Source: an uncultured Alphaproteobacteria bacterium (GTDB lineage Bacteria; Pseudomonadota; Alphaproteobacteria; Rhodobacterales; Rhodobacteraceae). Taken from it: a stretch of 51,905 bases of DNA. Below are positions 1 through 51,905 of the stretch, piece after piece (within the stretch, counting starts at the first letter, position 1; each line of letters starts with the position of its first letter). The stretch is taken from assembly GCA_902599445.1 (NCBI GenBank), contig CACKFK010000010.1:1-51905 (forward strand). Reading direction: 5' to 3'. A model generated the notes under the pieces. That model was not told the DNA's origin, did no database searches, and saw only the letters and a program-made list of their open reading frames with translations. Made by a program: the position numbers and the translations under genes.

Positions 1-861
1 AGACATTTTCCTGCTGACAGTCATCTTATTTCCTGGCTGCATGCAAAAAATATTTCTTATGACATCATAACTGACAATGAACTGCATAATGAGGGTCTAG
101 AAGCGATAAAAGATTACCCCATGGTTACGACAGGTACGCACCCAGAATACCATACGGCTGAAACATTAGATGCATTAATGAGTTATAGAAACTCTGGTGG
201 CTCTCTAAATTATTTGGGGGGAAATGGCTTTTACTGGAAAATAGCTCGACAACAACAAGATCCTGATATTCTGGAAATTCGCCGAGCGGAAGATGGCATA
301 AGAGCATGGGCTTCTGAACCAGGAGAATATTATCAATCTTTTGATGGAAAATATGGGGGACTCTGGAGAAGAAATGGCCGTCCACCTCAACAATTAGTTG
401 GTGTTGGCTTTACTGCTCAAGGAACATTTATTGGTATGCCATATAAGCGATCATCTGATAAAAGTGAGATGAGTTGGATTTTTGATGGCATTGAAGAGAC
501 TATAATTGGTGATTTTGGATTCAGTGGAAACGGAGCGGCTGGATTTGAATTGGATAGGGTGGATCCAAAGCTTGATGAAGGTCATGACATTCAAATAATA
601 GCTCAATCCTACGACACTGGTAAAGATTTCATGCTTGTTCCTGAGGAACAATTAACCCATTTGACAAACATGTCAGGAGATTTGGAAGATAATGTCCGAC
701 GTGCTGATATGATCTACTTTAATGTTACGGGCGGTGGAAATGTTTTTTCAACTGGGTCAATCACATTCTGTGGCAGTTTACCTTGGAAAAATTTTGATAA
801 TAATGTTTCAAGGCTTCTCTTTAACATCTTTTCTAAGCGACTTGGGCCAATCAAATATTAG
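1..861 (+). CDS. N,N-dimethylformamidase-like large subunit, C-terminal part
   Basis: The reading frame is open from the first base of the window, so the gene starts upstream; about 286 residues are visible. The segment resembles the C-terminal half of the large (beta) subunit of N,N-dimethylformamidase, which hydrolyses dimethylformamide to dimethylamine and formate. Family-like blocks are GTHPEYHT (from base 133), LGGNGFYW near base 213 and GGLWRRNGRPPQQLVG near base 355. The full family is about 760 residues, so roughly the last third is present. An internal ATG at base 121 is not the start, because similarity (HFPADSHLISWL) continues upstream to base 1. The small subunit is not in view. 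Substrate is unknown: many marine relatives carry this annotation untested. It converges on the amidase gene 22 bp downstream. Confidence 0.72.
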   Translation, partial: RHFPADSHLISWLHAKNISYDIITDNELHNEGLEAIKDYPMVTTGTHPEYHTAETLDALMSYRNSGGSLNYLGGNGFYWKIARQQQDPDILEIRRAEDGIRAWASEPGEYYQSFDGKYGGLWRRNGRPPQQLVGVGFTAQGTFIGMPYKRSSDKSEMSWIFDGIEETIIGDFGFSGNGAAGFELDRVDPKLDEGHDIQIIAQSYDTGKDFMLVPEEQLTHLTNMSGDLEDNVRRADMIYFNVTGGGNVFSTGSITFCGSLPWKNFDNNVSRLLFNIFSKRLGPIKY

Positions 862-883
862 GCATGAGTTAGTGCTAAAGTGT

Positions 884-2296
884 TCAGGATACATTGCGCT
901 CCACTTCACCCCCAATCCGCAGAGTGATTTTTTCATTGTTTGGTCGTGCTGCTATCTGGAAACCTACTGGTAAGTTATTCTTTCCTAAACCAATCGGAAC
1001 AGATAATGCGCACATATTAGTATAATTAAAGGGTCGAGTAAAATGACCAGGAGAAATCTCCTGATCCACCTCTTTAATTAAAGCCGCTTCATGTGTAGTC
1101 GTAGGCGTAACTAATGCGTCAAGACTAGAAATTGAATCTAAAAAGATTTTTTGATTTGCCTCTTTGTCTTCTAATAACTTCAAATATTGGCCAGCTGAAA
1201 AATCTTTAGCCTTAAGGATTCTTTGTCTCACATTTTGATCTATGGGATTGTTCTTATCTTCACAAAGATGTCCGTGATACGAGTAAGCCTCAATTGAAAT
1301 AATGTCACCAGTTTTTTGTGACATATCATGATAGTCAATCGGAGAGCTAAATTCTTCAATGATTGCGCCTTGGCTTTCAAGCATTCCCAATGTTTTGTCA
1401 TATTGTTGTAGAACTTGGGATGAACACCGGGAGCGATCATTTTTGTCGATTGCACCAATGCGAAGTCCCGAAACGCCTCGTATTAAGTCATAGAATGATC
1501 CAGTTTTGCACTGCATTTTTTTATCAATTTCAGAACCATCAGTACCTTTTAAAACTTCAAACATCACTACTAAATCAAGTAAGGATCTTGTCATTGGACC
1601 AGGAGTATCAAGAGTATGTGAAAGAGGTGTGATACCCTCTGTTGATAAAAGATTTTTAGTAACTTTTAAACCTGTCACGCCACAGAAAGCTGCAGGGAGT
1701 CGGACTGAACCACCAGTGTCCGTACCAGTAGCGCATACGGCTAGGTCAGCTGCTAATGCAGCAGCTGAACCTGATGAAGATCCTCCGCAAATACGATGAT
1801 TTTCCTTATCCCATGGATTCCTAGGCGTCCCCATATTTTGATTAGTTCCCCACCCACCAAAGGCAAACTCTACAGTTTTAGATTTGCCTAAAAGTATACC
1901 CCCAGCAGCAAGTAGGTGTTTAGCCATAGTCGAACTAGTTTCAGCAACTTTGGTTGCAAATACTTTTGATCCAGAAGTTGTTATTTTCCCCTGTACATCA
2001 TAAATATCTTTAAGGACAAATGGTATACCATGAAAGGGGCCAAGCCTTTGCCCTAACGACATCGCTTTGTCTGCTTCTTTTGAAGCCATGGTAGCTGATT
2101 CAATATAAACTTCTTGATAGGATTGAATTTCAGAATCTTTTTTAGCTATATTACTTAGGTAAAACTCAGTTATTTCACTTGGTTTGATGTGGCCCTCTCG
2201 AAAAGATTCAGAAAGTTCTGCAATAGAATAAAATTTTTTATCAGAGTGAGGCACTATTCTTATTTTCTTTTTCCCAACCTTTTCCGGGAACTGCAT
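884..2296 (-). CDS. Amidase signature family hydrolase
   Basis: A serine amidase of the amidase-signature family, hydrolysing a carboxamide to acid plus ammonia. The Ser-cisSer-Lys triad is visible: Lys in PFVLKDIYDV, the glycine/serine-rich CGGSSSGSAAALAADLAV, and the nucleophile block TGTDTGGSVRLPA. The 470 residues match the usual 450-500. No signal peptide is seen, so it is probably cytoplasmic. The ATG at 2296 overlaps the upstream transporter ATPase gene by 56 bp; a GTG at 2254 would cut the overlap to 14 bp and still keep the whole conserved domain, so the start is uncertain. It is the last gene of a dipeptide-type importer operon, which suggests it acts on the imported amide or peptide-like substrate. 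The exact substrate cannot be read from sequence. Confidence 0.9.
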   Translation of the reverse strand: MQFPEKVGKKKIRIVPHSDKKFYSIAELSESFREGHIKPSEITEFYLSNIAKKDSEIQSYQEVYIESATMASKEADKAMSLGQRLGPFHGIPFVLKDIYDVQGKITTSGSKVFATKVAETSSTMAKHLLAAGGILLGKSKTVEFAFGGWGTNQNMGTPRNPWDKENHRICGGSSSGSAAALAADLAVCATGTDTGGSVRLPAAFCGVTGLKVTKNLLSTEGITPLSHTLDTPGPMTRSLLDLVVMFEVLKGTDGSEIDKKMQCKTGSFYDLIRGVSGLRIGAIDKNDRSRCSSQVLQQYDKTLGMLESQGAIIEEFSSPIDYHDMSQKTGDIISIEAYSYHGHLCEDKNNPIDQNVRQRILKAKDFSAGQYLKLLEDKEANQKIFLDSISSLDALVTPTTTHEAALIKEVDQEISPGHFTRPFNYTNMCALSVPIGLGKNNLPVGFQIAARPNNEKITLRIGGEVERNVS

Positions 2297-3881
2297 TTAA
2301 GAGTTCTTTCGAATAATCATGGGTCGGATTACTGAATATTTCTGAAGTCGTTCCAACTTCAACAATTTCCCCATATCGCATGACCACAATCCTATCACAG
2401 ACTTGTGCAGCGACACGCAGATCGTGAGTAATGAAAATCATTGATAGGTTCATTTGTATTCTAATATCGTCCAGGAGTTTCAAAATCTGAGCTTGGATGG
2501 AAACGTCAAGAGCTGAGACTGGTTCATCTGCCACGAGAACTTCGGGCTTGAGTGCGAGGGCCCTAGCGATCCCTATTCTCTGTCTCTGCCCCCCAGAAAA
2601 TTCATGAGGATAGCGATCATATGATTTACTATCAAGTCCTACAACTGACAACAATTCTCGAGCTCTTGCTTCTGCTTCAGATTTTGATTTACCTTGGATC
2701 AAAGGACCTTGCGCTATAATATTACCAATTTTTATTCTTGGGTTTAATGAAGCAAAAGGGTCTTGAAAAACCATTTGCATTTTAGCTCTAACTGGCCTCA
2801 TTTCAGCCCGTCCCATTTTTGAAATATTTGTGCCATCAATGGATACATCTCCATCATCATAGTCCATTAACCGAATAATACACCTTGCTAATGTTGATTT
2901 ACCGGATCCGCTCTCTCCAACGATTCCTAATGTCTCGCCCTGGAAAAGGTCTAGTGACACGTTTTGTACAGCATTAACAATTCTTTTACTTTTCCCAAAA
3001 CCGAAAAAACTTTTTTCGCCACCAAAAACCTTATTTAATTTTTTTACTTCAATTACACTTTCATCTGATTTTTTTCTTGGAGCTCTAGGTGTCAAACTTG
3101 GTACGGCTGCTATGAGCGATTTGGTATACGGATGATTTGGTTGATTCAAAACTTGATCAACTTTACCAGATTCGACTATTAAACCTTCTTGCATCACAGC
3201 AACTCTATCAGCTATATCAGCGACAACACCAAAATCATGTGTGATGAAAAGAACTCCCGAATTATATGTTGACTGCATTTCCTTGATCAATTTGAGGATT
3301 TGGGCTTGAGTTGTTACATCAAGGGCTGTTGTTGGTTCGTCAGCTATTAAAATTTTTGGACTTAGAGCTAGCGCCATTGCTATCATAGCCCTTTGACGCT
3401 GTCCTCCCGATAGTTCATGAGGAAATGTATTCATAATTTGCTTGGGATCAGGTAACTTGACGTCTTTTAAAAGTTGGATGGCTTTTCCTTGGCGTTCCAA
3501 TTTAGTCATAGATGCGTGATATCTAAAAATCTCATCAATCTGATTACCTATAGACATAACGGGATTTAATGCTGTCATCGGCTCCTGGAAAATCATTGAG
3601 ATTTCGCTTCCACGAATTTGTCTAAGACGTTCATAGCTGACTTGAACTAAGTCTTCACTCCCAAAGTTTATTGAACCAGAACCAACTCTAACGTGTGGAG
3701 CAGGTAAAAGGCCCATAATAGCTTTTGCCGTTAGGGACTTCCCTGAACCACTTTCTCCGACTACACAAAGCGTCTCACCAGCATTTAAAGTGAGATTTAC
3801 ATTGTCTATGGCACATTTCCTATCTGCGCCTTCAGGAAGTAAAATAGATAAATCGTTTATACTAAGAAGGTGTTTCGTCAT
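2241..3881 (-). CDS. Dipeptide/oligopeptide ABC transporter, fused double ATPase (DppD-DppF type)
   Basis: This protein energises import of peptides or similar solutes. Its 546 residues hold two complete ABC ATPase domains in one chain, corresponding to DppD and DppF. Domain 1 has Walker A GESGSGKSLTAK, signature LSGGQRQRAMIA and Walker B ILIADEPTTALD. Domain 2 has GESGSGKSTLARC, FSGGQRQRIGIA and VLVADEPVSALD. The link (about residues 255-285) includes the PxLTPRAPR-like segment typical of the oligopeptide_HPY region. Both sites look catalytically intact. The gene overlaps the permease gene before it by 4 bp (ATGA) and the amidase after it, so translation is probably coupled. Fusion of the two ATPases is common in alphaproteobacteria and is not an anomaly. 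Confidence 0.95.
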   Translation of the reverse strand: MTKHLLSINDLSILLPEGADRKCAIDNVNLTLNAGETLCVVGESGSGKSLTAKAIMGLLPAPHVRVGSGSINFGSEDLVQVSYERLRQIRGSEISMIFQEPMTALNPVMSIGNQIDEIFRYHASMTKLERQGKAIQLLKDVKLPDPKQIMNTFPHELSGGQRQRAMIAMALALSPKILIADEPTTALDVTTQAQILKLIKEMQSTYNSGVLFITHDFGVVADIADRVAVMQEGLIVESGKVDQVLNQPNHPYTKSLIAAVPSLTPRAPRKKSDESVIEVKKLNKVFGGEKSFFGFGKSKRIVNAVQNVSLDLFQGETLGIVGESGSGKSTLARCIIRLMDYDDGDVSIDGTNISKMGRAEMRPVRAKMQMVFQDPFASLNPRIKIGNIIAQGPLIQGKSKSEAEARARELLSVVGLDSKSYDRYPHEFSGGQRQRIGIARALALKPEVLVADEPVSALDVSIQAQILKLLDDIRIQMNLSMIFITHDLRVAAQVCDRIVVMRYGEIVEVGTTSEIFSNPTHDYSKELLNAVPGKGWEKENKNSASL

Positions 3882-4720
3882 TGCCGCTCTCTCAAACGGG
3901 GGTTTAAAGCATCATTTAGCCCCTCTCCGACAAGATTTATAGCTAAAACAGTTATCAAGATAGCTATTCCAGGAAATGTACAGACCCACCAAGCAGACCG
4001 TAGCATTGTGCGTCCAGCACCAATTTGAAATCCCCAACTCATAATATTTGGATCACCAAGCCCCAAAAAAGCTAATCCACTCTCAATCAGAATTGCTGTT
4101 GCAACCATGAGAGAACCAATAACAATTATTGGACTAAGGCAATTCGGAAGAATTTCTCGAAGCATTATACGTAAGTCACTCATTCCTAAGGTATGGCAAG
4201 CTTGCACAAATTCTCTGTTTTTTAGGGAGAGAAATTCTGCACGAACCAATCTAGCAACTCCTGGCCATGAAACGACTGTTATCGCAATCACTATGCTTTC
4301 AATCGAAGGTTTCATGATAGCAACTAAAAGTATGGCAAAAACAAAAGACGGGATTGTTTGAAAGATTTCTGTTACTCTCATCAATAAATCGTCTATTCGA
4401 CCGCCATAGTAGCCTGAAAAAGCGCCAAAAATGATCCCAATGAAGACAGCAGCAAGTGTCGCTATCAAGCCTATTAGTAGGGATGTTTTTGCACCATGGG
4501 CTATTCCTGAAGCAACATCGCGGCCTAAGGAGTCACTCCCCAATAAAAAACCATTCAAACCTGGACCGGACAGAGGCTTTCCAGCTAGACGAAAAGGATC
4601 TTCCGGATAAATAAGGCTTGCAATACTAGCTACAAAAAGAACAGTTAGTAAGATTGCCAGGCCAAAGACAGCCGATCGATTTCTTGAAAATCTTTTCCAA
4701 AAATCAATCATGTCATCCAA
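3878..4720 (-). CDS. Dipeptide-type ABC transporter permease (DppC-like)
   Basis: Inner-membrane permease of the BPD_transp_1 family, forming the channel with the DppB-like partner. The N-terminal membrane anchor (FGLAILLTVLFVASIASLIYP) is followed by LLGSDSLGRDVASGIAHGAKTSL, a typical DppC entry block. The EAA loop is EFVQACHTLGMSDLRIMLREILPN. The C-terminal NLVGEGLNDALNPRLR is a DppC hallmark. At 280 residues it is of normal length. It overlaps the upstream permease by 8 bp and the downstream ATPase by 4 bp. The transported solute is unknown; this family carries peptides, opines, nickel or glutathione. Confidence 0.93.
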   Translation of the reverse strand: MDDMIDFWKRFSRNRSAVFGLAILLTVLFVASIASLIYPEDPFRLAGKPLSGPGLNGFLLGSDSLGRDVASGIAHGAKTSLLIGLIATLAAVFIGIIFGAFSGYYGGRIDDLLMRVTEIFQTIPSFVFAILLVAIMKPSIESIVIAITVVSWPGVARLVRAEFLSLKNREFVQACHTLGMSDLRIMLREILPNCLSPIIVIGSLMVATAILIESGLAFLGLGDPNIMSWGFQIGAGRTMLRSAWWVCTFPGIAILITVLAINLVGEGLNDALNPRLRERQ

Positions 4721-5699
4721 TCTCTATTCTTGGGTCTAAAAATGAATAAATCACGTCAACTATTAGATTCACTGCTACAACCAGTGCAGAAGACAATAAA
4801 AAAATTCCTAATAATAGATTCAGATCTCGGGCAAAGAGGGACTCAAAGGCTAACATTCCAAGTCCGGGCCAAGCAAATACTGACTCTACTATTACTGAAC
4901 CGCCAATCAGGGCTCCAACCTGTACTCCTGCCATGGTGACCACAGGCAACAAAGCATTTCTTAGTACATGCACAAAAGTAATTCGTCGTTCCGTAAGCCC
5001 CTTGGCTCGAGCCGTCACGACATAGTCTAATCCATATTGTTCTAACATTGATGCTCGCATCATCCGGGTGTAAAGAGCCAAATAAAACAGAGAAAGCGTT
5101 ATGGTTGGTAATACTAAATGGTGTGCTATATCCTTGACCCGGTCGAACCCTTCATGGAAGGCAGCAATATTTTCCATCCCACTGGTTGGAAACCATCCGA
5201 AATTAAGTGAAAAGACAACAATCATCATCAAACCAACCCAAAAAAGCGGAGTTGCGTATGTGATCAAAGCAAAAACAGTTATCACTGCGTCCTTCCAGGT
5301 ATTTAAGCTCACTGCGGCTAAAAGGCCTAACAATATACCAAAACCAACCGCTAGAATGATGGTGCTAACCATTAACAAAAGGGTTGGCCAAAATCTATCA
5401 ACAATGAGTTTCGATACGGGCATATCATGCCGGAAAGAGTAACCAAGATCTAATGTCACGACATTTTTGAGATAGACTAATAGTTGAACCGGAAGAGGTT
5501 TATCAAGGCCGAATTTTGCTCGTAATTGCTCCATATATTCTGGGGTGGCCGAGCCTGCTTCGCCTGCCAACACATCAACTGCATCCCCTTCAGCTAGGTT
5601 CAGTAGAAAAAAATTCAATACAATTATTGCCAGAATAATTGGAATACCTTGTAAGAGTCGCCGAGAGACGTAGCGAAGAATTTTATTTGTTCTATTCAT
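4713..5699 (-). CDS. Dipeptide-type ABC transporter permease (DppB-like)
   Basis: Inner-membrane permease, partner of the DppC-like protein. It starts with the typical DppB N-terminus (RYVSRRLLQGIPIILAIIVLNFF), followed by a periplasmic loop with EYMEQLRAKFGLDKPLPVQ and then the BPD_transp_1 domain. The EAA loop is DYVVTARAKGLTERRITFVHVLRNALLPV, and the C-terminus ends VIYSFLDPRIEIG as expected for the family. At 328 residues it is normal in length. It lies 104 bp after the binding-protein gene, and a stable hairpin sits in that gap. Confidence 0.93.
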   Translation of the reverse strand: MNRTNKILRYVSRRLLQGIPIILAIIVLNFFLLNLAEGDAVDVLAGEAGSATPEYMEQLRAKFGLDKPLPVQLLVYLKNVVTLDLGYSFRHDMPVSKLIVDRFWPTLLLMVSTIILAVGFGILLGLLAAVSLNTWKDAVITVFALITYATPLFWVGLMMIVVFSLNFGWFPTSGMENIAAFHEGFDRVKDIAHHLVLPTITLSLFYLALYTRMMRASMLEQYGLDYVVTARAKGLTERRITFVHVLRNALLPVVTMAGVQVGALIGGSVIVESVFAWPGLGMLAFESLFARDLNLLLGIFLLSSALVVAVNLIVDVIYSFLDPRIEIG

Positions 5700-5760
5700 C
5701 TTGGGCTTTGTAATTTCCTATACATGGTATCTTTTAATCACAACAAAATAAAACTCATAA

Positions 5761-5791
5761 TTGCGGCGCCAGCTTAAAACCAGCGCCGCAA
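5761..5791 (-). terminator. GC-rich hairpin between binding-protein and permease genes (attenuator or mRNA-stabilising stem)
   Basis: A perfect 9-bp inverted repeat, TTGCGGCGC and GCGCCGCAA, with a 13-nt loop, lies 13 bp after the stop codon of the binding-protein gene. The stem is much more GC-rich than its surroundings. Read on the minus strand it is followed by only a moderately T-rich stretch, so partial termination or protection of the upstream mRNA is more likely than a full stop. Such stems often keep binding-protein mRNA above permease mRNA. On the plus strand five T residues follow it. Confidence 0.55.
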
Positions 5792-5803
5792 AGTTTTTGT
5801 CAT

Positions 5804-7393
5804 TTAGTCATCTAGCCAAGCATTTCCAAATGATGCGTAAGCGCCCATAGCTGAGCCATAAGCATCCTTTAGCTTAGTGTTATAGACAGTTAGAAACTCT
5901 AGTTCGAATAAGTTAACAACTGGCATATCTTCAGCTAGGATCGTTTGGATATCTTTGTAAATGGCTGCCCGCTTCGTGGCATCTGGTTGCGTCATTCCAG
6001 CTCTCAGTAATTTATCCAATTCTGGATTACTATAGCGGGATGAATTAACGAAATGTGTACCTTTACGGATCATATTAGTTCCATAATGTCTGTGAACTCC
6101 AAGCACCGGATCTGATAATTGGTAGAAGTAGTTCAGGTTCATTTCGAAATCATAATTATGATAGATACGCTTTAACCAAGTTGGAACATCTTCGTATCGG
6201 AGTTCTACTTGAATACCGATGTCTCCCAGTACTTGCTTCAAGTATTCGCCACCCCGTCTCCAGTCTTCTCCGTACGGAATAAGGTCAAATGTTCCTTTCA
6301 TTCTCACACCGCTACCGTCTTTAGCATATCCAGCATCATCTAAGATTTTATTGGCTGCAGCAATGTCACCATTTGCTGGATAATTTGGCATTTCTGCATG
6401 CAAACCAGTCGCACTGAAGTTACTGGATAATGCACTGGTTGCAGGTTTTCCATAACCAAAAAAGATAGTATCTATCATGAATTGTCGATCAATTGCAGTT
6501 GAAATTGCTCGTCTAACGGCGGCATCAACGAAAGGTCCTTCCTTGGTATTAAACTCAATGAGAGCCATAGGGTTGATCATTGAGTAACCATCAGTAGTAA
6601 CACCAATATCATCTCGTTCCTTTAAACGGACAGCATCAATATTTGGTATAGCATTGTATGCAGCATAAAGAACTTCGCCATTTTCCATTGCAGCTGTACG
6701 GGTTGAAGCATCCGGAACAAAGCGTCCAACGATCTTGTCTAGATATGGACCATCACTTCCCCAATAATCTTCGTTTTTATCGAGACGAATATACTGACCT
6801 TTTTTCCATTCAACAAATTTGTATGGTCCTGTTCCTACAGGGTTGTTTCCTAGTTTCGCCCCTTTGAGATCTTGACCTTCCAAGTGATGCTTTGGAACCA
6901 TTGGAGATTCATATGCTGAAAAGGCTCTCATCATGTATGGTGCAGGGTTATCAAGATTGAAAACCGCAGTATGTGAATCTGGGGTGTCAATACTTGATAC
7001 TTCTTTGAAAGAATTTGGACCACGTGGGTGAACTTCCTTAAGAACATTCATTATGGAAAATTGAACATCTGCTGATGTAAATGGTTTGCCATCATGCCAG
7101 CTAACACCTTTTCTCAATTTAAATGTGACGGTTTTTCCATCTGCACTCATCTCGTAGCTTTCGGCAAGCACGGGGATCATTTTCCCGGCAGTATCATAGT
7201 CAAATAATCCTTCATAAATCTTTGGTGCTAAAAGGCCGATGGGTCCTGAAGTCGAGACATATCCAGCCATTGTTGGTGGTTCTGGCTGCACCAGAAAGAC
7301 CATAGTGCCGCCGGATTTCTGCGCATGGGCGACACCAAAAAGTGAAAGCAGTGTAACTAAAACCGCTGTACTGAGAAGATTAATTATCTTCAT
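5804..7393 (-). CDS. Periplasmic binding protein of dipeptide-type ABC importer (SBP_bac_5)
   Basis: The solute receptor of the importer, 529 residues. A Sec signal peptide is clear: MKIINLLSTAVLVTLLSLF followed by a likely cleavage after GVAHA. Family blocks of the DppA/OppA cluster C are present: YEGLFDYDTAGKMIPVLAESYEMS near residue 60, TFKLRKGVSWHDGKPFTSADV near residue 90, and GTGPYKFVEWKKGQYIRL near residue 190. GGGAG-like ribosome binding (gggagaaaaat) precedes the ATG. It is the first gene of the operon running down to the amidase, which makes the amidase a likely processor of the imported solute. Ligand not predictable; peptides or an amide-bearing compound are both possible. Confidence 0.93.
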   Translation of the reverse strand: MKIINLLSTAVLVTLLSLFGVAHAQKSGGTMVFLVQPEPPTMAGYVSTSGPIGLLAPKIYEGLFDYDTAGKMIPVLAESYEMSADGKTVTFKLRKGVSWHDGKPFTSADVQFSIMNVLKEVHPRGPNSFKEVSSIDTPDSHTAVFNLDNPAPYMMRAFSAYESPMVPKHHLEGQDLKGAKLGNNPVGTGPYKFVEWKKGQYIRLDKNEDYWGSDGPYLDKIVGRFVPDASTRTAAMENGEVLYAAYNAIPNIDAVRLKERDDIGVTTDGYSMINPMALIEFNTKEGPFVDAAVRRAISTAIDRQFMIDTIFFGYGKPATSALSSNFSATGLHAEMPNYPANGDIAAANKILDDAGYAKDGSGVRMKGTFDLIPYGEDWRRGGEYLKQVLGDIGIQVELRYEDVPTWLKRIYHNYDFEMNLNYFYQLSDPVLGVHRHYGTNMIRKGTHFVNSSRYSNPELDKLLRAGMTQPDATKRAAIYKDIQTILAEDMPVVNLFELEFLTVYNTKLKDAYGSAMGAYASFGNAWLDD

Positions 7394-7604
7394 TATTTTT
7401 CTCCCTTTCTTATAATCATTTATTTTACAGGCTTAGAAGAAGCAGGCTCATACAAATAGTGAGAGGAGTCAACACCAATATCCCTTTTAATTCAGTCTTG
7501 GAAGCTTCAATAATGGTTTTTTTTGGATGGATTGCATTTAAGTTCTTCCAAAACTTTCGATAAGCATATCCTAATGAAAGTTCAATGGTTAGGAGCTATG
7601 ATAT

Positions 7605-9095
7605 TTAAAAGTTATAAATTTCAGAAAACTTACTTGTTAAATGTGCCAGTAGTGGCTTGACCGTTATGGGCTGGCCAATTGCACTTTCAACTAAGCTGCG
7701 TGCTCCAAATTTTTTCCCATGGCAGTAAATATTAGACTTCAACCACTCTCTAATGAGTCCAATATCTCCTTTTTCCATTTGCTTCATCGCTTCAGGGTAA
7801 TATGAAGTAATTTTCTGGAAAAGTGCAGCCGCGTAAATATTCCCTATTGTATAGGTTGGGAAATAACCAAATGCACCTAGTGACCAATGAATATCCTGTA
7901 GAACGCCCCGTCTTGCATCAGGCACAGGAATATCAAAATCTTTTAGGAAAAGATGGTCCCAAGATTCTTCCAAGTCTTTTGTAGCAAGGTTCCCCTCAAT
8001 GAGCTTTTCTTCTAATTCAAAGCGCAACATAATATGAAGATTATAAGTGAGTTCGTCGGCCTCAGTCCGTATAAACCCATTTGTTACCCTATTCACCATT
8101 TTGAATAATGTGGCTTTATCAGGGATAGAGGCCTCTCCGAAAAGTTTTAAGAGCAAGTCTTGGGTGTAATGGCAAAAAGGAGCAGATCTACCGATATGAT
8201 TCTCTATTAACCTGCTTTGACTTTCATGAACACCCATTGAGACAAATGAACCAATTGGTTCAAAAGCTGTCTTCCTGGGTAGGCCTTGCTCGTAAAGCGC
8301 ATGACCTGTTTCATGCATTATTGCAAAAAGGGAGTAAAAAGGATCTGTTTCTTTCACATGAGTAGTGATCCGAACGTCATCCGTGTTTGAACCTGAACAA
8401 AAGGGGTGGGCACTAAGATCAATTCTCCCGGCTTCAAAATCATAACCTAATTTCCTTGCGATTTCCGCTCCTAGTTTAAGTTGATTTGATTTTGAAAAAG
8501 AACCCTTTAATACAGGTATTTTTACACTTGATGCCAATACCTTTTTTCTCAATTTGATTAAACTTGTTTTCAAGTCAAAAAATATGTCTTTTAAATTTCT
8601 TGAAGTTTCATTCGGTTCAAAATCATTTAGTAGCGCATCATACCGTGTTGTATCTGGATCTCTTATACAATCAGCTTCATTCTGCTTTAACTGCACAATT
8701 CCTTCTAATTCAGGCAGAAATAGAGAAAAATCATTTTGGTTCTTTGCTTCCAACCAGGATGCTTGAGCAAGGCAAGCTTTTGATGACAACTCTTCAATTA
8801 ATGACTTGGGTACTAAGGTAGCTCTTTCAAATTGCTTCTTTACCTCTTTAAGGTTCATTTGAACTGAATCATGAGTGTTAGTTTCTGCTTCCTCAATCAA
8901 ATCCGGTATTCTTGGATCAGTTTGTAGTTGATGAATCGTCCCTGATAATAATGAAAGTTGCCTTGCACGATTTTTATATCCTTTGGCGGGCATCATGGTT
9001 TGCTGATCCCAGGAAAGGATTTCAGAAACTTGTTGGAGGCCTGCAATCTTTTCGTAATGCGAAAGAAGAGAATTATATGAATCTTTTGAACCCAT
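7605..9095 (-). CDS. Carboxypeptidase Taq (M32 family metallocarboxypeptidase)
   Basis: A cytoplasmic zinc carboxypeptidase that removes C-terminal residues from peptides. The HExxH zinc motif is in MHETGHALYEQG, followed by the M32 block GVHESQSRLIENHIGRS; HFPT-like YFPTYTIGNIYAA lies near the C-terminus. The DQxTxMP-like block near the N-terminus is SWDQQTMMPAKG. An upstream ATG at 9176 would add 27 hydrophobic residues with no similarity to the family; the ATG at 9095 gives 496 residues, the normal M32 length, so it is chosen, although no strong ribosome-binding site precedes it. Its position next to a peptide importer fits a peptide-use role. Confidence 0.93.
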   Translation of the reverse strand: MGSKDSYNSLLSHYEKIAGLQQVSEILSWDQQTMMPAKGYKNRARQLSLLSGTIHQLQTDPRIPDLIEEAETNTHDSVQMNLKEVKKQFERATLVPKSLIEELSSKACLAQASWLEAKNQNDFSLFLPELEGIVQLKQNEADCIRDPDTTRYDALLNDFEPNETSRNLKDIFFDLKTSLIKLRKKVLASSVKIPVLKGSFSKSNQLKLGAEIARKLGYDFEAGRIDLSAHPFCSGSNTDDVRITTHVKETDPFYSLFAIMHETGHALYEQGLPRKTAFEPIGSFVSMGVHESQSRLIENHIGRSAPFCHYTQDLLLKLFGEASIPDKATLFKMVNRVTNGFIRTEADELTYNLHIMLRFELEEKLIEGNLATKDLEESWDHLFLKDFDIPVPDARRGVLQDIHWSLGAFGYFPTYTIGNIYAAALFQKITSYYPEAMKQMEKGDIGLIREWLKSNIYCHGKKFGARSLVESAIGQPITVKPLLAHLTSKFSEIYNF

Positions 9096-9202
9096 AGGTG
9101 AAATATACTGATTATTATATACCAGAACAAGCAAACAGTCCGTTAGATAAATCCAGATAAAGTCTAAAAGTATCAAAACATAAATGAAGGGATAAATTTT
9201 AT

Positions 9203-9231
9203 TGTTCGGTTTTTAATATAAAAACCGAACA
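9203..9231. repeat. Perfect 12-bp inverted repeat with 5-nt loop
   Basis: TGTTCGGTTTTT and AAAAACCGAACA flank a 5-nt AATAT loop. It lies 132 bp after the end of the SDR gene and 108 bp before the chosen start of the carboxypeptidase gene, both on the minus strand. The stem ends in A/T runs, so it could work as a terminator for the SDR transcript; its length and perfection would also suit an operator for a dimeric regulator. No second copy was noticed in the window. Confidence 0.6.
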
Positions 9232-9362
9232 GGATAGAACTAAAAAAATTAATTCACTTGTGAGAATAAAGTGATCAAAAACCACAATGTGCGCACTAAT
9301 ACTTTAGATGAGTACACATAATCCAAATAGTTTGAGAATTGGTTGGCAGTTTTTTTTTATCC

Positions 9363-10127
9363 CTAGCCTGCGGTCCAACCTCCATCAATCAATAGTGCTG
9401 ATCCTGTAACAAGGGCCGATGCATCGGATGCTAAATATACCACTGCTCCCATGATATCTTCGACCTTTCCCACACGGCCAAGTTTGATTTTACTTTCGAT
9501 CCAAGCTCTTTTGTCAGGTTGTTTAAGAGTATTCCGGGTCATTTCAGTAAGGATGAAAGTTGGGCATATTGTATTAACCCTTATATTAGATGGACCAAAT
9601 TCTATTGCCATCGCTTTTGAAAACCCCTCTACGGCATGCTTTGATGCACAGTAGACGGCACGTTCTTGTCCGCCCACTAACCCCATTTGAGAAGAAATAT
9701 TAATAAGAGATCCGGGCTTTCTTGCTGCTATTAGGCTTTTCGCGACTGCCTGGGTTAAGAAATATGCCCCTCTAAGGTTGGTTTCCATCACAGTTTCAAA
9801 ATCGTATGGCGAAGTGTCTTCAGAGGTAGAATGTTTTGCAATGCCAGCTGAATTCACCAATATATCAAATGCTTCATTGTTCTCTAATGTTTGGGCTGTG
9901 TCTTTTACATCCGTTACATCTATCTTTAAGGTATTGGCAATCCAGCCCTTCAGTAGCATTTGCTCCTTTAAAGCAGCGAGCCTATTTTCCCGCCGAGCAG
10001 CCAATGTGACTGTGGCACCATGTTCAGCAAGAGCAACAGCACATGCTGAACCTATACCTGAGGAAGCGCCCACAACCAGTGCCCTTTTTCCAACTAGAGA
10101 GAAGGAGGGGGTTTCGGGTAAATTCAT
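9363..10127 (-). CDS. SDR family NAD(P)-dependent oxidoreductase
   Basis: A classical short-chain dehydrogenase of 254 residues, oxidising or reducing a hydroxyl/keto group in the cytoplasm. The cofactor motif is GASSGIGSA near residue 20, the NSAG motif is at LVNSAGIAKHS, the catalytic serine is in INISSQMG and the catalytic pair in YCASKHAVEG. The C-terminus TGSALLIDGGWTAG is typical of gluconate-5-dehydrogenase/FabG-like members. It is transcribed away from the quinone oxidoreductase across a 307-bp divergent region. Substrate unknown. Confidence 0.92.
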   Translation of the reverse strand: MNLPETPSFSLVGKRALVVGASSGIGSACAVALAEHGATVTLAARRENRLAALKEQMLLKGWIANTLKIDVTDVKDTAQTLENNEAFDILVNSAGIAKHSTSEDTSPYDFETVMETNLRGAYFLTQAVAKSLIAARKPGSLINISSQMGLVGGQERAVYCASKHAVEGFSKAMAIEFGPSNIRVNTICPTFILTEMTRNTLKQPDKRAWIESKIKLGRVGKVEDIMGAVVYLASDASALVTGSALLIDGGWTAG

Positions 10128-10434
10128 AATATCACCTTAATGCTTGTCAAAGTACTCATTGATCATAATTCTTGGGCCATATCCGTAAAATTAGATATCC
10201 AATCTACTCTCTTACAAGAGTTAGATAGAATGGCTACTATACAATTTTGTACCATAGCGATGGAATATAAGATAGAGCCTGACTTATTAAAGTTAAAATA
10301 GGTTAGGATCAATTTGATTTGTCTTAATTTGTGCAAAAAAGAAAGGAATTATGGTAAAATTGGAAGGGATAGAGATAATAGAATTATGAAGAGATAGAGA
10401 AGATTCTTTTAATATACTTTGAGGATATTAAATA
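10128..10434. other. Divergent intergenic region
   Basis: A 307-bp AT-rich stretch between the minus-strand SDR gene and the plus-strand quinone oxidoreductase gene. It must hold both promoters. No clear -35/-10 pair with proper spacing, operator palindrome or small gene was recognised. The only clear element is a ribosome-binding site (GAGGAT) 9-14 bases before the ATG at 10435. Confidence 0.5.
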
Positions 10435-11427
10435 ATGGTAGGTAAGGCACAGGTCATTCACAAACTAGGTTCGCCTAGTGCCATGAATTGGGAAAATTGG
10501 CCTATTCCTGATCCTGGTCCGGGAGAGGTTAGATTAAGACATACCGCGATTGGTGTGAATTTTGCTGATACGTATCATCGTGGAGGCATTTCGCATCCTT
10601 GGCCAGTTCCTGATCCTCCCGTTGTTATCGGTTTTGAAGGCGTGGGCATTGTTGAAGGAGTAGGAGAGGGTGTAACTTCATTTAAGACAGGCGACAAGGT
10701 CGCTTACGGTATTCCTCCGCTAGGGAGTTATTCAGAGATCCGAAACTATCCTAGTGAAAAGTTGTTGCATATGCCCTCGGACCTAGAAGACAAACAGGTA
10801 GCAGCTCTTTTAATGAAAGGAATGACTGCACATTATCTTTTGCACCGAACTTATAAAGTTAAGAAAGATGATGTAATTTTAGTTCATGCTGCCGCGGGAG
10901 GTATGGGTTTGATACTTTGCCAATGGGCCAGAGCTCTTGGTGCTGTAGTAATAGGAACAGTTTCGACGCAGGAGAAAGCAGAGGTAGCTCGGGATGCGGG
11001 TTGTGATTATCCAGTAGTACGTTCCGAACAGAATTTTGTGAGTGTAGTTCGTGAGATTACAGACGGTGAAGGTTGTGCAGTCGTTTATGAGGCTATCGGG
11101 AAGGAAACTTTGCAAAAGTCATTAGACAGTTTGCGGAACATGGGCGTTTGTGCTGCTTATGGTCATGTTTCTGGCCCACCTGATCCAATAGATGTCATTC
11201 AAGATCTTGGCCGGCGCGGGTCACTTTTTATTACTCGACCAGCAATCATGCACTATGTTGCCAAGAGGTCTGACTTAGAATGGACCGCGAGAGACTTATT
11301 TCAGGCCATTCGACAGGGTAATATAGATGCAAACATTAATTATGAATACCCCTTAAGAGAAGCTGTGAGGGCACATGAGTCTATCGAATCCGGCCAGACT
11401 CTAGGAGCTTCTGTTCTGATACCATAA
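10435..11427 (+). CDS. NADPH:quinone oxidoreductase (zinc-free MDR, zeta-crystallin type)
   Basis: A medium-chain reductase of 330 residues acting on quinones or alpha,beta-unsaturated carbonyls with NADPH. Family blocks: VNFADTYHRGG near residue 43, GFEGVGIVEGVGEGV near residue 68, the NADPH-binding HAAAGGMGLILCQWA near residue 153. The zinc-binding cysteines of true alcohol dehydrogenases are absent, as expected. The start has a GAGGAT ribosome-binding site. It stands alone between a divergent promoter region and a TauE-like gene. Confidence 0.92.
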   Translation: MVGKAQVIHKLGSPSAMNWENWPIPDPGPGEVRLRHTAIGVNFADTYHRGGISHPWPVPDPPVVIGFEGVGIVEGVGEGVTSFKTGDKVAYGIPPLGSYSEIRNYPSEKLLHMPSDLEDKQVAALLMKGMTAHYLLHRTYKVKKDDVILVHAAAGGMGLILCQWARALGAVVIGTVSTQEKAEVARDAGCDYPVVRSEQNFVSVVREITDGEGCAVVYEAIGKETLQKSLDSLRNMGVCAAYGHVSGPPDPIDVIQDLGRRGSLFITRPAIMHYVAKRSDLEWTARDLFQAIRQGNIDANINYEYPLREAVRAHESIESGQTLGASVLIP

Positions 11428-11604
11428 GTTCACAAGTTTTGGGTAATGTACATTTGATATGGGGAAATTCAGCTAATATTGGCTTGTGGAATACTTCAAA
11501 GTTTCTCAAGATTAATATTCGTAGTTAAGTTTTAACTGACTCGATTAATGTATAATATCGATTTATGTATATTGAATTGGTAGATTTTTCTAGGATTTCT
11601 TAAA

Positions 11605-12372
11605 GTGCTTCACAGTTCCCTTGATTTAAATTCTTACTTAATATTGTTTTGTGCTTTTGCACTGGGAGGCATTTTAAAAGGCGCAACTGGCGCTGGCAGT
11701 CCTTTGGTAACAATTCCAGTTCTTGCTATTTTCTTTGATGCCAAGCTCGCAGTAATATTAATGAGCATACCAAATTTATTTTCAAATAGTGCCCAAATAG
11801 TTCAATACAGAAGATCCTCTGTAGACATGGGTTTTTCAGTTAAGTTTGCAGTATATGGGGGCATTGGCTGTATCGGAGGCACTATAGCTCTTGCTTCAGT
11901 TGATACAAGGATTATTGAATTTCTTGTCGGCACACTAACTATGCTGTACGTCGCCTTTCGGTTACTTAAAGCCAAAAAAAACTTGTCATCATCTTTAACG
12001 CGTAAATTGCTCCCAACGGTAGGATTGATAGGAGGATTAGTTCAAGGCTCGTGTGGAATGTCCGCTCCAATAGCTTTAAGCTTTCTCAATGCAATAAATC
12101 TAAAACGAGAAAGTTTTATATTTTCTATATCGTGTTTCTTTTTTGCTATGGCTTGCATTCAAATTTTAACTGTATTTATTTTTGATTTATTAACGCTGAC
12201 AATTTTACTTTTAGGTATCTTGGCATTGATTCCACAAATAAGCTTCATGCCAGTGGGAAATTACTTAATTAAGAGAGTATCAGTACAAACCTTTGATAAA
12301 GTGGTGTTGGTCGTTTTAGTAACCCTGTCTGCGAAAATATTTTTTGATTTATTTGCAGGCTCATTTTTCTGA
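11605..12372 (+). CDS. TauE/SafE family sulfite/sulfonate exporter
   Basis: A polytopic inner-membrane protein of 255 residues with the two repeated TauE/SafE blocks: GGILKGATGAGSPLVTIPVLA near residue 22 and VGLIGGLVQGSCGMSAPIAL near residue 137. About eight hydrophobic segments are visible. The family exports sulfite, sulfoacetate or other small organic anions. The start is a GTG at 11605. It lies 323 bp before a SsuABC/TauABC-type importer, which would fit sulfonate handling, but TauE proteins also sit beside many other catabolic clusters, so the solute is not fixed. Confidence 0.85.
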   Translation: MLHSSLDLNSYLILFCAFALGGILKGATGAGSPLVTIPVLAIFFDAKLAVILMSIPNLFSNSAQIVQYRRSSVDMGFSVKFAVYGGIGCIGGTIALASVDTRIIEFLVGTLTMLYVAFRLLKAKKNLSSSLTRKLLPTVGLIGGLVQGSCGMSAPIALSFLNAINLKRESFIFSISCFFFAMACIQILTVFIFDLLTLTILLLGILALIPQISFMPVGNYLIKRVSVQTFDKVVLVVLVTLSAKIFFDLFAGSFF

Positions 12373-12695
12373 AAGTTTACAAAGTAAATTGGATTAGTTT
12401 ATCCAACCTATGACTTTGGGATCACTTGTCAGTATAGAAAACTGTTGTGAATTTATTTAATTGATTTTGATAATTTAAGGTAAGATTAAGGATGTACTTT
12501 CCTTATTTTCTAAGTGTTTTCCCTTATTTAATGATTTTGTGTCAAATTATAGTTATCATTATCTTAAAAGGATTGATTCTTTTTTTCTTGACGCAACGGT
12601 GGTTTTTATAGTGATATTCAGGTAACGTCTATGCAAACGTTCGCATGAATTTTTTAAGACACCTCGCAGTTAAATAGTGTGGAGAACTGATTGGG
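12373..12695. other. Intergenic region ahead of the SsuABC-type importer operon
   Basis: A 323-bp AT-rich stretch. It holds one LacI-type palindrome at 12632-12645, 50 bp before the ATG of the ATPase gene. A TTGACG hexamer is at 12588, but no -10 box lies at good spacing; TAACGT at 12623 is a weak candidate. No small gene or riboswitch was recognised. Confidence 0.5.
12632..12645. promoter_or_regulatory. LacI-family operator candidate 1
   Basis: TGCAAACGTTCGCA is a 14-bp palindrome around a central CG, with one mismatch between arms. It fits the LacI-family pattern TGCAANCGNTTGCA and matches the sites flanking the lacI-type gene near 27.5 kb. It is 50 bp upstream of the importer ATPase start, so binding would block the importer promoter or early transcription. 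Confidence 0.7.
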
Positions 12696-13505
12696 ATGAC
12701 TAAAAATGACCCTATTATTGTGGCGAGTGATCTAACTATCGCATACGAACTCCACCGAGAAAGAAAGAAACTAGTAGCTTTACAAGATATATCTTTAGCG
12801 GTGGATCCCGGAGAATTTGTAGTTTTAGTTGGTCCTTCTGGTTGCGGTAAAACCAGCTTTATAAACGCGATTTCTGGGTTAGTTCCTAAGGCAAGTGGGA
12901 GTGTTACTGTGAGGGGTAGTGAAGTAACTGGTCCCGGGCCTGATCGGGCGATGGTATTTCAAGATTATGCGCTGCTTCCTTGGCGAACAGTTGAGTCAAA
13001 CGTCAGAATGCCATTTGAATTTCAGGACCTCGGCATATCTGAAGCAGAAAAAAATAAACGTGTAAAGGAATGCCTTGAATTAGTTGATTTGACAGGTTTT
13101 GAGAAATCTTTTCCGTACGAGCTATCGGGAGGCATGAAACAACGAGTAGGAATAGCTCGGGCATTGATAACGAATCCTGATATTCTACTTGCGGATGAAC
13201 CTTTTGCGGCTATTGATGCAATGACCCGAGAAGCAATGCAGGCTGAAATGGAGCGGATTGTTATGGAGACAGGTCAAACTTGCGTTTTCATTACACACTC
13301 CATCGATGAGGCAATTTTGCTGGGAGATAGAGTTATTGTTATTTCTTATAGGCCTGGAAAAATAAAAGAAGTTGTTAATGTAAATTTCCCCCGACCACGA
13401 ATGAGTAATTCAGCTGTTAAAACGTCAAAAGAATATGCGGAACTTCGAGATCATATATGGAATTTAGTGAAAGATGAGGCCTCGCAAACCAATAGAGGAG
13501 AGTAA
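12696..13505 (+). CDS. ABC transporter ATPase, SsuB/TauB type
   Basis: ATPase of a nitrate/sulfonate/taurine-type importer, 269 residues. Walker A is GPSGCGKTSFIN, the Q-loop is VFQDYALLPWRTV, the signature is LSGGMKQRVGIA and Walker B is ILLADEPFAAID; the switch His is in FITHSID. All are intact. It is the first gene of the operon, followed after 2 bp by the permease gene. Substrates of this subfamily include sulfonates, nitrate, pyrimidine precursors and aromatic acids such as phthalate, so the name does not prove sulfonate transport. Confidence 0.95.
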   Translation: MTKNDPIIVASDLTIAYELHRERKKLVALQDISLAVDPGEFVVLVGPSGCGKTSFINAISGLVPKASGSVTVRGSEVTGPGPDRAMVFQDYALLPWRTVESNVRMPFEFQDLGISEAEKNKRVKECLELVDLTGFEKSFPYELSGGMKQRVGIARALITNPDILLADEPFAAIDAMTREAMQAEMERIVMETGQTCVFITHSIDEAILLGDRVIVISYRPGKIKEVVNVNFPRPRMSNSAVKTSKEYAELRDHIWNLVKDEASQTNRGE

Positions 13506-13507
13506 GA

Positions 13508-14389
13508 ATGGCGGCTACAAAAAATAAGTCCCTTCAGCAATTTGATACTGATGATCCAAATCGTATCCAAGATATAGGTTGGACGTTTAAGGAGGTGTGG
13601 CGTCGTACGCGCGGCACGGTAGTTGTCTCGATAAATCTTATTACGTTCTTCATTTTGTGGGAGCTAGTGGTGATCTATGGTGATATCAATCCATTATTTT
13701 TGCCGAAAGCTTCTGAAATGTTTGCAGAGTTGTGGGTTGGTTTGACGACCCGCGCTCCGGAAGGAGCAGTATTTTCAGGAAGCATATTAGATCACTTTTT
13801 GCACAGCTTTAATAATTTAATGTTTGGGCTTGCTATTGCTTGTTTGATTGGCATTCCTGGTGGGTTATTAATGGGCGGAAACAAATATATCGAGTCCATT
13901 TTAAGTCCCTACGTATGGGCATTAGCTTCATTGCCAAGAATTGCACTTGTACCTTTATTCATTTTATTTCTTGGTTTCACGACAAAAATGCAAGTTACCA
14001 TAATAGTCATTTCAGCAGTGTTTCCAATTATGATTAATTCTTGGGCTGGTGTTAAAACAACCGAGAAGTCTTTGTTAGCAGCTGCACGCGTTTTTGGGGC
14101 AAATAGGGTGCAATTATATGTCAAAGTTGTTTTGCCTTACACATTACCATTTATAATTTCTGGTATCCAACAGGGTATCGGTAGAGGTTTGATTGGGGTT
14201 GTTATTGCAGAGTTGTTTGGTGGTTCGAGCGGCTTAGGTTACCTCATTCAAAGATCCGCGGACACATTTAATACCGCCATGACTTTCGCTGTTTTGTTAC
14301 TACTTATTGTGATGTCACTGTCACTAATAAATTTCACAAGATGGTTAGAAGCATACGTGGCTCCGTGGCGAAACGTGAACCATATTTAA
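13508..14389 (+). CDS. ABC transporter permease, SsuC/TauC type
   Basis: Inner-membrane permease of 293 residues with about six membrane segments. The N-terminal tail (about 45 residues) is hydrophilic, then ITFFILWELVVIYGDI starts the membrane domain; PLFLPKASEMFAELW is a family block. The EAA loop is LLAAARVFGANRVQLYVKVVLPYTLPFI, and the C-terminal GLGYLIQRSADTFNTAMTFAVLLLL is typical. A strong ribosome-binding site (GAGGAGAG) lies in the end of the ATPase gene. Confidence 0.94.
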   Translation: MAATKNKSLQQFDTDDPNRIQDIGWTFKEVWRRTRGTVVVSINLITFFILWELVVIYGDINPLFLPKASEMFAELWVGLTTRAPEGAVFSGSILDHFLHSFNNLMFGLAIACLIGIPGGLLMGGNKYIESILSPYVWALASLPRIALVPLFILFLGFTTKMQVTIIVISAVFPIMINSWAGVKTTEKSLLAAARVFGANRVQLYVKVVLPYTLPFIISGIQQGIGRGLIGVVIAELFGGSSGLGYLIQRSADTFNTAMTFAVLLLLIVMSLSLINFTRWLEAYVAPWRNVNHI

Positions 14390-14426
14390 AGTGAATTGAA
14401 TTCACAAATCCATAGGGAGAAAAAAA

Positions 14427-15491
14427 ATGGCACTTAAAAAACAAAAAACACAAATATTATTACCCAGGAGAGAAGTCTTACTTTCTGGTTCTCTTGGAGC
14501 ATTAGGAATGGCAATTGGCGCTTCTGCGATTCCATTCAAAGGCGCCTTTGCTATGGACGCCGCAGCGGTTCAATCTAGCGTAAGTAAAATTCGCATGGCT
14601 GATTGGAATCCCAATTATGCGGCTCAGTGGTCCTGGAGACTCGCTCAATTCAAAGGCTTTTTTGAAGATGGGGGGATAAATGAAATTGATTTCTATCTAA
14701 CTGATACTTACTTTCCCGGTTTGATTGGCGGTAGTTTAGATGTTGCTCACTCTGATGTTGATGTGTTATTCGGCTCGGCGGCTAAAAGTGGTGCTCCCCT
14801 AAAATTGTTAAGTGTTTATCGAGATAAAGAATGGTGGATCATGGGAGTAGGTAAAGGCATTGATACTTTTGAAGATCTAAAGGGAGGAAAGGTATCAGGC
14901 GGAGGCCTCGGAGGACGTAACACTTGGATCCAACGTCAAATTTTAATTGAGAACGGTATTGATCCTGATAAGGATGTTGAAATGGTTCCGATGAAAGGTG
15001 GTTCCGATGGTCGTATGAAGGCTATCATTGCAGGAGTCATCCAAGGTGGGTCTGTATTTCCACGTCACGAAAAAGGGATTAAGGACAATGGAGGAAAATT
15101 CATATCTGCCTATATTAAGGAAGTTCCGCAGGAAGGATTTATTACAAATATGGAGTGGGGTGCTAAAAATGAAGACGCCTTGTATGCGTGGCAATACGCC
15201 GAGTTAAAAGCGCGACAGTGGCTACACGATCCTGCAAATAAAGATTCAGCTTATGCTGAGATGCGGGCTAAAGGCTTTGATATTCCTCCTGAATTTGAAG
15301 CCCAATATGAGACTGAGTTAAACCAGATATGTAAAGATGGTGGATTTACAGAAGCCTCCATGGATAGCTTTGCTCAAGGGGTTAGGGATCTGGGTCAGGT
15401 GCCACCAGATTTTGATTGGCGCGATGCCGTTGATTTACGTTTCTTGCATGCAGCTCAGGATGCATTGGGAATCCCACGCAGACCTGCATAA
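14427..15491 (+). CDS. NMT1/THI5-like ABC substrate-binding protein with Tat-like signal
   Basis: Receptor of the importer, 354 residues. The N-terminus has a twin-arginine-like LPRREVLLSG, a hydrophobic stretch, and a possible cleavage after FKGAFA near residue 42, pointing to Tat export; the second motif position is not perfect. The mature part shows the fold's features: KIRMADWNPNYAAQWSWRLAQFKGFFEDGGI, GGSLDVAHSDVDVLF and DTFEDLKGGKVSGGG. The ribosome-binding site is strong (AGGGAG). A terminator follows at once, so this is the last gene of the three-gene unit. Ligand unknown; position in the LacI regulon suggests it imports the inducing compound. Confidence 0.9.
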   Translation: MALKKQKTQILLPRREVLLSGSLGALGMAIGASAIPFKGAFAMDAAAVQSSVSKIRMADWNPNYAAQWSWRLAQFKGFFEDGGINEIDFYLTDTYFPGLIGGSLDVAHSDVDVLFGSAAKSGAPLKLLSVYRDKEWWIMGVGKGIDTFEDLKGGKVSGGGLGGRNTWIQRQILIENGIDPDKDVEMVPMKGGSDGRMKAIIAGVIQGGSVFPRHEKGIKDNGGKFISAYIKEVPQEGFITNMEWGAKNEDALYAWQYAELKARQWLHDPANKDSAYAEMRAKGFDIPPEFEAQYETELNQICKDGGFTEASMDSFAQGVRDLGQVPPDFDWRDAVDLRFLHAAQDALGIPRRPA

Positions 15492-15511
15492 ATTATAAAA
15501 AGAAAATGAAC

Positions 15512-15547
15512 ATCGGGGTCAAAGTATTTTGGTCCCGATTTTCTTTA
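15512..15547 (+). terminator. Rho-independent terminator after the importer operon
   Basis: ATCGGGGTCAA at 15512-15522 pairs with TTGGTCCCGAT at 15529-15539 (11 bp including two G-T wobbles, 6-nt loop) and is followed by TTTTCTTTAT. It starts 20 bp after the binding-protein stop codon and separates the importer from the GST genes. Confidence 0.85.
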
Positions 15548-15585
15548 TAAGGATGCTGGCACTTCCTTAGAGTGAAAGAATAATT

Positions 15586-16521
15586 ATGGGTATGTTAATA
15601 AATGGAAAGTGGGATCCAGACGCGAAAGGTACTACAGCTTCTGATGGCAGTTTCGTCAGACCTGAATCCCCTTATCGACGTGTCATAACAAGTCCAAAGG
15701 ATGGAACGTATCCTGCTGAAAAAAACAGATATAATTTGATTGTATCTTTTGCTTGCCCATGGGCCCATAGAACTCTCATTTATCGATCTATTTTAAACCT
15801 AGAGGATATTTTGGACGTATCGGTAGTTAATCCAATTAGCTACCCCAATGGCTGGACTTTTGAGAGTTCCAATGATGTGCTAAATAATACTGGACTAGAG
15901 TTAAGGTATTTACGCGATCTATACCTTTCGATCGATGAGAACTTTACGGGGAAAGTTACTGTACCTACACTGTGGGATAAGAAGACCCAAACCATTGTAA
16001 ACAATGAATCCTCTGAGATTATCAGAATGCTGGATGGACCATTTTGTGAACTTATAGGAGAGAGTAGAGGTAAAATGTTTGGCGGATACCCGCTCTCTGA
16101 AATTGATGAAATGAATGAATTCGTATATAAGGGCCTGAATAACGGTGTTTATAGGGTGGGTTTTGCAACTAGCCAAATCGCTTATGAGAAAAGTGTTGAT
16201 CTTCTTTTCAAAACCTTAGATCAGTTAGAGCAAGTTTTGGGGAAATCGGATTTTCTTTTAGGAAAAGACGCTTGTGAGTGTGATTGGCGTCTTTTGCCCA
16301 CCTTAATTCGGTTCGATACGGTTTATTATTATCACTTCAAATGTAACCTTAGAAAATTAAAAAGTTACAAAAATTTATCAAAATACATGGACCGACTTTT
16401 AAGTTTTCCCAAAGTTCGTAACACTATATTTCAAGATCATATAATTGATCATTATTACTTATCACATTTAAAGATAAATCCTTTTGGGATCATACCAATT
16501 GGAGTAAGAAATCATATATAA
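15586..16521 (+). CDS. Glutathionyl-hydroquinone reductase (Xi-class GST, YqjG/PcpF type)
   Basis: A cysteine-type GST of 311 residues that removes glutathione from glutathionyl-hydroquinones. The diagnostic block is SFACPWAHRTLIYRSIL near residue 53, with the active cysteine in CPWAH; upstream is the expected WDPDA...DGSFVRPES segment, and downstream YPNGWTFES and the VPTLWDKKTQTIVNNESSEIIRML block. E. coli YqjG is 328 residues, so length is normal. It opens a GST trio on the plus strand. In aromatic degradation (PcpF, LigG-like roles) such enzymes rescue conjugates formed by other GSTs. Confidence 0.9.
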   Translation: MGMLINGKWDPDAKGTTASDGSFVRPESPYRRVITSPKDGTYPAEKNRYNLIVSFACPWAHRTLIYRSILNLEDILDVSVVNPISYPNGWTFESSNDVLNNTGLELRYLRDLYLSIDENFTGKVTVPTLWDKKTQTIVNNESSEIIRMLDGPFCELIGESRGKMFGGYPLSEIDEMNEFVYKGLNNGVYRVGFATSQIAYEKSVDLLFKTLDQLEQVLGKSDFLLGKDACECDWRLLPTLIRFDTVYYYHFKCNLRKLKSYKNLSKYMDRLLSFPKVRNTIFQDHIIDHYYLSHLKINPFGIIPIGVRNHI

Positions 16522-16536
16522 AATAGGGGTAAAATC

Positions 16537-17340
16537 ATGCTGACTTTATATCATTACGATAGATCGACGGCTGCACAAAGAGTGCGCCTGGGACTTGAGG
16601 AAAAGAAAATAGAGTGGCATAGTGAGATTGTGGACACTGCCATGGGAGACGCGAGCAAAAGGCCGGAGGGGTTTCACGAGTTAAACCCAAAAGGCCTTAT
16701 TCCTCTCTTGGTTCATGATGGATTTGCTCTACCCGAGTCAACATTAATTCTTGAATATTTGGAAGAAGCATTCCCAGACCACATTAGGCTAACGCCTCAC
16801 TCCCCTCAGGATCGAGCGAGAATGCGACTATGGATGCGGCGCATAGAAGATGGAATTCATGTAGCTAGTCGGACCATCGGAGTTTGTATCGTTAATCGCT
16901 TCATTTATAAAGAGGCAGATAAATCGAAACTTGAGGATTACTATAAAAAAATGCGTGACACGACACGCAAAAATAATGATCAAATTAATATAGAAATGGG
17001 CTTAGATTCCCCACTTTTAAAGCCTTCTATTGATGCATTTAAGAAGCTTTTCAAGGACATGAATGATCAGCTTTCGGAAACACCATGGTTATCCGGTGAC
17101 GACTATTCTATCGCTGATATTTCTTTGGTTGTATATTTAACCAGAATGTCATCTTTTCAAATGGCACCTCTGTGGCATGATTTTTCTTATTTACAAAGTT
17201 GGTTTGAAAAGATTAAGGCTCGAGATGCCTACAAAAGGGCGGTTGATGATTGGGGCGATATAACAGCGGATAAAAGAAAGGTCGAGGGACAAGCCGCTTT
17301 TGAAACAATAAAATTGCTTTGGGAGGCGCCCTCGCAATAA
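16537..17340 (+). CDS. Glutathione S-transferase, LigF/beta-etherase-like
   Basis: A cytoplasmic GST of 267 residues. The N-terminal thioredoxin fold starts MLTLYHYDRSTAAQRVRL with Ser in the catalytic region, then ELNPKGLIPLLVHDG (cis-Pro) and LPESTLILEYLEEAFPD. The helical domain contains MRLWMRRIEDGIHVASRTIGV, which in pattern (tryptophan, D/E-rich, S-T-I-G) recalls LigF-type beta-etherases of lignin-dimer breakdown, and PWLSGDDYSIADISLVVYL. It starts 15 bp after the previous gene with an AGGGG ribosome-binding site, so the two are co-transcribed. The beta-etherase link is a resemblance judged by eye, not a demonstrated function. Confidence 0.85.
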   Translation: MLTLYHYDRSTAAQRVRLGLEEKKIEWHSEIVDTAMGDASKRPEGFHELNPKGLIPLLVHDGFALPESTLILEYLEEAFPDHIRLTPHSPQDRARMRLWMRRIEDGIHVASRTIGVCIVNRFIYKEADKSKLEDYYKKMRDTTRKNNDQINIEMGLDSPLLKPSIDAFKKLFKDMNDQLSETPWLSGDDYSIADISLVVYLTRMSSFQMAPLWHDFSYLQSWFEKIKARDAYKRAVDDWGDITADKRKVEGQAAFETIKLLWEAPSQ

Positions 17341-17369
17341 GGTGCATTATTCAGTGAAAGGATAAAGCA

Positions 17370-18179
17370 TTGTCAATCGAATTATACAATTTTTCCCAGT
17401 CGACATGCAGTATAAAGGTTAGGCTTCTACTTGCTGAGAAAAAACTGCCTTGGATTGATAAATGCCTAGTTTCGTCTGAAAATCAGCATTTATCAGATTG
17501 GTATCTCAAACTTAATCCTAATGGAGTGGTCCCAACTTTGATAGATGGTGGACAATCTATTTTCGAATCGACTGCAATATTAGAGTATCTTGAGGACAAA
17601 TATGATAAGATTAGTTTTCGTCCCAAAGATCCATTCTTGTGCAGTCAAGTAAGAGCATGGTTGGTTTTTACAGACGTATGGCCAACTCCAGCCGTAAGAG
17701 TGCCCTCGTTCCAATATGGTGGGTTAAGGGAAAAATTTAAGGTTATGAGCGATCAAACTTTTAAAGCTCTCAGGAAAAAGCGTCCACTGAAAGTAGAGTT
17801 CTATGAGTCTTTTGATAAATATGATGGGTTTCATTTGAGTGAAGTTTACAATTCTTTCAAAGTATTATTACGCTCTTTTAAAAGGATGGAACTATTACTC
17901 GAAAAATTTAGTGGGCCTTGGTTATTTGGCAAAAAATACACCATTGGAGATATAGCTATACTTCCAACGGTGGACCGATTAGAGGATCTTGGTTTTGATG
18001 CGCTCTGGAGATTAGCTTATCCTAGAGTTGCTGATTGGTTAAGAAATGCCCAAGAACGTAGTGCAACAAAAAAGACTTTCTATCATGGGAGTAGACTTTC
18101 CCATCAATTCCCCAACTTAGTACGGGGAGCAGGGAGTAACGATAAAATTGTAAGGGAATTCTTAAATTCAATAGATTAA
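17370..18179 (+). CDS. Glutathione S-transferase family protein (paralogue of the GST at 29109)
   Basis: A GST of 269 residues: IELYNFSQSTCSIKVRLLLAE, LNPNGVVPTLIDGG, ESTAILEYLEDKYD, and GPWLFGKKYTIGDIAILP. It shares many blocks with the GST at 29109, including SQSTCS, NPNGVVPTL, the RVPS segment, the KRPLKVEF/KPLRREF segment and the C-terminal FYHGS. The start is a TTG at 17370 with a GAAAGGA site at good distance. The insert between the two GST domains (about residues 95-160) is longer than in ordinary GSTs. Substrate unknown. Confidence 0.85.
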   Translation: MSIELYNFSQSTCSIKVRLLLAEKKLPWIDKCLVSSENQHLSDWYLKLNPNGVVPTLIDGGQSIFESTAILEYLEDKYDKISFRPKDPFLCSQVRAWLVFTDVWPTPAVRVPSFQYGGLREKFKVMSDQTFKALRKKRPLKVEFYESFDKYDGFHLSEVYNSFKVLLRSFKRMELLLEKFSGPWLFGKKYTIGDIAILPTVDRLEDLGFDALWRLAYPRVADWLRNAQERSATKKTFYHGSRLSHQFPNLVRGAGSNDKIVREFLNSID

Positions 18180-18212
18180 ACTTGGATATTAAATCGGAAC
18201 AAGTTTTTTTAT
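18178..18212 (+). terminator. Candidate terminator after the GST trio
   Basis: AAACTTG at 18178-18184 can pair with CAAGTTT at 18200-18206, followed by TTTTATTTT. The loop is long (15 nt) and the stem AT-rich, so strength is doubtful, but position just at the stop codon and the T run support it. Confidence 0.45.
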
Positions 18213-18276
18213 TTTGTAGGGTGATAGAGATTATCAATAATGTTAGGAGGCTATTTTATAATTGTTTAGAGAATGT

Positions 18277-18305
18277 TTGACACCAAGACATTTAACTTAA
18301 ATAAT
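18277..18305 (+). promoter_or_regulatory. Sigma70-type promoter of the FAD oxidoreductase gene
   Basis: TTGACA at 18277-18282, a 17-bp spacer, and AATAAT at 18300-18305. This is a full-consensus -35 box and a five-of-six -10 box at ideal spacing. The predicted transcription start falls inside the LacI-type palindrome that follows, giving a short leader of about 20 bases to the GTG at 18334. Confidence 0.8.
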
Positions 18306-18307
18306 TG

Positions 18308-18321
18308 GGCAAACGTTTGCT
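18308..18321. promoter_or_regulatory. LacI-family operator candidate 2
   Basis: GGCAAACGTTTGCT contains the perfect 12-bp palindrome GCAAACGTTTGC. It lies 2 bp after the -10 box of the promoter at 18277-18305, covering the expected transcription start, the classical place for repression. Confidence 0.8.
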
Positions 18322-18333
18322 GGGAAGTGAAAA

Positions 18334-19911
18334 GTGCAATTTGACTTTATTATCGCCGGAGCAGGGCACAATAGTCTGATCACTGCGTGTTACTTATCAA
18401 AAGCCGGGTATTCTTGTAAAATAATAGACGCTCGTGCCATTCCAGGAGGTGGATGCGCAACGGAAGAGGTCTTAGGGCCTGGGTATAAAATTGACACCTG
18501 TTCAACAGGACACACTTTGATTCTTCAAAATCCAATAATAAAGTTAGATGAGTTAGGAATTGTCGAAAAATATGGACTTTCCTACTTGCACCCAGATCCT
18601 GTTGCTCATGTTGCTTTGCCAGATGGTGAACAGATTACTATGTTTCTCGATGTGAAAAAAACAGTCAAAGAACTAGAAAGGTACTCTAAGTCCGATGCCC
18701 TAAATTATGAGCGACTAATTGATGAATTTAATGAGTTACGACCGCTCCTTGGTAAAGCTCGATCCGGTCCCATTGGCCTTGTTCCAAGTCTACAAGATTT
18801 ATTGAAAGATCAGCCTCGTGGCGGTATTTGGTTGCGAAGAATGGCGATGAGCGCAAAAGATGTGATCTTGCATGAATTTGAAAGTCCTCATGTTAGGGCA
18901 TTTATGGGCTGGATGACTTTTCAAACTGCTGTACCAATAGACCAGGCAGGAACAGGCTTATTACCGTATCAAATAACTGCACCTAGACAATCAAATAGCT
19001 GGTCTATTCCAAAGGGCGGTTCAGGAAAGTTAACAGAGGCATTAGTAAATTTTCTCAAAGATAACGGAGCAGAATTCACATATAATGCTGTCGTAGGGAA
19101 TTTAATCATAGACAATGGGCGCTGCATAGGCGTTAGAACTGTGGATAATAAAGAATATTATGGAAAAAAAGGCGTTATTTCCACAATACATATTAAACAT
19201 TTAGTAGACATGGCGCCTAAAGAGCTTTGGGGCGAAAGTTTTCTTTTTGGTGCAGAGACTTACAACGTTGGAGTACCTTTTTTCTCAACATATCTTTCGA
19301 CCTCAGAACCGCCCATTTTTAAAACGCCAAGGGGCCCAAGATCAGCTGTATCAGCTGGTTATGCCGGCTGGTTTGGAGACCTTGTTCAGTCGGGGAGAGA
19401 TATCTATGATGGTAAATTGTCCGAAAAGGTTACTTGGTTACTAGTAGCAACCCCTACACTTGTTGACCCATCGAGAGCTCCTCACGGTCATCATACAGTT
19501 AAGTTTTTAACTCATACGATCTATGATTTGCCTGAAAAAGGACCTAATGGATGGAGCGATCTAAAAACAAAATTTGCAGAAACCTTAATGAGAAAAATTC
19601 AAGAGTTCTGTCCAACTTTTACTGATGACATTATTTTAGATCGGATGGTTAAATCCCCAGTGGATATTGAAATCTGGAACCGGCATATGATAAATGGTGC
19701 TCCTCATGGAGGCGATAGATCTGTTGCATTTTCCGGAGCTCAGAGGCCTGCCCCAGGGTGGGCACAGCACAGAATGCCAATAGAGGGGCTATGGCAAACA
19801 GGTGGGACAACCCACCCAGGAGGTTCAATTACAGGTTATCCAGGCCGAAATGCGGCGATCGTAGTTCTTAAAGATCTTGGAGTAAATCCAGCTGATACGA
19901 TGATTTTCTAA
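18334..19911 (+). CDS. FAD-dependent oxidoreductase, phytoene-dehydrogenase/PYROXD2-like
   Basis: A flavoprotein of 525 residues. The N-terminal dinucleotide motif is FIIAGAGHNSLITACYLSKAGYSCKIIDA, with GGGCATEEVLGPGYKIDTCS after it, and the C-terminal FAD block reads GLWQTGGTTHPGGSITGYPGRNAA. The layout is that of CrtI/PYROXD2-type amine or carotenoid oxidoreductases, but no carotenoid genes are present. The start is a GTG at 18334 preceded by GGGAAG. It has its own promoter and overlapping LacI-type operator. It ends 1 bp before the end of the opposing hydrolase gene. The substrate is unknown; context points to catabolism of the regulon's compound. Confidence 0.88.
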   Translation: MQFDFIIAGAGHNSLITACYLSKAGYSCKIIDARAIPGGGCATEEVLGPGYKIDTCSTGHTLILQNPIIKLDELGIVEKYGLSYLHPDPVAHVALPDGEQITMFLDVKKTVKELERYSKSDALNYERLIDEFNELRPLLGKARSGPIGLVPSLQDLLKDQPRGGIWLRRMAMSAKDVILHEFESPHVRAFMGWMTFQTAVPIDQAGTGLLPYQITAPRQSNSWSIPKGGSGKLTEALVNFLKDNGAEFTYNAVVGNLIIDNGRCIGVRTVDNKEYYGKKGVISTIHIKHLVDMAPKELWGESFLFGAETYNVGVPFFSTYLSTSEPPIFKTPRGPRSAVSAGYAGWFGDLVQSGRDIYDGKLSEKVTWLLVATPTLVDPSRAPHGHHTVKFLTHTIYDLPEKGPNGWSDLKTKFAETLMRKIQEFCPTFTDDIILDRMVKSPVDIEIWNRHMINGAPHGGDRSVAFSGAQRPAPGWAQHRMPIEGLWQTGGTTHPGGSITGYPGRNAAIVVLKDLGVNPADTMIF

Positions 19912-19912
19912 T

Positions 19913-21064
19913 TTATTTCCGAAGGTTTTCTGCCAGCCATTTAAATGAGGCTGGCCCCCATTCTGAATTGTGCTCGAAGGCACAATGACCAGAGTCTTTA
20001 TATATTTTAGCACTTCTTAATCCCGGCACTCCATGTTCCAACATAAAATGAATATTGCTGACTGGTGCCAACCCATCAGTATCGCCATTTATTAAGAGTA
20101 TTGGCATTGATATTTTCTCTACGAGCCCAAGCGACTGTAGAGACCAGGATTTAGAGATTTCGTTTTCTTTTTCTGGAGACCAATGAGGGACCCAGGTGGG
20201 ACCATTTTGATCTCCAAATTTTAATTGAGCTCTTTCATTTCTAGTTTTAACAATTAGAGCCATATCCTGTTCTGAAGGTGAGTTATGAAATGGGTGCCCA
20301 GCAATCGCTACAACCGCTTTGACTTTATTGGGCGCTGTTCCAGCCAACTGTAGAACTGAATAACCGCCCCGGCTGACGCCCAAAGCACCAACACGATTTG
20401 AGTCGATTTCGGGTCTTTTCATTAATGTATTGATTGCTGCTTCCCAGGCTTTTACAGACTCTGGTTCCCAGGGAAACGGATTTTCACCAGTTCCAGGTGC
20501 ATCCATCACCAATGCTGCCATTCCTTCATCCAAAGCCATGTCGGAAGCCCAACCACGATCTTCTTTAAAAACATCTGCCCCACACATAACCAATACAGCA
20601 GGGACTTTAGTTGTAGATTCAGGCGTTCTAAAATGGGCCTTAATAGTTAAACCTTCACAATGGATTTCTAATTCCTGAATCGCTGGTATAATATGCTTGC
20701 AGGCCTTTTTATATGCGCGTACGCAATCTTCACTCACTTGAGTCTTTAAAGGAGATACTTCTGCGGGAAATCTACCTATTGAGTAATATGTTTTTGCTTG
20801 CAAAAAAAATGAACGGGCTTCTTTTTCGTTACCTCGGAGCTCTGCAGAATCGCCGAGATTTTCATATTTTTTTCCAACTTCTCTCCAAATGGGTACCCAT
20901 TTTTCATCTATTGTTGAGGTGAGTGACATCACGATTTCTTCGAACAAATCTAAGTCATCAATCATCTGAAGCCAACGTCGATAGAAGCCACCCCGAGCAA
21001 CAATAAATGGATTTTCACCAGGTTTGTGTGGAAAATCAGAGACTTTTTTTGGCATATTTAACAA
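19913..21064 (-). CDS. Alpha/beta hydrolase, FrsA/2,6-dihydroxypseudooxynicotine hydrolase-like
   Basis: A serine hydrolase of 383 residues with a helical N-terminal region (about residues 1-130) before the alpha/beta core. The oxyanion-side block is PAVLVMCGADVFKEDRG, DAPGTGENPFPWEPES follows, the nucleophile elbow is GVSRGGYSVLQLAG, and the acid and base are likely Asp in LLINGDTDGLAPVSN and His in DSGHCAFEH. The architecture matches the group that includes the C-C hydrolase of nicotine breakdown and DUF1100 esterases. A paralogue lies at 29999. It is divergent from the hydrolase at 21245 across a region with a LacI-type site. Confidence 0.82.
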   Translation of the reverse strand: MLNMPKKVSDFPHKPGENPFIVARGGFYRRWLQMIDDLDLFEEIVMSLTSTIDEKWVPIWREVGKKYENLGDSAELRGNEKEARSFFLQAKTYYSIGRFPAEVSPLKTQVSEDCVRAYKKACKHIIPAIQELEIHCEGLTIKAHFRTPESTTKVPAVLVMCGADVFKEDRGWASDMALDEGMAALVMDAPGTGENPFPWEPESVKAWEAAINTLMKRPEIDSNRVGALGVSRGGYSVLQLAGTAPNKVKAVVAIAGHPFHNSPSEQDMALIVKTRNERAQLKFGDQNGPTWVPHWSPEKENEISKSWSLQSLGLVEKISMPILLINGDTDGLAPVSNIHFMLEHGVPGLRSAKIYKDSGHCAFEHNSEWGPASFKWLAENLRK

Positions 21065-21133
21065 TCTTTATAGGATTTAAAGTATTGATTTTATCATTGT
21101 AGACACAAATATGTTGTTTTGCTAGCATTTTTA

Positions 21134-21147
21134 CGAAAACGATTGCA
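21134..21147. promoter_or_regulatory. LacI-family operator candidate 3 with adjacent inverted repeat
   Basis: CGAAAACGATTGCA keeps the central CG and one full half-site (ATTGCA), with a weaker left arm. It lies 70 bp before the minus-strand hydrolase start and 97 bp before the plus-strand one. Overlapping it, TTGCATA-CTT-TATGCAA at 21143-21159 is a perfect 7-bp inverted repeat that may be a second binding site. Confidence 0.5.
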
Positions 21148-21244
21148 TACTTTATGCAAAGCTGAAAAGGGTCTACTTAGACAATAAGGAATCCCCTATA
21201 CCGTAAACATTTTGATACCAAAAAAAATTCCTAAGGAGTGAGAC

Positions 21245-22153
21245 ATGGAAACAAACCCTGGAAATATAGTTTTGACCGAAACTGTAAATGGGCAGGCTGT
21301 GACTCTCATGATGATAGAGGTTTGGGATGGTTTATACGCTCCAGTTGGAGTTAGAAAACCAGATGGGGACGGTCCGTTCCCAATGGTTCTTTTGGCTTCG
21401 GGCAATGGTGGTGAAGGAATGGAATGGATTAAAGATTCAATGCGCAACAGGGCTTACACCGTTGATAAATTGGTAGAAGCAGGTTTTGCATGTGCTTGGA
21501 CAAGATATAGGACAGAAGTTGAGCTTGGTTATAACAACGGAGGAAAATTGATCCGTGATATTAGGCAAGGGAGAGAAATGTTTAATCGATCCCCATTAGA
21601 GTACGAGGATGAAATTGCTATTGCTGATTATTTTAAAACTGTGCCATGGGTGGATGCAAAAAGATTGTCAATGATAGGTATGAGCCATGGTGGAGAGATG
21701 GTTTTAAAAATGACATCAGAATACCATGGATTTGCAGCAGCCATCGCAAGTGAGCCTGCTAGTCATGAATTTCTTGCCTTAAAACCTGATGATACAGCAT
21801 TTATTAATGAAGAAACTGGGTTGCGAAATATTGAAGAAATGCAAATGGCAGAGGTTGATAAGGTGCGTAGGCGCATAGACCTAACTGTAGCGATGAGACG
21901 AATAGAAAACATAAATACGCCTATTCTCGTAATGGGTCGAGATAAAGATCATTTGCAAGGCATTTTTAGGACCTCCTACGATCTTCTGGCGGAGAGTGGC
22001 AAAAATGCTGACTGGGTTTCATATGATCACGACTATCATGGGTATATTTTCCCAATTCGCGGTAAGGATGGAAAGTATATCTTAAATAAAGTTCAGGAAG
22101 AGGCCATAGCATTTGTAATTGCATGGTTAAAAGAGAAACTCAGTGTAACGTAA
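21245..22153 (+). CDS. Dienelactone-hydrolase-like alpha/beta hydrolase
   Basis: A serine hydrolase of 302 residues without signal peptide. PFPMVLLASGNGGEGMEW is the oxyanion region, the nucleophile elbow is IGMSHGGEMVLK, the acid is probably Asp in MGRDKDHLQGIF, and the base His is in YDHDYHGYIFPI. The fold resembles dienelactone hydrolases or prolyl-oligopeptidase-like esterases. An AAGGAG ribosome-binding site precedes the ATG. It is divergent from the hydrolase at 19913 and precedes the Gfo/Idh/MocA operon by 119 bp, with which it may be co-transcribed. Substrate unknown. Confidence 0.83.
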   Translation: METNPGNIVLTETVNGQAVTLMMIEVWDGLYAPVGVRKPDGDGPFPMVLLASGNGGEGMEWIKDSMRNRAYTVDKLVEAGFACAWTRYRTEVELGYNNGGKLIRDIRQGREMFNRSPLEYEDEIAIADYFKTVPWVDAKRLSMIGMSHGGEMVLKMTSEYHGFAAAIASEPASHEFLALKPDDTAFINEETGLRNIEEMQMAEVDKVRRRIDLTVAMRRIENINTPILVMGRDKDHLQGIFRTSYDLLAESGKNADWVSYDHDYHGYIFPIRGKDGKYILNKVQEEAIAFVIAWLKEKLSVT

Positions 22154-22272
22154 CAAAATGACGATAACCAAAGGTTAAAACAATCATAACGAACAAATGA
22201 GTATAAGGTATGCTAAAGTTTTAAGAGTTAATAATATTTTAAATCTAAGATTTAAGTATGGGAGTTTATCAA

Positions 22273-23331
22273 ATGGATAAATTGGAGGTTGGTATTGTTG
22301 GATTAGGTCGTTGGGCAAGAGTCCTAACACGAGCATCGACTTTGTCTGAGAAAGTTGAAATTGTCGTTGGCTTTAGTCGATCGGCTGATACTAGATCCAA
22401 ATTCGAGGAGGAAACAGGAATACCTTCAGTTTCTTCATTAGATGAGATGTTGTCTAGGGATGATATAAAAGGTGTGATTTTAACAGTGCCGAACGAGCAA
22501 CATTATCCAGTTGCTCTTCAAGTCGCAAAAGCTGGAAAACATGTTTATACGGAAAAGCCTATTGCACATAATCTAGAACATGGTTTAGCAATTGAAAAAT
22601 TACAGGCTGAGTTTGGGATAACGGTCACGGTGGGCCATTCTGCACGACTTTTGGGAGGAGTCCAAGAAATTAAGAAAAGAATTACTGCCGGAGAACTTGG
22701 AAAAGTAGGTTTTTTTGAAGCAAACTTTTCTAATGAGAGAGCATTGGAACTGACACCAGATACTTGGCGGTGGTATAAAGATCGTGCTCCTGGAGGACCT
22801 TTGTCTCAGCTTGCGATACATATGTTTGATGTAGTGAATTACCTTGGTGCAGATATCGTGGAAGCGTCATCGATTGCTTCTAAGCTTTCTCCTGTCGGTG
22901 CTGAGGTGGACGATCAGTCCATGACCTTACTCAAATTCTCTGATGGTGCTATTGCTTATATCGGCACCTGTTGGACATCACCGGGAATATTCGCGTTGCG
23001 TGTTTTTGGTTCAAAAGGCCTAATACACTATGAAATAGATTTTGGTACTTGGGATACGCCGGAAGAAATAAAGAATAGCTCTACTTTTTATATTCAAAGA
23101 GGAAAAGATGGGTTTGGAAAACGTGAAGTGCTGTCGGAGCCTGAAACTAATATGTTCACCGCGGAGCTAGATATCTTTGCTGATAGTTGTAGATCTGGAA
23201 AAACTTCTGTTTTATCTGCTGAAAACGGAAATGAAGCCGTTGCCTGTGTTTATGCAGCTCTCTCTTCAATAGAGCGAAATGGAGCGGGGGTAAAATTGTC
23301 AGAGGTAATAGAGGCAGCGAGCAAAAAATGA
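22273..23331 (+). CDS. Gfo/Idh/MocA family NAD(P)-dependent oxidoreductase
   Basis: A sugar- or polyol-type dehydrogenase of 352 residues. The Rossmann motif is VGIVGLGRWARVLTRA, the cofactor/catalytic block is GKHVYTEKPIAHNLEHG near residue 90, and the C-terminal domain begins around residue 125. The ATG at 22273 is preferred over 22258 because GGGAG lies 8 bases before it. Its last codons overlap the next gene by 4 bp. It opens a tightly coupled operon with a creatininase-family hydrolase, a cupin and a D-2-hydroxyacid dehydrogenase. Substrate unknown. Confidence 0.92.
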   Translation: MDKLEVGIVGLGRWARVLTRASTLSEKVEIVVGFSRSADTRSKFEEETGIPSVSSLDEMLSRDDIKGVILTVPNEQHYPVALQVAKAGKHVYTEKPIAHNLEHGLAIEKLQAEFGITVTVGHSARLLGGVQEIKKRITAGELGKVGFFEANFSNERALELTPDTWRWYKDRAPGGPLSQLAIHMFDVVNYLGADIVEASSIASKLSPVGAEVDDQSMTLLKFSDGAIAYIGTCWTSPGIFALRVFGSKGLIHYEIDFGTWDTPEEIKNSSTFYIQRGKDGFGKREVLSEPETNMFTAELDIFADSCRSGKTSVLSAENGNEAVACVYAALSSIERNGAGVKLSEVIEAASKK

Positions 23332-24098
23332 GCATAAAAACTAGGCTTTTTGCCGAACTAACGCAACCTGAAATTAAGTTCCAGCTAGAGAAAAATCCGC
23401 TTGTTTTATTTCCTACTGGGTCGGTTGAGCAGCACTCAGCACATCTTCCTGCAATCACGGATTCAATAGCCGCTACAACAGTATCCGAGTTAGTAGCTGC
23501 TGAAATGGACGGCTTAGTATTACCTGCTCCTGCTGTGGGTGTCACGCCCATGCACATGCCATACGAAGCCACGGTAACTTTGACTCCCGCAACTTTCCAA
23601 CGGGTCGTGATTGAAATTTGTGAGAGTGCAGCTCAGCATGGTGCAAAAAATCTCATGATCGTTAATTGGCATGAGGGAAATATTGCATCCTTGAGCATTG
23701 CGGCGGAAGAACTTCACCGCAGAGTAGGATATAGAGTGATCGTTGTTCAGGCGTGCTACGTTGCAGAGGAATTATGGGGAGATAATTGTGGTGGGTTAAC
23801 ACATGCCGGTGAGATTGAAGCATTAGCAGTAATGGCTACCCGACCTGATCTCGTTCATTTAGATCGGATTACGGGTGGGTCCGACAAGCGGCAGGGACAG
23901 CATATGGACAAGCTTCGACGAACGCGATCTTTTCAGCCTGTACTCACAGATATACGGAATATAGCTCCATCTGGATGGTACGGAAATCCAGAACCGGCAA
24001 CCGAAAAGCGAGGGCAGGGCATGATGAAAGAGATTGCTGAATATATTGCCTGTGAGGCGACTGAACTATTTGATCAATTAAAGACGGTTCTTCGCTAA
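23328..24098 (+). CDS. Creatininase family metal-dependent amidohydrolase
   Basis: A 256-residue protein of the creatininase/MftE family. The metal-ligand block is FPTGSVEQHSAHLPAITDS (Glu, His and Asp in the family positions), then VNWHEGNIAS (His) and LTHAGEIEALAVMATRPD (Glu). The set of ligands looks complete. True creatininase opens creatinine to creatine, but the family also contains amidases for other cyclic or peptide substrates, so the function is open. The ATGA overlap with the dehydrogenase before it and the TAATG junction with the cupin after it indicate translational coupling. A creatinase-like M24 gene and urease lie further downstream in the window. Confidence 0.9.
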   Translation: MSIKTRLFAELTQPEIKFQLEKNPLVLFPTGSVEQHSAHLPAITDSIAATTVSELVAAEMDGLVLPAPAVGVTPMHMPYEATVTLTPATFQRVVIEICESAAQHGAKNLMIVNWHEGNIASLSIAAEELHRRVGYRVIVVQACYVAEELWGDNCGGLTHAGEIEALAVMATRPDLVHLDRITGGSDKRQGQHMDKLRRTRSFQPVLTDIRNIAPSGWYGNPEPATEKRGQGMMKEIAEYIACEATELFDQLKTVLR

Positions 24099-24475
24099 TG
24101 ATAAGTTTTGTCAGTTCAAAAGAAAGAAAGCGGCTTAAATTACCCGGTAGAGATTCTTCGGAGTTGATGTCGAAGTCATTTGGTTCGTCTTCCACCACAG
24201 TCCGAATAGTGGAGATAGAACCTGGACCAATCAAACGGGGACCACATTTGCACGATACCTTTGAAGAGGTCATTCACGTGCTAGAAGGTGGCGGTCTGCT
24301 AAAAACGAGTGAGGGTGATTTTATACTTAGTAAAGGTGATACGGTTTGCATACCCGCTGGTGTACTCCATCAGACCATAAATAATACAGATGCAATTCTC
24401 CGTCTAATTTGTTTGTTTCCAGTCCATGACATAAAGTATGGAACTAAAGAGTTAGAAAGTTGGAGTAATGCCTAA
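24098..24475 (+). CDS. Small cupin-domain protein
   Basis: A single-domain cupin of 125 residues. Motif 1 is RGPHLHDTFEEVIHVLEGGG (two His, Glu) and motif 2 is GDTVCIPAGVLHQTINN (His), so all four metal ligands are present. Such proteins act as isomerases, lyases, dioxygenases or small-molecule sensors. It is embedded in the operon by 1-bp and 8-bp overlaps with its neighbours and so likely acts in the same pathway, perhaps as isomerase or epimerase. Confidence 0.88.
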   Translation: MISFVSSKERKRLKLPGRDSSELMSKSFGSSSTTVRIVEIEPGPIKRGPHLHDTFEEVIHVLEGGGLLKTSEGDFILSKGDTVCIPAGVLHQTINNTDAILRLICLFPVHDIKYGTKELESWSNA

Positions 24476-25421
24476 AGTTTTATCGCTTCGGCCATTGAAA
24501 GATTTTTATGATTTAGGCGTTTACCCATCGGAAAAACTCTTCGTTTCTGATTTGGATCCTTTACATCCCTACCTGGGTGAGAAAATTTCTAGTGTTGATG
24601 CAGTTATATTACCGGCTGTGGGAATAAAAATTGATAGTTCTTTATTTGAAACCAGTGAAATTAAATTAATCCAAATCACTGGAGCTGGTTTTGATAGGTT
24701 AAATGTAATAGAACTGCGGGAGTTAGGAATTCCAGTTGCAAATATTCCTGGTGGATCTGCAAGTACCGTTTCTGAATACGTACTCACGGTAACATTATCC
24801 CTATTAAGTAATTTAGGCTATAGTACGTCACGTATTCTTCAGGGAGAGTATAGTAGTTTAAGGCATGAACTTATCTCTAAAGGCATAAACCAACTTTCTG
24901 GTTTGACTATAGGAATTATCGGCTATGGTATTATCGGTAAAGCGGTCAAAAGAGCCTTTGAATTTTTTGAAGCCAAAGTTAATTTTTGCGATCCTTGGGT
25001 AGCAGGCAGTTTAGAATTGCCTGACATTTTGTCAGGATCAGATGTCGTCTCAGTACATGTTCCTTTAAATGATGAAACTATGAACCTGATTGGTATTAAT
25101 GAATTAAAAGCTATGAAACCCGGTTCGATATTAATTAATGCCTCACGTGGTGGCGTCGTGGACGAGGATTCATTAGTGAAAGTGCTGAATGAGGAACATC
25201 TTGGAGGTGCTGCTATAGACGTATATTCTCAAGAACCTTTAACCACCCAAAACCCCTATTTACAGTTAAGTGAGAAAGCTGCTAAACGAGTGATACTTAC
25301 TCCCCACCTAGCGGGGATATCTCGTCAGGCTTGGACTAAATTATTTAAAGAATCATGGAAAAATATTGAACGAGTGCTCTTAAATGATGAATTTCCCAAA
25401 TTTGTTGTCAACCAGGAGTGA
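24468..25421 (+). CDS. D-isomer-specific 2-hydroxyacid dehydrogenase
   Basis: A 317-residue NAD(P)-dependent dehydrogenase for 2-hydroxyacids. The NAD motif is GIIGYGIIGKAVKRAFEFF near residue 145. Catalytic residues fit the family: Arg in INASRGGVVDEDSL, Glu in the DVYSQEPL region, and His in ILTPHLAG. It starts within the cupin gene (8-bp overlap) and ends the operon, 25 bp before the opposing amidohydrolase gene. It probably makes or consumes a 2-keto acid from the operon's substrate. Confidence 0.93.
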   Translation: MPKVLSLRPLKDFYDLGVYPSEKLFVSDLDPLHPYLGEKISSVDAVILPAVGIKIDSSLFETSEIKLIQITGAGFDRLNVIELRELGIPVANIPGGSASTVSEYVLTVTLSLLSNLGYSTSRILQGEYSSLRHELISKGINQLSGLTIGIIGYGIIGKAVKRAFEFFEAKVNFCDPWVAGSLELPDILSGSDVVSVHVPLNDETMNLIGINELKAMKPGSILINASRGGVVDEDSLVKVLNEEHLGGAAIDVYSQEPLTTQNPYLQLSEKAAKRVILTPHLAGISRQAWTKLFKESWKNIERVLLNDEFPKFVVNQE

Positions 25422-25446
25422 CGCGATTACAAAAATTAGCTTGAAA

Positions 25447-26403
25447 TCATACTTTTAGTAGTTTCTGTGCGTTCTTATAAAAAATAGCAGCTTTGATCTC
25501 AGCGTCTATTGGAGCGTTTTTTAACCAATTTACGCCAGATTGATTACTTGCATAGGGCCAATCTATGGCAAACAAGATACGATCTGTATCTAACACTTTT
25601 AAGCAAAGTTCTAATGCTGTGTTAGAGAAAAACCCACTGGTGGTAATCCAAAAATTAGATTTAAATATTCGCTCAAAATTCATCTGCTGACCATTTTCCC
25701 TAGCAAGACTTTCTTGGATCCGTGGCAACCAAAAGGGTAAAGCCTCACCTAAGTGTCCTAAAATAATTCTGAGGTTGGGGTGCTTGTCAAAAATACCAGA
25801 AAGTATCATTCGAATTGCCTGGGTCCCAGCTTCGACCCCAAATCCCCATGCGGCTCTTGTCAACATTGGATGACTTTGATCATAAGGAGAATAGTATCTT
25901 GCCGTGACAGCTTTATCTGGTAATGCAGGATGCAAATATATTGGAACATTCAGTTTTTCCGCTTGAGAAAATATTGGCCAAAAAAACTTTTCATCAACCA
26001 TTCTTCCTGCACTAAGACCATGAATCATAGCTCCTTTTAAACCAAGTTCTTCCACGGATCTTTTCAATTCAGCTGCCGCAGCGGTTGGTAAATTTGTTGG
26101 TAACATTGAAAAACCAAGAAACCTACTTGAATTGTCTTCAATAATTTTAGCTAGTGCATTGTTCACATTTTTACATGCCTCAATGGCTACCTCATCAGGT
26201 AAACGTTGGCTCCCTGGTGATTGATGCGATAGTATTTGAACGTCAATGCCTGCGGCATCCATCTCGGAAATTCTTATTCCGGTGAAATCAAATAATCTAT
26301 CACTTATGTTTTTGGGTTGTTTAGCAGCATGCCCTAAATGATTTGCTAGAGCAGGATGCATGAAATGCTCCTCTACCGCCATTATTTTTTGCGTATATTT
26401 CAT
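25447..26403 (-). CDS. Amidohydrolase-2 family decarboxylase, gamma-resorcylate decarboxylase-like
   Basis: A TIM-barrel metalloenzyme of the ACMSD/amidohydrolase-2 family, 318 residues. The metal ligands follow the pattern of gamma-resorcylate (2,6-dihydroxybenzoate) decarboxylase: MAVEEHF in place of HxH near the N-terminus, His in PIYLHPALPD, His in IILGHLGEALPFW, and Asp in FAIDWPYASN. This suggests non-oxidative decarboxylation of a hydroxy-aromatic acid, or hydrolysis of a related compound. The ATG at 26403 is chosen over 26433 because the extra ten residues look non-conserved. It lies 34 bp after the lacI-type gene and is probably co-transcribed and autoregulated with it. Confidence 0.85.
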   Translation of the reverse strand: MKYTQKIMAVEEHFMHPALANHLGHAAKQPKNISDRLFDFTGIRISEMDAAGIDVQILSHQSPGSQRLPDEVAIEACKNVNNALAKIIEDNSSRFLGFSMLPTNLPTAAAAELKRSVEELGLKGAMIHGLSAGRMVDEKFFWPIFSQAEKLNVPIYLHPALPDKAVTARYYSPYDQSHPMLTRAAWGFGVEAGTQAIRMILSGIFDKHPNLRIILGHLGEALPFWLPRIQESLARENGQQMNFERIFKSNFWITTSGFFSNTALELCLKVLDTDRILFAIDWPYASNQSGVNWLKNAPIDAEIKAAIFYKNAQKLLKV

Positions 26404-26437
26404 GAGAATTTTGTATCCTGATTGAAAAGACAATAAC

Positions 26438-27460
26438 TTAATTTTTGGGTGGGCAGACGCTTCCTCTTTCTACTACAGTGACTGGCATGATTGTAGTTTC
26501 TGGAACTGGTATATTTGTTTCCTTCATTTTTTTTATTAAGATTTCAGCAGCTATGCGTCCAACGTCAAATTGTAATATCTTAACAGTAGTTAACCCTGGA
26601 GGAATCCGCTCTAAAAAAGGTATGTCATTAAAACCTGTGAGCGAGATATCTTCGGGGCATTTTAAACCTCGATCTTGTAAAGCGTCTATCGCACCGATTG
26701 CTAAACGATCATTGGCGCATAAAATGGCCGTTATGGACTGGCAACCATCCAAAATTTTCTCAGTCGCTACTTTTCCGGCTTCTTCTGAATAAGCTGCCGC
26801 TGAGACCACAGCACTCTTGTTAGGCTTTATACCATGTTGTGACATAGAGTTAAAAAACGCATCTTGTCTAGCTATTCCTGTGTAAGAATGCTCTGGGCCT
26901 GCCAAATGCCCAATTCTATTATGTCCCGCTTTGATAAGCAATTTTACCATAGAATGAATCCCTCCCTTATCATCGTTCACCACGGAAGGAATTCCAGAAC
27001 CAATAGCCATACGGTTAGCAGTGACAATTGGAATTTCGGTTGAGTAACCCACTACAGAATGATCATGAGCCGTTATCGCAGCATCGATAATCCCGTCGAC
27101 CCCGCGCTCCATTAATACTTGAATAAACTTTTTTTCTTTACTTGGATCGTTATCGGTATTTACAAGAATAGACGCGTAACCTGCAGGCTCTAAAATGCTT
27201 TCTACCCCACGAACTATAGGAGGAAATACTGCATTTCCGATATCTGGAATAATTACTCCTATCGACATAGTTTTTTTAGTTCTGAGGCCCAATGCGACCA
27301 GGTTAGGCCTATAACCCATTTGATCAGCTTTTGCCCTGATCTTTTCTACAACTACTTCCGAAAGAGAAGAACTTGCATTTTTCGATAGAGCCCTTGACAC
27401 GGTCGAAACATGCACTCCTGTCTCTCGAGCAACATCTTTAATTGTAATATTCTTTCTCAT
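26438..27460 (-). CDS. LacI-family transcriptional regulator
   Basis: A repressor of 340 residues. The N-terminal helix-turn-helix and hinge are clear: TIKDVARETGVHVSTVSRAL, then YRPNLVALGLRTKKT, followed by a periplasmic-binding-protein-like ligand domain (IGVIIPDIGNAVFPPIVRGVE, LAGPEHSYTGIARQDAF, ISLTGFNDIPFLERI). The ATG at 27460 is chosen over 27511 because GGAAGG precedes it and because 27511 falls inside the palindrome at 27503-27516. VSTVSRAL in the recognition helix fits operators with a central AANCGNTT, the pattern found five times in this window. It is divergent from the osmC-like gene. Its effector is unknown. Confidence 0.95.
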   Translation of the reverse strand: MRKNITIKDVARETGVHVSTVSRALSKNASSSLSEVVVEKIRAKADQMGYRPNLVALGLRTKKTMSIGVIIPDIGNAVFPPIVRGVESILEPAGYASILVNTDNDPSKEKKFIQVLMERGVDGIIDAAITAHDHSVVGYSTEIPIVTANRMAIGSGIPSVVNDDKGGIHSMVKLLIKAGHNRIGHLAGPEHSYTGIARQDAFFNSMSQHGIKPNKSAVVSAAAYSEEAGKVATEKILDGCQSITAILCANDRLAIGAIDALQDRGLKCPEDISLTGFNDIPFLERIPPGLTTVKILQFDVGRIAAEILIKKMKETNIPVPETTIMPVTVVERGSVCPPKN

Positions 27461-27502
27461 AAAAAGCCTTCCAAAGCTTCTTATAGTTGATTCTAATTTA
27501 TG

Positions 27503-27516
27503 TGCAAACATTTGCG
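27503..27516. promoter_or_regulatory. LacI-family operator candidate 4 (lacI side)
   Basis: TGCAAACATTTGCG carries the palindrome GCAAA-CA-TTTGC, 43 bp upstream of the lacI-type start on the minus strand. A TAGAAT box for minus-strand transcription lies just past it, so the site would overlap the promoter and give autorepression. Confidence 0.7.
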
Positions 27517-27556
27517 TAAAACTGTTGACCCTGAGATTCCCTTTAGATAAGCTGGG

Positions 27557-27570
27557 TGCAATCGTTTGCA
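27557..27570. promoter_or_regulatory. LacI-family operator candidate 5 (osmC side)
   Basis: TGCAATCGTTTGCA is symmetrical except at one position. It is 24 bp before the ATG of the osmC-like gene. A TTGACC at 27524 and a weak TAAGCT at 27548 precede it, so the palindrome lies just past the -10 box, the same geometry as the 18308 site. Centre-to-centre distance to operator 4 is 54 bp, about five helix turns, which would allow looping. Confidence 0.75.
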
Positions 27571-27594
27571 GAATTTATTGCAGGGCTAACTTTT

Positions 27595-28083
27595 ATGGCA
27601 ACAGTTGTTGATGAAAAAGATTTCACCAAACCAATAATCCGCAGGAAAAGTTTGTCGGCAAGCAATGATGGTTCATTAGCAACAGTCGTTAGATTTGGAG
27701 AACAAGGGTCTTTTATATTTGATGAACCATCCGCACATGGTGGCGGAGATCAGGGACCTACTCCTCTTACCGGTGTTCTAGCAGCACTTTGTGCTTGTGA
27801 AAGTGTCACATTTAGCCGTACTGCAAAAGAAATGGGGTTCGATTATAGGGGAATTGAATACGAGGCTGCATTCACCATTGATATAAGAGGAAGGTTGGGA
27901 GTAAAAGGGGTGGTTCCTCACTTTCAAACAGTCAAAGTTGAAGCACGTGTGTCTACGGAGGCAAGCGAAGAGCGCCTTAATGAAGTGGTAGAGGAAACTG
28001 AAGCACGATGTCCGGTATTCAATCTGATAAAGGATGCGGGTGTTCGGATTAACATAGTCTGGGTGCGTGTATCTGATAATTAG
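27595..28083 (+). CDS. OsmC family protein
   Basis: A 162-residue OsmC/Ohr-fold protein. It shows GPTPLTGVLAALCACESVTFSRTAKEMGF with the first reactive cysteine region and EETEARCPVFNLIKDAG with the second cysteine in RCPV, the pair used for thiol-dependent peroxide reduction. The ATG at 27595 is preferred over a GTG at 27556 that would lie in the operator palindrome. It is the first gene after operator 5 and is followed 30 bp later by a beta-hydroxyacid dehydrogenase. Role: probable organic-peroxide or reactive-electrophile defence tied to the catabolic regulon. Confidence 0.88.
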   Translation: MATVVDEKDFTKPIIRRKSLSASNDGSLATVVRFGEQGSFIFDEPSAHGGGDQGPTPLTGVLAALCACESVTFSRTAKEMGFDYRGIEYEAAFTIDIRGRLGVKGVVPHFQTVKVEARVSTEASEERLNEVVEETEARCPVFNLIKDAGVRINIVWVRVSDN

Positions 28084-28113
28084 GAACAAAGATTTTTAAG
28101 GGGAGATGACATA

Positions 28114-29061
28114 ATGAACACATCTAATGTTGGGTGGATAGGAATGGGTCGTATGGGGGCCCCTATGGCTGAGCGGCTCGTTAAGGCAGGTATTAATTTA
28201 AGGATATGGAATAGAACGCGTTCTAAGGCAGAGTCTCTCGAAAAAATAGGAGCTTCAATTGTAGAAAGTCCGGCTGATTTGTCAGGTGTTGATATTCTTG
28301 CAACCATGGTTTCGACCGGCAGTGACGTCGAAGCAGTTTATTTCGGTGAGAATGGTGTGTTGTCAGGCTCAGGTGTCCCAAAAATATTTGTGGACTTTTC
28401 ATCTATTGGTGTTGATCAATCCGCTAACATAAGAGCTCGTTTAGCGCAGTCGGACGCCGATTTAGTTTGTGCTCCAGTGTCTGGTAATGGCAAATGCGTT
28501 AAAGCAGGAAAGTTATCAGCAGTTGCGTCAGGGCCAAAGAAAGCGTTTGATCAAGTTGAAGATATTATTTCTACGATAGCCGGCAGAGGTGTCTCTTATG
28601 TAGGCGAGGGAGAACTTGCGCGATTTTGTAAAATTGCGCATAATGTAATGCTTGGCGCAGTAACTCAAAATTTAGCTGAAATCACTGTTCTCGCTCAAAA
28701 AGCAGGAGTTCCAAGACGTGCATTTTTGGATTTCATGAACAACTCAGTTATGGGTTCCATTTTTACTAGATACAAAACAAATGCTTTTGTCAATTTGGAC
28801 TGGACTACTACTTTTACTCCAACGTTATTAAGAAAAGATCTAGATCTTGGGCTTGCGGCAGGACGAGAATTGGGAGTTACAATGCCTGTGACGGCCGCAA
28901 CCCGAGAGGCCCTTCAGGCACATTTTGGAGCAGCATCGCTGAAAGATAACCCGGAAGGATATCTTCAAGGAGATTTTGCTGCCTTGCTGGAAACGGTAGC
29001 TCTAGCAGCTGGGGAGAAATTAGTAAGTGAGAATGATCCATACCCTACAGGGCTAGAGTGA
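28114..29061 (+). CDS. Beta-hydroxyacid dehydrogenase (3-hydroxyisobutyrate/tartronate-semialdehyde type)
   Basis: A 315-residue NAD(P)-dependent enzyme. The N-terminal motif is GWIGMGRMGAPMAERLVKAG, the substrate motif is LVCAPVSGNGKCVKAGKLSAVASG, and the catalytic Lys is in FCKIAHNVMLG. AAGGGGAG before the ATG is a strong ribosome-binding site. It reduces or oxidises a short 3-hydroxyacid or semialdehyde; the exact acid is not predictable. It follows the osmC-like gene and precedes a GST in one direction. Confidence 0.92.
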   Translation: MNTSNVGWIGMGRMGAPMAERLVKAGINLRIWNRTRSKAESLEKIGASIVESPADLSGVDILATMVSTGSDVEAVYFGENGVLSGSGVPKIFVDFSSIGVDQSANIRARLAQSDADLVCAPVSGNGKCVKAGKLSAVASGPKKAFDQVEDIISTIAGRGVSYVGEGELARFCKIAHNVMLGAVTQNLAEITVLAQKAGVPRRAFLDFMNNSVMGSIFTRYKTNAFVNLDWTTTFTPTLLRKDLDLGLAAGRELGVTMPVTAATREALQAHFGAASLKDNPEGYLQGDFAALLETVALAAGEKLVSENDPYPTGLE

Positions 29062-29108
29062 TTGGAAATTTCAATCTTTATATAAAACCAGTATCTTTTA
29101 TAATTAAT

Positions 29109-29873
29109 ATGGAAAATTTCATACTTTATAATGCTTCACAGTCAACCTGTAGTCAGAGAGTCAGATACGCTCTACACGCAAAAAAAATAACATTTGAGGA
29201 TAAAAAGCTTGATTTATTTTCAGGAGATCAACTCGCACCTGAATATCTAAAGATAAATCCAAACGGTGTTGTGCCTACTTTGGTGCACCGCGGGGAATCG
29301 ATTACAGATAGTGCAGTAATCTTAGAGTATTTAGAAGATATTATTCCTGAAGTATTCCCAATGCGTCCGAAGAAACCAGAAATTGTTGCTAGAGTACGGG
29401 CTATGATGAGGTTTGTCGATGAGGTTCCAGGACCCGCAATTAGGGTTCCGTCTTACAACTTAGCTTTTCTTCCGCATTATCAGTCAATGACAGAAGATGA
29501 ATTTCAGTCTCTTTGTGACAGCAAACCGCTCCGACGCGAGTTTTTAATGAAAATGGGTCGTACTGGTTTTTCTGAAGCGGATATGAATGAATCCCTGGCA
29601 AGGCTTAATCGCGGGATTCAACGGATGGCGGAATGGCTCGATTACAGTAAAGGTCCATGGCTAAACGGTGGTCAGTTTACCATTGCAGATCTGTCAATTA
29701 TGCCTGTAATTGTTAGAATGGCTGATATTAATCTTCACTATATATGGGATAAACTACCAGTTATTGAAGGGTGGTTATCAAGAATTCAATGCTCAGAAAG
29801 TTATAATGCAACATTTTATCATGGCTCATTGCTGACGGAGAAATATCCCCACTTAGCAAATATGAAAAAGTAA
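29109..29873 (+). CDS. Glutathione S-transferase family protein (paralogue of the GST at 17370)
   Basis: A GST of 254 residues: ENFILYNASQSTCSQRVRYAL, INPNGVVPTLVHRG, DSAVILEYLEDIIPE, and GPWLNGGQFTIADLSIMP. Blocks shared with the GST at 17370 include SQSTCS, NPNGVVPTL, the RVPS segment, KPLRREF and the C-terminal FYHGS. A GTG at 29058 would give 17 extra residues overlapping the previous stop; the ATG at 29109 starts directly at the GST fold and is chosen, though no strong ribosome-binding site is seen. Confidence 0.85.
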   Translation: MENFILYNASQSTCSQRVRYALHAKKITFEDKKLDLFSGDQLAPEYLKINPNGVVPTLVHRGESITDSAVILEYLEDIIPEVFPMRPKKPEIVARVRAMMRFVDEVPGPAIRVPSYNLAFLPHYQSMTEDEFQSLCDSKPLRREFLMKMGRTGFSEADMNESLARLNRGIQRMAEWLDYSKGPWLNGGQFTIADLSIMPVIVRMADINLHYIWDKLPVIEGWLSRIQCSESYNATFYHGSLLTEKYPHLANMKK

Positions 29874-29998
29874 ACATGAAAAAAGTTAATCAGTTGGAAT
29901 TTTAAAATGTATCCATATTGGATTTAATAGAAATAAAAGCTTTTTCGTTTTCTGGTTATAAAAGTAAAGGCTAATTTAGTCGTTGTTGAAAGAAAAAA

Positions 29999-31075
29999 AT
30001 GCCTCATCATGAAGAAAAAGATCCAAAGATTACAGCAGCAGCTACCCATTGGGCACACCGAATGGTGACTAATGGTGTTCCATTAGCAGATTTCCAAGAC
30101 GTCACAAATAATCTGTATAGTTGGGAGGATTGGTGTAAAGCTTGGATGAAAAGAGGTGAAATTCATGCATTGATGGGTGAAAGCTCATTTTCTGCTGGCC
30201 AGCTGATATCAGCCTCGGAACATTTCAGAACGGCGGCAGTTTGTTTTCATTTTGGAAAATTTTTATTTGTTCATAATTTAAGCCAAATGAAAGAAGCGCA
30301 CAATTTAACTATATCTAATTATAATAAAGCCTTACCAATCATGGATCCCCCAGGAGAGCGAGTCAAAATTCCATTTGAAGGGAGGTTGCTGTATGGTAAT
30401 CTACGAAAACCAAATGGAATAGAGAATCCACCAATCGTTATAATGTGTATGGGTTTAGATAGTACTAAAGAAGAGATGTATACTTATGAGACACCATTCT
30501 TGATGCGAGGGATGGCTACTCTGGCTTTTGATGGTCCCGGGCAAGGTGAGGCTGAATTCGAAATGCCTATTAGGTTTGACTATGAGGTGCCAGTAGGCGC
30601 TGTCATAGACTTTTTGGAATACCGGACTGATATTGATCTTAATAACATAGGGATTTGGGGAGTTAGTCTGGGCGGCTATTATGCGCCTCGTGTAGCTGCT
30701 TTCGAAAAACGCGTTAAGGCTTGTATTTCTTTAACAGGTCCCTTTGATTTTGCCGAAGCTTTTGAACGAGCACCTGAATTGACAAGAGAAGCATTCATTT
30801 CCAGAACTCATAGTGAAGATTTGTTATCGGCACAAAATGCGGCGAAGAAAATGAATTTAAGCTCTGTGGCTCACAAAATCACTTGCCCGTTGTATATTGT
30901 GGGCGGTGCATTAGACAGAGTAATTCCCCCAGATCATGCACAGAAGTTGGCAAATGCTACTTCCGGCGATGTAACTTTGAATATGGTGGAAGACGGAACA
31001 CATGTAGTAAATAATCGACCCTATAAATATAGATCACAGAGTGCTGACTGGATGGCGGACAATCTTACTAGATAA
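29999..31075 (+). CDS. Alpha/beta hydrolase, 2,6-dihydroxypseudooxynicotine hydrolase-like
   Basis: A 358-residue serine hydrolase with a helical N-terminal domain (about residues 1-115). The core shows PPIVIMCMGLDSTKEEMY, FDGPGQGEAEFE, the nucleophile elbow WGVSLGGYYAPRVAA, acid Asp in VGGALDRVIPPDH and base His in EDGTHVVNNRP. It is related to the hydrolase at 19913 in layout (N-cap, DGPGQGE against DAPGTGE, SxGGY elbow). The best-known relative cleaves a C-C bond in nicotine breakdown; other relatives are esterases. It lies 125 bp after the GST and 12 bp before the M24 gene. Confidence 0.83.
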   Translation: MPHHEEKDPKITAAATHWAHRMVTNGVPLADFQDVTNNLYSWEDWCKAWMKRGEIHALMGESSFSAGQLISASEHFRTAAVCFHFGKFLFVHNLSQMKEAHNLTISNYNKALPIMDPPGERVKIPFEGRLLYGNLRKPNGIENPPIVIMCMGLDSTKEEMYTYETPFLMRGMATLAFDGPGQGEAEFEMPIRFDYEVPVGAVIDFLEYRTDIDLNNIGIWGVSLGGYYAPRVAAFEKRVKACISLTGPFDFAEAFERAPELTREAFISRTHSEDLLSAQNAAKKMNLSSVAHKITCPLYIVGGALDRVIPPDHAQKLANATSGDVTLNMVEDGTHVVNNRPYKYRSQSADWMADNLTR

Positions 31076-31087
31076 ATGGAGAAAATT

Positions 31088-32395
31088 ATGAATTCTACGA
31101 CCTTGGCTCTTACACCGAATGTATTAACCCCTCAAGATTTAGAAACGAATTGGAGATGGGAAGGTCGACTCCCAGCATGGGGGCACACTAGTGTTGATTT
31201 TGAACGTCGTGTTGATCATGACAGATTACGCCGTTACCGACTGAGCAGAACGAGACAAGCTTTACAAAACTCACCTGCAGGTACATTGCTTCTATTTGAC
31301 GTTAACAATATTCGTTATGTTTCGGCCACCAAAATTGGTGAATGGGAACGAGATAAAATGTGTCGTTTTTGTTTATTGACTGGTGATGATAGCCCTTACG
31401 TTTGGGACTTTGGTTCAGCAGCAGTGCATCATCAAAAATATTCAGATTGGCTTGAACCAGATCATTGTTTGGCTGGTGTAGTTGGCATGCGAGGGACTAT
31501 CCCGCCAGAGTTTGGCCTTATGAGGAAGTATGCAAAGCAAATTGCTGATCTTATCCGCAACGCTGGAATGGCTGATATGCCAGTAGGCGTGGATTATGCC
31601 GAAACTGCTATGTTTCATGCTTTGCAAGAGGAGGGTATTAAGGTAATTGATGGACAACAAATTATGTTGGCAGCTCGAGAAATAAAAAATTGGGATGAAA
31701 TTCAATTACTTACGCAAGCCGCCAGTATGGTAGATGGAGTTTATCATATGATTTACGAAGAATTAAAACCTGGTATTAGGGAAAACGATATCGTGGCTCT
31801 TTCAAATAAAATGCTTTACGAAATGGGCTCGGATGATGTTGAAGCTATCAATGCTATTTCTGGGGAGCGTTGCAATCCGCATCCACACAATTTTACTGAT
31901 CGCTATTTCAGACCAGGTGACCAAGCTTTCTTTGACATTTTGCAGTCCTATCAAGGGTATAGAACTTGTTATTACAGGACATTTAATATTGGTCGAGCCA
32001 CTACGGAACAAAATGATGCATATATAAAGTGCAGGGAATGGTTGGATGCTTCGATTGCGATGATTAAGCCAGGGGTTACCACTGACAAAGTTGCGAAGGT
32101 ATGGCCGACAGCCGAAAGTCTGGGTTTTCCTAATGAAGACGCGGCTTTTGGATTACAGTTCGGTCACGGGCTTGGATTGGCCTTGCATGAGAGACCAATC
32201 ATTAGTCGAGCCATTTCATTAGAACATCCAATGGAAATAAAAACTGGGATGGTTTTTGCCTTAGAGACTTACTGTCCGGCTGCCGACGGTTATTCTGCTG
32301 CTCGAATAGAAGAAGAAGTAGTGGTTACAGACAAAGGGTGCGAGGTGATCTCATTATTTCCTGCTGAAGAACTCCCAATAGCCAATCGCTATTAG
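31088..32395 (+). CDS. M24 (pita-bread fold) hydrolase with incomplete metal site, creatinase-like
   Basis: A 435-residue protein with an N-terminal creatinase_N-like domain (about residues 45-190) and a C-terminal M24 fold. In metallo-M24 enzymes five ligands are D, D, H, E, E. Here the first Asp is in AFFDILQSYQGY, the second position is Cys in RTCYYRTF, His is in FGHGLGLALHE, and both Glu are kept in ALETYCPA and ARIEEEVVV. Loss of the second Asp excludes a normal dinuclear aminopeptidase and recalls creatinase, which works without metal. DddP-type DMSP lyases keep that Asp. The ATG at 31088 has GGAG before it and is preferred to 31076. Substrate unproven. Confidence 0.82.
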   Translation: MNSTTLALTPNVLTPQDLETNWRWEGRLPAWGHTSVDFERRVDHDRLRRYRLSRTRQALQNSPAGTLLLFDVNNIRYVSATKIGEWERDKMCRFCLLTGDDSPYVWDFGSAAVHHQKYSDWLEPDHCLAGVVGMRGTIPPEFGLMRKYAKQIADLIRNAGMADMPVGVDYAETAMFHALQEEGIKVIDGQQIMLAAREIKNWDEIQLLTQAASMVDGVYHMIYEELKPGIRENDIVALSNKMLYEMGSDDVEAINAISGERCNPHPHNFTDRYFRPGDQAFFDILQSYQGYRTCYYRTFNIGRATTEQNDAYIKCREWLDASIAMIKPGVTTDKVAKVWPTAESLGFPNEDAAFGLQFGHGLGLALHERPIISRAISLEHPMEIKTGMVFALETYCPAADGYSAARIEEEVVVTDKGCEVISLFPAEELPIANRY

Positions 32396-32460
32396 GATCT
32401 TAACTTCTTATAATGAATTGATTTTAAATTGTTATAATATTTAATTTTATTGGGTGAATA

Positions 32461-33441
32461 GTGAAAGAAAAAAAACACAACACAGAGTTTTATCTTAGAA
32501 TGTACACGCAGATGGTAAAAATCCGCGTTTTTGAGGATAATGCTAACCAGCTTTATCTAGATGCTAAAATGCCCGGACTGACACATATGTATTCGGGTGA
32601 AGAAGCCGTGGCAGTAGGAATTTGCGAAGCATTAAGAGTTACCGATAAAATAACCTCTACCCACAGAGGCCATGGTCATTGCATGGCAAAAGGTGCAGAC
32701 TTCAGGCAAATGTTTTGTGAACTTTTGGGAAAGGTTAAAGGTTATTGCAGAGGCAAGGGTGGCTCTATGCATATTGCAGATCAGACGAATGGTAATTTGG
32801 GTGCGAATGCTATTGTAGGAGGGTCCATGGGTATAGCAACGGGGTCCGCCCTGCGTGCTAAGCTACAAAAGTCTGATGATGTGACGGTCTGTTTTTTTGG
32901 AGATGGCGCAACTGCCCAGGGTTTAATGTATGAGGTTATGAACATGGCAGCTTTATGGAAACTGCCCGTTATTTATGCATGTGAAAATAATGGATATTCT
33001 GAGTATACCTCGACAGATGAAATTGCGGCGGGTGAAATTCTGGAGAGAGCTCGTGCTTTTGGTATAAAAGCTTTTAATGTGGATGGACAAGATGTGATTG
33101 CAGTCAACAAATTGGCCTCTGAACTTGTAGAGAAAGCTCGAAAAGGTAAAGGCCCATTCTTCATAGAGTTGATGACTTATCGATACCATGGGCATCATGT
33201 TGGTGATATTAATAGGACTTATTATAGATCTAAAGAGGAAGAAACGGAGTGGAAAAAAAATAGGGATCCGATTGAAATATTGGGTACTTTTTTGAAAACA
33301 GAAGGGATCGCTAATGATGATGAGCTTCGAGAGCTCTATTCAAAAGTACGTAGTGAAGCTAGTGAAGCTGTCGATTACGCCATTAATGCAGATTATCCAG
33401 ATATATCAGAAGTAGATATGCACGTTTTTCAAGAGGGCTAA
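32461..33441 (+). CDS. TPP-dependent 2-oxoacid/acetoin dehydrogenase E1, alpha subunit
   Basis: A 326-residue E1 alpha subunit that binds thiamine diphosphate and decarboxylates the 2-oxo substrate with its beta partner. The TPP motif runs from GDGATAQGLMYE to CENNGYSEYT. STHRGHGHCMAKGAD and GKGGSMHIAD are family blocks. The form is closest to AcoA/PdhA types of bacteria with heterotetrameric E1. The start is a GTG at 32461. The beta gene starts 3 bp after its stop codon. Confidence 0.93.
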   Translation: MKEKKHNTEFYLRMYTQMVKIRVFEDNANQLYLDAKMPGLTHMYSGEEAVAVGICEALRVTDKITSTHRGHGHCMAKGADFRQMFCELLGKVKGYCRGKGGSMHIADQTNGNLGANAIVGGSMGIATGSALRAKLQKSDDVTVCFFGDGATAQGLMYEVMNMAALWKLPVIYACENNGYSEYTSTDEIAAGEILERARAFGIKAFNVDGQDVIAVNKLASELVEKARKGKGPFFIELMTYRYHGHHVGDINRTYYRSKEEETEWKKNRDPIEILGTFLKTEGIANDDELRELYSKVRSEASEAVDYAINADYPDISEVDMHVFQEG

Positions 33442-33444
33442 AGA

Positions 33445-34440
33445 ATGCCAGAAATTACACTTTCACAAGCAGTTAACCAAGCTATCGCTGAAGAGATGCG
33501 GCGAGATGAGACTGTTTTTCTAATTGGAGAAGATGTGGCAGAGGCTGGCACCCCTTTCAAGGTAACCTCTGGTTTGGTTGAAGAGTTCTCTACCGAAAGG
33601 ATTATAGATACACCTATTTCTGAGCCAGGTTTTATGGGATTGGCAGTAGGCGCTGCAATGACTGGTTCAAGACCCATTGTCGATTTAATGTTTGGTGATT
33701 TTTTGTTTTTAGTTATGGATCAATTGTGTAATCAGGCGGCAAAGATACACTATATGTCGGGGGGTAAACTAAATGTCCCACTTGTATTAAGAACAAACCT
33801 GGGAGCCACTAGACGATCTGCCGCGCAACATAGCCAATCTTTGCATGCTCTAGTTGCCCATATTCCTGGGTTAAAGGTTGCGATGCCGTCGTCGGCCTAT
33901 GAAGCTAAAGGATTATTGAAAACGGCAATAAGGGATGACAACCCTGTTGTAATTTTTGAAGACAAACTCATGTACCAGGATAAGGCTTTTGTCCCCGAAG
34001 AAGAATACTGTCTACCATTTGGGAAAGCCGCTATATTGAGAGAGGGCACTGACGTGACTTTAATTGGGACATCGTCAATGCGTCAGGTTTGTGAAAAGGC
34101 AGCACTGCTTTTAGAGCAAGACGGGATTAGTGCTGAAGTTATTGATCCCAGAACACTCGTTCCCCTAGATGAAAACACCATCTTGGATTCTGTTAAAAGG
34201 ACTTCAAGAGCAATTGTTGTTGACGAGGGGCATCAAAATTTTGGAACTACAGCAGAGATAGCTGCACGAATTAGTGAAAAAGCATTTTATTTTTTGGATG
34301 CTCCAGTAATTAGAATGGGAGCAATGGATGTTCCTATTCCTTTCAGTCCGGTACTAGAGGACATTACGGTACCAACCGCTGCAGTTGTTGCGGAAAAGGC
34401 CAAAAAAATTGTTGCTGGAGAATTGATACATGCCCTTTGA
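33445..34440 (+). CDS. TPP-dependent 2-oxoacid/acetoin dehydrogenase E1, beta subunit
   Basis: A 331-residue partner of the E1 alpha subunit. Family blocks are FLIGEDVAEAGTPFKVTSGL, DTPISEPGFMGLAVGAAMTG, RTNLGATRRSAAQHSQSLHAL and the C-terminal VVDEGHQNFGTTAEIAARI. Length is normal. It overlaps the E2-like gene by 11 bp, so the three are one operon. No E3 (dihydrolipoyl dehydrogenase) gene is present in the window; it would be supplied from elsewhere. Confidence 0.94.
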   Translation: MPEITLSQAVNQAIAEEMRRDETVFLIGEDVAEAGTPFKVTSGLVEEFSTERIIDTPISEPGFMGLAVGAAMTGSRPIVDLMFGDFLFLVMDQLCNQAAKIHYMSGGKLNVPLVLRTNLGATRRSAAQHSQSLHALVAHIPGLKVAMPSSAYEAKGLLKTAIRDDNPVVIFEDKLMYQDKAFVPEEEYCLPFGKAAILREGTDVTLIGTSSMRQVCEKAALLLEQDGISAEVIDPRTLVPLDENTILDSVKRTSRAIVVDEGHQNFGTTAEIAARISEKAFYFLDAPVIRMGAMDVPIPFSPVLEDITVPTAAVVAEKAKKIVAGELIHAL

Positions 34441-35407
34441 AGTTAGAATGCCACAACTCGGAATGAACCAAGATAGCGCAACAATTGTGGCTTGGCTCAA
34501 GAATGTAGGTGACAAAGTCACAGAAGGAGAGGCAATTTTTGAGGTAGAGACTGATAAGGCAACTATGGAGGTGGAGGCACGGTCAGAGGGTTATTTGTCA
34601 GATATACAAGTTGAACTAGGTGTCGATATCCCAGTGGGAGAATTGATTGCGACGATTGTAGAAAATAAGAAAGACATTGTTAAAAGCACCAAAGCGCCAG
34701 TTCTGACAAAAGAAGACGATTCAAAATCAGATGGACAACAAAAAGACCCAATTGAAAAGGAAGTAGTCGCTAAAGGAAATGATGCGCCTGCAAGTGATGA
34801 TGAGAATAGGACTGAAAGTCAAAAACTTGTTTCTCCAAGGCCTGTTAGCGAAAAAGTCTTAGCATCACCGAAAGCTAAAGTTATAGCAGCAGAGAAGGGA
34901 ATTAGGGTCTCCAGGCTTCGCTCTTTAGGCCTTTCAGAACCAATCCATGCAGCAGATGTCATGAGTTTGTCCGTTGGGGGGCAATCTAACTTAATGGCTG
35001 TTGTTGACGATGGGTATTTTCTTGAGCTAGTCGAAAGATCAGATAAAATGGACAGAACTGAAATCTTTATATCATTTTTGCATGGTTCTTGGCGTTTTTT
35101 ATATCCCCAAAAAGCACTAAGCTTACAGATTATAAATTTCGATGGCTCAGTATCTTCGTCATGTGGTTCCGAATCTAGAAAAAAAGAGGCCTCTGCGATC
35201 TCAATTTCACTATTTGATTTGTGTGAAACAAATTTATTCAGCTATGGGTCAGGAAGAAGTGAAAATATTCTCAGCGTAAGCCATAATAATGGTACTTTTA
35301 TATTGAATTTTTCATACAATGATACGGACCTTCAATTATCTGATGCTACTCAATTAATTAATGAAATGGCGGAAAGGGTGGGGAATCCTATTCGCCAGCT
35401 ACTTTAG
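34430..35407 (+). CDS. E2-like lipoyl protein with degenerate acyltransferase domain
   Basis: A 325-residue protein in the E2 position. Residues 1-80 form a good lipoyl domain (FEVETDKATMEVE holds the lipoylated Lys). Residues 80-135 are a flexible charged linker. Residues 135-180 form a peripheral-subunit-binding domain (SPKAKVIAAEKGIRVSRLRSLG). The last 140 residues align only loosely with the acyltransferase core: ENILSVS matches the ILAVG region, and LNFSYNDTDLQLSD stands where the catalytic DHRxxDG motif should be, with no histidine. The normal catalytic domain is about 230 residues, so it is also shortened. Acyl transfer to CoA should not work by the usual route. Confidence 0.85.
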   Translation: MPFEVRMPQLGMNQDSATIVAWLKNVGDKVTEGEAIFEVETDKATMEVEARSEGYLSDIQVELGVDIPVGELIATIVENKKDIVKSTKAPVLTKEDDSKSDGQQKDPIEKEVVAKGNDAPASDDENRTESQKLVSPRPVSEKVLASPKAKVIAAEKGIRVSRLRSLGLSEPIHAADVMSLSVGGQSNLMAVVDDGYFLELVERSDKMDRTEIFISFLHGSWRFLYPQKALSLQIINFDGSVSSSCGSESRKKEASAISISLFDLCETNLFSYGSGRSENILSVSHNNGTFILNFSYNDTDLQLSDATQLINEMAERVGNPIRQLL

Positions 35408-35415
35408 GATCAAAG

Positions 35416-36852
35416 ATGCAAGAAAAAAAAAACCAATTATATATCAATGGTAAATGGTGGCCCGCTTCAGATGGTGGAACTTTTCCAGTATTGAACCCAG
35501 CCACAGAAGAAGTCATAACTAATGTTGCCAGTGGAACTGTCGATGACGCAATGTCATGTCTAAAGGCTGCACAAGATTCCTTTCCTATATGGGCATCGAA
35601 AAGTCCTCGTGAAAGGGGAGAAATATTAAGAAAAGCTTTTGAATTAATTACAGAGCAATTACAGACAATAGCTAACCTAATTACATTAGAGAACGGTAAA
35701 GGAGCTTCTGACGCTATTGGTGAGGCACGATATGCAGCCGAATTTTTTCGTTGGTACGCTGAGGAGGCCGTTCGTTCAGAGGGACATCTTGGGATGGCAC
35801 CATCAACAGGTGCGCGTGTACTCGTACATCAAAAACCAGCGGGAATTGCAGTTCTCGTAACTCCTTGGAATTATCCTGCAGCTATGGGTGCTCGAAAAAT
35901 TGGTCCCGCTCTTGCTGCAGGTTGTCCAGTAATTATAAAGCCAGCGTCAGAGACTCCTCTGACAATGTTAGCATTGATGCCAATTTTAGAAAAAGCAGGA
36001 GTACCTCCCGGCGTCGTAAATGTGTTACCGTCACGCTCTTCTGGTAGTGTTGTTGCTGCGATTCTGAAAGATCGTCGAACAAGGGTCATTAGTTTCACTG
36101 GATCAACCGAAGTTGGGCGGCAAATCTTACACGCAGCGGCTGATAATGTTATTAAACCTGCAATGGAGCTGGGCGGAAACGCCCCATTTATTGTTTGTGA
36201 GGACGCAAACTTGGAGGCAGCAGCAGACGGTTTGATGGTTGCAAAAATGCGTAATTTAGGTGAAGCTTGTACTGCCGCAAATAGAATTTACGTGCACGAG
36301 AACGTAGAATTAGAATTTGTCGAAAGATTTGTAAAAAAAATGGCTAAGCTTAAAATGGGTAATGGAAGTGATGCCAGCATTGATGTTGGCCCCTTAGTTA
36401 ATGCGGAGACAAGAGATAAAGTTGATTACTTTGTTCGTGACGCTGTTTCCAAAGGTGCAAAGATTAATTTAGGTGGGAAAAAACCGGAAGGTAAAGGGTT
36501 TTTTTATCCACCTACAGTCTTAACAAATGTTCCTGACAGTGCTGATTGCCTCTCTGACGAAATATTTGGGCCGGTTGCCGCTATTCAAACATTTAGTAGC
36601 GAAAATGAAATTATTGAAAGGGCAAATAATACGGAATATGGTTTGGTTGCATATGTTTACACGACTAACCTAAAGAGAGGTATGAAGATATCAGAAAATT
36701 TAGAATTTGGTATGATCGGTTTGAATCGAGGTCTTGTTTCTGACCCAGCTGCCCCTTTTGGGGGTGTAAAGCAATCGGGATTGGGTAGAGAAGGTGGTAA
36801 AGAGGGAATGTTAGAGTTTCAGGAAACTCAATACATTTCAACTGAGTGGTAA
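35416..36852 (+). CDS. NAD(P)-dependent aldehyde dehydrogenase (succinate-semialdehyde type)
   Basis: A 478-residue aldehyde dehydrogenase. Catalytic and binding blocks are present: TPWNYPAAMGARKIGPALAAG, SFTGSTEVGRQI, MELGGNAPFIV with the general-base Glu, and the nucleophilic Cys in NLGEACTAANRIYV. The C-terminal PFGGVKQSGLGREGG is typical of the GabD/succinate-semialdehyde group. It starts 8 bp after the E2-like gene with an AGGAT site, so it belongs to the same operon. Its substrate could be an aldehyde produced in this pathway. Confidence 0.94.
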   Translation: MQEKKNQLYINGKWWPASDGGTFPVLNPATEEVITNVASGTVDDAMSCLKAAQDSFPIWASKSPRERGEILRKAFELITEQLQTIANLITLENGKGASDAIGEARYAAEFFRWYAEEAVRSEGHLGMAPSTGARVLVHQKPAGIAVLVTPWNYPAAMGARKIGPALAAGCPVIIKPASETPLTMLALMPILEKAGVPPGVVNVLPSRSSGSVVAAILKDRRTRVISFTGSTEVGRQILHAAADNVIKPAMELGGNAPFIVCEDANLEAAADGLMVAKMRNLGEACTAANRIYVHENVELEFVERFVKKMAKLKMGNGSDASIDVGPLVNAETRDKVDYFVRDAVSKGAKINLGGKKPEGKGFFYPPTVLTNVPDSADCLSDEIFGPVAAIQTFSSENEIIERANNTEYGLVAYVYTTNLKRGMKISENLEFGMIGLNRGLVSDPAAPFGGVKQSGLGREGGKEGMLEFQETQYISTEW

Positions 36853-37039
36853 ACAAATGGAAATAGAACCTCCTCGGAATGGTCAAAATACATTTCTACT
36901 ACGAGGGTTCCTATGGATTTAATTTCTGAGTACCGTATTATAAATAGAGTAAATGCAGCTTACTTCTCTCAACACTATAGAAATCTCTTGGTGATTCCCA
37001 ATGAACTTTTAATTGATCAACTTGAATGTTATTGGAAAG

Positions 37040-37525
37040 ATGATGTCTAAGACAAATGAGTCTATATCTTTGATCATTAATGGATTAAAATATAAGATAA
37101 AAGTGGATCCGGACACTCCTCTTTTGTTTGTGCTTAGAGACAATTTGGGTTTATGCGCTACTCGTTATGGCTGCGGTGAAGCAACTTGTGGAGCGTGTAC
37201 TGTTATTGTTGATGGGCAAGCAGTAATGTCTTGTGATATTTCATTGGGCGCTGTTGCGGAAAAATCAGTTCAAACAGCTGAAGGAATGCAAGCCATGCCT
37301 AGCCACCCTTTGTTAGAGTCTTTCATTAAATACCAAGCTGGTCAGTGTGGGTATTGCTTAACAGGTATATTAATGGCATCAAAAGCTCTCCTAGAAAAAG
37401 AGCCCTTAGCAACTAGAAAGAGAATAGCAGAAGTTTTGGACTCCAATCTATGCCGTTGTGGGGCTCATGCAAGAATATTGGATGCAGTTGAAGAAGCTGG
37501 GAAATTTATGAGTAAGGGGCTATGA
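37040..37525 (+). CDS. (2Fe-2S) subunit of a molybdenum hydroxylase (isoquinoline 1-oxidoreductase alpha-like)
   Basis: A 161-residue ferredoxin-type subunit. The first cluster is bound in ATRYGCGEATCGACTVIVDG (with the later C in VMSCDISLG), the second in GQCGYCLTGILMAS and NLCRCGAHARI. It carries electrons from the Mo cofactor subunit. The longer frame would begin at a TTG at 37013; the ATG at 37040 (another at 37043) follows GGAAAG and is preferred. The large subunit starts 1 bp after its stop codon. No separate FAD subunit gene is present, as in IorAB-type enzymes. Confidence 0.93.
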   Translation: MMSKTNESISLIINGLKYKIKVDPDTPLLFVLRDNLGLCATRYGCGEATCGACTVIVDGQAVMSCDISLGAVAEKSVQTAEGMQAMPSHPLLESFIKYQAGQCGYCLTGILMASKALLEKEPLATRKRIAEVLDSNLCRCGAHARILDAVEEAGKFMSKGL

Positions 37526-37526
37526 A

Positions 37527-39632
37527 ATGATACCTCCACCTCCGCTTGCAGATGCGCCACATTTAAAGAATTGGTTGCAAGTTTCAGAGGATAAAGAATT
37601 AATTTTTTTCACAGGTCGTGTGGAATTAGGCCAAGGTAATACCACAGCACTTTTAATGATGATAGCAGATGAGCTGGATGTCTTGCCTTCCTCAATAATT
37701 TTGGAAACTGCTCGCACAGATCTAACACCGAACGAAGGTATTACTGCGGGGAGTATGTCTATAACCATTGGGGGTCAGGCATTACGTTGGGTAGCATCTG
37801 CTTTAAAAATGCAGCTTTTAGAAATTGCTTCAAAACGATTAAGAATTCATGCCAAGAACCTCTCCATTTATGAAGGTCATATTTTTAATAAAGGGAAGAA
37901 AACGGAATGTTCTTTTACTGATTTTTTTGATGGACTTGATTTAACTAATAAAATTGTTGATGATGCCAAACCCAAGACTTTCGGAGAAAGACGAAAGTGC
38001 TTTAGAGACATAAATAGAATTGATTTAGAATCCCAGCTCTTTGGAGCTCCCTTTATTCATGACCTCAAATTTGATGGTATGCTGTATGGTGCTCCAGTGC
38101 ACCCCCCTAGTGCCCATTCTCATTTAGCTGATTTAGATCTTGAAATATTAAAAGGTCGTCCTGGTGTTATAAAGGTGGTTAGAGACGGTTCTTTTGTTGG
38201 AATAATAGCTTCAACTTCATACTATGCAAAAAAGGCAGCAAGCTGGGCTAGGAATAATGGAAAATGGGAGAGTAATATCAAAGAGCCGTTTAATCTCTTT
38301 GAAAACATAAAGAATTTAGACACAAAGCCAGAGACAGTGATTGAATCAAGTGACGTAAATAAAAATTCGGGAACTTGGTTTGAAATTACCGCATCAAGGC
38401 CATTTATTTATCATGGTTCAATAGGTCCTGCTACTGCTGTCGCAAAAGTTGGCAATGATAAAATCACTATTTATACGCATAGTCAGGGAGTATTTCAATT
38501 AAGACAAGCTATTGCAAAAGTCTTAAATACAGCAGAGGAAAAGATTTGCGTAATACATAAACCTGGTTCAGGTTGCTATGGTCATAATGGAGCTGATGAT
38601 GTGGCCTTCGATGCTGTTCTAATGGCTAAATCTATACCTGGAAAATTTTTAAAGGTTGTCTGGTCCAGATTTGATGAATTTCATTCATCACCAATGGGAG
38701 CCTCCATGGTGACAAAATCAAGAGCCTTGCTTTCTTCTGATGACCGACTTGTTGCTTTCGATGTTGAGTTAAATTCCACACCTCACACAAATAGGCCCAG
38801 TGCTAACTTCCCAAATTTGCTGGCGGCAGGATATTTGGCCAATCCTATTTCTCCTTCGCGAACACCTGATGTGCCAGTAGCGAGAGGAGGGGGAGCCGAT
38901 AGAAATGCTATTCCATCTTATGAAGTGGGGGGTGTAAGGGTTAGAAAACGGATTATATATGATACTCCATACAGAACATCTGCGCTTCGATCTTTGGGAG
39001 CGTATTGCAATGTAGTAGCCAATGAGGCGCTCTTAGATACGATCGCGAAACAAATTGAGGTTGAACCTATTGCTTTTCGCCTTGATCACACAACCGACCC
39101 CCGATCTCGGGATATACTGGAGCGTCTCGATTATGAAACTAAGAAAGATAGGGCAACCACCAATGAAGAAGGTATTGGTTGGGGCATTGGCTTTGCGCGT
39201 TATAAAGGTTTGGGTGGCTACTGTGCAGTAATGGTTAGAGTTCACGTAGGTGAAAATGTAAGCGTTACAGATGCAATATCGGTTTCCGACGTGGGAGAAG
39301 CCGTCAGCCCAGATGGAGTGAAAAATCAGGTTGAGGGTGGAATTATTCAATCAATTAGTTGGACGTTAAAGGAGTGTGTGCCAGTGGATGGATTTTCGGC
39401 AACTGCTGAATCATGGACAGATTATCCTATTCTTAAATTTAGCGAAATTCCAATTATGCGCACAATTCTTATTGACAGACCTGAGGAAAAGCCACTTGGG
39501 GCAGGAGAAATTTCTCAAGGTCCTACTGGCGCTGCTATAGTTAATGCTGTGGCCGATGCTATTGGATGTCATGTGACCAATTTACCAATTACAAGAGATG
39601 CTATAATTAGCACTATAAATGCTGAAGATTAG
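37527..39632 (+). CDS. Molybdopterin-binding subunit of a molybdenum hydroxylase (isoquinoline 1-oxidoreductase beta-like)
   Basis: A 701-residue large subunit that hydroxylates a ring carbon next to nitrogen or oxidises an aldehyde, using water as oxygen donor. Blocks: [66 protein letters not shown], and [23 protein letters not shown] with the catalytic Glu. It is slightly shorter than many IorB proteins and lacks a Tat signal, so it is cytoplasmic. AAGGGG precedes the ATG. Its stop codon overlaps that of the convergent pckA gene. Substrate unknown; N-heterocycles or aldehydes are both possible. Confidence 0.9.
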
Positions 39633-41233
39633 CCAATTGCAGCAGCTTTTGTTTTTTCATCTACAAAAGGTAAATATTGTTTAAAATTATCAGAGAATAA
39701 TTTAACTAATTTGGTAGCTTCTTTATCGTAAGAAACTTTATCCAACCAATTTTCTCGTGGATTTAAGAATTTGTTATCTATGCCTTGAAGAGCAATAGGC
39801 ACATCAAAACCAAAGTTTGAATCTTTACGAAAAGAACAACGATCTAAATGCCCCTCTAGTGCCGCATCCAAGAGTGCTCTAGTTATATGGATTGGCATAC
39901 GTTCCCCGCTGCCAACCCCTCCTCCTGTCCATCCAGTATTTAACAACCAACACCTCGTATTGTACTTTGTGATTTTTTCTCTTAATAGCTCTCCATATAC
40001 TTCTGGTCGGAGAGGTAAAAACGGCGCACCGAAACAAGTTGAAAACGTTGGCTCAGGCTCATTCACCCCTTTTTCAGTGCCCGCCACTTTTGATGTAAAA
40101 CCTGACAAAAAATGATACATAGCTTGAGCTGGTGAAAGAGAAGCTATGGGTGGCATGACTCCATATGCGTCACAAGTCAACAGAACAAGATCCTTTGGAT
40201 GTTTTGCTAAGCCATCTTGAGCCGAATTAGCTATATAATGCATTGGATAGGCAGCACGCATATTCACCGTCAAGCTATCATCTTGAAAATCCAATTGTTT
40301 AGTGTGTCTATCACAAACCATATTTTCGATCACAGTGGAAAATTTCGATGTTGTGGCGTATATCTCTGGTTCATTTTCATAAGACAGATTTATAGTTTTG
40401 GCGTAACACCCACCTTCGAAATTAAAAATACCATTAGCGGACCATCCATGCTCATCATCGCCAACCAAAACTCTTTTACCATCTGCTGAAAGGGTAGTTT
40501 TCCCTGTCCCTGATAAACCAAAAAAAATTGCCGAGTCCGATGAAGTATCAGAAATCCTATTTGCGGAACAATGCATTGGCATTATGCTTTTTTGCGGAAG
40601 GAGATAATTAAGCAATGTGAATACGCTTTTTTTGTTTTCGCCTGCATACTCAGTTCCTGCTATTAGCACAATCTTTTCATCAAAATTAATTGCTATAACA
40701 GTTTCGGATCTGCATCCATGCTTAATCGGGTCGGCAAAGAAAGTCGGCAGGTTTATAATTGTGAAATCGGCGACAAAGTCTGCAACTTCAGATTTATTGG
40801 GGCGAATTAGTAAATGTCTTATGAACAAGTTATGCCATACAAGTTCAGATATGACTCTAATATTGATTTGATGATTTTTTTCTGCTCCCGCAAATAAATC
40901 TTGTATGTAAAGTTTTTTCCCTTTCATGTGATGAAGCATGTCAGCATATAGAACATTGAATGATTCTTGTTCCATTTTAGCGTTTTGTTCCCACCAAATT
41001 TTTTTCTCAGTACTTGGAGAAATTACGACATGTTTGTCTTTAGGGGATCGCCCAGTGAACTTTCCTGTATTAACAATTAACGTGCCACCAACACCTAATT
41101 CACCTTCATTTCCTTTGACTGCGTGTTCCATCAAGCTAGGTTCTGTCAAATTATAGAAAGCTTCATCAAAACCATTTATGCTCTGGTTGCTGAGCTTAAA
41201 AGATGGGTTGAATAAACCACATTCTCGTTCCAT
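39629..41233 (-). CDS. pckA: Phosphoenolpyruvate carboxykinase (ATP)
   Basis: Converts oxaloacetate and ATP to PEP, CO2 and ADP in gluconeogenesis. The 534 residues match alphaproteobacterial enzymes. The P-loop (kinase-1a) is [15 protein letters not shown], the kinase-2 region is [15 protein letters not shown], and [11 protein letters not shown] and [22 protein letters not shown] are family blocks. Expected for growth on organic acids. It is monocistronic, converges on the Mo-hydroxylase gene with a 4-bp overlap of the ends, and has a 205-bp AT-rich region upstream. Confidence 0.97.
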
Positions 41234-41438
41234 CAGTATGATTCCAATCTATCCAAATCAAAACATAGTTTAACTCAATTTTTTCTTAATTAAAACATTC
41301 AGTTCAAGCTATAAGCAAAATATTCTTGCAATTACCTTAATCACTAGGCATCATTTCTCAATGAAACTAATTTTTCCACTTTTCAATATCAAATGAGAAA
41401 ATATATAACTCTTACTTGTGATAAGATTGTATAATAAA

Positions 41439-41687
41439 TTACTGTTTATTCTTTAAATCAGTGAGTATAACTTGTGTCGCAGTCAGCGAAGATACCGTAT
41501 ATGGAACAAAAAATGTTAAGATCATACGTACCCAGGTATCTCCAGAAATCGAAAGAGTTAGCAGCTCGTTACCATGATTTATGAAAGCCAGAATTAGCCC
41601 TACTATTAGTGCAATCTTAATTGCTTTCTTTCTTACGCGATAACTAAAAAATATTTTGGTAGCTATTTTTAGATCCGGAAATGTCAC
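41439..41687 (-). CDS. Small two-helix membrane protein, NrtS-like
   Basis: An 82-residue protein with two hydrophobic segments: AIKIALIVGLILAFINHGNELL and MILTFFVPYTVSSLTATQ. The pattern (A-L-I-V-G-x-x-L-A-x-I-N-x-G, then L-T-x-x-V-P-Y) matches my memory of the small NrtS family linked to nitrate/nitrite transport. The start is a GTG at 41687 with GAAAGG at good distance. It stands alone between pckA and the AhpD-like gene. The transport role is by family resemblance only. Confidence 0.7.
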   Translation of the reverse strand: MTFPDLKIATKIFFSYRVRKKAIKIALIVGLILAFINHGNELLTLSISGDTWVRMILTFFVPYTVSSLTATQVILTDLKNKQ

Positions 41688-42075
41688 TAAAATCTGCCTT
41701 TCAACTTCACTTATTAATTAGCATATTTAATTACATATGAGAGGTAAAACACGGTTTATCTAATCCTACAAAAAAAGACTAACACTTTCAAATGAGAAGT
41801 TGCATAGATAGCCATAGGTAGCAATTCCCAACTTTTTTTAAACTATCATAAAGCCTGTTCTTGTCAGATTTACGATTGACCCATGCACTCTATCTTGGGA
41901 AGAACATGATTTCTATCGAAGCTATTGATCCTCCACAAACAAATAAATAACTTCTTTCATAAGCACTCAGTAATTTTATTTTGTCTTATACTAGAGATAA
42001 GTATGTTCCACATAGGATTCTTCACTCCCAACAATTGGTGTGCTAAGTATTGGTTATTATTTAGCGAGGTTTATT
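41688..42075. other. AT-rich intergenic region before the AhpD-like gene
   Basis: A 388-bp stretch between divergent genes. Promoters for the NrtS-like gene and for the AhpD-like/urease side must lie here, but no clean promoter pair, operator or riboswitch was seen. A 65-codon frame at 41925-42122 has no family resemblance and overlaps a real gene, so it was not accepted. The GAGG at 42066 is the ribosome-binding site of the next gene. Confidence 0.5.
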
Positions 42076-42648
42076 ATGAATTCACCGAAGAAGATTATGG
42101 CACTAGATTTACCGGTAGTTGACCCCATGCCAGAGTCCACAAAGAAATATTTTGATATTTGTCAGAAAAAACTTGGAATGGTACCAAATGTATTGAAAGC
42201 CTATGCTTTTGACGTATCTAAGTTGGAGGCATTTACAGGTTTTTATAATGAGCTCATGCTGGCAGATAGTGGTTTAACCAAACTAGATAGAGAAATGATT
42301 GCTGTTACTGTTTCGTCTATTAATAATTGTTTTTACTGTCTTGTAGCACATGGTGCAGCCGTACGACAACTATCAGGTGATCCTATTTTAGGTGAGATGA
42401 TAGCTATGAATTATAAAGTTGCCCCGCTAGATAAGAGGCAACTTGCTATGTTGGAGTTTGCAGAAAAAATTACAAGAAATAGCGCTGGAATTGAAGAATG
42501 CGATAGGGAAATATTGCGTGATGCTGGTTTTAATGATCGAGACATTTGGGACATAGCTAATGTGGCTGGATTTTTTAATATGACAAATAGAGTAGCGGCC
42601 GCGGTAGATATGCGACCAAATGATGAGTATCATCATCAACACCGCTGA
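42076..42648 (+). CDS. Peroxidase-related AhpD-like protein (carboxymuconolactone decarboxylase family)
   Basis: A 190-residue AhpD-fold protein. The CxxC redox pair is in NNCFYCLVAHGAAVRQLSGD, with the His of the relay close by. The N-terminal PMPESTKKYFDICQKKLGMVPNVLKAYA is typical of the uncharacterised peroxidase-related subfamily. The ATG at 42076 with GAGG seven bases before it is chosen over 42040. It lies 36 bp before ureD in the same direction and may be transcribed with the urease genes, though it has no known role in urease. Confidence 0.88.
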   Translation: MNSPKKIMALDLPVVDPMPESTKKYFDICQKKLGMVPNVLKAYAFDVSKLEAFTGFYNELMLADSGLTKLDREMIAVTVSSINNCFYCLVAHGAAVRQLSGDPILGEMIAMNYKVAPLDKRQLAMLEFAEKITRNSAGIEECDREILRDAGFNDRDIWDIANVAGFFNMTNRVAAAVDMRPNDEYHHQHR

Positions 42649-42684
42649 CAATCATTTAGATTATCAATTCCTTATGATATTGCC

Positions 42685-43524
42685 ATGAGTACTTCTGCTG
42701 ATTTCAAAAACAATGAAAAAGGTTCTTTGCAGCGCGCCAAAGGACGTTTAGAAATGTGTTTTGTTGAGGCTGAAGGAGAGACAACTATTTCGCACTTACA
42801 TCAATCAGGATCTTTGAAGGCATTGATTCCCAAATCTTATAAACGCAGTAAGGAAGCTATTATTGTTAATACTGGGGGTGGAATCGTTAGTGGTGACGAA
42901 TTTTCATTATCTATTCGAAATGGGAGAAACACGGCAACTTGGATCACAAGCCAGGCCTCTGAGAAGGTCTATAAGTCTAATGGCGATATGAGTAGCCTAG
43001 AGATTAACTTAAAGTTAGGAGAAAATTCCTCATTATATTGGTGTCCTCAGGAGACCATTTTATTTGAAAGATCTAGGCTATCTAGAAAAATAAACTTTAA
43101 TATTGAAAATACTTCCAATCTACTCATTGTTGAAAATGTCATTTTTGGTCGCATTGCCAGTGGTGAATGCAGTACAAATTGCTACTTTTCTGATCAATGG
43201 CGTATCAAAAGAGATCAAAAATTAGTACTAGCAGAAAATTTCTTGTTTAGTGGGTCTGAAAGTCTATACGGTAAGGCAAACTTGGGGAATAATAAATGTT
43301 TTTGTACAGTCACCTATGTTTCTTTGAATTCCGAAGGATATCTTAAGCAAGTGAGAGAAATAATTATTCAAAGAAACCTTACTGGAGGGGCTAGCTTTTG
43401 GAACAATTGCCTTGTCGGTAGAGTAGTTGCGGAAGATCCTGCCTCAATAAAACATTTTACTACTCTTTTGTTGAAATTATTTTCAAATGATACAGGATCT
43501 ATACCGAGAGTATGGTTGATGTAA
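42685..43524 (+). CDS. ureD: Urease accessory protein UreD
   Basis: Scaffold that binds apo-urease and, with UreF and UreG, delivers nickel. 279 residues. The family block is VNTGGGIVSGDEFSLSI, followed by WITSQASEKVYKSNG and SSLYWCPQETILFERSRL. It is the first gene of the ureDABC-EFG cluster; ureA follows after 9 bp. Confidence 0.93.
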   Translation: MSTSADFKNNEKGSLQRAKGRLEMCFVEAEGETTISHLHQSGSLKALIPKSYKRSKEAIIVNTGGGIVSGDEFSLSIRNGRNTATWITSQASEKVYKSNGDMSSLEINLKLGENSSLYWCPQETILFERSRLSRKINFNIENTSNLLIVENVIFGRIASGECSTNCYFSDQWRIKRDQKLVLAENFLFSGSESLYGKANLGNNKCFCTVTYVSLNSEGYLKQVREIIIQRNLTGGASFWNNCLVGRVVAEDPASIKHFTTLLLKLFSNDTGSIPRVWLM

Positions 43525-43533
43525 GGAACTGAC

Positions 43534-43851
43534 ATGTATTTGACCCCCAGAGAAAAAGATAAGTTACTTATAAGCTTGGCAGCAATGGTGGCAAAGAACC
43601 GTCTAAATAGAGGAATAAAACTAAATCATCCTGAAGCTATCGCTTTGATATCAGACTTTGTAATTGAGGGAGCCAGAGAAGGAAAGTCTGTTGCTAAGTT
43701 GATGGAAGAGGGTGGAAAAATTATATCTGAAGATCAATGCATGGAGGGGATATCTAAAATGATCAAAGATATTCAGGTAGAAGCTACCTTCCCCGATGGA
43801 ACAAAATTAGTTACCGTGCATTACCCAATTAGAAAAAAGGAAAGTGAATGA
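43534..43851 (+). CDS. ureA: Urease gamma subunit
   Basis: Smallest structural subunit of urease, 105 residues (usual about 100). [40 protein letters not shown] is the expected N-terminus and the C-terminal half ends [18 protein letters not shown]. It overlaps ureB by 4 bp (ATGA), consistent with coupled translation of the enzyme subunits. Confidence 0.96.
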
Positions 43852-44153
43852 ATCCAGGAGAAATTTTTACCATTGAGGGTGATCTTGTTTTAAATAAAGA
43901 TTCGGAATCAGTGGAAGTAAAAGTAGCAAATACTGGTGATCGGCCTATACAAGTAGGAAGTCATTATCATTTTGCAGAAACAAATGAGGCATTAGATTTT
44001 GACCGTACAATAACGCGCGGTTTTCGGCTAGATATTCCATCTGGAACGGCTGTGAGATTTGAACCTGGCCAGATAAGGTCTGTGAGCCTTATTCCTTTTA
44101 AAGGTAAAAGAGAAATATATGGTTTCAACGGAAAAGTAATGGGGAAAATTTGA
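43848..44153 (+). CDS. ureB: Urease beta subunit
   Basis: Structural subunit, 101 residues. [16 protein letters not shown] starts the domain, followed by [21 protein letters not shown] and [24 protein letters not shown]. Separate gamma, beta and alpha genes are the usual bacterial arrangement. Its stop shares one base with the ureC start (TGATG). Confidence 0.96.
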
Positions 44154-45862
44154 TGCCTTACCAAATCCCAAGGACACTGTATGCAGATATGTATGGTCCT
44201 ACTAAGGGAGACAAAGTTAGACTTGCTGATACCGAACTAATTATAGAAGTGGAAGAGGATTTCACTACATATGGGGAAGAAATTAAGTTTGGAGGTGGGA
44301 AGGTCATTAGGGACGGAATGGGACAATCTCAAAGAACTCGAAAAGAAGGTTCCGTTGACACAATTATTACAAATGCTCTGATAGTTGATGTGTCTGGTAT
44401 ATATAAAGCAGATGTCGGAATCGTTGATGGACGGATTTCTCAAATAGGTAAGGGAGGAAATCCAGATATCCAATCCGATGTAAATGTCGTAGTTGGACCA
44501 GGTACTGAGGTCATAGCAGGCGAAGGTAGAATTCTGACAGCTGGTGGTTTTGATTCTCACATTCATTTTATTTGTCCACAGCAAATTGATGATGCATTGC
44601 ATTCTGGGTTGACTACCATGCTAGGTGGAGGAACTGGTCCAGCTCATGGTACCCTAGCAACAACATGTACCCCAGGAGAATGGCACATTGGTAGAATGTT
44701 GCAGGCAGCAGATGGATTGCCTATGAATCTTGCCTTTGCCGGCAAGGGTAATTCCAGTTTACCCGTCGCTTTGGAAGAGCAAGTTCAGGCAGGCGCATGT
44801 GCACTTAAGTTACATGAAGATTGGGGAACGACACCAGCAGCAATAGATAATTGTTTGTCTGTTGCTGAAAACATGGATGTACAAGTTATGATCCATACGG
44901 ATACTCTCAATGAGAGTGGTTTTGTAGAAAAGACCATTGAGGCTTTTAAAGGCCGCACTATTCACGCCTTTCACACAGAAGGTGCTGGTGGGGGGCATGC
45001 ACCTGACATCATTAAAGTCTGTGGCGAACCAAATGTAATACCAAGTTCTACTAATCCTACTCGCCCCTATACAATCAACACCATAGAAGAGCACCTTGAT
45101 ATGCTGATGGTGTGTCACCATTTAGACAAATCAATTCCTGAGGATATTGCTTTCGCAGAAAGTAGAATTAGGAAGGAAACGATTGCTGCAGAGGATATTT
45201 TACACGATTTAGGTGCATTTTCAATTATAGCATCTGATAGCCAGGCGATGGGGAGAGTGGGAGAAGTCATTATTCGTACCTGGCAAACTGCGCACAAAAT
45301 GAAGGTTCAACGAGGTAGTTTGTCAGAAGAGAATGGTGAGAATGACAATGTGCGTGTCAAAAGATATATAGCTAAGTATACTATTAATCCTGCATTAGCC
45401 CATGGAATCAGTCATGAAATAGGTAGTATTTCCAAAGGAAAGCGAGCGGATTTAGTTCTCTGGAACCCAGCTTTTTTTGGAGTGAAACCGGAATTAGTCT
45501 TGCTGGGTGGTAGCATAGCCTGTGGGCAAATGGGAGACCCTAATGCTTCCATTCCTACACCTCAACCAGTTTATATTAGACCAATGTTTGGTGCTTTTGG
45601 CCGTTCACTTGAAAATTCTTCAGTCTCGTTTGTATCAGAAGCTGGTTTTTCTAATGATATTGGCAAAGCTTTACAACTTAGGAAAAAGATTGTTCCAGTA
45701 AAGGGGACAAGGAGTATCACTAAATCAGACATGGTATATAATGATTTGTGCCCTAATATAGAAGTTGATCCAGAGACTTATGAAGTTAGAGCAAATGGTA
45801 GTTTGTTGACCTGCGAACCAGCTTTGGATTTACCAATGACGCAAAGATATTTTCTTTATTAA
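44153..45862 (+). CDS. ureC: Urease alpha subunit (catalytic)
   Basis: The catalytic subunit that hydrolyses urea to ammonia and carbamate; 569 residues, normal length. Nickel ligands: [13 protein letters not shown] (two His), the carbamylated Lys in [12 protein letters not shown], His in [12 protein letters not shown] and [15 protein letters not shown], and Asp in [14 protein letters not shown]. The flap Cys and catalytic His are in [11 protein letters not shown]. All are intact. The ATG at 44153 is preferred over a TTG one codon before. Confidence 0.97.
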
Positions 45863-45904
45863 GTTAGGTTCTCATTAATTAGCAAAGGTAATTTAAAATA
45901 TTAA

Positions 45905-46363
45905 ATGATAAAAGGTAACAAAGTAATAGCTCATAATGTGAATCCCGGGTTAAAGCCTTCAGACTCCATTACCCTTTCCTATGACGACAGGTTTCGGAGG
46001 AGAATAGTCATGAGAACTGATGGGGGAAAGGAATTTTTATTAGATTTAGTAAAGACAACGGAACTTCGTAGCGGTGACCTCATTGCATTAGATGATGGTG
46101 AATATGTTGAAGTGAAAGCAGCTTATGAAAAACTAATGAAAGCCACTTCAAACGATCCTAAATTGATATTGAGGGCAGCTTGGCATATTGGCAACAGGCA
46201 TTTATCGTGTGAAATTCAAGCGAACAAGATACTTCTTCGTTTTGATCATGTTATTTTGCAAATGTTAGAAAATTTAGGGTTGACTCTAGAAATTATAAAC
46301 CAACCATTTAATCCGGAAGGTGGTGCTTACGGTGAGTTTAGGACAGCAAGTCACAAACACTAG
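45905..46363 (+). CDS. ureE: Urease accessory metallochaperone UreE
   Basis: Nickel chaperone that passes Ni to UreG. 152 residues, with the peptide-binding domain first and the metal-binding domain around RAAWHIGNRHLSCEIQ and DHVILQMLENLG. The C-terminal tail ends ASHKH, a short His-bearing tail instead of a long His-rich one. It lies 42 bp after ureC and overlaps ureF. Confidence 0.93.
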   Translation: MIKGNKVIAHNVNPGLKPSDSITLSYDDRFRRRIVMRTDGGKEFLLDLVKTTELRSGDLIALDDGEYVEVKAAYEKLMKATSNDPKLILRAAWHIGNRHLSCEIQANKILLRFDHVILQMLENLGLTLEIINQPFNPEGGAYGEFRTASHKH

Positions 46364-46997
46364 TTTGAACTGTCATAAAGTAATGGCGTGGCTTTCCCCA
46401 AGCTATCCAATGGGTGCTTTTGCTTATTCTCATGGTTTGGAGTTTGAAATTTCCTGCGGTAATATAGGCACGGCGAAAGATGTGAAGGACTGGATTGAAA
46501 CCCTTCTAAGAAACGGTTCAGGTTGGAATGAGCTGGTTTTATTTAGTCAAGCTTATAAAGCGGACAGAAAATCGCTGGGTGAAATCGCTAATTTGGCTAG
46601 AGCCTTAGCTCAAAGTAAAGAAAGGTATGAGGAGACTTTAGCTTTAGGTCGTGCATTTGAGAAGGCTACTTCAGCAATAATGGGATTAAAATGTAATGAT
46701 ATGCCCCTTCCAGTTGTGATGGGGTTCAGAGCAAAAAGTGAAGACATACCATTAGAATATATCCTACCTCTATACGCACATAATTTCGTTGCAAATTTGA
46801 TTAGTGTGGGGGTTAGATTGATCCCGCTAGGTCAAACTGAAGGTCAGCAAGTATTATTTAATTTGTTCCCTGTCATGGAAGAAATAGCAAAGGCAGCTTC
46901 AATTGCTAAACTAATAGATGTGAGGAACAGCTGCATATTATCAGATATAGCATCAATGCGACATGAAACTCTTGAAACAAGGTTATTTAGATCCTGA
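46332..46997 (+). CDS. ureF: Urease accessory protein UreF
   Basis: Partner of UreD and UreG in urease maturation, about 221 residues. Core blocks: VMAWLSPSYPMGAFAYSHGLEFEISCG, GSGWNELVLFSQAY and the C-terminal SDIASMRHETLETRLFRS. The start is uncertain: GTG at 46332 has a GGTGG-like site before it and gives a lead-in of family length, GTG at 46320 is also possible, and the first ATG at 46383 would remove residues usually present before the LSPSYP block. All but the last overlap the end of ureE. Confidence 0.92.
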   Translation: MSLGQQVTNTSLNCHKVMAWLSPSYPMGAFAYSHGLEFEISCGNIGTAKDVKDWIETLLRNGSGWNELVLFSQAYKADRKSLGEIANLARALAQSKERYEETLALGRAFEKATSAIMGLKCNDMPLPVVMGFRAKSEDIPLEYILPLYAHNFVANLISVGVRLIPLGQTEGQQVLFNLFPVMEEIAKAASIAKLIDVRNSCILSDIASMRHETLETRLFRS

Positions 46998-47046
46998 TTT
47001 ATTATTATGATATATTAATTAAGATTAAATGGTTTTAGGAAAGAAA

Positions 47047-47655
47047 ATGAAAACTAATGGCCCCCTAAAAGTAGGCATCGGTGGCCCGGTAGGAGCTGGA
47101 AAAACAAGCCTTACCGAGGCCCTATGTAGGAATTTGAGTAACGAGATTTCAATGGCGGTAATAACGAATGACATATATACGTCGGAAGACTCAGAATACT
47201 TAATGAGAAAACAGGTTCTACCATTAGAACGCATCAGAGGTATAGAGACAGGAGGCTGTCCTCATACGGCAATTCGGGAAGATGCATCGATCAACCTTGC
47301 TGCAATAGACGATCTTTTATCGAAAATCCCAGACCTCGAGCTAATTCTTGTTGAGAGTGGGGGAGACAATCTTGCAGCTACTTTCAGTCCTGAATTAGCA
47401 GATATTACAATCTACATGATCGATGTTGCCATGGGAGAAGAAATTCCTAGGAAGGGAGGACCAGGAATAACCAAATCTGATATTCTTCTTATAAATAAAA
47501 TCGATCTAGCGGAGTATGTCGAAGTCTCTATTGAAAAAATGAAAATAGATACCATTAAACAGAGGGTTGGCAAGCCGTTCCATTTTACTGATTTAAAAGC
47601 CCAAAATGGGGTCGCGGAAGTTGTTTCTTCGTTGAAGCTTTTAGGAGGGTTTTAG
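47047..47655 (+). CDS. ureG: Urease accessory GTPase UreG
   Basis: GTPase that drives nickel insertion into urease, 202 residues. P-loop [13 protein letters not shown], metal-linked [19 protein letters not shown] with the CPH motif, [17 protein letters not shown], and guanine-specificity NKIDLAEYV. The ATG at 47047 preceded by GGAAAG is preferred over 47029. It closes the cluster. No urea ABC transporter (UrtABCDE) gene is adjacent. Confidence 0.96.
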
Positions 47656-47858
47656 CAAACAGAGATCAGGACCTTGACGAAGGGAAGATTAGCTCTTAGA
47701 CATTCAGTAATCCCAATCTGTGAAAGATTTTTTATCTGGGTTGGATTCAAAAGAGGAAGCACGTTCTTTTATTAATTTTATAGACTTTTGTCACACTGTA
47801 AGTTAGCACCCAATAGCCCTCAACTTGGCAAGTTCAACTCAATAAGGGTTAAATAACC

Positions 47859-48791
47859 TTGTTTTCAAGAATATACTCAGACACTTCCTTGAGCTTATTA
47901 ATTGTATTAAGCGCTTCCGCTTGGGGTTTGTACTGGCTGCCTTTGAGGGCAATTGAGTACGCTGGAATGGCTGGATCATGGAGCATTGTGTTGGTTAATG
48001 CATGTCCACTAATAGTTCTCTTTCCATTATTAATATTCAATATCAAGGGACTGAAAATTCACCCGGTACCAATGACATGTGCTGGTTTCATGATAGGCGC
48101 AGCATTTACATTATATGCAAATGGATTGGTTGAAACTACCGTTATAAGAGCCACACTTTTATTCTACCTGAGCCCTATCTGGTCCACTATTTTAGGTATT
48201 TTTTGGCTTTCGGAACGTTTAACTAGCGCAAGAATAGTTTCAATATTTGTCGCTGTTATTGGTCTTTTTCTATTGCTAGCAGACCTCAATAACTCAGACA
48301 ACATTAAGCTAAATATAGGCGATCTTTTTGGATTTTTATCGGGGATATTTTGGGCAATAGGAGCAACTATTATAAATAGGTGGCCAAATGCTCCTACTTT
48401 ACCACTAACAACTATAGTTTATGTTGCCACAGCAATCCTTTCTGTTCTCTTTGCCGTATTCCTTTACCAAGATCCAATTCCAAATATTGATGTTATAAAG
48501 GGTAGTTTTTTCACAGCGGCCATATGGTCTATAATAATTTTGCTCCCAGGTTTTTGGATTATTTTTAGGGTGTCTCAGTTGCTATTTCCAGGAAGGGTTG
48601 GAATTCTCATGATGTCAGAAGTTATTGTGGCTATTGTTAGTGCAAGGATTTTAATTCCTGAGGAAAGCATGGCTTTCTTACAGTGGGTAGGTGCTGGGGC
48701 TATTTTATTTGCAGGAATCATAGAGGTCTTTTTTGGTGATAGTAAGATAGAAAAAAATCCTGAATCACTGAGATCGTCTCCATCTAGATAA
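47859..48791 (+). CDS. DMT superfamily (EamA) permease
   Basis: A 310-residue inner-membrane protein with about ten hydrophobic segments in two EamA repeats: SLLIVLSASAWGLYWLPLRAIEYAG near the N-terminus and IGDLFGFLSGIFWAIGATIINRWP in the middle. LLFYLSPIWSTILGIFWLSERLT is a typical end of repeat 1. The start is a TTG at 47859 with AAGGG before it. It exports or imports small metabolites; substrate unknown. It converges with the decayed kinase gene, overlapping its end by 8 bp. Confidence 0.87.
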   Translation: MFSRIYSDTSLSLLIVLSASAWGLYWLPLRAIEYAGMAGSWSIVLVNACPLIVLFPLLIFNIKGLKIHPVPMTCAGFMIGAAFTLYANGLVETTVIRATLLFYLSPIWSTILGIFWLSERLTSARIVSIFVAVIGLFLLLADLNNSDNIKLNIGDLFGFLSGIFWAIGATIINRWPNAPTLPLTTIVYVATAILSVLFAVFLYQDPIPNIDVIKGSFFTAAIWSIIILLPGFWIIFRVSQLLFPGRVGILMMSEVIVAIVSARILIPEESMAFLQWVGAGAILFAGIIEVFFGDSKIEKNPESLRSSPSR

Positions 48792-49442
48792 CAGTTATGG
48801 TTATCAACATTTTATTTTTTTTCCTGTTTTCATACAAGAATTCAGTACCAAGACTGTTCCCGAGAATGAAGTTTTCGTTGGGTAAGTCATTCTCTAAAAT
48901 CTTTTTTCTCCTCACCTCTTCAGTGAGAGATTTTCAACGATGTTCAAGTCTTTCTCTGATAATATTTGGTGAAAAATTTATAAAAATTGTAGTATCATAA
49001 AACTTTAGTAAATCTGACCATGGTTTCTCTTTCAACATGAGATAATTACCCTCAACTATTAAATGCCTGACAGAAGCTTCAATTATGTTAGAGCCATTTC
49101 GCGAAACCTCTAACTCTCGGTCAAACACTGGAACAGCTATGGATTTTTCTCTGTTTTCGAATAATCTTTTTAGCATGAAGGTAAAGCCAGGAATGTCAAA
49201 CGTATTTGGAGAGCCTTTTTTGCTTAACAAACCAAGGTTATTTAAGACAATATCATCATAATGAAATCCGTCCATTTGGAAAATATCTGCACTATTAAGT
49301 TCGTAGCTATTAATCCGTGCGCGCAGATCCATAGCAAGCGTTGATTTGCCCGAACATGGAGGTCCCGCTATTGCAGTTATGCTGCGATGTTTTTTCCCCT
49401 GTCAACAATGATGGAAACTAGTTTGTCAAAATTCACTTTCAT
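48784..49442 (-). pseudogene. Decayed P-loop kinase gene (uridine kinase/YggC-like)
   Basis: Similarity to the small nucleoside/pantothenate-kinase-like family runs over about 219 codons but is broken twice. From the ATG at 49442 the frame reads into GGGGAAAAAAC and hits TAA after 21 codons; a -1 shift in the A run restores HRSITAIAGPPCSGKSTLA with the Walker A motif. The body (MDGFHYDDIVLNN, GSPNTFDIPGF, IVEGNYLML) is intact. At 48934-48936 a TGA stands right after RERLEHR, where the family has Trp (RW); the same frame then continues with NDLPN, as expected, to a TAG at 48784-48786. Two lesions in one gene indicate decay. Other genes use TGG for Trp and TGA as stop, so recoding is unlikely. 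Confidence 0.8.
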
Positions 49443-49511
49443 CACACTATTAATTTGATTCAGTCTACCCACCAAGTTTCAAGCAAATAGGATACATATA
49501 ATTCTAGGTTA

Positions 49512-50756
49512 TTAATTTTCAGTTTCCGCTGCGATGCTTGTAATAGTGAGTAACAATTCAGCAGCGGCATCCATGTCTTTTGTGGAAATCCATTCTAGTG
49601 GGCCATGAACATTTTGCATTCCTGTAAAAAGATTTGGTGTTGGCACGCCCATTTCAGTTAATAGAGAACCATCTGTACCACCACGTATTGGTTTTTTTAT
49701 GGGCTTAATGCCTAATTTTTTTATCGCTGTTTCAGCCAATTCAATTGGTTTAGGATCTTTGTCTAGCCAATATCTCATGTTTCTGTATTGGGGACGAATA
49801 TGGCAAAATATTTGTGACCGTGGCTCTGATTCCTGCACAGTTTCACAAATTCTTGAGAGTAAATGACCTTTATCTTTTAATCCTTGCAGTTCGAAGTCTC
49901 TCAGAATGAACTTAAGTCTCATTTCAGATGAGCCCCCAACCATGTCTGTGGCATGTATAAACCCATCACGGCCATCGGTAACTTCTGGCGTCATGGTAGT
50001 TTGAGGTAGATTATTAATTATTCTTGATGCAAGATGGATAGCATTGACCATTTCGCCTTTAGCTTCCCCAGGATGTATTGAGACGCCTTTGATAGTTACT
50101 TCGGCTAAATCTGCCGAAAAGGTTTCAGCATCCAGTTCACCAACTTTTCCACCATCAAAGGTGTAGGCAAATTCAACACCTAAATCTTTTGGCAATGCCT
50201 TGTGCACACCCTTTGCGATTTCTTCATCAGGATTAAAGGCCAATCTAATTTTCCCATGAGGTATATTGGGATTTTCGAGCAAGTGTCGTGCTGCAGTCAT
50301 GATTATTGCTATTCCTGCTTTATCATCTGCTCCTAGCAGAGTTTTACCTGATGCTGTAATAATATTGTGGCCTTGTTTCTCATTTAAATGGGGAAAATCT
50401 CTAGGGGAAAGTACTAGAGAAGGATCATCGGGAAAAGTAATATCTCCACCGTTATAACCTTTTATCATTCTTGGTTTTACGTCGTTTGCATTAAATTGTG
50501 GTGCTGTATCAACATGGGCAAGAAAACCAATTGCAGGTCCTTTTGTATTTGCTGGGATTGTAGCTAGTACTACCCCGTAATCGGTAATTTGGACATCGTG
50601 GGCTTTCATATCGTTAAGCTCTTTTTCCAGAAGCTTAAGCATATCATATTGGATACTTGTACTGGGTGTTGTTAGTGACCCCTCTTCACTTTGGCTGTCA
50701 ATAGCCGCATATCTGATAAGACGATCCCCAAGTTCTTTTTCAAATCGATTTGTCAT
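49512..50756 (-). CDS. pepT: Peptidase T (tripeptide aminopeptidase, M20B)
   Basis: A 414-residue zinc tripeptidase, cytoplasmic. Zinc-ligand and catalytic blocks: GFLAHVDTAPQF (His, Asp), LGADDKAGIAIIM (Asp), FNPDEEIAKG (Glu-Glu), TFDGG, and the C-terminal TGMQNVHGPLEWIS with the last His. GGTDGSLLTEMGVPTPN is also typical. Length is normal. It fits peptide use together with the dipeptide importer and M32 peptidase at the other end of the window. Confidence 0.95.
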   Translation of the reverse strand: MTNRFEKELGDRLIRYAAIDSQSEEGSLTTPSTSIQYDMLKLLEKELNDMKAHDVQITDYGVVLATIPANTKGPAIGFLAHVDTAPQFNANDVKPRMIKGYNGGDITFPDDPSLVLSPRDFPHLNEKQGHNIITASGKTLLGADDKAGIAIIMTAARHLLENPNIPHGKIRLAFNPDEEIAKGVHKALPKDLGVEFAYTFDGGKVGELDAETFSADLAEVTIKGVSIHPGEAKGEMVNAIHLASRIINNLPQTTMTPEVTDGRDGFIHATDMVGGSSEMRLKFILRDFELQGLKDKGHLLSRICETVQESEPRSQIFCHIRPQYRNMRYWLDKDPKPIELAETAIKKLGIKPIKKPIRGGTDGSLLTEMGVPTPNLFTGMQNVHGPLEWISTKDMDAAAELLLTITSIAAETEN

Positions 50757-51230
50757 GAATCATCCTATTGATTAGGCAGTTTAGTAATAAGTGGAACAAT
50801 ATTTTAGAAAGTTGAATATTATTGGGATAAAAGCCTGCGTGGGTATTATGATGATATCCTTGCCACTATAAATCATAATGAATATGTAAATCATAATGAA
50901 TATGTTGTGAAAAGGAAGACAGAAAATGGATATTTATGATAAATTGATGAATGTTCTGACAATATGGCTGTAGATGCCAAGCTAGAACTCTACCGTCCTG
51001 ATTATACTTTCGCGAGAGATCAAACGAACACTGGTTTCATTTTATCTGAGTGCCTCCCTATGATGAAGGGTATAATGGAAAGCGAGATATAGAGCCTTAC
51101 AAAAATTTACCCAATTAAAATGCAATAGACATAAATGGTGAGGTGGCCACGGGCTTTAATAACCAATCCGGAGGAATTAAGTGTAGGCTTCGTTTCCACC
51201 CCAGAATCCACTTATCATAGCTTCTAAATT
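50757..51230. other. Region without intact genes
   Basis: A 474-bp stretch upstream of pepT and before the proW remnant. No frame shows a recognisable family. One open stretch around 50970-51090 (codons for AVDAKLELYRPDYTFARD) reads like protein but I cannot name it. The region holds an 18-bp tandem duplication and is best seen as decayed sequence plus the pepT promoter. Confidence 0.5.
50870..50905. repeat. 18-bp tandem duplication
   Basis: AAATCATAATGAATATGT occurs twice back to back at 50870-50887 and 50888-50905 without mismatch. It lies in the decayed stretch before pepT (114 bp upstream of its start). It is most likely a replication-slippage duplication. Confidence 0.85.
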
Positions 51231-51905
51231 TTGCAATGGATCATGATGTCACACCGATCAATTGGTGGGAGGAAATTAGACCTTGGTACTATCTTGGGGC
51301 TAAATTTTATTGTAGTTGTCGGCATGTGGCTTGAAGCGATGATTTCAGTATATCTTTGTGGAATAGCGGAAGTGTTTTGTTTTGTGTCGGGGACATTAAG
51401 AAGGATTTGGGTAGCCCATAATTCGATTGTTTAAGCCTGTACTCGTCCAATAAATGATACACTGCAAACAAACAATGCGACTATTTGTGATACTTATACC
51501 TTTTGTAATGCTATTCAAAATTGGTAATTTTACAGTCCTTTTTAGCAATAATTATATGTGCAATAGTTCCAGCTATCCGGTATTCAGAACGTGGCATACG
51601 TAACTTGCCTGAACACGTCATTGAAGCTGCTCAAATGATGGGAAGTACTAAATGGCAGTTGCTTTGGCAAGTTAAGATGCCTCTTGATTTACTAGTCCTC
51701 ATGCTAGGTCTTAATCAAACTATAATGCACGATATAGTAATGCTAGTAACTGCTACTTTAATTGGGACAAAGGGATTGGAACAAATAGTTTTCATGGGTT
51801 GATTGACGGTAATATGGGTAAAGGATTTGTTGCTGGGATATCCCTGGCAATCATTGCGATGATAGTTGATCAAATGAGAAAGGCAGTATGCGAAAGAAGA
51901 AGTCA
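51231..51905 (+). pseudogene. proW: Decayed glycine betaine/proline ABC permease gene (proW-like), cut by window end
   Basis: ProW-type permease similarity runs through four pieces in shifting frames. Piece 1 (51231-51434) has ISVYLCGIAEVFCFVSGTLRRIWVAHNS, matching the first membrane segments and the P-L-G-I-W-x-A-R-S region. Piece 2 (about 51430-51520) has RLFVILIPFVMLFKIGN, the VYLIPxVMLFGIG block. Piece 3 (51521-51802) has IEAAQMMGSTKWQLLWQVKMPL and LNQTIMHDIVMLV, the EAA loop and next helix. Piece 4 (from 51796) continues LIDGNMGKGFVAGISLAIIAMIVDQ. An in-frame TAA interrupts piece 2. At least three shifts and a stop make it non-functional, and key residues such as VxxPxALP have eroded. 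Confidence 0.8.

Follow-up and report, generated by a model that had tools for sequence, protein, structure and literature searches.

The window, by which we mean the whole stretch of 51,905 nucleotides analysed here, comes from an uncultured relative of the roseobacters and carries five similar palindromes around a gene for a LacI-family regulator, raising the question whether this regulator controls the surrounding genes through these sites. An earlier note had proposed this and assigned to the system the import and catabolism of one compound. All five palindromes were found again (12632, 18308, 21134, 27503 and 27557) and all are intergenic. The features are listed below, the operators without strand and with their score in the main matrix.

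12632..12645: predicted operator TGCAAACGTTCGCA, upstream of the ABC importer, score 18.8
12696..15491, plus strand: ABC importer with ATPase, permease and SsuA/NMT1-like substrate-binding protein (family searches for the binding protein only)
15512..15539, plus strand: terminator-like hairpin 3' of the importer, with the most pairs in its class (12)
15586..18179, plus strand: three glutathione transferases; LigF is the best solved match of two, and the other is a member of the glutathionyl-hydroquinone reductase (YqjG/Xi) family
18308..18321: predicted operator GGCAAACGTTTGCT, at about +2 of the predicted FAD-gene promoter TTGACA-17-AATAAT, score 14.8
18334..19911, plus strand: FAD enzyme, CrtI/CrtO-like, under the curated cut-offs of the CrtI/CrtO models
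19913..21064, minus strand: FrsA-like alpha/beta hydrolase (family searches)
21134..21147: predicted operator CGAAAACGATTGCA, between the FrsA-like hydrolase (minus) and the alpha/beta hydrolase (plus), score 19.9
21245..25421, plus strand: putative operon of alpha/beta hydrolase, Gfo/Idh oxidoreductase, creatininase-like protein, cupin (named by sequence reading) and D-2-hydroxyacid dehydrogenase
25447..26433, minus strand: amidohydrolase-2 decarboxylase-like gene, 4 bp downstream of lacI
26438..27460, minus strand: lacI gene, 340 aa, start MRKNITIKDVARETGVHVSTVSRAL, HTH and periplasmic-binding-protein-like effector domain
27503..27516: predicted operator TGCAAACATTTGCG, lacI side of the twin operator, score 15.3
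27557..27570: predicted operator TGCAATCGTTTGCA, osmC side, at about +3 of the predicted osmC promoter TTGACC-17-TAAGCT, score 22.5
27596..36852, plus strand: putative operon beginning with osmC-like, HIBADH-like, GST3, FrsA-like hydrolase and DddP-like M24 genes, and including E1 alpha and beta of a 2-oxoacid dehydrogenase, lipoyl protein and aldehyde dehydrogenase (osmC, E1 beta and lipoyl protein named by sequence reading)
37013..39632, plus strand: 2Fe-2S and molybdenum hydroxylase-like pair, membership uncertain, named by sequence reading

The gene list for 9363-39632, of which 6.7% is intergenic, was set by hand from the open reading frames, with starts at 27460 for lacI (the later start, picked by reading), 27596 for osmC (judged by eye) and 29103 for GST3. 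We placed the lacI start at MRKN because the match to the Pfam LacI domain does not set in until residue 23 of the 357-aa ORF, just after this start. Given the lacI and osmC starts, none of the five sites overlaps a gene; if the longest ORFs were taken instead (lacI from 27511, osmC from 27556), these two genes would run into the last two sites. Searched with the longer ORF, the LacI protein matched Pfam LacI (6.9e-11) and Peripla_BP_3 (5.6e-33) above the cut-offs.

To score the sites we used a matrix built from 124 sites upstream of lacI in 71 loci of relatives, the window and its three closest relatives (L046-L048) being excluded. This matrix, an even palindrome with central CG (C 0.98 at the centre), ranked exactly the five sites first in the window, with scores of 14.8-22.5 and the next match at 9.6. 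Four of the five have the central CG, while 27503 has CA, the weakest centre. Whole-genome scans were done with patterns at few mismatches, not with the matrix. In the 1.70 Mb draft genome of the window, which is 60% complete, YGCAAWCGWTTGCR at up to one mismatch occurs at four places, all in the cluster (control 1), so that strict matches do not run into the hundreds, and GCAAACGTTTGC at one mismatch occurs at six, four of them in the cluster (control 2). The 18308 site is not among the four strict YGCAAWCGWTTGCR matches because its outer bases differ, and under a first, smaller matrix (12 sites) it was, alone of the five, at chance level (0.74 expected per window). Looser criteria discriminate weakly: at three mismatches the window holds nine matches vs 3.3 in shuffles, and the 12-mer at two mismatches gave no genome-wide excess (51 vs 50 in the reversed control).

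We then asked if the sites are conserved before orthologous genes. At score 14 a site precedes the importer orthologues in 7/7 cases, those of the FrsA-like hydrolase in 8/8, those of the FAD enzyme in 8 of 11 intact copies and lacI in 72 of 80 loci, these being the best 80 of 381 relatives, counted once per locus after a second LacI-like hit in L063, 27% identical, had been set aside. With 300 column-permuted matrices the mean numbers of sites were 0.01 (importer), 0 (FrsA-like), 0.08 (FAD) and 0.14 (lacI), with maxima of 3, 0, 8 and 12, respectively. Most of the lacI loci tested had also served to train the matrix; in a split test a matrix from L071-L125 only recovered 24 of the 25 loci L046-L070. 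The patterns used to select the 80 loci contain the recognition helix, so that helix conservation among them is by construction, which does not apply to the operators, and some loci are the same genome reached twice, e.g. G090 and L046. The LacI relatives are 40-92% identical. Among the best 80 of 381, a twin operator with 51-57 bp spacing lies before lacI in 51, and at score 12 six have no site and 20 only one. In many loci of Alphaproteobacteria lacI is found together with parts of the gene set, and the sites occur with lacI across many genera. In G090, a 97% complete genome, the cluster is kept, four of the five sites score at least 13.5 and the fifth, the counterpart of 27503, scores 12.2.

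The weakness of the 18308 site bears on a narrower explanation, in which the regulator would act on its own gene and the neighbouring osmC and hydrolase operons alone, with fortuitous or remnant sites at the importer and the FAD gene. Besides the lowest score of the five and its chance level under the smaller matrix, three of the 11 intact FAD orthologues have no site, nor does a broken twelfth copy (L146) that retains its 5' end; matches dropped from the count were L144, L145 and L147, which have no 5' end, and L146, which has an internal stop. The importer site, however, is present in all seven orthologues, in one genome (G296) even with the importer on a different contig from lacI, and four of the FAD orthologues with a site reach scores of 22-23, making such a restriction highly improbable.

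Next, we considered whether the sites serve a different LacI-family regulator whose helix is similar, or several regulators sharing one motif class. Similar sites (score at least 12) accompany 3 of 19 other LacI-family genes, indicating that the motif class is not exclusive and that close subfamilies share similar palindromes. In larger genomes of relatives strict matches beyond the cluster exceed the control (G014 39 vs 12, G201 20 vs 8, G165 14 vs 1), so that the motif may serve other genes or regulators there. A LacI-HTH search found one LacI-family gene in the genome of the window, from which, at 60% completeness, another regulator could be missing. In G090, by contrast, where cluster and sites are kept, the search found only one LacI-family gene besides the orthologue, and its recognition helix differs (VSVPTVSR vs VHVSTVSR in the window). 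Together with the presence of the sites alongside lacI across many genera, this renders control by another regulator very unlikely. Two additional strict sites of G090 fall within ORFs, and a strong site in G158 (18783 of L035) lies inside a gene.

A third explanation is a global regulator of central carbon metabolism resembling PckR or GapR, with pckA as target. The window contains pckA (39629-41233), the gene lies near lacI in three relatives (L081, L085, L099), of three pckA orthologues examined one has a site no farther than 300 bp away, and pckA is a predicted target of both PckR and GapR in the part of the RegPrecise survey used here (PMC4052901). The pckA gene of the window itself has no site above 9.6 nearby, and we rejected it as a regulon target in the window despite the one orthologue. 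The strict sites of the genome, as far as its 60% completeness reaches, are confined to the catabolic cluster, whereas gapR and pckR are, by their description in the same part of the survey, mostly not clustered with their targets across genomes (PMC4052901). We therefore give a global regulator of this kind very little credence.

The interpretation that a local, autoregulated LacI-family repressor regulon governs the island is thus strongly favoured by the sequence comparisons, in agreement with the proposal that LacI acts through all five sites. From the positions of the sites we infer repression rather than activation. In the best or near-best predicted promoters of the target genes the operator centres lie at -0.5 to +14.5 from the start, and the 27503 operator overlaps the -35 element of the predicted lacI promoter; such proximity to predicted transcription starts suggests repression. 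The FAD promoter score of 9.0 exceeds the 99% null quantile of 8.6, the other promoter scores are within the null range, the importer promoter is the third-ranked candidate, and promoter-like matches in the region are not enriched (36 vs 49 in shuffles). The regulator (26438-27460), probably a dimer, would bind the 16-bp palindromes YGCAAWCGWTTGCR near the transcription start at four promoter regions, those of the importer, the FAD enzyme, the divergent hydrolases and the osmC operon, and would also occupy the operator over its own promoter, resulting in autoregulation. The genes would stay off as long as no effector frees the regulator; this effector is probably the compound taken up or an intermediate.

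The regulon probably comprises about 21-26 genes, which makes the original estimate of about a dozen too low and ties 20 or more genes into one testable pathway. Consistent with putative operons, no site precedes genes inside them in relatives (GST3 0/53, PdhB 0/24, PdhA 0/22, ALDH 0/21). Only 2 of 11 relatives show a site no more than 300 bp from the alpha/beta hydrolase gene, and in G158 and G201 this gene is separated from the site by importer-type genes. An operator lies within 300 bp of M24 orthologues in 17 of 38 relatives, and in Roseibium marinum (L064), a cultured relative, sites are located upstream of the HIBADH, M24 and amidohydrolase genes. At the thresholds used, neither the FAD enzyme nor this importer turned up in R. 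marinum, and the genomes in which the FAD enzyme was found are metagenome or single-cell records. The 2Fe-2S and molybdenum hydroxylase-like pair has the same order in G090. Co-transcription of the decarboxylase-like gene with lacI, as had been suggested, is plausible from the 4-bp gap, and its orthologue has its own operator in 6 of 20 relatives. The hairpin at 15512-15539 may separate the three glutathione transferase genes from the importer operon; terminator-like hairpins as a class are not significant (16 found vs 15.8 expected in shuffles). Thus, the idea of one regulon for import and catabolism holds up, while a single compound would be a further step, given that the hairpin may split off the transferases.

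Which compound might be handled? A phenolic or aromatic compound processed with glutathione is our leading, still tentative candidate from the enzyme families, with a sugar-like compound as the alternative. LigF is the best solved match of GST1, GST2 and GST3, a matter of sequence likeness only (the three E values, in order of strength, are 2e-19, 6e-18 and 5e-16), and GSTx belongs to the hydroquinone-reductase family. The best solved match of the amidohydrolase is 5-carboxyvanillate decarboxylase (2e-55). Within the same LacI group, 26 of the 80 loci (best 80 of 381 relatives) contain an intradiol dioxygenase; in three of them an operator stands in front of it, and one of these three was checked by Pfam. 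In the window no ring-cleavage gene was recognised. LigF-like transferases, a LigW-like decarboxylase and the dioxygenase of sister clusters together give a hint of a phenolic or aromatic substrate, which would be unusual for LacI regulators. A glutathione-dependent aryl-ether pathway (LigE/F/G) is known from sphingomonads. The window resembles it in its three LigF-matching transferases, its hydroquinone-reductase-type transferase and its LigW-like decarboxylase, but differs in that the transferase matches are at family level only (5e-16 to 2e-19). Somewhat more doubtful is the broader notion that a widespread alphaproteobacterial group of LacI-family repressors governs glutathione-dependent phenolic or aryl-ether breakdown in two locus types, one with decarboxylase, FAD enzyme and M24-type protein, the other with intradiol dioxygenase and beta-keto-acid cleavage enzyme, both with GST3 and the twin operator. 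If it were true, an aromatic-derived effector would be sensed by a family whose known members are nearly all sugar sensors, and the range of compounds that LacI regulators are thought to sense would widen.

Finally, we compared the system with known ones. In the part of the RegPrecise survey used here, 103 of 107 effector-assigned LacI-family groups take carbohydrates, and the operator spacing peaks named are 13, 22 and 32 bp (PMC4052901). Local regulons described there share with the window an even palindrome with central CG, clustered genes, a lacI that is divergent and autoregulated, and sites that mostly lie no more than about 140 bp from starts, whereas the twin spacing of about 54 bp lies outside those peaks and the enzymes look non-sugar, unlike the carbohydrate-bound groups (PMC4052901). 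By the part of Camas et al. 2010 considered, the helix VHVSTVSR gives V,S at AA-15/16 with TVSR, and the operator G at NT-6 fits the arginine at AA-20 of the TVSR recognition group (PMC2978694). In titles and abstract openings of the literature searched, which leaves out most subscription journals, no description of this regulon was found; the proposed LacI-family regulon is new, of an already known type. Metagenome and single-cell genomes of Rhodobacterales contain the system, cultured relatives have smaller versions, and its operator can serve in the search for further members and as a readout for the inducer.

The M24 protein matches the model of DddP, a DMSP lyase, over nearly its full length, but an assignment as DddP was rejected as its 109 bits are far under the curated NCBIfam equivalog cut-off of 600. 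For plasmid homologues in Phaeobacter, Marinovum and Paenarthrobacter (L126-L128), the stretches covered contain neither an operator scoring above 13.5 nor an annotated LacI gene, indicating that the M24 gene also occurs outside the regulon. The motif GYRTCYYRT of the protein is kept in 35/35 orthologues.

All five LacI-type palindromes that the earlier note had claimed around the lacI gene (26438..27460, minus strand) are present in the window, at 12632, 18308, 21134, 27503 and 27557. Their claimed intergenic placement held as well: given starts of 27460 for lacI and 27596 for osmC, all five are located in intergenic DNA, which makes up 6.7% of 9363-39632. Both starts were chosen by reading of the sequence, 27460 being favoured since in the longer ORF the Pfam LacI domain starts only with residue 23. 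Loose matching yielded 9 matches in the window against 3.3 expected, a modest excess only, and at two mismatches the 12-mer occurred 51 times in the window genome versus 50 in the reversed control, i.e. without excess. At one mismatch to the 12-mer six places in the 1.70 Mb genome remained, four of them window sites, and YGCAAWCGWTTGCR at one mismatch was found in four places of the window genome, all being window sites. The same-genus genome G090 (97% complete) has five strict places, three within the cluster and two outside it, both within ORFs. Nine larger genomes of relatives gave 7 to 39 strict matches each versus 1 to 12 in the control, indicating that the motif there also occurs outside the cluster. 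A strong operator-like site (score 21.0) lies within an importer-type gene of the relative G158 (locus L035, 18783-18798).

Of 295 family genomes examined, 10 besides the window's own contain a LacI relative with 47-92% identity, the next relative having 35%. A scan of named genomes, some of which duplicate genomes of the family search, gave 381 relatives; the best 80 were kept, mostly from Rhodobacterales, Roseibium and Rhizobiaceae. The palindrome pair recurs upstream of lacI in these relatives, with a spacing of 51-57 bp in 51 of the 80 loci (at least 170 bp upstream available), the others having a differently spaced pair (3), a single site (20) or none (6; threshold score 12). A weight matrix trained on 124 of the relatives' sites upstream of lacI (71 loci, with neither the window nor L046-L048 among them) ranked the five window sites first (22.5, 19.9, 18.8, 15.3 and 14.8; next score 9.6). 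As lacI promoters served as training material, a second matrix was built from L071-L125; applied to L046-L070, it recovered a site in 24 of 25 lacI loci.

The claimed regulon is borne out as far as sequence comparison reaches, with sites preceding orthologous importer, FrsA-like hydrolase, FAD enzyme and lacI genes. At threshold 14 a site was present in all seven importer promoters (permuted-matrix mean 0.01), all eight FrsA-like promoters (0), 8 of 11 intact FAD promoters (0.08) and 72 of 80 lacI promoters of the best 80 of 381 relatives (0.14). The promoters of the FAD enzyme and the permease were extracted from searches of 30 genomes, with 14 and 7 matches, respectively; the FAD count omits three fragments without 5' ends, and a twelfth copy with a 5' end, carrying an internal stop (L146), had no site in its promoter. 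The relative G296 carries its importer on contig C9 but the FAD gene and lacI on contig C3 (385126 bases), lacI being ~100 kb from the nearer end of C3. Gene order varies among relatives, implying that the sites track genes rather than neighbourhood. Within 300 bp no site was found for operon-internal genes, i.e. GST3 (0/53), PdhB (0/24), PdhA (0/22) and aldehyde dehydrogenase (0/21). Sites within this distance, some of them shared with lacI, were found for 18 of 18 OsmC, 17/41 HIBADH, 17/38 M24 and 6/20 amidohydrolase orthologues, 2/8 2Fe-2S genes and 2/11 alpha/beta hydrolases, importer-type genes separating the latter from the site in G158 and G201. For pckA the count was 1/3, and the window pckA (39629-41233) has no operator; pckA lies near this group's lacI in several genomes, namely in the window and in L081, L085 and L099. 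Altogether, 157 of 198 sites scoring at least 16 in the best 80 of 381 loci are near a called gene start (no more than 280 bp upstream of it or 120 bp into the gene).

Counting ORFs and inferring operon continuity, 21 genes would stand behind the operators: the importer (3), the FAD enzyme (1), the FrsA-like hydrolase (1), the run at 21245-25421 (5), lacI with the amidohydrolase (2), and osmC through aldehyde dehydrogenase (9). Three glutathione transferases (GSTs; 15586-18179) may or may not be members, raising the total to 24, and the 2Fe-2S and molybdenum-hydroxylase-like pair may also belong, giving 26. The following feature precedes the GST genes:

15512-15539, terminator-like hairpin with a T-rich tail, downstream of the gene for the substrate-binding protein and upstream of the three GST genes

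Relative to predicted promoter starts, the operator centres are at +2.5 (FAD), +5.5 (alpha/beta hydrolase), +3.5 (osmC), -0.5 (FrsA-like; two other candidates are nearly equal), +14.5 (importer; this candidate ranks third) and -36.5 (lacI itself). The FAD promoter alone scores above the 99% null quantile, and promoter-like matches were not in excess in a consensus scan of the region. The location of operators near the start of transcription suggests repression with autoregulation: LacI would block polymerase there, repressing the target genes, and act on its own promoter. As little sequence and no long extension follows the effector domain of LacI, the protein is probably a dimer rather than a looping tetramer. 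PMC4052901 reports a CG centre for 1173 of 1303 factors and autoregulation for 72%; in PMC2978694 arginine at AA-20 pairs with guanine at NT-6, as is the case for the window LacI.

The window genome has one LacI-family gene and G090 two, the second with helix VSVPTVSR. Three of 19 other LacI-family genes have an upstream site scoring at least 12, all three with helix VSTATVSR; in two of them T replaces C at one half-site position. This indicates that neighbouring LacI subfamilies use similar operators. Judged by sequence comparison, the system appears to be a local LacI regulon that is new, of an ordinary kind and equipped with an unusual enzyme set, and our literature search returned no title or abstract opening describing this regulon.

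According to PMC4052901, carbohydrate metabolism is controlled by 176 of the 182 LacI groups with an assigned pathway, and 103 of the 107 groups with an assigned effector have carbohydrates as effectors; the word 'aromatic' is absent from its main text. The window enzymes seem unlike a usual sugar pathway. LigF is the best solved match of GST1, GST2 and GST3, GSTx matches the YqjG/glutathionyl-hydroquinone reductase family (8e-82), the matches of the amidohydrolase are decarboxylases of 5-carboxyvanillate and gamma-resorcylate, and those of the FrsA-like hydrolase are Ayg1, FrsA and dihydroxy-pseudo-oxynicotine hydrolase. GST3 was found in 46 of 54 loci of at least 20 kb. In the fetched stretches of the best 80 of 381 same-group loci an intradiol dioxygenase occurs in 26 and a beta-keto-acid cleavage enzyme in 25; both adjoin lacI on an annotated Shinella plasmid, accompanied by a GST and by an importer of the branched-chain type. 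An operator precedes the dioxygenase gene in L072, L078 and L115 (Pfam-confirmed in L115). We tentatively consider a phenolic or aromatic substrate, at somewhat less than an even chance. Against it weigh the likeness of the GSTs, which is family-level, and the S-T-C-S stretch of GST2 and GST3, which resembles that of the zeta class (isomerases). Also against it, no ring-cleavage gene was recognised within the window, and the Gfo/Idh protein matches the inositol dehydrogenase model, below cut-off, so that a sugar or polyol is a possible substrate.

A tree was computed from 81 LacI proteins, namely those of the best 80 of 381 loci and that of the window; in it the window protein joins L046-L048 first and L056-L057 next (starred branches). 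The labels 'dioxygenase cluster' (5 changes) and 'HIBADH or M24 nearby' (11 changes) are clustered, none of 500 shuffles giving so low a number, but these locus types do not form two clean clades.

The M24 protein (31076-32395) belongs to the best conserved proteins of the island, with 73-99% identity in 35 relatives, and its motif GYRTCYYRT is kept in all 35 orthologues. By comparison with prolidase and DddP patterns, a Cys would replace a metal-binding Asp, so that the protein may be neither a peptidase nor a DMSP lyase. Two plasmid stretches from Phaeobacter and Marinovum (L126, L127), with no annotated LacI gene and no operator above 13.5, carry a module of M24, E1 2-oxoacid dehydrogenase, lipoyl and semialdehyde dehydrogenase genes with sugar-type importers and SDRs. 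In locus L049 the Gfo/Idh gene appears in four separate tblastn pieces (64-83% identity), which probably represent frameshifts or a broken copy.
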